Below, one piece after another: positions 1-64,000 of a stretch of 64,000 bases of DNA. Numbering within the stretch: position 1 is the stretch's first letter; each line of letters begins with the position of its first letter. Source of the DNA: Branchiostoma lanceolatum (taxonomy: Eukaryota; Chordata; Leptocardii; Amphioxiformes; Branchiostomatidae); assembly GCF_035083965.1 (NCBI RefSeq), contig NC_089723.1:3286001-3350000 (forward strand). The letters are read 5' to 3'. Under the pieces are notes generated by a model that was not told the DNA's origin, searched no databases, and saw only the letters and a program-made list of their open reading frames with translations. The translations under genes and the position numbers were made by a program.

Positions 1-2085
1 CACTGTGTTGCCATGGTGACAGGAGGGTTGGGGCTGGCCAGATGCTGTGTTGCCATGGTGACAGGTGGGTTGGGGCTGGTCTTATGCTGCATTGCCATGG
101 TGACAGGTGGGTGTGTTGCCATGGTGACAGGTGGGTGTGTTGCCATGGCGACAGGTGAGTCTGTGCTGGTGAGACTGTGTGAGAGGACGAGAGACGAGGC
201 GAGAAGTCTGCAGGCCGACAAGGCCACAAACCTGCTGCTGTCTGTGGTGCACTTCACCACCTGGGGTAGAACATCTGCGTAAAGAAATAAGCATCAACGC
301 AGAGTTACAAACAAGTAAACATCAACCTCCGTCTCGTATCATCGTATCAGCCATACGGTGATCTACACCATTCACCCGGACGGGAGAACTGGTGCATCTC
401 CGTCCTGTATGACAGCCAACGAAAGGGTATGTCACCCCGTAAAAAGAGTGGTATATCCCTGTCGTAGCGAACGCAGGTCGACTGATAATGATGATGAAAC
501 ATCAACACAGTCATAAACAAGTAAATACCAACATGGAGACATAAACAAGTAAATATCAACGCAAACAGAAACCTCAAGTTGAACACAAACAGGAACATCA
601 AAAATTAGGTGCACATGCACCTAGTATATTTCGATAGCCTGGGTACCGTCCGATTTAATACTACCAGGGCTCCCACCCTCACTGCTCTGATTTTTTCAGG
701 GCAGAGAGTGTAGGAGCCCCCATAGTAATCGGATGGCACCCAGGCCAGTATTTCAGGCCCTCTATATCTTCTATAATGCGGAAGTGACAAACCTGAAGTC
801 AGGAGCCAGCGGAGCCCGTCCCTGTGACTGACAAGCGAGCGCAGCCCCTTCAACCAGCTGTCCCTGATGTTTGGCACTTTGAACTTCGGGCTGCGAGGGA
901 CTTCCACAAATAATTCCTTCAGCAGGTCTGGTCGCGCACGTAAAGCAGAGAACCCATCCAGGGTGCTGGATAAACATGGGAAGGATATGGGTTAGGGGAC
1001 AGTACACATGCATGAATGCTTGATAAACATAGAAGGTTGGGGTGGGGTGGAGTGGGGTGGGGAGTGGGACGTGTGGCGTAACGGCAGGGATTTCGGCCCA
1101 GAACCCAGTGGTCCCGGGTTCAAATCCCCTGACGCCACCGATCTTGTGTCTTGGGAAAAAGGCACTTGACAAGACTTTCCTCACTCCACCTCACAAGTGT
1201 AAAAATGGGTACATCATGTGTGTGGGTCATGACACTCGCAATATTTGTCTGTGTCCCATGTATTGCACTGTTGCAATTCTGATAAAATCAAATAGATATA
1301 GGAGCTTTTTGTAAAAAGTGTTCTTATTACCTTGCTAGACATCCTGCAACCTGCAAGCCAAAAGCTAGCACCTCATTTGGAGACTGGAGATTCCTGAGTT
1401 CCTGAAGGAAAAGCAAGGTTCCAGAGAGAGGGGACAGGAGTACAGGGTCTGGGTCGGCTGTGATCCTCTCCACCCACGAGATCAGCTTCTGCAGGGACGT
1501 GTCGTCCTGTAGGGTCATGTCGGGGTCCAGAAGAACAGCCCAAACCTGGGACAGCAGAACGCACCTGTCCTGGGGCAAAACACACCTGTAACAGAAGAGA
1601 ACAAAGGAACTGAATATAGCAGGAGTTTAGACAAGTCTACAACAGGCACTGCCTTCTTTGACTTAGATGATGGTATAAGCCCATTCGTGTTTCCGACTAC
1701 ACATGTGCAGTGTCAAAGGTGAAGGCCCCCGGCTTGTAAACAGTGCTCGTCTCGACATTGTCTAGAGTTGCATAATAACGCCCAAAAGGGTTTTGTTTAC
1801 ATCTCAGGGCCTTTACCTTTGACACTGTACATGCGTAGTTGGAACCGTGAATGGGCTTATCCAGATATCCAGGTATTAGATAGCCGCGCATGTGGCGACT
1901 GTTGTAGGGCTTACTTTTACTTGCTGTCTTATATGTAGCAAGTAATGGTAAGCCCCGCAACAGTCGCCACGGCTAGGTATGAGACAGCAGAGATCAGGAA
2001 ATGCACATAACTTAGCCCACGTGAAAGAAGTGTAAGAGATAACAACAACACACCTGTCCTGGGGCAGGGGATCCATGTTGTCCAT
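1..2085 (-). CDS. BRAT1: BRAT1 orthologue (BRCA1-associated ATM activator 1), 5' part
   Basis: BRAT1 is a HEAT-repeat-type scaffold that binds BRCA1/ATM and supports DNA-damage signalling and Integrator function. Four exons are visible on minus: 2085-2054, 1585-1331, 965-793 and 274 to beyond position 1. Splice phases agree throughout (2, 2, 1). Similarity to human BRAT1 is by recall of the family: the N-terminal block ending VLLDPDMTLQDD, the block SWLKGLRSL, and DSSRFVALSACRLLASSLVL all sit in the expected order and spacing. The start at 2085 (MDNMDP) is chosen because the human protein begins MDP; the second Met at 2076 is equally possible. The second exon could also begin at 1564 (an internal CAG), which would remove a repeated PQDRCVL segment. 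The gene is divergent with CATSPER2. The rest lies left of the window. Confidence 0.85.
10..164 (-). repeat. In-frame coding minisatellite in BRAT1 exon 4
   Basis: Five copies of a unit containing gccatggtgacagg start at 10, 52, 94, 118 and 142, so spacings are 42, 42, 24 and 24 bases. All are multiples of three. Read on minus in the BRAT1 frame they encode repeats of PPVTMAT with no stop to the window edge. No good splice donor is seen between the conserved BRAT1 segment and the array, so it is probably translated; an intronic array is the alternative. Confidence 0.65.
1055..1210 (+). repeat. tRNA-derived SINE-like repeat
   Basis: Carries a pol III A-box-like segment (tggcgtaacgg) and a B box (ggttcaaatcc), followed by the tail block 'cttgggaaaaaggcacttga...tttcctcactccacc' that recurs many times in this window in both orientations. 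It lies in BRAT1 intron 2. Confidence 0.7.
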
Positions 2086-3780
2086 ATCAGCTGTTTCCTG
2101 TTTTACCTCTGTCTTCTAGCCAAACACACCCTGGGAAGACCGAAGCACAGACCGAGAATCAGGCTACAGACTGTAGTGAGTACTTTCTCTGCCCTCCCCC
2201 TTCCCCTTTGCCGTCAGTTCCTTGGGCTTTCCAGGTCTCCACCTGCACAAAATTGAGCTAGGTCTCGTCAGGAGGACTGAGACTACCAGGTTTTAAGTTC
2301 TCTGCATCAACACCAGGCACTGGGAGGCTTGAAATACCTACAAATGTCCCGATATTCAAGAAAAACCAACAAGTTTACAAACATGTGGGCAAACCTAACC
2401 TTTGACCGAATGCCTTTGACCCAATAAGGTGAAACCATTAAATAAGAGGTAGTAATGAAAATAATGACATGCAAAATAGATTATAAAGTTCCTAAAAATA
2501 GCTAAATCGATTTCAACTAAGCTATGTTGTCTTTTTATTTACTTCAATAGCAAAATTTTGATTTAGTATTTTACATTGAAGACTATGAATAGATATGAAA
2601 CTAAAAGGTCATATAGTTGGAACAGTCCGTATTTTGGAAAATGGCGCGAAATGTTCGAAATGTGGTGTGGACAACGAAAACATTCGTATTTCAGCAATGT
2701 GTCGTCTGTTACTGCTTACCACAGCCATCTATCCAACGTTTTCCATACCTGGGGGACCTAGTTTCACGAATTATCATCACAAAGTTGAAGAATCTGCGAT
2801 AAAATCACGAGAAAAACGCGGATTGAGTTCGATTCGCGTTCCAAAAAAACATCAGAATCCCGTTCCAGAACATGTGAGGTTTGTGTTTGTAGTTTATCCG
2901 TTGATATGGGAGGAAAGACGTAACCTTAACGCCAGCCAAGGACGGACCAAGATAAACTTGTATTCCCATTTTATTTGTTGAGGTAAGTGTTATAGCACGC
3001 TCAGCCTTTAATAATATTTTTGTAAGGGGCTGCTCCAAAATAAATTGTGGAGGGGTGGTGGAAGAGGTACAAAATGTACAAAAGTGTCCCTACCCTAGTT
3101 CCAATCCAGAAATTGCTAAAAACCAGGGTCCCTAGTTCCTGGTCAAAAATTGCTCAACCCCCTAGTTCCTCATCAAGAAATTCTTAACCCTTGCTGGTTC
3201 CTCAACCAGATGCTTTAATAAACCCTACGGTACCCCCCGTCCAATCCAGTCTCTTCCACCCCCCGTTTCAATCATTTTTTGAAAAGCCCATCGGCAATAG
3301 TACAAATGATATGTCATATGATAACACCTGAACGAAAAAGGCGTTAGCCTGTTAACATTGCCTATAATACAGTGAATTCCAGTGTTTCCAACTGTGTTTC
3401 CAGTGTTTTCTAGCTTACATTAGACTATTGATAGTTGGTAATGAAAGCATTCTTAATCTGATTTTTTTTACCATATGGATGATGTCATCAAATTTTTTCT
3501 CCAAGAGAGAATACAGCACTTTGGTACATAACGTTAATACTGCAATAAAACTATGTTTTTCTTGTGCGTAATGATCAAAGGTACAAACGTACATTCATAA
3601 AAATTGATATCATCTCTAGACTGTTGTTATTAGAAAATAATTGTTTTTACCTAATCAAAATATAATGATTTTCTAATAGATATGGACACTTCATAGATAT
3701 CAATATTTGCAAACATACGTTTGTAGCTTTGAAGTTTGATCATTATGCAAATGCCTGTTTTGGCATAATCTTTTGTTCAG
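2086..3780. promoter_or_regulatory. BRAT1/CATSPER2 divergent intergenic region with probable CATSPER2 5' UTR exon
   Basis: This 1.7 kb lies between the BRAT1 start and the first coding exon of CATSPER2. A strong donor (gag|gtaagt) at 2980/2981 has no compatible reading frame upstream, so it most likely ends a non-coding CATSPER2 exon 1 whose 5' end I cannot place. Short tandem fragments of 'ccctagttcctggtc' occupy 3090-3230. An imperfect hairpin (3568-3744) lies just before the acceptor at 3780. Confidence 0.45.
3568..3744. repeat. Imperfect hairpin / small fold-back element
   Basis: The arms 'tgatcaaaggtacaaacgta' at the left and its near inverse ending 'gaagtttgatca' at the right enclose about 135 A+T-rich bases. 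It ends about 36 bases before the first coding exon of CATSPER2. Confidence 0.5.
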
Positions 3781-3803
3781 GTAATGATACTGCCACAAAA
3801 GCC

Positions 3804-16647
<12,844 letters not shown>

Positions 16648-16921
16648 TTCTGACTGGTGTGCAGGAAAGCCAGGCAATTGGCACTAACATTTTTTAAAGA
16701 CTTTCATAATGTAATACACATCTCTTTAATCCTTCAATTTGCATCAATACAACATAAGTAAGTTGGAATGTGTTTTATATCACATCTTGTAAAAGTCTTC
16801 CATTATCGTGACGGACTTAGAGCTGTGTACATTATGTTATTAGTAAACGGCTGTAAAGGCTTGTATAAATGTTCATTTGACAAGTGTAAACTGGCAGTGA
16901 AAGTAAAAAAAATGACATTGT

Positions 16922-16927
16922 AATAAA
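16922..16927 (+). terminator. Probable CATSPER2 polyadenylation signal
   Basis: AATAAA lies 275 bases after the CATSPER2 stop codon and before the convergent gene's 3' end at 17180. It is the first canonical hexamer after the stop. Confidence 0.5.
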
Positions 16928-17179
16928 AGTACTCCTTTCTCCACATCCTTTTGAAGGACTGAGTATATAATTTCATAATTTGTAGTACAATTTTACATGG
17001 AATTATTTATTCTCTTGTCTTTAAAAGATTTAATTCCTTTGTATAATGATTGTAACAGATAATAATATTTACACCCACAAGTTGAAAATCTTTTCTTTTA
17101 AGGTTTCTTAAACTCATCTCAGACTTAGTTATATTGTACGCTATTTGTACAATATTATACATGATACGCTAAACCACAT

Positions 17180-20100
17180 TTAATTTGGCTGTAATACTTC
17201 AATAGCCTGATTTAGTGATGCTCCCAGCAGTTCTCTCTCTGCTGGGTTCTTGGAGGCTGTGACAGCTCCTTTCAGTTCATTCCTCAGCTTTTTCATCCGT
17301 GTCCTCTGTCTCCTGCCCCTTCATCGTCTTGGCCTGGTGAAGAATTGAAAACTTGCTGAACAGAAGTTACACATCTTTCTTGCTCTCAATATTAATTTGT
17401 TGATAGTGTAACAGTGGGATTCAAAGGCCACTAACAGATCAGTCTAACTGGTCCGGACCTTTTAGCCTAGTGGTTAGCGTGCGTGGGCTGTGCACTGGCG
17501 GGCCCGGGTTTGATCCCCTGGAGCCAGCTTAAGACTGTTCTACTTGCCTCTTTGTTTCAGATACATGGCAATGATTATAGTAACACACCATGTCACAAAC
17601 TCTACCATACACTATAAGCAAATGGCACCATGTAACTGTAACAGCATCATCAGCAAATTGGATCAACCCACCTTGAGAGCTTTCTCATACAGATCCTTAT
17701 ACAACTTTGCTTCATGTTCTGCTTTCTCTCGCATTTCCCTCTCCCTCCTAGCTTCAGCCTGAGATTGAAATGTTGATAAAACAGATGTCAATATTTGGAT
17801 TTTGCTGATTTTTTTAGTGCTTGGATCAACGTACACTGCGGTTTTCAGTGTATCTATCAACATGCTAGATAAGCTTTAGTGAATTATGGCATTTGATAAC
17901 ATGGCACACTGATTGTGTCAGCACATTCTGAAAGGTAGCAATGATGATGATGATGATAGTGCCTTAGGGCAAACCTAAAACTCTCTTCCAGTATCTGTAT
18001 ATACTTGTACCTGAATGCATGTTCAGGTACACAATAGAGAAGATTAACTAACCTTGGAAGCTTCCAGCTTTGCTCTCAGTTCCTGATTTGCCATCTCCTC
18101 AGCCTGTCGAGAATATCAATTTTAGTTAAGTCATAAACCCCAGTTCAAGGCATCCTATAATTGTTATACTGGAAACATGTTATTTCTAGCAGCAAACTGC
18201 ACTTCTATATAAGAAAAGTCCTCTCTGTAGTTGGCACTTGAAGGGGTTGAAGGTTTCATGCTAGAATGTTTACTGTTTTCTTTACATTTAGTGTCAAAGG
18301 TCTGTGCCCTCAGTGCGTGTTTTTATCTGATTGTGCTGTTACGTACGTACAAATAAAGACAGCAAAACATACAAACGTACACCTTTCTCCCCTTCCCCCA
18401 TGATTCTTACCTGGCAAGATAACTGCTTTGTTGACTCCTGGAGCTCTGCCACTCTGGGCAGCAAAAAACATGTTTTAAGGCTTTTAGATCACCTTATTGA
18501 AAGCATGTTGATACATTATGTATGCTACAAGCCAAATTACAGCCTGATGAAGGGATAGAAATAAGAAAACTGTCAGTAGATGGAGAGCTGAGGGCAGGAA
18601 ATCAGATAAGAAGGTAGACACACAGTTACTCAAAAGGTAGAAATTAGAGATCACTTCAAATTACAATGGAGAATAATACACCATTTAAATTACAATAGAC
18701 TTAAGTCACATTATTTTTACATACATTTTATCATCGAATTTTGAAGACGTCAGTCTACTGAACTACGTATCAACCTACAGAAAGTGTTAATAAAGAAAGT
18801 GATGCTACACCCTGACCCTTGATTAGAAAAAGAAAAAGAAAGTAATTTACTGGTCTTCATGTTCCTTTTGCTTCTCCTGTGACGCCATCAAGCCCTGAAA
18901 CATATTCGAACATTCAGTTATCAATTTTCAGCTCTTCTTGCTTGCCTGAAGTTGGCAGGTCTCTAAAATTTATACATTTTTGCCTGTACATTGACTGTGT
19001 AACAACAAGTTTTGAGGGAAAAGAAGCAACAGAAGGTATTGTCTACAAATGGCTATTGAAGTCTGTGAACAGTCAAGAGCAGTTGATAACATACTTTTTT
19101 GGACTTTTCCTTTTCTGCCCTCCAGTTCCTCCTTTTTTCCAGTTCTTCAGTTATCTCTTTTGCTACCTCCTCCACTGATGCCTCTTTCCCTGCAGGTCAA
19201 AAACATGTTATAGATACAAATGATTGTACATGTTTGACTTGCCTTGGTTTGGTCTGATTTACTAGAACTATGGACGATCTTCTGTTGACATAATATTATA
19301 TTCAGCAATGTTTCTTTCATGATCTATACGATGTCTACTGTAGCTCCAGATTTGTCTAAATCCCCAAGAAAGAAAAATGTATCAACTGTCACAGTGATTA
19401 ATGCTTCTTACATATTCTCTACCAGACTTACTACCCTCGAGAATAATTTTAAAGGCGAGTTTAAGGCCAGGCACATGTCAGCCTTTCCACGAATACATCT
19501 CCTGACTAATTATTTCACTTTTAGTCGAATACTATGAGCTATACCCCATAGAAAGGACTGATGAAGACTACCTGTTGCAGTTGACTGGGACATTGTGGTC
19601 AATGTAGCACCATCTTCCAATGAACCTGGACTGTCAGAAGGCGGCCTCAAATCTATAGTTGGAGAAAATAAAAGTGCTAAGTTACTTCCATAACTTTAAG
19701 GCCTGCATTTTCTAACGAGATACAGTCTAGGAGACATTAATCCCTGCGTACAAATAAGTAAATACAAAGAAAAGGTTTACACCTCAGAACTAGTGGACAA
19801 AAATGTAGATAAAAATTATGATGATAAACTAAAAGCAACCGTTTTAATTAATCATGTCTGTAGGTCGATCAATTTACAGCCACTTGTTTGCATGAAAATT
19901 TATGGTAAATCTTACGAGGGTTGTTGTACTTTTTCTGTCAGTAAAGATTTCCATTGCCGTAACAACTTATAAACTTTACAAGAAGAGGAAAAAAGAAAGT
20001 GCAAGTCACATGGAAAACTAAAGATAAAGGTATAGTGTACATAATATTTGTAAATGATAAATGAGGGCCCTACCTTCCAGCTCCTTTGAGATTTCCTGTA

Positions 20101-22981
20101 GGTCCTGCAGAAGTTTCCCAAATTTATTGCTCGTTGTTGACAAGGGTACTAGATATTGTGACTTATTCTTTAATAGACACTGCAGCTTGTCAATTGTCCC
20201 TTTGTCCTAAAAAGTTAAGAAATGTAACAATTATTTCATCAGTTACCTACTAGGTCTTTAAGGCTAACTGGGAAATATTCTTCCTGTGTGGCACAAATAA
20301 ATAAGATAATATGTACACGTTAAGGCGGAGTTTGGATAAATGTCAGTGATTATTGAAAGAATAATCATAATTAATGGAATCTAATTTGAATGGTGCATGG
20401 CTTGAGTTTGTTTTTATGTTTTTGTATTTTTTAAATAAAAAATCAGAAAAAAGATTAAGCCAAGAAATAAGATTAGTGTTTCCTAAGCCAAAAGAAATAT
20501 ATGGCCTTGGGTGGCTAGTTAAAACAGAAAAATATGTCAGTTTTAAACAGAGCATTTTGATTCTGTAATTTAGGCCTGTATGTGCAGGAATAATAGAACT
20601 GTAGTTCAATTACCAGAACAATTACAGTTAACACTCACAAACTTTTTCCGATCTTTATCTGAAGCTTCCCAAGGGGGTTGACTTGACTCACTGTCGTCAT
20701 TACGCAGCATATTGTTCAGGAGGTTGATTGCATTTTTTACATCCCATACATAGCCTAGAGATCTAGGAGAGCTGGCCTCCCTGGCCCCCGTTGTGTCAAC
20801 TATGATGGCATTCGGGCCAACAATCATGATGTTCCTCCCTGAAATTATAAATATCAGCAATCATGCAATGCATGTAATCAGACGTCGATAATTGTGTTTT
20901 TAGAAATATTGATGGACATGGAATGAGTAAGGAATGTGCTTTGAAGACAGTGGTATATGTACATGTGTATGGATGCCAGCTATACAGCAGCATATGCCAG
21001 TTACACTATGCACACATTGAGACTTTTAAAACTGAATTACAGTACGAAATGACATAGTGAAAGCATTCAATCGTGCACTTTGTTAGTTTATTTGTGCTCC
21101 AGCTTTTATAGTATGACAGATGATGATGATGTACTTACCATTTATGTCTGCGTGGACCATCCCTTTGCTGTGGATGTACTTCAGGCCTTCCAGGATGTGA
21201 ATTGTGTAGTCCACAGCAAAGGGTATGCCTATGGGTACAGTTTGGTCTCCTAGGAGAGCCATCAGCGTCTTCCCTGTCAACAAAAGCAATTGCATCATGA
21301 ACTTCAATAGAAAGAAGCAAGTAAAACTTTGACAGCAGATATCTTTGTTATCAGCCTTTCAAATTCATTTTTTTTTCATTTGTATAACCACTTGTTCAGT
21401 CACCATTCTTGACAATACGTCGAATGCAGAACTTTGACGGAACAAAATTCAGGCCCTATGGCCTTTACCTTCTAGCAGCTCCATCAGAAAGTACACACAG
21501 TTATCTGCTTCATCTACGATGACTCCATACGCCCTGCATGTCTGCTCACAGCCTGGCAACTTCAGGAAGCCTGAAAGGGGGTCCTTCCATTCCCGCATCT
21601 GAAACACATCTACTGTCACCATGCACCCTTCATACAATTATATTGCATAAAGTCAGAACAATTGACTTCAATGACCAACCCATAATGGCTTCCTGATGTC
21701 CAAACCCTGCATGTGTGGAGATAGATGATAGTCTGTTTAACCAATCTGATAATACAAAACGAACACGATATATATGTACATGTATGAATGAAAATGTCCA
21801 GTTTTTCATAACAATATTCAGTTTTATACATATACTCAGTGTTTTAACGATTGGACACTGAATTGGCTAACCTTAACGACACTTGGCTGTTATACACCTA
21901 TACGCTAAGATAAGACCACTTCATGGTAAAATTAACACTTAAAGCTTAAATCTGAAGAAAGCGGTACAAAGAGCAATTAGTACATGTATGTATGTGAATC
22001 AAGGAATTTGTTAATGATATCTATACAACTATTATTACCCGTTCGCTGATCTCCATCTTCTTCACTGCAAACTTATCACCGGTACGAACATCCATGGCCT
22101 TGTAAACGATGGCTTCAATTCCGTCTCCTACCTCAGTTAGGACCAGAAAGTTACCCCCCTCTGCCTGTTGTCCGGGTCTGTAGGCGATGTCCCTGTCTTT
22201 GGACACTGCAGTTTCCATGGTCATGAAGACCCCCCTCCTAGGCTCCTAGATGGATACAAATAAGATGTTTATCTGCATTTCTTGTTTTGCCCCACAATGT
22301 ACTTAATCCTTACGTTCCTGTTAAATTACTGGCACGTATAGAGCCTAGACACAGTAAACATACCTGTTCCACACGGACGATTGACCCCGGTGTATTGTCG
22401 GTGAACGTGGTAATCTCCTTTGGTGAGATAAGAAGTCCGTTCTCGATGGGTAAAAGGTAGCAGTCTTCAGCTTTCTCGACCCCCCGAAGATGGTCAGCCA
22501 AAGCGGAGTAAACTTTGCCGACTTCGTGAGTCTTTCCCTCGCCCTTGCTCCTCAGGTTTTTCCAAATATCTGAGGGAACTTCTTGCCTGTCGCTGTAAGT
22601 TAAAGTGCGTCCTTCTGCGGCACGAACTGCAGCTTCGTCTTCGTATCCAGACCTGACGTCATCACTGACAGTTCCTGGAGTGCTGATTTCAAATGTAGAC
22701 TCGCTTACACTAATACTGCGTTCATAGATCCCTTTGATTGTTAATTTTGACGCCTTTTTGCCTTCCAAACGCCACAGTTCCTGGTCGTATGACTCCTGGA
22801 GCATGGACTGGGAGCCACCATTGTCTGATACTGGCTCTACAGCCAAGGTCAGAGGTTCTTCTTCCAAATTCTCTACGTCTTGTGCAGCCAATGATCCCAG
22901 GCCAGAGTCGGCCTCTGAAACAGGCGACGATGTATCGTTGGGGTCCTTAGTCGGACTTTGGTCTCCATTTTTGGACGCCAT
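17180..22981 (-). CDS. NIK/MAP3K14-like (pseudo)kinase with coiled-coil C-terminus
   Basis: Exons on minus: 22981-22364, 22245-22039, 21598-21469, 21273-21139, 20838-20639, 20206-20074, 19652-19572, 19189-19095, 18894-18851, 18453-18411, 18103-18053, 17758-17672 and a last exon. All phases close (608 codons before the last exon). Residues 1-206 are acidic and Ser-rich. A kinase-like domain spans about 240-420: Gly loop GDG 246-248, Lys268 in FAVKK, MELLE (hinge) 314-318, catalytic loop HADINGRN 359-366 (Asp kept, Arg and Lys lost), DTTG in place of DFG at 378. The segment from DFG to APE is missing: the text runs straight to a YVWDV block like NIK helix F. The remaining exons are short, charged and heptad-like. 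Last exon: acceptor 17305 gives 41 residues to a stop at 17180; the better-looking acceptor 17333 gives an early stop at 17277. Order of motifs fits NIK; function is inferred only. Confidence 0.75.
17455..17530 (+). repeat. tRNA-like SINE head
   Basis: A-box-like 'tagcctagtggttagcg' and B-box-like 'gggtttgatcccc' are present, but the arms do not pair as a cloverleaf. It lies in the last intron of the kinase-like gene. Confidence 0.6.
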
Positions 22982-25312
22982 CTTTTTGTTGTTGTTGACC
23001 CGCCGCTTGTTAGCTGCTTGTTTAGGACAGTTGAAGTTTTCTTACTCGATCTCACCTCTCCTAAGTGACTCCAAACTCAGTTCGCAGCAAGGGTTCAAAT
23101 CTCGGATGGTTAGTTTTTTGGAAACGAAATGTTTAAGGTCCAACAGGTTGTCACAACTTGGCGGTTGGTTTTGGCCTGTCGTCACCACTTCTTCCCGCGC
23201 AACGCCAGGTACACTTCCGGAATTCCGCAGTCGATGCCAGGCCCAAACTGCCCCTGGGCTTTCTAGAAACCGATTTCTTGCTGTTGTCGTCCGTGTCGGC
23301 CAGCAGTTCGCCTCAAACGGGCAAAATTTGGTGGAGAAAGTCCTCATGCGAGTCGGACAGACCCACAAAGAAATGCTTTCACTTTCTTGAGTTTGCGCGG
23401 TAGTGCAATAGGTGAGTCATGGGGACAAGGGTATTGTTTGCAATTGGTTACCTGATGCCTTTGACCCCATTACGTAGGTGTTTTCGTAGACGACGACATT
23501 TTAAGGAATTGCCTTCCTTGATCATGATTTTAGCGTAAGACGTAGGAGTTTGGTCTGAATTCAGCGTAAAACGTTGTCGGGATCCCCCATGCAGACCCTC
23601 CTTAAGGTTTGTGGCCCGGCAGAGGCAAAGTGTTGTTTCACGCGCCCTGCGGGCCTTTTTCTGAGAGCCGATCATTATGAAAACAGCTCGGCAAAAGTGC
23701 CAGGGGCAGGCCGCACATAGCTCTTTGCCTGCCGACCGGTATGGTACCAAGGCTCGGTGCACAGCATGGTGACCAGACACCTGTTGTAGTTGACGAGTTG
23801 AATGGTCTTTCTATGCCCCCCTCCCTGATTTGAAATCATAGCTACCACTTGAGCATTTTTTTTTCAAACGGAAACATCCGAACGTTTTCAATCGCCGCAC
23901 ACTCTTTGACTTAAAGATAAAGATAATCGGTATTGTGCTTGCTAGTAGACGTTAGGGGGAATAGTTTATTCTACAGTCGAGAGACAGTCAACAAACAGAA
24001 GTATCAGATATGTTGACCCGGAAGTCGAGGGTCGACGTTGTCATAGCGACTGCAAACACTCAATTCAAAGGTTGGTGTCCGCAAGTGTGCAGACCGTCTT
24101 TCATCTACTGTGTGAGTCCTGCGCTTCTCGAAAAAAAAAACGAAAATGTATCATTTATTACCTCTCTTTGATCAGGTCTACTGGTGATCGAACAACTGTT
24201 TTCTAAATGGATAAATCAGAAAAATATGCATTCTCGTGATATTTTATAAGGACGATTTCAAAATGAAATGTTCATCTTTACACGTACAGGTATCAGATAT
24301 CCTTACTCTATTGATAACAGTCCTCCCTTTCATATAACGTAGGCTCTCAGGGCCACGTATTTTGACAATAACTTACATATCTAAAGATCATATATATCCT
24401 TAGATGGTGTTTTGGTCAAAATTTCCTGGAGACATATGGGCATTAGAGTCGAGGATCTATGCAGTATAGTCCCTGGAAACAGACGAACATTTACATGGGA
24501 AGGAAATGTAGCAGGCAATTAAAGAAATACATGTAGCGTTCCTATATCATTTTACACACCTTTATTGGCTTGTTTCAAACGGTCAAGGAACTCTCACTTC
24601 ATCTGTCACTTATGTCTTGATCCATTTTTCCCGGACACTGTCTTTACAATCAAATGTGTTTACTTTATATATGATAGCTTTTACTGTATATATAATACAA
24701 TGCCACGGCGGGGCTACAGTACAGGTCCCTATATTATTTACACCTTTATTGGCTTGTTTCAAATGATCAAAGACTTCTCACTTCATCGATCATTTATGTC
24801 TTGACCCATTTTTCCCGGACAATCTTTATAATCAGCTGTGTTGTAGCTTTTACTTACAATGCCACGACGGGGCTACAGTACAGATGCATGTATTGTGTCA
24901 CATACATGTTTATTTTTTTGCCAATTGTTCCTCGCTTTAGTTCATCCTGGGTGCCAGCCTTGTTATTTTATCGGGCTATAGTACTCCCTTACTGCATTGG
25001 TATCCAGGATAGTTCATGACCTCTGTGTTTGACAACCGAATGTTGTCCCGCGCCCCATAACAACATTCGTCGGAACTGCAGCCTTGCGTTTATAAAATTT
25101 AGTGTTTTGTGAAATTAAAACCCAAATAAGGAAATCGAACGTCAGAATTGCAGCCTTGCGTTTGTAAAATTTAGTGTTGTGAAATTAAAACCAAATAAGG
25201 AAATCGAACTGTCTAGCATTTCATATTCAAACATTTCTTAAATCATTTATGTAAGGTGCGTTTCGCCATAGGTGCTATATCGCTACAAGGCACTCTCCAA
25301 GCAGAGGTTGTT
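22982..25312. other. Intergenic region upstream of the NIK-like gene
   Basis: It should hold the NIK-like promoter and 5' UTR (right after 22981); a minus open frame (23368-23042) there has no recognisable homology. Two direct repeats are visible: 24556-24690 with 24737-24860 (starting 'cacctttattggcttgttt') and 25066-25131 with 25136-25211 (starting 'actgcagccttgcgttt'). No exon is recognised. Confidence 0.55.
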
Positions 25313-25492
25313 GCAAGCCCTGTAGTACTCTCTAAGCAGAAATTGTTGGGGGACAATTGTGACCTTCTTAGCATAGCCCCATTTCCTGTCAGCCACTGGT
25401 GAGGAGAGCTGACAAAAAAACGGGGCATATGATAAGAAGTTCACAATTGTCCCCCAACAACTTCTGCTTAGAGAGTACTACAGGGCTTGCTT
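25313..25492. mobile_element. Fold-back MITE
   Basis: Left arm begins 'gcaagccctgtagtactctc'; the right arm is its inverse ending at 25492, with about 57 bases of pairing and a 70-base loop. It lies between the NIK-like gene and the end of TC1. Confidence 0.8.
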
Positions 25493-25565
25493 CGTGATTA
25501 TAATCTTTTCTTCAAGATTGGCATAAGTGCCATGATGGTTACAATGTCGTGTGACCTGCGTAGTG

Positions 25566-25771
25566 CGACGCTCACATTTCCACCGGGCCCAGCCGCGCCG
25601 GGCTGCTTTCGGGAACGAAAAATAAAAGTTTATATCTGTAGATGTATACAGATTATTATCTTATTATGGATAAGTTTTTGATGTTTTGTGTGTTTTTTCT
25701 GTCTTTGATATCATACTTTTCGTTTCCAAAAACTGCCCGACAGGAGGCCGGTTTGAAAATGTGACCGTAGC
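25566..25771. mobile_element. MITE of the 'gggtcacatttcc' family, copy 1
   Basis: Ends resemble 'cacatttcc' and its inverse; just inside are G+C-rich inverted blocks (gccgcgccgggctg and ctgcccgacaggaggcc). Four other copies or fragments lie at 31710-32131, 42935-43019, 51604-51802 and 59427-59628. Confidence 0.7.
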
Positions 25772-25885
25772 ACTACGCGAGTCACATGTACAAGACATTG
25801 TTACACACAACATTATAATCCTGGTAAAGGTTGCTTCATCTGAAGACGTATGGTCTTTCCTCCCTTTACTTATAGGCCGTGACTT

Positions 25886-28800
25886 TCAGTGACCCGCAAG
25901 ATAGCCGCCTTCTATACGCCGAACCCCAGGCGGGACAGGCTTCCCAGGATAGCCCCTTGGCCCAGGTGACCCAGTCTTTCCGGGAGGGCCTACTGGCCCG
26001 ATCGGTCCAGTTTCACCGGGAGGGCCAGCTGGACCAATAGCCCAGTTTCTACGGGAGGGCCCGCTGTAACTGATCGGTCCAGTTTCCCCGGGAGGGCCCG
26101 CTGGACCGATCGGTCCAGTTTCCCCGGGAGAACCAACTGGCCCGATCGGTCCAGTTTCACCGGGAGGGCCAACTGGCCCGATCGGCCCAGGTCGGCCAGT
26201 CTCCACGGGAGAAGCCACTGGCCCGATCGGCCCGGGTGGCCCAATCTTCCCGGAAGGGCCCACTGGCCCAGGTGACCCATCTTTTCCTGGGGATCCAGCC
26301 GTTCCCTTCGGCCAGCCTTGACCGGGTGGTCCTGGTGGCCCGATGCGACACGTTCGGTTCTCCAACACCCCCCGGCCAGCAGTAAGGGAATCTGGAATAT
26401 TCAAGGATCAACTTAAATCCTGTAAGATACAAGCTGTCTGTGGCCAACTGTACAAGCACAAAGAAAGTAAAAAATATGAAGAACTCCTCATCCAGATGCC
26501 ACATTAATTTTGAAGAATGTGACATCCTGGCATGCCGCATCAGATTCTGTGGCGAATGTTATGATCAGGCACAAAACATCCTTCGTTGTTATTGCCAGAA
26601 AATCAATCTACGCTTACGTCATGCATATTTAAGGTGAGCGCACATTCAGTGCAGTTTGTAGACCTGTTGGAGTATGTCAAAATGTCGTTATCTGAAAAAG
26701 TCTTTGAAGTCAGAAGACACGAAATTGCATTAGATACATGTTTATGTTGCATAATTTCAAATGATTGGGCATATATTGTGAAGATTTTCTACGTAATAAT
26801 AGCTTAGTTGTGTTTATCTCTTCATAAAACAGAGAAAGCTTCAATCCGATCAAATTTACCTTCTTTCATGATCTTCTCGTGACGACGCTGCTCCAAGACG
26901 TTGTTCAAGTTGCGTTTCAAGGCGTCGACAGTGATGTTGACTTGCTAAACAGCAAAAAATGGCAAAAGTCAAACAACGGAAATTTAAAAAAGGCAGACGA
27001 AAGCTTGGCTGTGGTCCTGTGGAATGATCAAAAGGCCAAAGGAAACAAAATCCGCTAGTTGACTATATGATACAAGTGCAAAACATTTCTATAGCTAGTC
27101 TTCATTTGCTAGACACCAGCTGTGACTTTGATACGATGTTGTAATATGATTTGTAGACATCATCATTTACCTCTTTGTGTTTGTTGAACTGAGCATCGAT
27201 ATACAGCATCAGAACGACTTGCACGGTAATCAGGATCACAACTGCGAGGGTAGCAGCGAAGTAAAGACGGTAGGTGCGGATGAAATCACAGAAAGCACGG
27301 AGGCCGCTCAGTCCTACAGGATGCACGGTGTCTACGAACAAATTTTAGATAATTATAACTTACAAGTGCGCTCAAAATACACAGTACATCCATCGCTGTC
27401 GAGTTTATCACATGCCGTCGTCATTGATATGTTATCAAGTAACTCTTTATTACATTATATCGTTTTCCCATATATCATGCTGATAATATTCTGCTTTTAA
27501 TGAATTGTTTATCACACTATTCATTTCTATCAAAGTTACATACCCTTCCCAAAAGAAAGATAATCGTCTTGCTTTTTTAGTTGCAAAAATACGCTCTGGC
27601 CTCCCTAAGAAGCCCTTCTGTTTTCTTATTGTTCCCGTGCTTTGATCATTCTCTCGTTTTCTGCAACATTTTTCAGCCGACAAATCAGAAAACAACATAT
27701 AAACTTATTAATCAACTGTACATATATTGAAACGCCAGCCGCGGAGATTAATATTGTAGCTAAGTGTATAGCTTCTAATGGAGAACCACGCAACAAAATG
27801 AATCAATCATTGGACCGTACCATTGTTGCCTTGATTCTCGTAGTTTTCCAGAAAATAATGGAGTGGGCGGGCAAAATGAATAAAAACATTCAATGGTAGG
27901 CCCCCATTCCATCCTTGTACTGCAAACGTGAAATAACTTTAAAATCTTTTAAATATTGGTACCTAATTGTGGGACACATAAGATCTTTTCGAATACAAGA
28001 ACTGATAATTGAATTAGTCTGGTGCTAGTACATATTTTTCGTCAAACTGAAGGACAGTGAAATTTCATACAACAAAAACACTCTCTCACGACTGTCTTAC
28101 GAACAACCTCGGGTTGTTGTCGTAACTCTATCTTACGAGGAATGTCTCTTGCCTGTTAATGTGTCCGTAAATTGTGACGGCGCTAAGGTCTTCCACACAA
28201 ACCTAAACATGCGATTACTAGAACCAAGAAATTAAGATTGGGCGGCCTTACCTGTGGACGTGTCACTTGTGAAGATAACGCCATTGGTACATGTGGAAGT
28301 CCTCGTCGCCGACCCAGACATGCGAATACCACAACCAAGAAACTATATTTGTGAGGGTCCGGACTTACCTTACACAGATTATTGGTGTACGTTGATTCGA
28401 CGCTGATATATTCCATACAAACTCCATTAGGCAAATACACAATTCTAGAAACAGGAAATTGAATTAGTGCGGCCTTATCTGTGGACGTGTCCGTTGTTTG
28501 GCGTAGGTTAAGTCGACGTCTTAAGTTTTCCACATATTAACCACATAACACAAAAGGTGTATGCTAGAACCAACAAATGAACTTTATGCGGTCTTACCTG
28601 TGAAGTTATCCGTTGGTGAAGGTTAAAGGACACCCAAGCACTATTAGGGGCCGAACACTGGATTTTGAAAGTCAAGTTATCTAGTCATATCTATACATGA
28701 TTAGTTCAAACAATACTATCACAATGTGTAGCAACGTCCATGATGCAGAAATACGACGTTGTTGTGATGTGAGAACTCACTGAAAATCGTGGCCGGAGAT

Positions 28801-29289
28801 TTTGTAGGCTCGCGAAACTAATGGGATCATCTTACGGTACGATTTTGCTCAAAGTATGACGTTATTACACAGACGTGCTAACCAATTTAAGTAAATGTCA
28901 CTGCCATAACGATTTCAGCATTTTTTTTGTTTCCATTTCTAGGGTCCTGATATTGCTTTGGTTGCCTTTAACTCACTCGATTCGACGCTGAAGTCTTCAG
29001 CACAAACCCCAAGAATCGAACACTAGAACCCAGAAATTGCGTCCTTACCCGTGGACGTGTCCGTTGCTTGACATAGGTTGACTCCTGGCGAAGGGGACGC
29101 GGCTTCTTCGTACGCGTGTGAAGACGCCTCTAACTCGGCGACCTCCTCGTCCCAATTTTCATAAGTGTAATCTACATAGTCGCTTATATCACCCTGGCGG
29201 ACAGAAGGGTGTTGGCGGGGCGGCCTGCTAGTTTGGCCGCCGCCAGGCCCCGCAGGGGCGGTACGAACGGGTTTTGCTTGCCCAGACAT
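25886..29289 (-). CDS. TC1: type II transmembrane collagen-like protein
   Basis: Four exons: 29289-29049 (cytoplasmic), 27331-27171 (membrane), 26944-26860 (coiled coil), 26391-25886 (collagen and stop); 993 bases, 330 aa, phases 1/0/1. The tail (1-80) starts MSGQAKP, is proline- then acid-rich and has a YEN motif. The membrane exon has RAFCDF before a helix of about 21 residues ([14 protein letters not shown]...) and KHKE after it; there is no signal peptide, so the N-terminus is cytoplasmic. The next exon starts QVNITV (Asn-glycosylation sequon) and is heptad-like. The collagen exon begins [12 protein letters not shown] and has Gly-X-Y with small breaks, ending about 20 residues before the stop. 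The plan resembles MARCO/SR-A or membrane collagens, but no SRCR, lectin or NC domain follows. Ligand unknown. Confidence 0.75.
28240..28625 (-). pseudogene. Tandem copies of the TC1 first-exon 3' end and donor
   Basis: Between TC1 exons 1 and 2, four blocks spaced roughly 105-125 bases apart (donors near 28251, 28370, 28474 and 28600) repeat the end of the cytoplasmic exon: 'gacacgtccacag' then gtaagg or a mutated ataagg, then 'cctagaaccaagaaa'-type intron. Some read short peptides such as LRQTTDTST. The same occurs upstream of the TC5 membrane exon (58195-58345). They could be mini-exons or decay products. Confidence 0.65.
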
Positions 29290-29388
29290 TGAGCGCTGTA
29301 CAGTGAATGCGCAGTCTTTACCAGCTAAGACGAATAAATCTGACAAATAATACCATAATCAGTCTGATGATGTTTTGCCCTTTTGCGG

Positions 29389-29411
29389 GCACGTGAGTTA
29401 TGACGTGTTCA
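29389..29411 (-). promoter_or_regulatory. Degenerate TC promoter-like element upstream of TC1
   Basis: CACGTG and a downstream TGACGTG are kept, but the octamer between them is missing. It lies 100 bases upstream of the TC1 start codon. Confidence 0.5.
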
Positions 29412-30359
29412 GAAAAATATTGGTTCCATGTTTTTAAGAACTTTGCTTTTCATAGACCAATTTCTGCCAAATTCTTGGAAAAGCTGTCAATTTAAGCTTT
29501 GAATTGTGAGGTGCAAACATAAAATAACGTTTAAAGGGCACACGTGCGCTTATGATATAAGTGCTGTTTTTAAGCACTTCAAGATTGCCCTGGGCTAACA
29601 GCCTATACAATCAACAACAACTTTCAAACATTAATGTATGTATGTATTTATGTATTTTTGGATATGAAACCTGGCATGAAAGTTCATCTGTAAAAAGTTT
29701 TAGCTATTTTCATTGGTGAACGTTGACTCCAATCTTTGGGTTGGAAAAACATATTCTATGATGTAAAACAATGATGTCTTCTGAACTTCATTCATTTCTT
29801 CTGCGAAAAGCTAATGAAACCTTGGCATGATAAAGGAGGACCTACAGGCCATACATGATGTATTCCGAAAACGGAGAACTCTATGTAACGCAGGGGGTAA
29901 GCAATAACATTAGGCCGTATTGCCCCCAGCGGTACCTATTATTCCGTTAATTGGAATATGGCCTATTGCTTACTTGGAGACCCTGGCAGCTTTTTTCGAT
30001 GTGTCAGAAGAGAAGAATTTCGACCTACTCTTCATCAGGTCATACTGGCCCACCATGTCTGACACGGCATCTTACAAAAGCGTACCGTAAGTTTTGATCT
30101 AAATTTTTTGATGCCATATATATTGGTTGTTTTGTGAATGACAACACTTATGACGCTATAGATTGATGCATAAAATTGATATTTCGTAGTTAGAAAAATG
30201 ACAATTTTGAGCTCCTTAGTATTGTTTAGAGCTTCAGTGTCACGTTTTTGTGTTCGACATTTGCAAAATTATCTTGTCTGATTTCTGCTTGATAAAATGT
30301 TTGCCCCCTGGCAACTTCCCTCGGAACTGAAATTGTCTTCTGTTTTAACGAATAATGAA
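29412..30359. other. TC1 upstream flank
   Basis: The first 150 bases match the far-upstream flanks of TC2, TC3, TC4 and TC5 first exons ('gttttgggaaaagctg'-like and 'taaagggcacacgtg'-like segments). A palindromic stretch around 29890-29970 (aagcaataacattaggccg...cggcctattgctta) is a small inverted repeat. No gene seen. Confidence 0.5.
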
Positions 30360-31228
30360 AGTGACAACATCCGACCAACAGATCAGGTTCGTTTCTTCAA
30401 TCATTTATGTAAGAACATTTCGCCACTGGTGGTACTTTGCTAATATTTTCTCATTAGAAAGGAATCGGTCAGACCAATGAAGCATCTTTATTTCTTTAAT
30501 CATTTATGTACTTTTCGCCATTGGTGGTACTTTGCGATGTCAATACTTTCTCCAAGATCAGCATTAGTACCATAATGGTTACACACTACGTCCTCATCCT
30601 AGCCAAAGGAGGCTTCATTTGAAGACCTAAGGTCTGCCCTCCTTTACGTTTAAGAGTTTGAAGTTACAGAAGAACTACGCGATATAATCTCCTCCTTGAG
30701 GACCGTCAATATAGTAGCACAGACCTTGAGTAACTTCCCATCTATTTTCGTGCAAAACGAGGTTAAAAGCCGTGCAAAACCTGTGTATTTCTTGTGTAAA
30801 TACGACTCTTTTCATGAAAGAAGAAGCCTTATATGAAGACCACCAGCGCAGTGGATTGGAAATTTATCACAACCAATTTGTGTACGTTTTGTAAAAGCCC
30901 GAGTTGACTTTTACATGTAGTCGGACTTAGTGGTAGTCGGAAAATCAGTCGTAAGCTTGTGGAATTCAGTGATCTGTATCGAAACAACTAAAGGAAAACG
31001 ATCTGACTAACGTGTCAAAATCTGTTCCTCTACGCCTAACCCTTTTTACGTCGTTGTTGGACAGGCAAGGACGACATGGCACTGCACTCAAGTTTTTCAT
31101 AACTTATTTCAACAGTGCCATACACAGCGAACAATACATTTCTACAACTAGATGGAGTGAGGAAAGTCGTGATAAGTGCCTTGTGACTAACCCTTTGTTT
31201 CCCTCATGTTTAACCAGGGTAGCCCAAC
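30360..31228. repeat. Paralogous 3' flank of TC2
   Basis: This flank (atcatttatgtaag...tttcgccattggtggtac..., 'gcttcatttgaagacct', 'ctccttgaggaccgtcaat') is repeated 3' of TC3 (38455-39060), TC4 (46555-47160) and in part TC5 (55190-55400) and TC1 (about 25780-25885). It marks the boundaries of the tandem duplication unit. Confidence 0.8.
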
Positions 31229-34200
31229 TCAGTGCCCACCGTGCAGCCATGGGTTTTCCTTTCGCGCGGGCGGGCCAGTCTTCCCAGGAGATCCCCTTGG
31301 CCCACGGGGCCCAGGTGGCCCATCCTCCCCGGGAGATCCCACTGGCCCACGGGGCCCAGGACGCCCAGTCTTCCCGGGAGGGCCCGCTGGCCCGATCGGT
31401 CCAGGTGGCCCAGTTTTTCCGGGAGAAGCAACTGGCCCGATCGGCCCAGCGGGGCCCACTGGCCCAGGTGACCCGTCTTTTCCTGGGGATCCAGCTGTTC
31501 CTTTCGGCCCAGGTGGCCCAGCTTCTCCGGGAGGGCCCACTGGCCCGATCGGCCCGGAAATGCCCACTGGCCCGACCGGACCAGCCATCCCAAGGGGGCC
31601 CACTGGCCCAGGTGGCCCATCCTTTCCAGGGGACCCAGCCGTTCCCTTCGGGCCAGCTTGTCCAGGTAACCCGCGTGGTCCAACAGATAAACCTGCAGTA
31701 AACAAATGCTAGGGTCACACGTTAAGTCGCAAAGTAGCCTAGAATTATGCAATTTGATATCTAGAATTGTTCCGTTTAGTTATCACTGTAGATTATCTTT
31801 GAGATAATAAAGTAGTAATTAGAATTGTCCAAAAATACACTTGGATTGTTAATGATGTTATCTGTACATTGCCATACATTGTCACTGTTGCAATTGTTGT
31901 GCAAATGAAATCATTCATTCATATATTCATTCATTCATTTCCAAGCCGGGGCCCGACTGGGCTGTTTGAGAAAACAAAGAATAAAAGATATGTCAAGAAT
32001 ATACACATCAAGAATATACATAACGTATAGCAAGGAATGATTTTTAAAAAGTTTTGTGTGTTGTCTTTTATATCATAGTTCTCGTTCCCAGAAGCTGCCC
32101 GGCCGGGCCCCGTGTTGGAAATGTGACCCTAGCAAAGCCAGGGGAGCACTGAGCACCGTAGCATGCATACATGCATTCAGTCTTCTGAACGCCTAGGTCT
32201 CTTTGAGATCAGTTGACACGGACTATGATAAATGTCATATCAGTGCAAGTGATTGGGCATAGGCTGTGCAATTTATATGTAACAATAGCATATACAGTAT
32301 CAATGAATTGACTGTATATCTTTATAGAGACAGCTTCATGTCAGCCTACGCCCTCCTCAACAACAACAAAAATCTAATTGCATTTTTACATACAGAGGAC
32401 CAACTCCTACCAACATATCTGTATCTGCTAAGCCGATATAACCCTTCGGCTTTATATACATGTAAGTACATAACAAAACACCAGAACGAAAGAAAAACAT
32501 ATACCGTGGATCCACGATAATTGAATACATGGAAACATGCACATCAACTAAACAATAGATAGATACACACAACTTGCCTGACTTCATCTCGTGGAGACGC
32601 TGCTCCAAGACGCCCAAGTTTTTAATCATTGCGACGGCCACGGAGATGTTCACTCGCTAAAAATCAAAGTGAGTGATAAACTTATGTCAGGAGAGGAGGC
32701 TTGGTACGGTGGTCTGGTAATCTATCAATTAATCAATCAATCAATCAATCGATCAATCAAAATGGTTTATTCATAAAAAAAGGCATTGCAGCCAAAGGCT
32801 GAATTGTGCCCTCTACATATTGCGCTAGGTTTTCACCATCAAGACTTTACACAAATCATTTAAAATTACTTATAGTAATCTTACTTAAAATTACTTACAC
32901 TCTTTAGTAGGTGTAAGTAATTCAAATATATCTAAATAATATTTATCAGATATTTATATATAATGATTTATTATTATTATTTATCATCACAATATCATTC
33001 ATTAAATATTATTTATTATCATTATATAATTTATTAAATTTTTAGATATAATATTTATCAAGAAGTTGATATCTCTATGAGTAGGCAAGGAAACGATTCT
33101 TTGTGTAGATGATAATCAACGAAAGCTTTTCCTTTTTTCTGCTAGGCTTTGGTCTTACTTAAAGTAAATACATGGGCCTCGTCTTAACATCATTCAGTCT
33201 ATGTATGTATAGATGTAGTAGACCTTACAAAAGTCGCTGTACTTTTGTTGTGTCAATAAAGATTGCAAGAAGTCTCTTAAAATGATTGGCAGCTATGAGT
33301 CAATGTTTTGCCACTGATTTTAAAGTGTGTGCTAAACAGTAGAGCTTTATAGCCAATTTTATTACTAGTTCTCTATAACATAAATTGGCTTTTGCTCACT
33401 AAAGCAAGTTGTGAGAAAAATGTATCGTATCATTGGCAATATCTGTGATGCAGATCACTTACCTCGTCGACCTTGTAGAACAGATCGTTTATATTCACAA
33501 TTCTACAGATTTGCGCAGAGACGTTCCATTAGCCAATGAGACACGCCCCCTCCTGTTGCTGAAGAGCCAATCACGTTGCCTTTTGACGGAAGGCGGCGAC
33601 GTGATTGGCTGGTGATGGCTGGCTAGCGTGAAGCAGTTTAAAGCACGGAACATGGGTCTGGCTCTAAGGTAGCCTCTACCAGGCTAGACCCCGCGGATGG
33701 CTGGGTAAATAGCAGAAATAAGCTAAATAGAGTGAATTGTATGTAAGGCTACTGAGAGAGGGTCCAATCTGCCATCCTGCAAGCGAAGGCCTGGCAACTA
33801 TTCTTTCTATAACCGGCGTAAATAGTCTGGTAGAGACTAGCTCTAAGGGATGATTATTAATCCGCCAAAAATAGTCACTCAAGCAGCTGGATAAAGTTTC
33901 GAAACAGAGGTTTCAGACAGCATCTGCTATCTTTCGTCAGTGATTAAAGAAGGATCTGGTAGAACAAGGTTTTATACCAAAACTCTGAATAGATATATTA
34001 AGGAGGTAAAGACAATTTATATATCTATGAACATCATTAACATATCTACTCAGAGTTTTGGTATAAAACCTAGTTCTACCAGATTCTTCTTAAGTCACTG
34101 GTGAAAGATAGCGGATGCTGTCTGAAACGTCTGACTGTTTCGAAATTTTATCCAGTTGTTTGAGTAACTATTTTTGGCGTATCTTATTGCCTGGATGTCT

Positions 34201-37115
34201 AACCTTCATCAACGTATTTGATTTTAATCATTTACCTCATCCACATTTTGAAGCCTAGCGTCCTGTTTGTTGAGCCGTGCGTCGATAAACACCATCATAA
34301 AGACCTGCGCGGAGACCAGGGCAACTATGGCGACTGTAGTGGCGATGCAATGGCGGTTTGTGTAGATGGCGTCACAGAAAGCACGGCTTGAGGCTAAATG
34401 CATGAAGATCCAAAAGTACTGTGAATAGCTTCATCGGGTTGTTTCGAGGTGATAGGAAAAAAAGGTTCTTATATCTGAATCTACATTGGACAGCCGGTGT
34501 AGCCATACTGCGGTGTTACACTATTCTCCAAGCAGAGGTTTCGGTCGAGTAGGGAAGGAGTGCCCGGGGTTTTTAACGTCTCTCTCGAAAGGAGAGATAC
34601 GTTAAAAATTCCAGAAACTCCTAACCTATTCGACCGAAACCTCTGCTTGGAGAATAGTGTAACACCCCAGCTTCGCATTGGCATAAAAATAGTTGTTACC
34701 TTTGCTTTTGTCCGCCTTTTGATGTAAGTAGACATGGCGCCTCACGTCTCCTGTACAGACGTTATCAGAGGACGAATCGGCCTCTACGTTCCTGTGCGAG
34801 GACGCTGCTCCCTCGTCTGGGGTGTTCTCGTAAACGTGGTCTTCGCCGCCGTTTGAAGATTGATGGCTGAAGGGGGGTGGGTGCGGCGGCCCGCTGGTTT
34901 GCCTGCCACCGGGCGCAGTGAGGGCGGTACGGCCAGGCTTTGCTTGCCCATACATCGGTACATAGCCCTGGCGAGCGGTGAGGCCGCAGTCTTCAGCAAT
35001 CAAGACGCATAGATAGAAGAAGTAATGCCATGGTTAGTCTGAGAGCGTGATGATTTGTTCCAACTGAGGTTAACCTTTTCAAGTTACGTATTACAAATAT
35101 TTCTCATTGTTTATGCAAACCAAAGTTGTTATATTACATGTATTTCACCTATGCTTCATCCTCTGAAAATTTGGTTGTGATGCGATAAGTAGTTTAGGCG
35201 TTACGGGGGCGGAAGGGGTGGGACTCAAAAGCCCCCCCCCCCCGATGAATTTTTAAAAATCCCGGTCTGAATAGGGTTAAAACAGTTGTTACCTGGGCTT
35301 TTGTCAGCTGTGTTTACGTAATAACGGCGCCTGGCGTCTGCTGCAGAAGCTTCGTCCGTGGACGATTCGTCCTCTTCCGTCCTATTTGAGGACGTTGCTT
35401 CCTCGTCTGGGGAGTGCCCATCAACGTGGTCTTCGTCGGCGCTTGTGGACAAACGCCCCTGGTGGACGGACGGGGGTCGGCGCGGCGGGGCCGGTTTGCC
35501 GCTGCCGGGCACCGTAAGGGCGGTATAGCCAGGCTCAGACATTTGCGCACTGTACTGGCAGGCAGCGAGTCCGCAATCTTAAACAACAAATGCGTATGAA
35601 TATGACGAGTGATTTGATTAGTCTGAGGACGTAATGAGGTATTTTCTTTAGGTCACAGCAAGTAATTCTTATGGATGACATCAGCGCGCTCATTAATTTT
35701 CGCCTGATTTAAAAAAAATTAATTGCCCTCCGACGTTGGTCAACATGCCAAAAATTGGTAAATATGTTGTAAAACGTTGACAGTCTAAGGTGTTTCATTG
35801 CCTATAAATACCCAGTGTAGTTCCTGCCCATGATGGTATAACAAGCTGTTTTCTGAATTTGTTCTAGCAAGGATATCATATGATATATACACAAGGTGTT
35901 TCATCGCATATCAATACCCAGTTTAATTGCTTCAGATGATGGTACAACAAGCTCTTTTCTGCATTTGTTGTAGTTAGTCTATTGAGTATACACATCTACA
36001 AGGACATGTTTACTGTTGAATCAAGGCGGTTTTATATTATATATGAAACCTCGTTAGTTGAATACAGGTATAAAAGACCTGTTAGTCATGATATCATATT
36101 TTGTCGCCTCAATTTTTTTTAACAAGATTTATGATCTCAAAATTTGAAAATATAGGAATCTTGCCCGCCTTGTTTTTTTTTCGCCCTATCTTATTGGTTT
36201 TGGAGTCTGCGGAGGATGTCATCCATAAAATTTACTTACTGTGGCCTTATGTATGTACACGTGCTTTATGCAAATGACGTGTTCTGCATGGTACATTATT
36301 TTCGTCGAATAGTAGACTACAGTTGTTGTTTTTAACGTGTCAACGTGTGGCACAATGGCTAAGGTGTTTTGTCATCAAGATTTACGTCATCAAAATTTAT
36401 AAGGCCACGCCCATTTTTAGAAAAAAGGCTCTCCTTGGCTTGTACTTCGATTTTTATCAATATTACTTTGCAGGAATGTACATGATACTAATATATCAAG
36501 GATTATGCGAGTCTACGTTTATATTTTGAAATGACGATTTTGGGCGAATTTTCGATCAAAAATAACAATAAAGATTCGCCAAAAATCATCATTTCAAAAT
36601 ATAAACGTAGACTCACATAATCCTTGATGTATGACTTGTTGTTTTGCTAAACAAATGTAACCAGCAACAGTGGTTGGATTCTACACACGATGTACGATGA
36701 CTAGGAATGTAACATAACAAAAAGCATAGATATTGAAAGGCGGTCCTTAAAATTGAATATTCTGAATGTAGGGACTATGTAGCTGTGAACGGAACGTTAG
36801 CCAGGTTGTTGCACTATCAATCTTATGTAAGCAAGCTAAAACAGTTGTTACCTTACCTGTTTGGTCGTCCGTTGTGTGATATAAGCAGGCAAGACGCCTA
36901 GCGTCGCCTGTACAATGTTCGGCAAGGGACGATTCGGCCTCCTCATTTTTATGTGAGGACGTCGCTTCATCGTCTCGGGAGTTCTCATAAACGTGGTGTT
37001 CGTCGTCGCTTTTGCCAGCCAGGCGGACAGAAGGGGGTTCGCGCGGCGGCCTGCTGGTTTGCCCGCTGCCGGGCCCCGCGAGAGCGGTACGACCAGGCAT
37101 TGCTTGCCCAGACAT
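31229..37115 (-). CDS. TC2: type II transmembrane collagen-like protein, three alternative first exons
   Basis: Common exons: membrane 34393-34236, coiled coil 32656-32578, collagen 31692-31229. First exons: 37115-36857, 35542-35293 and 34955-34700, each ending in phase 1, which fits the membrane-exon acceptor. With the distal one the CDS is 960 bases (319 aa). The membrane exon encodes [16 protein letters not shown] then [19 protein letters not shown] and a longer linker ([11 protein letters not shown]) than its paralogues. The coiled-coil exon (RVNISV..., [10 protein letters not shown]) ends at a GC donor (g|gcaagt). The collagen exon starts [11 protein letters not shown], is regular Gly-X-Y, and ends GPPARKENP then a stop. 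A fold-back element (34509-34667) lies in the intron after the proximal first exon. Confidence 0.75.
31710..32131. mobile_element. MITE of the 'gggtcacatttcc' family, copy 2
   Basis: Bounded by 'tagggtcaca' and its exact inverse 'tgtgaccctA'. Internal G+C-rich inverted blocks 'gccggggcccgactggg' and 'gcccggccgggccccg' match the other copies. It begins 18 bases upstream of the TC2 collagen exon acceptor. Confidence 0.7.
32700..33460. other. A+T-rich intronic repeat region of TC2
   Basis: Contains an (AATC)n tract at 32726-32760 and a run of ATT/ATAT-type low-complexity sequence at 32870-33060. At 33461-33500 there is a short decayed relative of the membrane exon's 3' end. No other feature. 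Confidence 0.6.
33862..34215. mobile_element. Large fold-back element
   Basis: Arms begin 'cgccaaaaatagtcactc' and run about 135 bases, including 'ttttataccaaaactctga', with a 45-base loop; the usual one-sided tail 'attgcctggatgtctaacct' follows. Same family as 12620-12859. It sits immediately 3' (in gene sense) of the TC2 membrane exon. Confidence 0.85.
34509..34667. mobile_element. Fold-back MITE next to a TC2 first exon
   Basis: Arms start 'gtgttacactattctccaag' and enclose a second small hairpin (aacgtctctctcgaaaggagag). It ends about 33 bases from the donor of first exon 2c. The equivalent site in TC4 (52137-52170) has no insertion, so it arrived after duplication. Confidence 0.85.
34700..34955 (-). 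CDS. TC2 alternative first exon 2c
   Basis: Encodes 85 residues starting [12 protein letters not shown], then a proline/histidine-rich part, [10 protein letters not shown] and an acidic Ser-rich end; ends aaa g|gtaac (phase 1). It is closest to TC4 exon 4c. Upstream, the octamer-like atgcaaac (35113-35120) remains but the CACGTG is gone. Confidence 0.7.
35293..35542 (-). CDS. TC2 alternative first exon 2b
   Basis: Encodes 83 residues ([13 protein letters not shown]..., acidic end ...[16 protein letters not shown]), donor cca g|gtaac. The usual YEN is replaced ([10 protein letters not shown]), so this variant would lack that phosphotyrosine candidate. Closest to exon 4b of TC4 by its [11 protein letters not shown] end. 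Confidence 0.7.
35651..36246. mobile_element. PIF/Harbinger-like MITE, 596 bp, within a TC2 promoter
   Basis: TIRs begin 'ggtcacagcaagtaatt' and 'ggccacagtaagtaaa', flanked by TTA at 35648-35650 and 36247-36249. It separates first exon 2b from its promoter-like element; without it and one TTA the spacing would be 114 bases, close to that of the other copies. Confidence 0.85.
36255..36285 (-). promoter_or_regulatory. TC promoter-like element for exon 2b (displaced)
   Basis: Contains CACGTG (36258-36263), the octamer atgcaaat on plus (36268-36275) and TGACGTG. It lies 713 bases from the exon 2b start because of the MITE. Confidence 0.6.
36490..36635. mobile_element. Fold-back element
   Basis: Arms of about 65 bases (tatatcaaggattatgcgag... 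and its inverse) meet around 36565. A related sequence lies at 59885-60080. Confidence 0.75.
36857..37115 (-). CDS. TC2 alternative first exon 2a
   Basis: Encodes 86 residues: [14 protein letters not shown], Gly/Pro/Arg-rich part, [15 protein letters not shown], then a Cys-containing acidic end ([12 protein letters not shown]). Donor aca g|gtaagg, phase 1. The open frame continues upstream (from 37178) but comparison with the other copies favours the start at 37115. Confidence 0.72.
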
Positions 37116-37237
37116 TTTCACACTGTACTGGCAAGAAGCAAGTCCCCAATCTTTAACAGTAAAGACGTATAAATACATGACGAATGATATCTTGATTAGT
37201 CCGAGAACATAAGAAGGGTTTTTGTTCTTTTATGTAT

Positions 37238-37270
37238 GTACACGATGTGCTTTATGCAAATGACATGTTT
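37238..37270 (-). promoter_or_regulatory. TC promoter-like element for exon 2a
   Basis: Octamer atgcaaat (37254-37261) with an expanded E-box (cacgatgtg) and TGACATG; 123 bases upstream of the exon 2a start. A TATA-like tatttatac (minus) lies about 50 bases upstream of the ATG. A second element is at 37410-37438, preceded by a truncated first exon. Confidence 0.6.
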
Positions 37271-37345
37271 TGCTTGCCCAGTCATTTGCTCTCTGAACTG
37301 CCAATCAAATAAAGATTGCGCAGTCTTTAACAGTAAAGATTCATA
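37265..37345 (-). pseudogene. Truncated TC first-exon copy upstream of exon 2a
   Basis: Repeats the leader of the TC first exon and its first few codons (to about the Gln-Ala-Lys of MSGQAK), then breaks into the promoter element of exon 2a. Equivalent remnants stand before exons 3a (44935-45000), 4a (54290-54362) and TC5 exon 1 (58868-58935). Confidence 0.7.
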
Positions 37346-37737
37346 AATATGACAAATAATACCATGATTAGTCCGAGGGCGTAATGATTTTTTTGTTCTT
37401 TCATGTATGAACACGTGCTTCATGCAAATGACGTGTTGGGAGTGGTATTTTATTTTCAAACGTTGTTTTTCGTAGAATGGTAGACTAATGTTTTGGGAAA
37501 AGCTGCCAGTCTATGCTTTGAGGTACACACATTAAAAGCCTTTCAAAGGGCGCGTGAGTACTGATAAGTTAATGAAAGTTTTTTGTGCATTAAGATTGCA
37601 TGTACTGATTAGATGATACTTTGCAATCAATAATTTTGAAACATACATAAGTTCGGAGAAATAATTTCTATATATGAATTGTACGGAGCTGAGAGCTATA
37701 TTGTGCAAAAATATTATATAGAAATTGAGTTGTGATA

Positions 37738-37975
37738 AACTTGTTTATATCGGTCGGAAATTCCCTTTTAGCCAGCCCAACTGATCTCAAGCGTCAAACT
37801 GATGAAAGCTGGTTTGCATCTGAAGAAATTAGCAGGCAAAGTTTGGCAGCCGCGTGCGAGGTCGGACAGACACCGCCGGGCATCGTGCGTGATGCGGTCA
37901 TGCGATTACAGCTGGAAAGTGCCTTTTTGGGGGTGTAGCTAAGTGCCGTTTGTAATTGCTATAAAAAGAGATTGT
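37738..37975. repeat. One arm of a long-range inverted repeat pair
   Basis: Shares 'cagcccaactgatctcaagc', 'gatgaaagctgg...ttagcaggc' and 'ggcagccgcgtgcgaggtcgg' with 41555-41775 in opposite orientation, 3.6 kb away, with indels. Nature unknown; possibly ends of, or two copies of, one mobile element. Confidence 0.7.
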
Positions 37976-38454
37976 CTATGTATGTAGTGAAAATGTTGGC
38001 AATTTTTTCACATGATCTAGGTTAAACGTTCTCAACAAAAAATGAATAACATTGGCACATTTTCTATATCTTCATTACAAACGCGCCCATGTAAAACACG
38101 TATTATAACATGTAAGCCTATGGGGAAAAAAACTCATAAATGAGACCTTAGTTCCAATCACATATGGACAATTTGCACAAGTTGACGTGATAGAAGCAGG
38201 GAATGAAGCTTCTTCTTTCTTTCTTCTTAGCCTTGTGAAAACGAGATTTCTAGCAGTTTGCGCGTGTAAAAGTGTAAGTAACAAAAAAAGTGACCTATAT
38301 GGATAAGCAAAGGGAAATCCTAAAGTTTGGTGATCTAGTAATTTTATCCTGTCACTGACGAAGGGCTGTAGATGCTACCTGTAACGTCCGACCGTTACCA
38401 AAATCTATCCAATTGCTTGAGTAACTATTTTTCTTGTGAATAATAACATTAACA

Positions 38455-39060
38455 AGGAAATAGGTCCGACTAACAAATCATGTTCATTTCTTTAATCATC
38501 TATGTAAGGTACATTTCGCCATTAGTCGTACTTTGTGACGCCAATCTTTTCTACAAGATTTGCATTAGTACCAGAACAGCTACACATTACGTCATCATCC
38601 TTGCCAAAGGTGGCTTCATCTGAAGACCTATGGTCTGCCCTGATAGGTACTCCTTTACTTTTAAGATTACAGTTACTTGGGTATTACGCGATATAGCCTC
38701 CTCATTGAGGACTGTCTATACGGTGCAAATCTTAAATAACTTCCAATCTAGTCGCGTGCAAAACGCGATTAAAAGCCGTGCAAAAGCTGTGTCTTCTCGT
38801 GTCAATACATGTGCGCCTCTTTTCATAGAATAAGAAGAAGCCTTATATGCAGACCGCCCGCGTGGTGGGTGGAGAATATATCATAACCAATGTGTGTACG
38901 TTTTGTAAAAGCCCAAGTTGAATTTTACATGCAGTCAGACTTAGTGGTAGTCGGAACTTTAGACGTAACGTTAAGTTTGTGGAATTCAGTGATTTGTGAT
39001 GAAACGAGTGAGGAAATCGATCTGACTATCATGTCAAGGCCGCCTCTTCTATGTCTCCCC
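38455..39060. repeat. Paralogous 3' flank of TC3
   Basis: Matches 46555-47160 almost base for base over several hundred positions (e.g. 'tacgcgatatagcctcctca') and 30360-31130 less closely. Preceded at 38345-38430 by a single fold-back arm shared with TC4 and TC5 but not TC2. Confidence 0.8.
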
Positions 39061-39071
39061 TTACTCTTTGT

Positions 39072-42000
39072 TTACTTTTTTAACCCATGTTTCTGCCATT
39101 TGTTTTCCCGTCGTGCAGGCTGGCCAGTCTTCCCAAGAGAGCCCCTTGGCCCACGGGGCCCTCGTGGCCCAGTTTCCCCGGGAGCGCCCACTGGCCCAAT
39201 CGACCCAGTCTTCCCGGGAAAGCCCTCTGGACCGATCGGCCCAGTTTCACCGGGAGGGCCCACCGGCCCGATCGGTCCAGTTTTCCCGGGAGAACCCCTT
39301 GGCCCACGATGCCCAGATGGCCCAGTTTCCCCGAGAGGGCCCACTTGCCCGATCGGGCCAGGTGGGCCAGTCTCCCCGGGGTAACCAACTGGCCCGACCG
39401 GGCCAGTCTTTCCGGGAGGGCCCTGTAGCCCACGATGCCCAGGTAACCCATTTTCCCCGGGAGGGCCCACTGGCCCGATCGGTCCAGTCTCCCCGGGGGA
39501 ACCAACTAGTCCAGCGGAGCCCACTTGCCCACGTGCCCCGTCTTTTCCTGGGGATCCGGCTGTTCCTTTCGGTCCACGGGGCCCAGCCTCTCCGGAAGGG
39601 CCCACTGGCCCGATCGGCCCAGTCTTTCCGGAAGGGCCCACTGGCCCGATTGGCCCAGTCTTTCCGGGAGGGCCCACTAGTCCAGGTAGACCGCGTGGTC
39701 CAATAGGGAAACCTACAGTAAACAATGAACAATGAGCTTTATTGCTCGACAATTGTACAGGACACAATGTATGACAACAATGACAAAGCAATCAATATAA
39801 TAAATACTACTCTATTCTACAAAAATCATGACTACAAAGAGGCCAGGCGCTGAGCACAGTAGCAAGCACACATTCAAAGTAGTCCTCTGAACGCCTTCCT
39901 ACATGTGTACGTTTCTTTGAAGTTAGTAGACACAAAATTGCATTTGGTACATAATACATGCCATATTAGTGCAAGTGATTGGGCATATACTGCGCAAGTT
40001 ACTCTGTGTATCAACAGCATATATTATTCAGTCGAGTCTACAATATTGTACAGAAACAGCTTCAAGCCAACCTACCCCCTCCACAATCAATTGCATTTTC
40101 ACATGTACAGGGCCAACATATACATAAAGTATCTGAGTGTATAGCCGGTATATCCAACCCCTGGCTTTCCATAGACACACAGTAAAACATACCAGAGCGG
40201 AAGAACAATATGTAGCACAGATCCAAAATTGCATACATGAAAACATGCACATATATGAAAGAAAAGGGGAAGGGAATAAAAATGTTGAATAAAAACGCCC
40301 TTGCCTGACTTCATCTCGTGAAGACGCTGCTCCAAGACTCCCAAGTTACTCTTCATTGCGACTGCCACAGCGATGTTCATTTGCTAAATCGTTTCAAAGG
40401 AAAGTAAGCGATAAAATGGATTCAGGAGAGGAGGCTTCGTGGTCTGGTAATCCATATGAGTAGGCAAGGAAATTATTGTGAAGAATTCATTTTTTCTGGA
40501 AGGCTTGTTTTCTGCTGGGCTAAGTAAAAGTAACCAAATACCTAGTCATTTTGTTTTATTCAGATCTCCATTAGTGTTCATTATTCATAATTTTACACTA
40601 TTCTTCCTGGACTACACCTACATTATACACCAGTGTCTAGTGGTGCGGATCGAAACCCACGTTCCGGTTCCGGTCCGGACTCGAGTCCAGAGGTTTCGGT
40701 TCAGGTCCGGACTTGTAAGGTCCGGTCCGGCACCAAACATTGCCGTCACATTATGTGACTGATGCTGTTACCATTGTTAATCCCCCTAAATTCTCTAAAC
40801 TAGGGAAATATTCACACAAAAACACGTCTGCAGTTAGAACAACGTGTATATTCAGAACAAACGTACTAGTATGCTCTCTAATCAGCGTTATGACCTACAT
40901 GTCGGGTTGTTTCTGGTGGCGTCTCAAGAGCCTTGCAATATATTTTGACGCCCCCGGCACACCGGATCATTTTTCTCACATACTGCCGGCATTGTGTTTA
41001 CCTGACCTGTACCCTATGACACGCAATGTTCCCGGGCTGCAGGCAAAGGCCGCAAAACAAAGCTTCTTCTCTCTATCTCAGGTCAAACATGGCCGCCACT
41101 TGGCTCATTGGGGAAGTCCCCCAACGCATGACATGGCTAAGCCAATCTCATCGCTAGGTTCCCTTGGCGTCACCCAGATCTCGCGAGGAGTTGTGAGACT
41201 TCCTGATTTCGGCAATAGCGGCCATAGGGGCCATATCAGAAGCCAACAACAAATGTTTGCGTCTTTTCCATCGCAAACTTTGTGATTTATGGAAGGTTTT
41301 AGAGAGTTAAGGACCAAACAGAGGATGTACATATGTACATAAGTGCTAATTATTTTGACAAGTCCAAAAACCGGTTCTCAGCGTTTCGGTTTTTTTGGAC
41401 TCGGACCGAAACGTTTTACAAGTCCGGAACCGGTCCGGCCGGACCGATCCGCACCACTACCAGTGTCATTCATTCTCTGTTGAGCTCATCTACCCTAGAT
41501 CATGTGAAAAAATTGCCAACTACCAGTTGGCATACAATATCTTTCTATGGCAATTACAAACGGCACTTAGCTATACCCCCTAAATAGGCACTTTCCAGCT
41601 GAAAGCGATCGACCGAATTACCGCCACTGTCCGGCTGTGAACGTCCGACCTCGCGCGCGGCTGCCGAACTTTACCTGCTAATTTATTCCGTTACAAACAA
41701 GCGTTCATCAGTTTGACGCTTGAGATCAGTCGGGCTGGCTAAAAGGAAATTTCCAACCGATATAAACACACGTTCATGCAGCCGTTCATTTTGGGGGGTA
41801 CGGACACTTTGAGGGTACCCACTCGGAGTAATACAGGAATGAGACCTTAAATGAAATATAAGAACAAAAACGTATACAATTGTTAGACAGTAAATTGAAC
41901 AAAATCAAATATGATGAACTTAAATTAACTTACCTAGTCACTTCCATCTATATTCATATCAATTTGAAATAGAATATGACTTGCTACTTCTTATCATCAT

Positions 42001-44786
42001 TTACCTCATTCACTTTGTTGAACCGAGCGTCCATGTACACCATCATAAAGATTTGCGCTGAGACCAGGGCTAGTACGGCGAAAGTAGTGGCGATGCAGTG
42101 GCGGTGGGTGTGCATGACGTCACAAAAAGCACGACTTGAGGCTAGAATTTTGTAATTCAAAAAAAAACATCAAATAATACAAATAGATGGACGAAGACAA
42201 AGTGACGGCGGACTCAAGTTGTGCTCAACATATATTCTCCCCGTCACTTGTACATTAAAGAAAATAGATTATTTGACATGGTTCTCAAGTATGCGAATGA
42301 ATACATTTAAATACATATTGAATGCCTAAGTTTTAAGGGGAAAAAAGCAAAAAGGACACATCTAAAAACGTTTTGTTACTGTAACGCTAGGCTAGATGCA
42401 TGAGAATGATGTGAGGCTAGATGCGCATGTAAGAGGCATAAGTACCGTAGTGGTAGGATATAGTAAAATAAGATTCTTTTAAGAATATTTGAAACCTTTA
42501 AGATTTCTGAATTGTTTAAACTGTTTATCAGCCAAGGAAGTACTCTGTTATCATCTACAGTGGACGTCATCTCAATGGCAGTACATTATGTTCTTTACTG
42601 CTACGAGGGTCCACGTCACTTTCACATTTACAACACTGTAATATCTTTGATATAGTCCACACTTTCATTCACGGTGCAGGTAGATTCTCGTAATTGATAG
42701 ATCACCAACTTGTCTTGTTTACATTCATTTTTCTTTTATCCATTTTGTATCTATGTACGAATGTTGTCATTTTGTTTTACTCTTGTTTCATATATATATA
42801 TATGAATTTGAGTAGAAAGCGTTTTATAAGCAATTATGCTTTTGGGCTGATACTCGTAAGATATATGTAGAATAAAATTTATTTTAAAAAAAGAAGAAAT
42901 ATACACAAACTATGCTCATGACTAACTTCTTTCACGTTTTGTGTGTTTTGTTGTCTTTTATGTCACTTTTCGTTCCCGCCTGCCTGGGCGGACCCCGATT
43001 TGGAAATGTGACCATAGCATATGAAGTTCCTACCTGTGCTTTTGGCAGCAGCTGAGTTTGAGTAAACATGGCGGTTGACGTCTTCTGCGCAACCTTCATC
43101 CGTGGACGATTCGGTCTCTTTCTTCCTTTGTGACGACGTTCCCTCCTCGTCAGGGGAGTTCTCGTAAATGTTGTCGTCGTCGTCGTTTGTGTCCCCCTGG
43201 CAGACAGAAGGGGGTCGGCGCGGCGGCCTGTTGGTTTGCCCGCCGACGAGCCCCGTGGGGGTGGTACGGCGAGGCCCAGACATTTGTGCACTGTACTGGC
43301 AGGCAGCGAGTCCGCAATCTTTAACAACAAATGCGTATGAATATGACAAATGATATGATTAGCCTGATGACGTAATGAGGTACGTTGATGAAAATTAGAC
43401 ATCCAGGTAGTAAGATACGCCAAAAATAGTTACTCAAGCAACTGGATAGAATTTTGAAATTCAAAATTCTATCCAGTTGCTTGAGTAACTATTTTTGGCG
43501 TAACGTAATGAGGTATTTTATTCTTTTATATATGTACACGTGCTTTATGCGAATGACGTGTTCTTAATGGTACATTGATTTCGTCGAATGGACAGACGAA
43601 GGTTGTTTTTTTCAAACGTGGCGTAATGGTTAGACTGCTTGGCCCAGAATCAAGAAGTTCCGGATTCGACCCCTTGACATGTCGAGATGTTTTGCCCTTG
43701 GAAAAGGCACTTGACACGATCGATATCCCACCTCTCTCAAGTAAAAACGAGTACCTAGCTTCGGTAAAGGACGTGCCTCGGGTAGGACTTTAAATGGAGA
43801 TTCCATACGGTTGAGGAGAGCCACACCTTGAGCACGTTAAAGAACCCACCACACTTGTACTTATCGAAAACAGTAGGGGTCCTTCCTGGTGTTAGTGGAT
43901 CAAAACTATTCAGGTCTAAATTGGGTATAAAATTTCCCTACTCCTTATATGCCACCTATAGCAAAAGGACGCTATCTTGATCAGAAAAGGAAAGGGGGTA
44001 AACACATTTGGGAACACATCCTTGCCGCAGCGCCACCATACGACAAGAAGTAGTATAGCAGAGACCATTCAGGCCATGGGGAAGATAGCTGTTAAAGGCA
44101 ACCAAAGCAATATAAGGTACCAAAAGATGGTTTTAAAAATATGCAGAAATCTTTATGGTAGTGACATTTACAAACACTGTTTAGCACATTTGCGTAATAA
44201 CTTCAGACTTTGAGCATTTTGAAACCACGCAAAAAGGAGCCGTACAATGATCCTCCTAGTTTCATGAGCCTCCAAAAAAAACCCGCAACAATTTTCAATG
44301 AGTTATCACATCACACCGACGTCATGATTCTGCATTATGGATGTCGCTATACATTTAGATTGTGTTGTTTGGACTAATCATGTATAGAAATTACTAAATA
44401 AAATGACTTTCAAAATGCAATATTCGGGCCCTGATATTGCTTGGGTTTCCTTTAAGTTACCGAAAAGTTAGCCAGGTTGTTGCACTATTTATTTATGTAA
44501 TTAAGCTGAAAACAGTTGTTACCTTACCTGTTTGTTCGTCCGTTGTCTGATATAAGCAGGCAAGACGCCTAGCGTCTCCTGTACAATCTTCGGCAAGGGA
44601 CGATTCGGCCTCTTCATTTCTATGTGAAGACGTTGCTTCATCGTCTGGGGAGTTCTCATAAACGTGGTGTTCGTCGTCGCTTGTGCCAGCCAGGCGGACA
44701 GAAGGGGGTTGGCGCGACGGCCTGCTGGTTTGCCCGCTGCCGGGCCCCGCGAGGGCGGTACGACCAGGCTTTGCTTGCCCAGACAT
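39072..44786 (-). CDS. TC3: type II transmembrane collagen-like protein, two alternative first exons
   Basis: Common exons: membrane 42141-42005, coiled coil 40383-40305, collagen 39712-39072. First exons 44786-44528 and 43283-43034. Using the distal one the CDS is 1116 bases (371 aa); using the proximal, 1107. Membrane exon: [16 protein letters not shown], helix [19 protein letters not shown]. Coiled coil: [27 protein letters not shown] donor (g|gcaagg). The collagen exon is the longest and cleanest of the family: [14 protein letters not shown] onward, about 60 uninterrupted Gly-X-Y triplets, ending [17 protein letters not shown] before the stop. This is the least damaged member. An hAT element and half of an inverted repeat pair occupy the intron between the membrane and coiled-coil exons. 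Confidence 0.78.
40638..41459. mobile_element. Non-autonomous hAT-like element, 822 bp
   Basis: TIR 'tagtggtgcggatcg' with an exact 8-base target duplication ccagtgtc (40630-40637 and 41460-41467). Sub-terminal blocks repeat 'ggtccggactcgagtcc'-type motifs. The 181-codon open frame inside (40740-41285) shows no transposase signature. Confidence 0.9.
43034..43283 (-). CDS. TC3 alternative first exon 3b
   Basis: Encodes 83 residues: [11 protein letters not shown], Arg/Pro-rich part, an Asp run (DTNDDDDN), [13 protein letters not shown] and a Cys-containing end. Donor aca g|gtagg, phase 1. Confidence 0.7.
43393..43503. mobile_element. Fold-back element in the TC3 exon 3b promoter
   Basis: Perfect hairpin arms of about 43 bases (gatacgccaaaaatagtt...) plus the one-sided tail 'ttagacatccaggtagtaa'. 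Flanked by about 12 duplicated bases, cgtaatgaggta (43370-43381 and 43504-43516 region). Removing it restores about 125-base spacing between exon 3b and its promoter-like element. Confidence 0.85.
43534..43565 (-). promoter_or_regulatory. TC promoter-like element for exon 3b
   Basis: CACGTG, octamer variant atgcgaat, TGACGTG; 251 bases from the ATG because of the fold-back insertion. Confidence 0.55.
43615..43910 (+). repeat. tRNA-derived SINE-like repeat
   Basis: A-box-like 'gtggcgtaatggttaga', B-box-like 'ggattcgacccc', 'cccttggaaaaggcactt' and a long tail with 'ggacgtgcctcgggtagga'. Lies between the two TC3 first exons. Confidence 0.7.
44528..44786 (-). CDS. TC3 alternative first exon 3a
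   Basis: Encodes 86 residues: [16 protein letters not shown], then [16 protein letters not shown] and [12 protein letters not shown]; donor aca g|gtaagg. Near-identical to TC2 exon 2a, so these two are recent duplicates or have been homogenised. Confidence 0.73.
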
Positions 44787-44908
44787 TTTGCGCACTGTAC
44801 TGGCAAGCAGCGAGTTTACAATATTTAACAGTAAGGACGTATAAATACATGTATGACAAATGATATTTTGATTAGTCTGAAGAAGTTGTGTTTTTTTCTT
44901 TAATGTAT

Positions 44909-44936
44909 GTACACGTGTTCTATGCAAATGGCAGGT
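44909..44936 (-). promoter_or_regulatory. TC promoter-like element for exon 3a
   Basis: CACGTG and octamer atgcaaat (plus); the CRE-like half has decayed (ggcaggt). It is 123 bases upstream of the ATG. A further copy, with octamer variant atgcatat, is at 45073-45100. Confidence 0.6.
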
Positions 44937-45100
44937 TTTGCTTGCCCAGACATTTTCTCTCTGTACTGCCAATCAAAAACTGCGCAGTCTTAACATTAAA
45001 GAGTGATAGATATGACAAACAATGACGTGATTAGTCCGAGGGAGTAATCATTTTTTTGTTCTTTCATGTATAGACACGTGCTTTATGCATATGACGTGTT

Positions 45101-46444
45101 GTGAATGGCATTTTATTTTCAAACGTTGTTTTTCGTAGAATGGTAGACTAATGTTTTGGGAAAAGCTGTCCATCTAATAGATGCTTTGAGGGACACACAT
45201 CAAAAAGCCTTCCAACGGGTGCTTGAGTACTGATAACTTAATGATAGCTTTTATGTGTATTAAGATTGCATGAACTGACCAGATGATACTTTAACATCAA
45301 TAACTTCATAAATACATAAGTTCGGATTAAAAAACATTTCCATGAATGGTTTATTTTGAAACACATGAATTGTCCAAAATTGAGGGCTAGATTGTGCAAA
45401 AATATTATTTAAGAATTGGGTTGTGATCAACATGCAGTAGTCGTAAAGTAGTCGTTTTCACAGCTCGAGTCACATGTCTTTAATTTGCATAAAGTGACGT
45501 ATCAGAAGCAGTGAATAAAGGCCTCGTGAATACTGATGCAATAACTGAAGCTCCTTAAGCTTTCTCTGTAATTCAAAATTTTACTGTTCTGGCTGGCTGG
45601 TTGATAAACAAGGGTTAATGACCCGCCCTTGGGTTTATACGAACGAGGTGGTTTATGAGGTGATTATATTAACTAACCATGCCTTGCCTTACACCAAAGG
45701 AAAGCGCTCCATTAAAGTTGTTATCATATGGCCATTATCATATATCAAACATGAAATGGAATGTGAATGAGACAAGTCCTTTATAACATAGGAGAATAAC
45801 TGAACAAAGGAACGAAGGTTTTCCATGATATAAGTATGCAGGTAGTTTAGACTGAGATGTACTTAATGAAGTGCAAATTAAGCTAAGTGGGACTTAATTT
45901 GCATAATTAATGAGTGAAATCTATATTTGCAGTGTTTTCCATAATATGACTCAAATACATGTAACATATGTAGTTTATGGTAAGTAGAACATCAAGAGAT
46001 AACAATTATGCAAAAAAATACATAATTTGCATAATTGATGCAAAAGCGCCACAATTCATCTCAATGGTAGATGATAGGTCTGTCAATATTGCGACATGTG
46101 TAAGTTGATCCTTGGTTAAAGGTGTTCATGACCAAGCATATATTATGTAAATGTGTAAGTCATTTGCATAAACAGAATAGTTCATGGAGATATGAGGTCG
46201 CGGAACTCTTGTTGTATCTGTCTTTGGGACTATTAGGTTGTCTGATTTCTGTTTGATGAAATGTTTGGCCCCCTGGCAACTTCCTTCGGCACTGCAGCTG
46301 TGATTTAGTGAAATAATGATGACATTATCTTTGACTTTGATTAATGACATTGACTTTGTCTTATTTTTGTTTCCTATTGGGCTCCTAGGATCTGTCTTCA
46401 CCTTATTTACATATCAAAGAATAGTTTTTGGTTCAAAGCCTGGT
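45101..46444. other. TC3 upstream flank
   Basis: The first 300 bases match the flanks upstream of TC2, TC4 and TC5 distal first exons. The remainder is A+T-rich with several 'ttaatttgcat' strings and no exon, TIR element or RNA gene that I can support. Confidence 0.5.
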
Positions 46445-47426
46445 GATCCACAAATGTCGTCCCGTCACTGACGAAGGGCTATGGGTGCTACCTGTAACGT
46501 CCGACCGTTATCTAGTAATCTATCCAGTTGCTTGAGTAACTATTTTTCTTGTGAATACTAACATTAACAAGGAAATCGGTCGGACCAACAAATCATGTTC
46601 ATTTCTTTAATCATCTATGTAAGGTACATTTCGCCATTAGTGGTACTTTGTGACGCCAATCTTTTCTACAAGATTTGCATTAGCACCAGAACAGCTACAC
46701 ACTACGTCATCATCCTTGCCAAAGGGAGGCTTCATCTGAAGACCTATGGTGTGCCCTGATAGGTTATCCTTCACTTTTAAGATTACAGTTACTTGGGTAG
46801 TACGCGATATAGCCTCCTCATTGAGGACCGTCAATACGGTTCAAATCTTGAATATTTTCCAATCTAGTCGCGTGCAAAACGCGATTAAAAGCCGTACAAA
46901 AGCTGTGTTTTCTCGTGTAAATACATGTGTGTCTCTTTTCATAGAATAAGAAGAAGCCTTATATGCAGACCGCCCGCGTGGTAGGTGGAAAATATATCAT
47001 AACCAAAGTTGACTTTTACATGTAGCTGGACTTAGTGGTAGTCGGAACTTTAGACGTAAGCTTGTGGAATTCAGTGATTTGTGATGAAACGAGTAAGGAA
47101 ATCGATCTGAACTATCATGTCAAGGCCTCCTCCTCTATGTCTCCCCTTACTCTTTGTTTCCCTCCTGTTTAACCAGGGTGGCCCAACTCAGTTTGCACGT
47201 TGATATGGGTTTTCCCGTCGTGCAGGCGGGCCAGTCTTCCCTGGAGAGCCCCTTGGTCCACGGGGCCCTGGTGGCCCATCCTCCCCGGGAGAACCCACTG
47301 GCCCATGGAGCCCAGGTGGCCCATTCCTCCCGGGAGAGCCCGCTGGACCGATCGGCCGAATTTCCCCGGGAGAGCCCGCTGGACCGATCGGTCCAGTTTC
47401 ACCGGGAGGGTCAGCTGGACCGATCA

Positions 47427-48450
47427 CGGGCAATAGGCTACGGTATTTATGTTGGGGACCCGCCGTGGTACATATTTTCGCTCACATGCTCCCGATGACG
47501 GTTTCTCCCGTCATCCTTTGCGCCGCTCACTCCGGATTCTCCCGTCGTCCTTTGCGCTAAATTACCTCTTACTTTCAGGCCAAAGGTCACGATTACAGTC
47601 ATGCGCAAAAGGTCCATTTTAATCTCATAGAAATAGCCTTGTATATGCTTGTTAAAAGTAGCTGTAGGAGGCCTCTTTGTTGGAAATGATGGCGTTTTGA
47701 GCTGGAATTGACAGGTAAGGGTTGTGGCTATTTTATTTAGTTAGAAAAATAGGGTTTTAGCCATGTTTGGAGTGTCCGGTACACTTTGAAATAGGTGTAG
47801 TTTGGATGTTTTCAGTTCCTGTGTAGGGAGGTCAAAGGTCATCTCACCATGGTTTGATAGAATTTAACCACTTTGCGCCGGTGAAAAATCGGCGAAACTC
47901 ATTAGATCGACACTTGAGCGGTCAGACTACGCTGCCAAAGTGAGTTTTCCATCATCTAAACTTCAGGTAGGTGACTTTTGACAGCCGTTTTCGTATATGT
48001 TTACAATAGGCAGTATAGGGGCCTGTGAATGGTAGACCTTAGCCTTCAAAACGGGGCTAGCTGTGCGGCTCCGCCGAACCCTGTTCGGCTCCGCCGAACC
48101 CCGAACCCTATTCGGCATCACTTTTTCGCTCGTACGTTTTTCGCTCGTACGCTCGGCACGGGTGATCTCCCACTGCACGAAATGGCCTCGTATCCCGGCG
48201 TATACGTACAGGGATTCCTCCGGAAATATTCCATATCCCGGTGCGGATTTGGCGTATCCATTAGTTATAACGGATACGCTAAATCCGCACCGGGATATGG
48301 AATATTTCCGGAGGAATCCTTGTACGTATACGCCGGGATACGAGGCCATTTCGTGCAGTGTCCGCGCCGAGTACTTCGTCACGATCAGAACTTCAGCAGC
48401 TATTCATTATAATACATTTTCCTACCGCTTGACCAAGAGGCCCCCTTTCC
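47427..48450. mobile_element. Insertion of ~1 kb inside the TC4 collagen exon, with a 190-base palindrome
   Basis: No collagen similarity in this interval. At 48171-48360 there is a near-perfect palindrome (arms starting 'cactgcacgaaatggcctcg') with centre about 48266. A segment at 47575-47625 (aaaggtcacgattacagtc) recurs at 61500-61550. No clear terminal repeats, so it may be several nested insertions. Confidence 0.7.
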
Positions 48451-48900
48451 AGGGGAGGGCCCGTTGAAACTGATCGGTCCACTTTCACCGGGAGGGCCAA
48501 CTGGCCCGATCGGTCCAGGTGGGCCAGTCTCCCCGGGAGAACCAGCTGGTCCGATCGGTCCAGTCTTTCCGGGGGAGCCTACTGGCCCAGCGGGGCCCAC
48601 CGGCCCACGTGCCCCGTCTTTTCCTGGGGATCCAGCTATTCCTTTCGGTCCACGGGGCCCAGCCTCTCCGGGAGGGCCCACTGGCCCGATCGGCCCAGTT
48701 TTTCCGGGAGGGCCCATTGGCCCAGGGGACCCAGCCGTTCCCTTCGGGCCAACTTGTCCAGGTAGCCCGCGTGGTCCTATGGGGAAACCTGCAGCAAACG
48801 AACGGACACGGACAATGAACAAGCTTTCGCCCTACTTTATGTTGTATGTTATAGCAATTGTATATTGTTGTACAATAAATATGTAATGATATATGTTACG

Positions 48901-49012
48901 TTGATGAAAGTTAGACATCCAGGTAGTAAGATACGCCAAAAATAATTACTCAAGCAACTGGATAAGATTTTCAAAATTTTATCCAGTTGCTCGAGTAATT
49001 ATTTTTGGCGTA
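48901..49012. mobile_element. Fold-back element
   Basis: Same family as 43393-43503, with flanking duplication taatgatatatgtt (48884-48897 and 49011-49024, approximate edges). Lies in the TC4 intron before the collagen exon. Confidence 0.85.
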
Positions 49013-49270
49013 ATGATATATGTTGATAGAGTTATTAGGACTCAAATGACTGTGTGTCGATCTCTGTTATATTGTAACTGACCGTTTCGTGTTCCCTCAT
49101 GACCTCAATGAATAGCGGCCTGCGTGCCGATTTGAGCTTATCATGAATAAACAAAGGTTCAAACAAACAAACAAGTAACGGAAGGACTGAGAGCCGTTTC
49201 AGGCATACATGCATTGCAGTCTTCTGAACGGCTACGTTTCTTTGAGATCAGTAGACACAAAATTGCTCTG

Positions 49271-50358
49271 GTAACGTTGGGTAACATAAATTCGCGGGGT
49301 ACTTAAATTCGCGATTTTTCGAAAACGGGGTATTTAGGGATATGTGCTAGATGCAACATAAGTAATACCGCTAGAAATGCAAACCTGACAGACTTACGTA
49401 TTCAGAACACTGTCTGAAAAGCTTCGATAAGCATGGATTATAAGGCGACGAGGTCAAAAACTCTCCGTCCCTTATTGTTACAGTCTGAGGGCTTCGTGGG
49501 AGAAGTACACAACATGGTTGTCGGCTGGTTTATAAGAAAAATGTCACATCCGCTTCCTGCTAAACACAATTATTTACAAGACAACTTATTACAATCTCTT
49601 TTGCTAACCTGCAACTGGATTCTAAGTGTGATCAATCATCAAAACTCCTCTCTGTTGCTACAACCTACGGCACGTGTATTTTCCCGCCGCCATATTGTTA
49701 ACCAGAATCCTGTTGTCAAGCAGACGACAAAGGTTTGTGAGGAACACTTTTTTGTCTAAATGCTGCGTGTGATAGTGGACTGAGGAAGATATTTTCCTCA
49801 AAGTTTGCTCCTAACACAACAAGGAACACATGGACATAGTAGTATTACCATTGCTACGGCATCCAGCTAACTTTCCATGAATAATGTAACGTTACACGTT
49901 GCCCGATGATGACGATGGGCCGACTTTGAGTGAAGTTCTACCGACTCAACACACGGGTTGTTCCCGAACTGTGTGCGGTACGGCCGTTTTTTCGTGTATT
50001 TTTTTTACTTGGACACGTCTATATCCATAGCACTCTCCTCAAGCCAAGGATGGAACGAATAGATGCTGTATAAAATGTGATTTGCGGTAAGATATTCAAG
50101 ACGAATCTTCTCTCCCGAATTAATGTGCCCCCCTGTCCGACAGCACCGTCATTGTGTGTACGGCGGACGGTAGTTTCAAGTTGAAATATTATGGTGTCAG
50201 CACGACTAGAGACAAAATCTATCACATATATGATTAGTGCAAAGATAGTACATGATACTGACAGAATTATGGAAAAAAAGGATGGTTTATTGTTCTGCTA
50301 GATTGATTTCAGTCAACCATTATCGGAAAAATCCCGAATTTATGTTACCCAACGTTAC
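49271..50358. mobile_element. TIR element, ~1.09 kb
   Basis: Perfect 24-base inverted ends starting 'gtaacgttgggtaacataaa'. A plus open frame (49433-49759, 108 codons) shows no clear transposase motif. Inserted in the TC4 intron between the coiled-coil and collagen exons. Superfamily not assigned. Confidence 0.85.
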
Positions 50359-51428
50359 ATAATACATATCAGTGCAACTAATTGGGGATATATTGTGCAG
50401 ATTATTTTGTGTAACAATAGCATATACATATTGACTTGAATTTCTATTCTTCTAGAGAGACAGCTTACAGGCAACCTTCCCCCCCTACCCAACAAATAAG
50501 GACCTCACTTGCATAAATCACATCAGTTGACCACCTTCTCTTCCCAAAACACAAGTTGTCCAATGTATGAAAGTCTTGTCTTCACAAAAAGGATACTGTT
50601 CCACTTCCTCATAGATTATGTAAATGAGGCCCTCGTCTTCACATAACAAAATACAAGACCGAACGAAAACATATACCATGGATCCGAAATTGAATACATG
50701 AAAACATAAACATACATGGAAGGAAAAGGGAAGGGAGTGCAAATCAAGTAAATACGCCCAACTTGCCTGATTTCATCTCGTGAAGACGCTGCTCCAAGAC
50801 GTCCAAAATACTCTTCATTCCAACTGCCACAGTGATGTTCACTCGCTAGATAGTTTAATTAAAAGTCGTGATAATTAAAAGTAAGTAATCAAAGGAGTAA
50901 TCAAGTAATCAAAAGTAAGTAATAAGATGAATTAATGAGAGGCGGCTTAGTGGTCTGGTAATTTATATGAGTTGGCAATGAAATAGTTATTTGTGAAGAG
51001 GACGATGACAAAATTCAATTCTTTTTTTTTCTGATAGCCTTTTTCTGCTGGGCTAAGTAAAAGTACAATGTAACCAAATACGTAGTCCTGGACTAGTCAT
51101 CGTTCAATCTATACAATCATATAAATTTAACCACATTAATTTAAAACAGAATATGACTTATTAATCTTAATCATTATTCACTCAAATGCCTTACCCCTTC
51201 CACTTATGAATCACATATCTTTAGATTTTACTTCATAATTAAGTTGCACAAACTCTTTTGAAAGAGTCATTTATTGGCCACTGATTTTGTGTACTAGATA
51301 TGCTGTAGAGCTTTGCGGCCCATCTTAGCCAATAACTTTAATTTACATTCATTGGCTATTGCTCACTAAAGCAAGTTATGGAGAAAAAAATGTTCTATTG
51401 GCATATATCTGGGATGTAGATCATTTAT

Positions 51429-51497
51429 CTCGTCGACTTTGTGGAACCGAGTGTCGATAAACACCATCATAAAGATTTGTGCAGAGACCAGCCAATC
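51429..51497 (-). pseudogene. Truncated membrane-exon copy in TC4
   Basis: Reads [21 protein letters not shown], like the 3' half of a TC membrane exon, but the donor gtaaat is ataaat and the 5' half is replaced by unrelated sequence with inverted CCAAT motifs (agccaatcacg and its inverse, 51493-51590). A similar, more decayed arrangement is at 33461-33610 in TC2. Confidence 0.75.
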
Positions 51498-51603
51498 AGA
51501 CACTTCCCCTCCTGTTGCATTTGGGGAGTTACGGGCCAATCACGTAGCCTTTTGACAGAAGGCGGCGACGTGATTGGCTGGTGACGCCTGGCCAGCGTAA
51601 TGC

Positions 51604-51802
51604 TAGGGTCACATCTCCAACTGAGCCGGGGCCCGGCCGGGCTGTTTGAGAAAACAAAGAATGAAAAATGCAAATCAAGAATGTACATAGCGTATAGTTA
51701 GGAGAATTTTTTTTAAAGTTTCGTGTGTTTTATTGTCTTTTATGTCATAGTTTCGTTCCCACAAGCTGCCCGGCCGGGCCCCGGGTTGGAAATGTGACCC
51801 TA
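51604..51802. mobile_element. MITE of the 'gggtcacatttcc' family, copy 3
   Basis: Clean copy bounded by 'tagggtcacat' and its inverse; internal 'gccggggcccggccgggctg' blocks pair as a hairpin. It lies in the TC4 intron 3' of the membrane exon. Confidence 0.8.
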
Positions 51803-52202
51803 ACATAAAGCAGTAACGAGCACGGGATGCGGGCCGATATATATATACCCGGTACGCCGCAGCGGGCTTGGCATGAGAGGGCGATATCTTTGATCTCTAC
51901 AAATCATTTACCACATCCACGCTGTGGAGCCGAGCTTCCATGTACACCATCATGAAGACCTGCGCGCAGACCAGGGCAACTATGGCGACTGTAGTAGCGA
52001 TGCAGTGGCGGCGGGTGTAGATGACGTCACAGAAAGCACGGCTTGAGGCTACATGTATGGAAGATCCAAAAGTACCATGAATAGTTTCAGCGGTGATAGG
52101 AAAATATAAGGTTCTTGAAATTTGAATCTACATTGGTCAACCGGTGTAACCACCCTTCGGCGAAACACCCCAACTTCGCATTGGCTTCAAAACAGTTGTT
52201 AC

Positions 52203-52437
52203 CTTTGCTTTTGTCCACTGTTTGATGTAAGTAGACATGACGCCTCACGGAGGACGAATCGGCCTCTTCTTTCCTGTGAGAGGACGCTGCTTCCTCGTCC
52301 GGGTTGTTCTCGTAAACGTGGTATTCGCCGCCGTTTGAACATTGATGGCTGAAGGGGGGTGGGTGCGGCGGCCCGCTGGTTTGCCTGCCACCGGGCCCCG
52401 TGAGGGCGGTACGGCCAGGCTTTGCTTGCCCAGACAT
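52203..52437 (-). CDS. TC4 alternative first exon 4c
   Basis: Encodes 78 residues ([39 protein letters not shown]), donor aaa g|gtaac, phase 1. It lacks the 7-residue CTGDV segment of exon 2c. An octamer atgcaaat is at 52592-52599 without CACGTG. The frame is open upstream to an alternative Met at 52509 (MALFLLCVS), not conserved in exon 2c. Confidence 0.7.
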
Positions 52438-52784
52438 CGGGACATATCCCTGACGAGCGGTGAGGCCGCAGTCTTCAGCAATCGAGACGCATAGGAGAAA
52501 TAATGCCATGGTTAGTCTGAGAACGTCATGATTTGTTCCAACTGAGGTTAATCTTTTCAAGTTACGTATTACAATATGTTTCTCACTGTTTATGCAAATC
52601 AAGACACCAAAGTTGTCATATCACATTTATTTCACCTATACTTCGTCCTCTGAAAATCTGGTTGTGATTCGATAGGTAGTTTGTGAGTTACAGGAGCGAA
52701 AAGGGAGGGATCTCAAAATCCCCCTCCCCCGGTCCCAGGATGACCAAAAAAGGCCGGTCTGAATAGGGTTCAAACAGTTGTTAC

Positions 52785-53034
52785 CTGGGCTTTTGTCAGC
52801 TGTGTTTACGAAATAATGGCGCCTGGCGTCTCCTGCCGTCTCCGTGGACGATTCAGCCTGTTCCTGCCTAGGTGAGGCTGTTGCTTGCTCGTCTGGGGAG
52901 TTCTCATAAAAGTGGTCTTCATCGTCGCTTGCGTCGTCCTTGCGGACAGAAGGGAGTTGGCGGGGCGGCCCGCTGGTTTGAACACCGCCGGGCCCCACGA
53001 GGTCGGTATGGCCATGATCTGCTTGCCCAGACAT
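52785..53034 (-). CDS. TC4 alternative first exon 4b
   Basis: Encodes 83 residues: MSGQADHGHTDLVGPGG, HFYENSPDEQATASPR, ending [13 protein letters not shown]; donor cca g|gtaac. Upstream element at 53133-53160 keeps CACGTG only. Confidence 0.7.
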
Positions 53035-53923
53035 TTGCGCGCTGTACTGGCAGGCAGCGAGTCCGCAATCTTTAACAGTAAATAGGTATGAATATGATTA
53101 GTCTGTGGGCGTAAGAAGGCTATTATTGTTATGTACACGTGTTGCATTGAATGTTCTGAATGGTACATTTTTTTCGTCGAATAGTATGCTACGGTTGCTA
53201 TTTTTAACGTGGCATCGTGCTAAGGTATTTGGCTCAGAACCAAGAAGTCCCGGGTTCGATCCCATGACTTGCCCGATGTTGTCCCCTTGGGAAAGACAAT
53301 TTACACCCATACAAAATAGCCCCTTAAAATGTGTGTTAGTACAGACGATTTGATTTGTGACTTTTAAGTACATAAAGTACAGTACTGACTGGTTGATACT
53401 TCACAATCGACGATTATTTCAAACATGCGTGCATAAGGTAAGAGAAAATGTACGAATGGTTTATCTTACAATCATGGTTTGTATTAAGATACATGAGTTG
53501 AGGGCTACATTTGATAAAAACCATGAATAGAAATCAAGTTGTTCCTCACATACGAATGATACAAATTTGTATGCCTTTAGCGTTAGCTATCATAGACCTG
53601 TCATCACATATGTATACAAAATTCACATCACGACCAGTCATATACATTGGATATTTGTTGCAATTAAGATATTCTGTAACATTTAAAATAATCTCTCGAC
53701 GTAAACACTATTTTGTTACATGAATGTAACTAGCAATAAGATGGTGGATTCAACATACGATATACGATGACTCGGACTGTAACACAAAAAAGCATAGATA
53801 TTAAAAGATGGTCCTTGAAATTGAATAATATCCTAGAAATAGGAACTTTATTCATACATAGCTGTGTAGTTACCGGAATGTTGGCCAAGTTGTTGCACCG
53901 CGAATCGTATGTAAAATAGTTAC

Positions 53924-54140
53924 CTGAGAGTTCGTCCGTTGTGCGATATAAGTAGGCAAGATGACTTAGCCTGGCGTCCGCTGCACAAACTTTGGCAAGG
54001 GACGATTCGGTCTCTTCGTGGTCCTCATCGTCGCTTGGGCCGTCCTGGCGGACAGAAAGGGGTTGGCGCGGCGGCCTGCTAGTTTGCCCGCTGCCGGGCC
54101 CCGCGAGGCCGGTACGACCAGGCTTTGCTTGCCCATACAT
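53924..54140 (-). CDS. TC4 alternative first exon 4a
   Basis: Encodes 72 residues, shorter than its paralogues because the segment containing YENSPDEE is deleted (reads DDEDHEETESS). Start [10 protein letters not shown] at 54140; donor tca g|gtaac, phase 1. Confidence 0.68.
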
Positions 54141-54262
54141 TTTCACACTGTACTGGCAAGCAGCGAGTTCACAATATTTAACAGTAAGGACGTATAAATA
54201 CATGTATGAAAAATGATATTTTGATTAGTCCGAAGAAGTTGTTTTTTTAATCTTTTATGTAT

Positions 54263-54291
54263 GTACATGTGTTCTTTATACAAATGACAGG
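54263..54291 (-). promoter_or_regulatory. TC promoter-like element for exon 4a
   Basis: Degenerate: catgtg and octamer variant atacaaat. 123 bases upstream of the ATG. A second element with intact CACGTG is at 54427-54456. Confidence 0.5.
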
Positions 54292-54706
54292 CTTTGCTTG
54301 CCCAGACATTTTCTCTCTGTACTGCCAATCAAAAACTGCGCAGTCTTAACAGTAAAGACTGATAAATGTGACAAACAATACCATGATAAGTCCGAGGGAG
54401 TAATTTGTTTTTGTTCTTTCATGTATGAACACGTGCTTTGTGCATATGACGTGTTGGGAGTTGTATTTTATTTTCAAACGTTGTTTTTCGTAGAATGGTA
54501 GACTAATGTTTTGGGAAAAGCTGCCAATCCATGCTTTGAGGTACACACATCAAAGGTCGTTCAAAAGGCGCTTGGGTACTGATAAGTTAATGACAGCTTT
54601 TATGCGCATTGAGATTGCATGAACTGACCAGATGATACTTTACAATCAATAACTTCATAAATACATAAGTTCGGATTTTAAAAAAAACATTTCCATGTAA
54701 GAGGGG

Positions 54707-54910
54707 GGCAAAGTAATAGACAGAGAGGACAACAGACGCATCCGTTGGATTAAGAAGGCAGTATGGATCAGGAAGTCATCACCAGTGATGAACCGAGACG
54801 AGGGGGGATACAAGCTCAGCCACGTTTGGGATTACGTTCTCGCCGCAAAAGCGCCACCTACATCGGCTACTTATAGCGGTGAGAAGCAGTACTCCAGTCA
54901 GAAGCTCTGA
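54707..54910 (+). pseudogene. 3' fragment of a retroelement ORF
   Basis: A 67-codon frame reads VIDREDNRRIRWIKKAVW then MNRDEGGYKLSHVWD and stops. This resembles the extreme C-terminus seen in some eukaryotic retroelement (possibly Penelope-like or LINE) proteins; assignment is tentative. The 3' tail contains 'ctgacagacaccgaaacgtc'. It lies between the TC4 and TC5 units. Confidence 0.5.
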
Positions 54911-55408
54911 AGAAGGTGTCTGACAGACACCGAAACGTCAGCAGGTGAGATTCCTGGTTGTGAAAAAAAGAAACTCCAAACATCCTATGTTCTACCAACC
55001 TGATGAAATTATTTTTGGATGTCTTCATCTTATTTACATATCAATGAATAGTTTTTGGTTCAAAGCCTAGTGATCCACAAATGTCGTCCCGTCACTGACG
55101 AAGGGCTATGGCTGCTACCTGTAACGTCCGACCGTTATCAAAATCTATCCAGTTGCTTGAGTAACTATTTTTCTGGTGAATGATAACATTAACAAGGAAA
55201 TCTTTATTTCTTTAATCATTTAAGTTAGGTACATTTCGCCACTGGTGGTACTTTGAGATTTCAATAATTTCTCCAAGATTAACAATAGTACCATAACGGC
55301 TACACACTACGTCATCATCCTTGCCAAAGGTGGCTCCATCTGAAGACCTAAAGTCTTTCCTCCTGTGCTTGTAGGATGTGACTTGCAGTGACATCGCGAT
55401 GGCACAAT

Positions 55409-58400
55409 TTACCCACCACTATACTGAACTTTGACTTTTGACTGAACTTTGACTCTTGACCCACGGGGTCCAGGTGGCCCTGTCATCCCAGGAGATCCCC
55501 TTGACCCACGGGGCCCAGGACGCCCAGTTTCCCCGGGAGGGCCCACTGGACCGATCGGCCCAGTTTCACCGGGAGAGCCCGCTGGACCGATCGGTCCAGT
55601 TTCACCGGGAGGGCCCGCTGGCCCGATCGGTCCAGTTTCACCGGGAGAGCCCGTTGGCCCGATCGGTCCAGTTTCCCCGGGAGAGCCCGCTGGCCCGATC
55701 GGTCCAGTTTCACCGGGAGAGCCCGCTGGCCCGATCGGTCCAGTTTCCCCGGGAGAGCCCGCTGGCCCGATCGGTCCAGTTTCCCCGGGAGAGCCCGCTG
55801 GCCCGATCGGTCCAGTTTCACCGGGAGAACCCACTGGCCCAATTGGACCAATTTCCCCGGGAGTGCCCACTAGCCCAGGTGACCCATCTTTTCCTGGGGA
55901 TCCAACTGCTCCCTTTGGTCCTGGTGGCCCGACGCGACACATTCGACTCTCCAATCCACGACCAGCAGGGAAATCTGGAACATACAGGAACAGAATATAA
56001 TGTTCCCGAGTTCGAATCCCCCAGACGCCACCGATGTTGTGCCCTTGGGAAGGGCACTTTACGACTTTCCTCACTTCGCCCAGGTGTATAAAAAATTGTA
56101 TGTTGTTATCTGTTAGTGGCACTGTTAATTTAAGTTAGAAAAACTTGAGTGCAGTGCCACGTCGTCCTTGTCTGTCAGAATCCGAAGTAAAAAAAATATA
56201 TATATGATGGTGAAAAAAATCCACTCGTTTCTGTAAATTATAATTGGTCTGTGAGTAAATGCACAATTCTGTATGGTCCCAGGAAAAAATATCACATTTT
56301 GAACATTCCCTATATATATATGCTACATATGTTTACTTATCTATCAATCATGAGTATTATGTCATTGTATGGTGCATAACTACGCGGTGAATGTTTGCCG
56401 CAAAACATTCTGCGTTTGTTATAGCCAGAAAATGTACGCTAAAAATCTATCATGCATATAAATGTATATGGCGAACGCAGCACTATAATGTAAATATTCA
56501 GTGCAGTTTTCAGATCTGTTGGAGTACGCCAAAATGTCATTATCTGTCAGAAGACACGAAATTGCATTCGATACATATTTATGTTGCATATGTACAAATG
56601 ATTGGGCATATACTATAAAGAATTTCTACGAAATAGTTAATGGCTTAGTTTTGTTTATCTCCTCAAAGAATGAAAGCTTCGAGCCAATGAAACTTACCCT
56701 CCTTCAGGATCCTCTCGTGACGACGCTTCTCCAGGACGTTCAAGTTGCGGTTCAAGGCACCGACAGTGATGTTGACTAGCTAAATAGCAAAATATGGCGA
56801 AATTCAACCAAAGAAAACAAAGTAAAGGCGGACGAAAGCCTGGTTGTGGTCCTCTTTTGGAATGATCAAAAGGCCAAAAGGAACTATATTTGCCATTTAA
56901 CTATACAACTTTACAAGTGCAAACATTTCTATGACTATGACTAGTTGTTATGATAAACTGTGACTTGGGTACGATGCTAGAAAATGATTTGTAGATATCA
57001 TCATTAAGAAAATGATTGGTAGATATCATCATTTACCTCTTTGTGTTTGTTGAACTGATCATCGATATACAGCATCAGAACGACTTGCACAGTGACCAGG
57101 ATCACAACTGCGAGGGTAGCAGCGAAGTAGTGGCGGTGGTTGTGGATGAAATCACAGAAAGCACGGCGGCCGCTCACTCCACCACGATACACGGGGTCTG
57201 CAAACAAATATTAGATTATTATAACCTACAAGTGTAACTCCAGAATACACGGTGTCTTCTAGCAAATATTAGTCTTATTATAACATAAAAGTGTACTCAA
57301 AATCCACATTACATCCATCGCTGTCTGATCCTGTTATCGAAGTTGTTAGTAGTACGTTCACTTCACTCAAGAACAAAACATCGGATTACACGTTGTTGGC
57401 ATAGTAATGGCACAGCAATTACAGACTATATTACAAGTTTGGCATTAGGGCTGCACTGTATCTTCCTGTAAGTTGGTGACGAGGAGCAATGTTATTACAG
57501 CTAGCGTGTACAATAATTGTACAACGCATTTGTGGGGAGTTTTCACCATTCTTACATTGTGCAAATGCCTTTTTATGGCATCTAGAATGTTTTTGCGATA
57601 AAACTGACAGTAGTTTGCGACATGTACAATTTTGTTCACCATTGACGAAGGGCAAAAAAATCTGTTTTATTTCAAAATCAGGCCGAAATCAATGCGTGCG
57701 CTGATGTCATCCATAAAATTTACTTGCTGTGGCCGAAGGTTTAAGAAACAAAAACAGTTCTATTCTGGAATTTTCATAGATTGCAGCCAAAGAATTAAAA
57801 GTACAACTGGATGTCATCCCCTGTTTTATACGACACATCATGTCAACAACGCGAATACCTTCAATTTGCTGTCTGTCAAAAACAGCGTCGACAAGCGGTG
57901 TCTAAACCATCTCGCGGAAACCCAACAGGCGAATACCAATTATTGATTATTTATCCCTATTATTTAGTACTGAATTGTATAGTAGCATTAAATCCGGGAT
58001 AAACAAAGTTGTCGGGATAGCGGTATTGTGATGGTTTTAGAGTGTCTTTTTGGCGAAAATATGGGATAAAACCATCACAATGCCACCATCCCCGACAATT
58101 TTGTTTATCCCAGATTTAATGCTACTATACAATTCAGCACTTAATAAAAGGGATTGATAATCAAGTCTAAATGTAGAACCAAGAGATTAGATTTGTGCGG
58201 CCTTATCTGTGTCCGTTTCTTTGCGTAGGTCGACACGACGGCCGAAGTCTTCCACACAAACCCCAACAGGTGAATACTAGAAGATCCTAGAACCAATAAA
58301 TGACATCTGTTCGGTCTTACCTTTGGAAGTGCCCGGAAGTGACGTAGGGTGACACACCCCTGGCACGTACGGAATTTATCTACTCAAACACAAACAAGTG

Positions 58401-58716
58401 CATATTGTAGAACGAGAAATAACATTTAGGCAGTCTTACCTGTGGACGTGTCTTTTGTTGCTTGCCGACGTCTGCCTCGGCGTCTGAAGTCCTCGACGCA
58501 ACCCCCTGGCGGAGGGGAAACGGGGTGGGCTTCCTCGTACTCGTGCGAAGACGTCTCAAGCTCGGCGACCTCCTCGTCCCAATTTTCATAAGCGTGGTCT
58601 CCATCGTCGCTTGTGCCACCCTGGCGGACAGGAGGGGGTTGGCGCGGCGGCCTGCTGGTTTGCCAGCTGCCGGGCCCCGCGAGGGCGGTACGGCCAGGGT
58701 TTGCTCGCCCAGACAT
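55409..58716 (-). CDS. TC5: type II transmembrane collagen-like protein
   Basis: Exons 58716-58440, 57197-57037, 56779-56698, 55974-55409; 1086 bases, 361 aa, phases 1/0/1. The tail starts [12 protein letters not shown] and has [14 protein letters not shown], closely like TC1. Membrane exon: [14 protein letters not shown], helix [19 protein letters not shown], then KHKE. Coiled coil: [22 protein letters not shown] with a GT donor. The collagen exon starts [12 protein letters not shown] and contains about ten near-identical 12-residue units ([12 protein letters not shown]) encoded by 36-base repeats, then [20 protein letters not shown] and stop. TC1 and TC5 form one subtype; TC2-TC4 the other. 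Confidence 0.77.
55535..55845 (-). repeat. Homogenised 36-bp coding repeat in the TC5 collagen exon
   Basis: About nine tandem copies of a 36-base unit containing 'gatcggtccagtttcaccgg' on plus, differing at one to three positions. The uniformity even at synonymous sites points to recent expansion or gene conversion. Confidence 0.85.
57963..58143. mobile_element. Fold-back MITE
   Basis: Arms of about 80 bases start 'agtactgaattgtatagtag' and end with the inverse; inner 'gataaacaaagttgtcggg' also pairs. In the TC5 first intron. Confidence 0.85.
58195..58345 (-). pseudogene. Tandem copies of the TC5 first-exon 3' end
   Basis: Two blocks with donor-like ends near 58200 (ataagg, broken) and 58320 (gtaagacc), about 120 bases apart and 120 from the true donor at 58440. 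The first reads [16 protein letters not shown], echoing [19 protein letters not shown] of the true exon. Confidence 0.65.
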
Positions 58717-58838
58717 TTTCACACTATACTGGCAAGAAGCAAGTCCCCAATCTTTAACAGTAAAGACGTATAAATACATGACAAATGAGATCTTGATTAG
58801 TCCGACAACATAAGAAGGGTTTTTGTTCTTTTATGTAT

Positions 58839-58870
58839 GTACACGATGTGCTTTATGCAAATGACATGTT
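58839..58870 (-). promoter_or_regulatory. TC promoter-like element for TC5
   Basis: Octamer atgcaaat with cacgatgtg and TGACATG; 123 bases upstream of the ATG. An upstream second copy with intact CACGTG is at 59004-59032. Confidence 0.6.
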
Positions 58871-59284
58871 TTGCTTGCCCAGGCCTTTGCTCTCTGTACT
58901 GACAATCAAAGATTGCGCAGTCTTAACATTAAAGAGTTATAGATATGACAAATAATACCATTATTAGTCTGAGGGAGTAATGAGTTTTGGTTCTTTGGTG
59001 TATGAACACGTGCTTTATGCAAATGGCGTGTTGTGAATTGTACATTACTTTTCAAATGTTGTTTTTCGTCCAATGGTAGACTAACGTTTTAGAAAATCCG
59101 TCAATCTCTGCTTTGAGGTACAAACATCAAAAAGCCTTTCAAAGAGCGCCTAGTGACTGATAATGCAGAATGCTTCGGTCCCAATTAGAAAGAAGGGGCT
59201 GTTTTTTTGGCACTTTCGGGCGTGACACCTACGTGGGCCCATGGGACACCCTGCGGCTGCCGGGCTACTATGGGGCCTGGCCGG

Positions 59285-59695
59285 AAGCCTCTACCAGGCC
59301 CCGTCCTATCGCTGGGAAAATAGTAGAAATCGGCCGAGGTAGTCCGCTATACAGGGTAGTCCGCTATACAGTGAAGCTCCATTATCGATAATGGAGCTTC
59401 ACTGTATAGCGGACTACCCTGTATATGCTTGGGTCACATTTTCAATCCGGGGCCCGGCCGGGCTGTGTTTGAGAACAAAAAGTATGATATAAAAGACAGC
59501 AAAAACACAAAACGTACCAAAAATCACATTCAAGAGCATGGCTTGTGCATATTCATTAATATACATTTAAATTTGTCGTTTCCGCAAACAGCCCGGCCGG
59601 GTCCCGGCTGGTAAATGTGGCCCAAGCAATAGCGGACTACCTCGGCCGATTTCTACCATTTTCCCAGCGATAGGAAGGGGCCTAGGTAGAGGCTA
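59285..59695. mobile_element. Nested inverted-repeat structure
   Basis: Outer arms 59285-59352 and 59629-59695 (gcctctaccaggcccc... and inverse); an inner perfect hairpin at 59353-59425 (tagtccgctatacagtgaag...); and a 'gggtcacatttcc'-family MITE at 59427-59628. The 'tagcggactac' string occurs in both the inner hairpin and outer arms. Confidence 0.8.
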
Positions 59696-60080
59696 CCTGG
59701 CCGGGACCTCGAATCCTTCTAGCTCGGACTTGAATTATAGACCCCGTGAGGTCATCGTACGAGCAACTGGAGGTACCCCCCTCCCCCCACCCCATACCCG
59801 GCAGTCCACCTGGACAAATTTGTGGCTTCGGGGTCCGGCCAGGACTACAGCCCCGACGGGCATCCTGCTGAAACAAACTTCACAGCACGATTTTTGGCGA
59901 ATTTTTATTGTTATTTTTTAATCAAAAATTCGCAAAAAATCGTCATTTAAAAATATAAGCATACGCACGCACAATCCTTGATGTATTACTATCATGTACA
60001 TTCCTGCAAAGTTATATTGATAAACATCGAACGGGCGTGACCTTATAACCCTTGATGACGTAATCATGACGTCATACCAA

Positions 60081-62000
60081 TTTGCATTTGTCACCTTGCT
60101 AAAAGCTACTTCCTGAAAATAAATTAAGGTTGAGGAAGGTTTACAGAGATGTATAAAGGTTTTTTTTTTCAATAACATCCCAAAACACCTCAGCCACCCT
60201 TCAACGGTACCTTAAACAGACACCTAATCGCTAACTTAAGGTACAACCGAAAACACCCCTAAAACCAAGTGGGCACGACCCGATAGCTAATCATCAACAT
60301 ATAAAGCTAGAACAACTCTCAATGAATACATCACGTGGTCTCTTTTGACCTTCGTGTTCCGTGGAAGAAGGTTCAACAAGTAAACTCTCAGGTAAGCAGT
60401 TAACGAGGTTTTCACTTCGCTTTTGGACAGACAAGAACGCCGTCGCACTACACTCAAGTTGTCAACTCAAACAGTGCCACGTGCAGAAAACAATACACCA
60501 TTAGATTTCTACACTTGGGTGGAATTGGGAAAGTCGTGTAAAGTGCCTTTCCCAAGGGCACAACACCAGTGGCGTCAGGTGATTCGAACTTAACTGTGTG
60601 CAGCATACCTTCTACACTACATTGATGCAGGATCTTCCAATGTGATCAAAATATCATAGTAATGATCTTATTATGATCTACTATTGTACATATTCTTGGA
60701 CAAACTTAAACTTATACAATATTGCTGACTCCTGGTGGTGTGCATAGAAATGCGAAATGGCCTGAAACCGAAATCTGATCATTTCCTGGCTTGGTCATGA
60801 CGTACTTGCCATTTTGTATGTTAAGGGTTTGGGGAAGATAGCCTGCTTACTCTCACTCACTCTCTCCCATGGATTAGTCAGCCATTAAGGGCAGCATAGC
60901 GTTCAGAAAAGGCGTTACTTTGCCAGTCTGGCCATCTGTTTGACCAAGGAGATTTTATCCTCCTTGGTTTGACTGTATGACCAAAGTCCGTGATCCATGA
61001 CCGAAAGGGCCGCGAGGACGTGGGTTGACTCCAACGTTGACCTTTATAGTCCCTACTTAAATCTTAAAAACCTTTCTTTTCCTTGAAATTTTTGCCCAAT
61101 CTGGAGACTTTTGTGTAAGAAGGAACAGGTAGGGTCTTAGCTTTCCCATGTTGGTTGAAATTTGTTTAGTTCAGAAATTTAGATGGCGTAAGAACATAGT
61201 GAGTTGTTGGGTCGTGCGGATGGATACAGCCGGGAACTGTGTCAAAGGTAGGGTCTATTTATTTCCGGGGGGCGTTTCTGGGAGTTTGAACTGTACAACC
61301 CTCTGTTTTCTTTGCATGTTTATCAAGTATACTCTTGCGACTTCCCAGTGGAGAATAGTTTTTAAGATTGAAGTTAAGGTAAGTACTTTTACGGGGCCTT
61401 ACTTTAGTGCCTCTTATCATGGGCTCTAATGGGGACATTAGTAACTCACGGTTGTCATCCCTTTACCGCCCCCTCCCCCATAGTGTGTACCAGTTCCTGG
61501 GCAAAGGTCACGATTACAGGCATGCGCGGAGGGTCCATTTTCATTACAATTTGTTTAGTTTAGCAGTTTAGGTGGCGTAAGAACAGGTGTGAGCTGTTGG
61601 GTCATGCGGATGGATACAGCGGATACATATCCGGACAGATTTATATGATCCACTCAAACCGGGAAAGACCTTTACTCTTTTCGATAAGTGTGGTGGGTTC
61701 TTTTACGTGCTCGAGGTGTAGCTCTAACTCCTCAAACACGGGACCTCCATGTAACGTCGTATCCAAAGGACGTCCTTGACCGAAGCTAGGTACTCATTTA
61801 CAGTCGTGTAAAGTGCCTTTGCCATGTTTGCCAAGGGCACAACGTCAACGAGACAAATAATGGGACCCCAGATTTGAACCCAGGACCTCTGTAATGTATT
61901 TGGCAAAAAACAGCAGCAAGAATAGCATATTCAACATGAAGTTTTAAAAAATCAAGTGCAAGTGTCTGTGTTGCTTTCTCAAAGATCGATTATTGAATTG
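60081..62000. other. Intergenic region between TC5 and the CHK-like gene
   Basis: Holds an inverted tRNA-like SINE at 60510-60605, a direct repeat pair (61145-61240 and 61545-61630, sharing 'gtggcgtaagaaca' and 'gcggatggatacagc'), and an inverted SINE-like repeat at 61680-61890 ('gcctttgccatgtttgccaa', 'ggacgtccttgaccg'). No exon recognised. Confidence 0.55.
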
Positions 62001-62084
62001 TAGTGGAAAGCTCAATCCATACGTTTTGAAAATTGTTTCTCAAACATTCTATTTTTCCTTATAGTTTGAGAAATACTACTGAAG

Positions 62085-62933
62085 ATGACGTCAACAGCCG
62101 AGATCGCCATTCCGCAGTCTGCAGAAGACATCACCCCCTCCTGGGTGCAGCAGGTACTGCAGAAGGACCTCCCGGGCATCATCATCACGGAGGTCGATGT
62201 CAAGGGAACCATCAACCAAGGCGAGGGGTTCATGAGCGATATGGTCGCTTTTGAAGCGGTGGGGACCAGAAATGGTACAACTCAGCGCTACAGTCTCGTC
62301 GCTAAACTGACAGATTTCAAGCGGCCGTATGCAGTAATGACAAAGTGGTCAAAAGACTTTCATACCCACATCGAGAAGCATGAAGTCAAGTTTTACTCCC
62401 GGGTGGTCCCCGATCTCCTATCTGTGGCAACACCGAGCACAGAACGCAAATCTACGGCAGGGAATGAAGATGGCGAACATCACCCTCCTGCCGATCCCTT
62501 GTTCTTCCCAAAGTGCTACTTCGCCGCCACCGATCCAGTTTCCATGGTGTCCGTCAGGGTTATGGAGAACCTGAAAACTCAGGGGTTCTCCATAAAACCC
62601 GACCGCCAACCGCTAAGCCGTGAAGAGATGATGCTAACAGTCGGAGCCTTCGCGCAGTTGCACGGCCTGTCACACCGACTGGAGCTCCGTACGGGCAAAC
62701 CCCTTCCCGAGAAGTACGGCTGGAATGTGACGGTCTCAGAAGCTACAACTATGACGGATGTAACAATTCTCCAATATCAGACCGCAGTGAAGGACTTTGC
62801 CGCAGCGTTTCCTGGCCAGGCAGCCCTGGCGTCTCGTTTGGAGAAGACGGACCCCATGGTGGTGTTCCAGGACGACCGAAGGCTCAAGGTGATTAGCCAT
62901 GCGGGATGCTGGATAAATAACATCATGTTTAAG
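62085..62933 (+). CDS. Ecdysteroid-kinase-like / CHK kinase-like protein, first coding exon
   Basis: Encodes 283 residues from MTSTAEIAIPQ to NNIMFK, ending at a donor (aag|gtaaga), phase 0; the rest is beyond the window. The family (EcKL, related to aminoglycoside and choline phosphotransferases) has a start like 'ITPSWVQQVLQKDLP', a Gly-rich N-lobe (GTINQGEGFMSDMVAFEAV), a lysine in SLVAKL, a KHEVKFYSRVVPDL helix, and a brace with DPVSMVSVRVMENL. The catalytic loop is usually HGDxWxNN; here it is HAGCWINN (272-279), so the aspartate is replaced. Start chosen at 62085 after a possible 5' acceptor (cttatag) at about 62063. Cytosolic small-molecule phosphotransferase by family; activity of this copy is doubtful. 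Confidence 0.8.
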
Positions 62934-64000
62934 GTAAGACATCACACGTTGAACCATCTGAAATTGTCTTCTCTTCATTAACATATCTATTCAGAGTTTT
63001 GGTATAAAACCAGGTTCTACCGGATCCTTCTTTAGTCACTGACCAAAGATAGCGGATGCTATCTGAAACGTCTGTTTCAAAATCTTATCCAGTTGCTTGA
63101 GTAATTATTTTTGGCGTATCTTATTACCTGGATGTCTAACCTTCATCAACGTATCACACGTTTGTTTGCAAGCATTATAGGGGGCCAAGGTCACATACCA
63201 GGGGGCCCAAAATCGACCTTGAATTTTGGCTTCACAACACCCGCCCACATACCAAATATCATCGTAATCCATCAAGAGGTTCTTGAGCTATGCTGACTAC
63301 GGTAGTGCGGAAACAGAGACACACAGACAGACACACAGACACACTCAAAACTATATCTCCATTTTTCATGGAGATAATGACTCATTACTTGGTAAACCAT
63401 TTATATACTAAAGTTAAATATTTGTGCTACATGTACTTCCGGTTTGCTATGTTATTTTAGCGATTACGGGGTATTTTTGTATTGAATTCCTCTTTTTATT
63501 TGAGTTCAATGTGGGATAGTTGTGTGCCGATTTGTTGAAAATAGTGAGAACGCTGTCCGCCCCAAAAAACACCCCTCCCAATAAAATGGTATGGCGACCC
63601 TGTGACGTCACAATTCGAGATGGTGGCCACCACAGATGCCAGCGAATCCAGCAAAGGTTTTGCTACGCAAACCTGTAATTGCTGCTGTCATTCGCCCAAA
63701 CATAGTGCACACAATTCAGCCGTTGGCTGCTAGGTGGTACTGTTGTATAATATTGTCGAATTTGAAATAACAAACCATTTATTTATAGGGTTAGGGACGT
63801 CCCTCGGATAGGACGTTAAAGGGAGGTCCCATGTTTGAGGAGAGTCACACCTGGAGCACGTAAAAGAAAAAGAACCCACCACATCTTTCGAAAAAGGGCA
63901 GGGACATGCCCCGGTGTGAGTGGCCCAAAACATTCCAGCCTAAATGGGGTAGGGAATTTCCCGAGCAGCCTTCGTAACCCCTGCTTCTCCTAATGGGTCA
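62934..64000. other. First intron of the CHK-like gene
   Basis: Contains a single fold-back arm (62975-63155), an inverted copy of the TGTC-bearing dispersed repeat (63180-63375), and a SINE-like tail (63785-63960, 'gggacgtccctcggata'). No further exon visible. Confidence 0.65.

Follow-up and report, generated by a model that had tools for sequence, protein, structure and literature searches.

Organization of the locus

The 64,000-nt window of Branchiostoma lanceolatum DNA that we analyzed contains a cluster of five genes for membrane-anchored collagens, TC1-TC5, on the minus strand. TC2, TC3 and TC4 have three, two and three copies, respectively, of the exon that encodes the tail, and TC1 and TC5 have one each (Table 1). 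The copies in TC2-TC4 had been proposed in an initial annotation, and we placed all eight of their ATGs on the minus strand. The tail exons are of three types, A, B and C, in a fixed order along the genes. They share a phase-1 donor as well as a block of homology reaching from near CAGACTAA up to the ATG. The tails of TC1 (t0) and TC5 (t9) lie outside the range 34700..54140 that was annotated initially.

Table 1. Coordinates of tail exons, membrane exons and upstream features in the window.
Feature	Position	Strand	Remarks
TC1 single tail exon (t0), type A	58440..58716	-	ATG 58716
TC1 membrane exon	57037..57197	-	
TC2 tail exon type A (t1)	53924..54140	-	coding part, presumed first exon; phase-1 donor; ATG 54140
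TC2 tail exon type B (t2)	52785..53069	-	internal-exon reading from phase-1 AG; ATG 53034
TC2 tail exon type C (t3)	52203..52472	-	internal-exon reading; ATG 52437
TC2 membrane exon	51912..52048	-	phase-1 acceptor
TC3 tail exon type A (t4)	44528..44786	-	ATG 44786
TC3 insertion with palindrome (43416-43502)	43371..43515	-	12-nt direct repeat at both flanks, copies included
TC3 tail exon type B (t5)	43034..43318	-	internal-exon reading; ATG 43283
TC3 membrane exon	42005..42141	-	
A0 of TC4, decayed extra promoter/start module upstream of A	37263..37419	-	
Promoter-like block and presumed 5' UTR of TC4 A exon	37116..37262	-	octamer, CATAAAAG, TATTTATA
TC4 tail exon type A (t6)	36857..37115	-	ATG 37115
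TC4 596-nt element	35651..36246	-	terminal inverted repeats, 29/36 matching; upstream of B exon
TC4 tail exon type B (t7)	35293..35577	-	internal-exon reading; ATG 35542; lacks YEN motif
TC4 tail exon type C (t8)	34700..34990	-	internal-exon reading; ATG 34955
TC4 membrane exon	34236..34393	-	
TC5 single tail exon (t9), A-like	29049..29289	-	ATG 29289
TC5 membrane exon	27171..27331	-	
Further A0-like copies	58864-59014, 54287-54437, 44930-45082		

Reading frames of the tail exons

All ten tail exons have open frames, and each stops at a GT donor after the first base of a codon. Each of the five membrane exons begins at a phase-1 AG acceptor that fits the tail donors of its own gene, in agreement with the initial statement that the tails end in phase 1 and fit a shared acceptor. 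We built 13 gene models, ten with a single tail and three with tails in series (ABC, AB and ABC). All 13 were open through the membrane, neck and collagen exons, so openness cannot separate single-tail from serial models.

It is extremely improbable that the B exons, and perhaps the C exons, are unused relics and that the TC genes effectively have a single tail. This reading is in keeping with dN/dS values of 0.79-1.39 for the three B pairs (near 1 after the B ATG) and with the absence of the tyrosine motif YEN from t7 (B) and t1 (A). The open frames, the GT donors in all ten exons, the lengths of the five indels found in comparing the three B tails (each a multiple of three), and the dN/dS of 0.48 for the C pair all argue against it; the ten A pairs have values of 0.35-0.86. 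Under simulated neutral substitution, the chance that all three B frames would stay open was 0.065. The corresponding chance for both C frames was 0.59, making their openness uninformative.

Promoter-like sequence and start context

Matching to consensus sequences revealed an octamer/TATA-like block before the A exons of all four genes TC1-TC4; the same matching found no such block before t9. The block is damaged at the B exon in all three genes, twice through insertions. At TC3, an insertion between the TATA-like box and the exon parts TATATAAAAG (43532-43523) from the exon. At TC4, the 596-nt inverted-repeat element interrupts the position that aligns with the TATA-like box, and at TC2 no octamer or TATA-like match with at most one mismatch was found within 220 nt. 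Both C copies have a partial block: TTTGCATA, which has an octamer-like core, is retained upstream of each, and neither has a TATA-like match. The base at position -3 relative to the ATG is A in the four A exons of TC1-TC4, T in t9 and C in all five B and C exons, but this contrast and that in promoter-like sequence represent few events and are not independent counts.

Several comparisons of upstream sequence were not used as evidence for promoters. The presumed promoters of TC1 and TC4 differ at 19 of 294 positions, versus approximately 30 of 62 synonymous sites, a conservation that could reflect gene conversion and that we do not take as proof. The presumed A promoters of TC2 and TC4 did not differ significantly from synonymous sites in their divergence (p = 0.26). 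The length of upstream homology was dropped as a test because homology among the B copies of TC3 and TC4 stops at the insertions.

DNA upstream of the C exons is well preserved. Across the 145 aligned nt of the upstream half-intron, TC2 and TC4 show 93% identity, equal to that of the C exons themselves. Together with the retained octamer-like core, the damage to the B block, and an open frame in t3 that extends to a further in-frame ATG at -72, this identity might indicate that A and C are both first exons and B alone is an internal cassette, giving TC2 and TC4 two promoters each. We consider this arrangement quite improbable. The upstream DNA is not more conserved than synonymous sites (10/145 differences versus 6/~54, p = 0.38), and we rejected its conservation as evidence for a promoter. 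The lack of a TATA-like match in either C copy also speaks against it. So does a second, out-of-frame ATG that both copies have 8 nt upstream of the C start codon, lying in long overlapping open reading frames (52245-52511 and 34784-34999), and so does the finding that in t8 the -72 ATG lies in another frame.

Codon-like evolution upstream of the ATG

We compared the 35 nt that precede the ATG, beginning after an AG dinucleotide. In the B and C exons, all five variable columns of this segment are at third codon positions and synonymous. The A exons of TC1-TC4 have seven variable columns, three of them at third positions; two are synonymous and five are not, and t4 has a 1-nt insertion in the segment. 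The contrast between B plus C and A had a Fisher p value of 0.028, and comparisons of synonymous with nonsynonymous sites within a type gave 0.035 for B, 0.013 for C and 0.0039 combined, all of them optimistic given the small number of sites and the shared ancestry of the copies. These patterns suggest that the segment before the ATG behaves as coding sequence in B and C.

Candidate splice acceptors of B and C

The initial annotation had reported no upstream phase-1 acceptor that would let the tail exons chain. We found that all five B and C exons have a phase-1 AG 35 nt before the ATG with no intervening stop codon. With this AG as the acceptor, all five exons have the same phase at both ends (phase 1-1). 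Its score was 1.8-3.3; on the same matrix, the acceptors of the five membrane exons scored between -0.6 and 6.3. The candidate is AAG, a weak type of acceptor, and some AGs close by, either in the wrong phase or running into a stop, score higher. The same AG is present in all four decayed A0 modules and in two of the four A exons of TC1-TC4, and its equivalent is present in t9. Because the AG is thus ancestral, its retention in B and C is weak evidence for use.

Other AGs were rejected as sites for chaining. The B exons have a higher-scoring phase-1 AG at -68 or -80 (CAG/RCTAA), with scores of 6.2-7.8 in all three, which places it in approximately the highest-scoring 3-5% of AGs on that strand; the C copies score 2.8 and 4.0. 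This site cannot chain the B exons because it leads immediately into TAA in all three. It also runs into TAA in t8 and is out of phase in t3. The AGs at -12 (B and C) and -7 (B) are out of phase. An AG at -104 is in phase 1 and stop-free in t3 only (score -0.7), and its t8 counterpart is out of phase.

The scores of CAG/RCTAA raise another possibility, that a shared untranslated leader exon upstream is spliced at this site to one tail at a time, each tail being used exclusively of the others and from its own ATG. We view this as very doubtful: the corresponding site is CGG in three of the four A exons of TC1-TC4, inspection by eye revealed no convincing conserved donor in the A leader, C transcripts would run into the out-of-frame ATGs, and the codon-like pattern ahead of the B and C ATGs would be left unexplained.

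A model for serial inclusion of tail exons

The tails were first interpreted as independent first exons, each with its own promoter and each spliced singly to the membrane exon. For type A, the 5'-most of the tails, this interpretation is supported. As an account of all three types we judge it unlikely, even though the shared phase-1 donor and homologous block, the inclusion of promoter-like sequence in the module copies, the start methionine kept in all ten tails (including the five B and C exons), and the octamer-like core and conserved upstream DNA of C are what it would predict. B is disfavored as a first exon because its promoter-like block is damaged in every gene and its pre-ATG segment is coding-like. 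C shares this coding signature and has out-of-frame ATGs upstream, which likewise disfavor it despite its well-preserved upstream DNA. The C at -3 in all five B and C exons and the presence of a candidate phase-1 acceptor also weigh against independent first exons.

We favor, at slightly better than an even chance, a model in which A is the first exon, whereas B and C serve as internal cassettes of phase 1-1 that are optionally chained. Transcription and translation would start at the type-A exon, with its promoter, short 5' UTR and ATG. Further copies of the module would lie downstream of A in TC2, TC3 and TC4, their promoter parts decayed and their old 5' UTR turned into coding sequence, with the AG that lies 35 nt upstream of the former start codon acting as a phase-1 acceptor. 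Promoter decay, a coding former UTR and this acceptor would together make B and C phase 1-1 internal exons. They could be added serially or skipped without changing the frame, producing tails A, AB, ABC or AC, each followed by the same neck and collagen parts after an identical membrane segment. One YEN motif would come with most of the cassettes, so that the number of docking sites would depend on how many are included; a different tyrosine motif, YVPM, is found in the former UTR of C. The exon types, phases, open frames, coding-like segment and damaged B blocks are seen in the sequence, from which we infer that the promoters are active, that the cassettes are spliced and their inclusion regulated, and that the tyrosines signal. 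A broader proposal, to which we give somewhat less than an even chance, is that a first exon and its promoter were duplicated in tandem, that the downstream copies lost the promoter and became repeatable cassettes, with UTR converted to conserved protein, and that splicing adjusts how many tyrosine docking motifs, and of which kind (YEN, YVPM), are displayed on a constant membrane collagen.

Relationship to known proteins

Collagen was the only Pfam family matched by the TC2 model at E values up to 0.1 (E = 1.1e-14). A PDB search with the TC3 tail-membrane-neck protein gave no matches, and none of the matches listed from the open-license PMC literature was an account of the TC family. The TC models have a tail, a transmembrane segment and a collagenous part in series, matching the plan of the MACIT collagens (XIII, XXIII, XXV and COL-99), type II proteins with a cytosolic N-terminal tail and a collagenous ectodomain; the excerpted text describing them states that none was identified in Branchiostoma (PMC4678570). 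The TC tail is accordingly predicted to be cytosolic. Gene anatomy supports the initial view that the cytoplasmic side varies while the membrane and collagen parts are constant. MACITs have three COL domains interrupted by NC1-NC4 and a conserved furin-type RXXR in the first non-collagenous region, next to the membrane. The predicted topology is the same, but the TC proteins as modeled have one collagen block (assigned by eye; a second block in TC2 was left out of the model), and further exons may exist. Between membrane and collagen, RXXR is present in two of the five genes (RHER and RMCR in TC1, RTCR in TC5) and was not found in TC2, TC3 or TC4.

In the protocadherin and UGT1 clusters, the part that varies between exons is the ligand or substrate side, and every variable exon has its own promoter. 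The TC genes resemble these clusters, as initially noted, in having a row of homologous 5' exons ahead of constant exons. They differ in that the promoter-like block is free of damage at A alone, and the likeness is further reduced by the candidate acceptor of B and C. Tandem duplicated cassette exons of equal phase are known, and phase 1-1 exons can be added or skipped in frame. The TC copies differ from such cassettes in that they apparently arose when a promoter and first exon were copied together, and in a former 5' UTR that seems to be coding. By analogy, endothelin-converting enzyme 1 (ECE-1) is a closer precedent than the protocadherins: its isoforms (a-d) have alternative N-terminal tails made from alternative promoters (PMC2567069), as in the alternative-first-exon interpretation. 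ECE-1 is a zinc metalloprotease rather than a collagen, and the excerpted text of PMC2567069 does not mention tandem duplicated tail exons.

If the tail exons are used as alternative first exons, the locus would represent an ECE-1-like arrangement multiplied by gene duplication. N-terminal tails from alternative promoters are already known from ECE-1; a modular, serial tail would be a novel variation on that theme. If the exons are chained, the receptor tail would be an array of docking motifs controlled by splicing, joined to an ectodomain that stays constant. The locus would then document, in several related genes, the conversion of a promoter-bearing first exon to an internal coding exon.

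Tail exons of the collagen gene cluster

The window (G+C ~42%) contains animal-like gene fragments and five related genes predicted to encode membrane-anchored collagens (TC1-TC5), all on the minus strand and arranged head to tail. Every gene model runs from one or more tail exons through a membrane exon and a short neck exon to a collagen exon. Locating the ATGs confirmed the three, two and three tail exons that the initial annotation had counted in TC2, TC3 and TC4. Its proposal that tails end in phase 1 and fit the membrane exon also held: all ten tails (t0-t9) have open frames that break off at a GT donor after the first base of a codon, and the membrane exon starts at a phase-1 AG acceptor in all five genes.

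Positions of tail-exon start codons, with types assigned by similarity, and of other features in the cluster
Feature	Type	Position	Strand
TC1 tail ATG (t0)	A	58716	minus
TC2 tail ATG (t1)	A	54140	minus
TC2 tail ATG (t2)	B	53034	minus
TC2 tail ATG (t3)	C	52437	minus
TC3 tail ATG (t4)	A	44786	minus
TC3 tail ATG (t5)	B	43283	minus
TC4 tail ATG (t6)	A	37115	minus
TC4 tail ATG (t7)	B	35542	minus
TC4 tail ATG (t8)	C	34955	minus
TC5 tail ATG (t9)	A, more distant	29289	minus
TC1 tail exon		58440-59163 (with promoter)	
Direct repeat, TC3 B insertion		43515-43504, 43382-43371	
Neck-exon ends, TC2, TC3, TC4		50767, 40305, 32578	
Second membrane-exon copy, TC2		51417-51491	
Second membrane-exon copy, TC4		33451-33522	
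TC2 collagen split region		47425-48440	
Palindrome, TC2		48171-48360	
Flanking gene fragments		62070-62981 (EcKL), 12206-12655 (ion transport)	plus

The order of tail exons in multi-tail genes is A-B-C or A-B, so the array either predates the TC gene duplication or was copied along with the genes. The tail exons are real, coding and duplicated. Estimates of dN/dS (NG86) were 0.35-0.86 across the ten pairs of A tails and 0.48 for the single C pair; the three B pairs gave 0.79, 1.00 and 1.39. Type B tails evolve fast; the lengths of all five of their indels are divisible by three, and in simulations of neutral substitution the chance of their staying stop-free was 0.065.

The TC1 tail exon looks chimeric, with a promoter and first part like TC4 A (promoters 93.5% identical) and a TC5-like end, possibly from gene conversion. 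At the end of the neck exon, the donor in TC2, TC3 and TC4 reads CAG|GCAAG(T/G), so the introns that follow look like GC-AG introns; the matching donor is GT in TC1 and TC5. Downstream of the real membrane exon, TC2 and TC4 each have a partial second copy of it that has diverged. The TC2 collagen coding sequence lies in two blocks, the first stopping near 48400 and the second at 47.2-47.4 kb; the ~1 kb spacer between them, with its 190-nt palindrome, suggests an insertion. Fragments of an ecdysteroid-kinase-like (EcKL) gene and of an ion-transport protein flank the cluster.

A candidate phase-1 acceptor and codon-like sequence before types B and C

The absence of an upstream phase-1 acceptor had been taken to prevent tail exons from being joined in series. 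That claim fails: all five B and C exons have an AG 35 nt 5' of the ATG that keeps the tail frame when joined to a phase-1 donor, with no stop before the ATG. On a simple frequency matrix, these sites scored 3.3, 2.8 and 2.9 (B) and 1.8 and 2.0 (C), and the membrane-exon acceptors of TC1-TC5 scored 6.3, 2.7, -0.6, 3.3 and 4.7. The -35 sites are AAG, a weak type of acceptor, and are preceded by a branch-point-like CTAAY. Nearby AGs with higher scores exist, but are out of phase or run into a stop. The AG is also found in all four A0 modules (decayed copies of the promoter and start module upstream of A) and in two of the four A exons of TC1-TC4, with an equivalent in t9, and is therefore old.

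The segment between this AG and the ATG varies as codons would. Excluding the column belonging to the AG itself, and in the frame set in advance by the tail, there are two variable columns among the three B copies and three between the two C copies; all five are synonymous third-position changes. Among the four A copies of TC1-TC4 there are seven, of which three are third-position and two synonymous (five not), and an extra base in t4 shifts the frame; t9 was omitted because its segment is shorter. Numbers are small both for B and C versus A (Fisher p 0.028) and for synonymous versus nonsynonymous sites within types (p 0.035 and 0.013, combined 0.0039).

Promoter-like blocks and start contexts

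Three elements lie upstream of A in TC1-TC4: an octamer-like ATTTGCATA, exact except for one mismatch in t1; a CATAAAAG box, exact except for one mismatch in t4; and TATTTATA, present in all four. A0, a decayed copy of the entire module, lies immediately upstream in all four genes. None of these three elements was found upstream of t9. Blocks homologous to that of A precede B, all damaged. In TC3 a palindrome-bearing insertion, flanked by a 12-nt direct repeat, separates TATATAAAAG from the exon. In TC4 the box holds a 596-nt element with terminal inverted repeats (29/36 matching), and within 220 nt of the TC2 exon nothing matches the octamer or TATA-like sequence with ≤1 mismatch. Both C copies keep TTTGCATA upstream and have no TATA-like match there. 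The DNA upstream of C shows 93% identity between the TC2 and TC4 copies, not above that of C's synonymous sites.

The base at -3 is A in the A exons of TC1-TC4, T in t9 and C in all five B and C exons. Both C copies have an out-of-frame ATG 8 nt 5' of their own and another ATG at -55; farther upstream, t3 has an in-frame ATG at -72 and t8 an out-of-frame one at -76. No ATG lies in the 80 nt upstream of the type B starts, so the start-site argument touches B only through the -3 base. The A exons of TC1-TC4 likewise have an upstream ATG, at -63 or -64, which is in frame except in t4 and stands directly 5' of TATTTATA; it would lie outside the message if TATTTATA is a TATA box.

A proposed first exon followed by probable internal cassettes

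The independent first-exon status proposed for all tandem tails is supported only for A, with its promoter-like block; it is less likely for B, with damaged blocks and codon-like sequence before the ATG, and for C, with an out-of-frame ATG and the same codon-like pattern. Judged from sequence, A alone is likely to be a first exon, B is most likely internal, and C is more likely internal than a first exon. The reading that fits most of the evidence is that a promoter-bearing A would be followed by B and C as internal phase 1-1 cassettes; by phase, tails A, AB, ABC and AC would all be in frame.

The TC proteins are predicted to share their topology with MACIT collagens. The MACIT RXXR feature is present in only two of the five genes (TC1 and TC5), and the three-COL layout is not seen in the gene models, which may lack further exons. 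PMC4678570 reports no MACIT collagen identified in Branchiostoma. Alternative promoters give ECE-1 alternative N-tails, according to PMC2567069, so cytoplasmic-side variation is not in itself new.

We built transcript models with single tails and with the full series. YEN occurs in eight of the ten tails (all except t1 and t7), and the serial models of TC2, TC3 and TC4 have two YEN motifs each. Those of TC2 and TC4 also have YVPM, contributed by the presumed former UTR of C. The docking pattern that YEN fits is pYxN, and YVPM fits pYxxM; both motifs may serve as docking sites.
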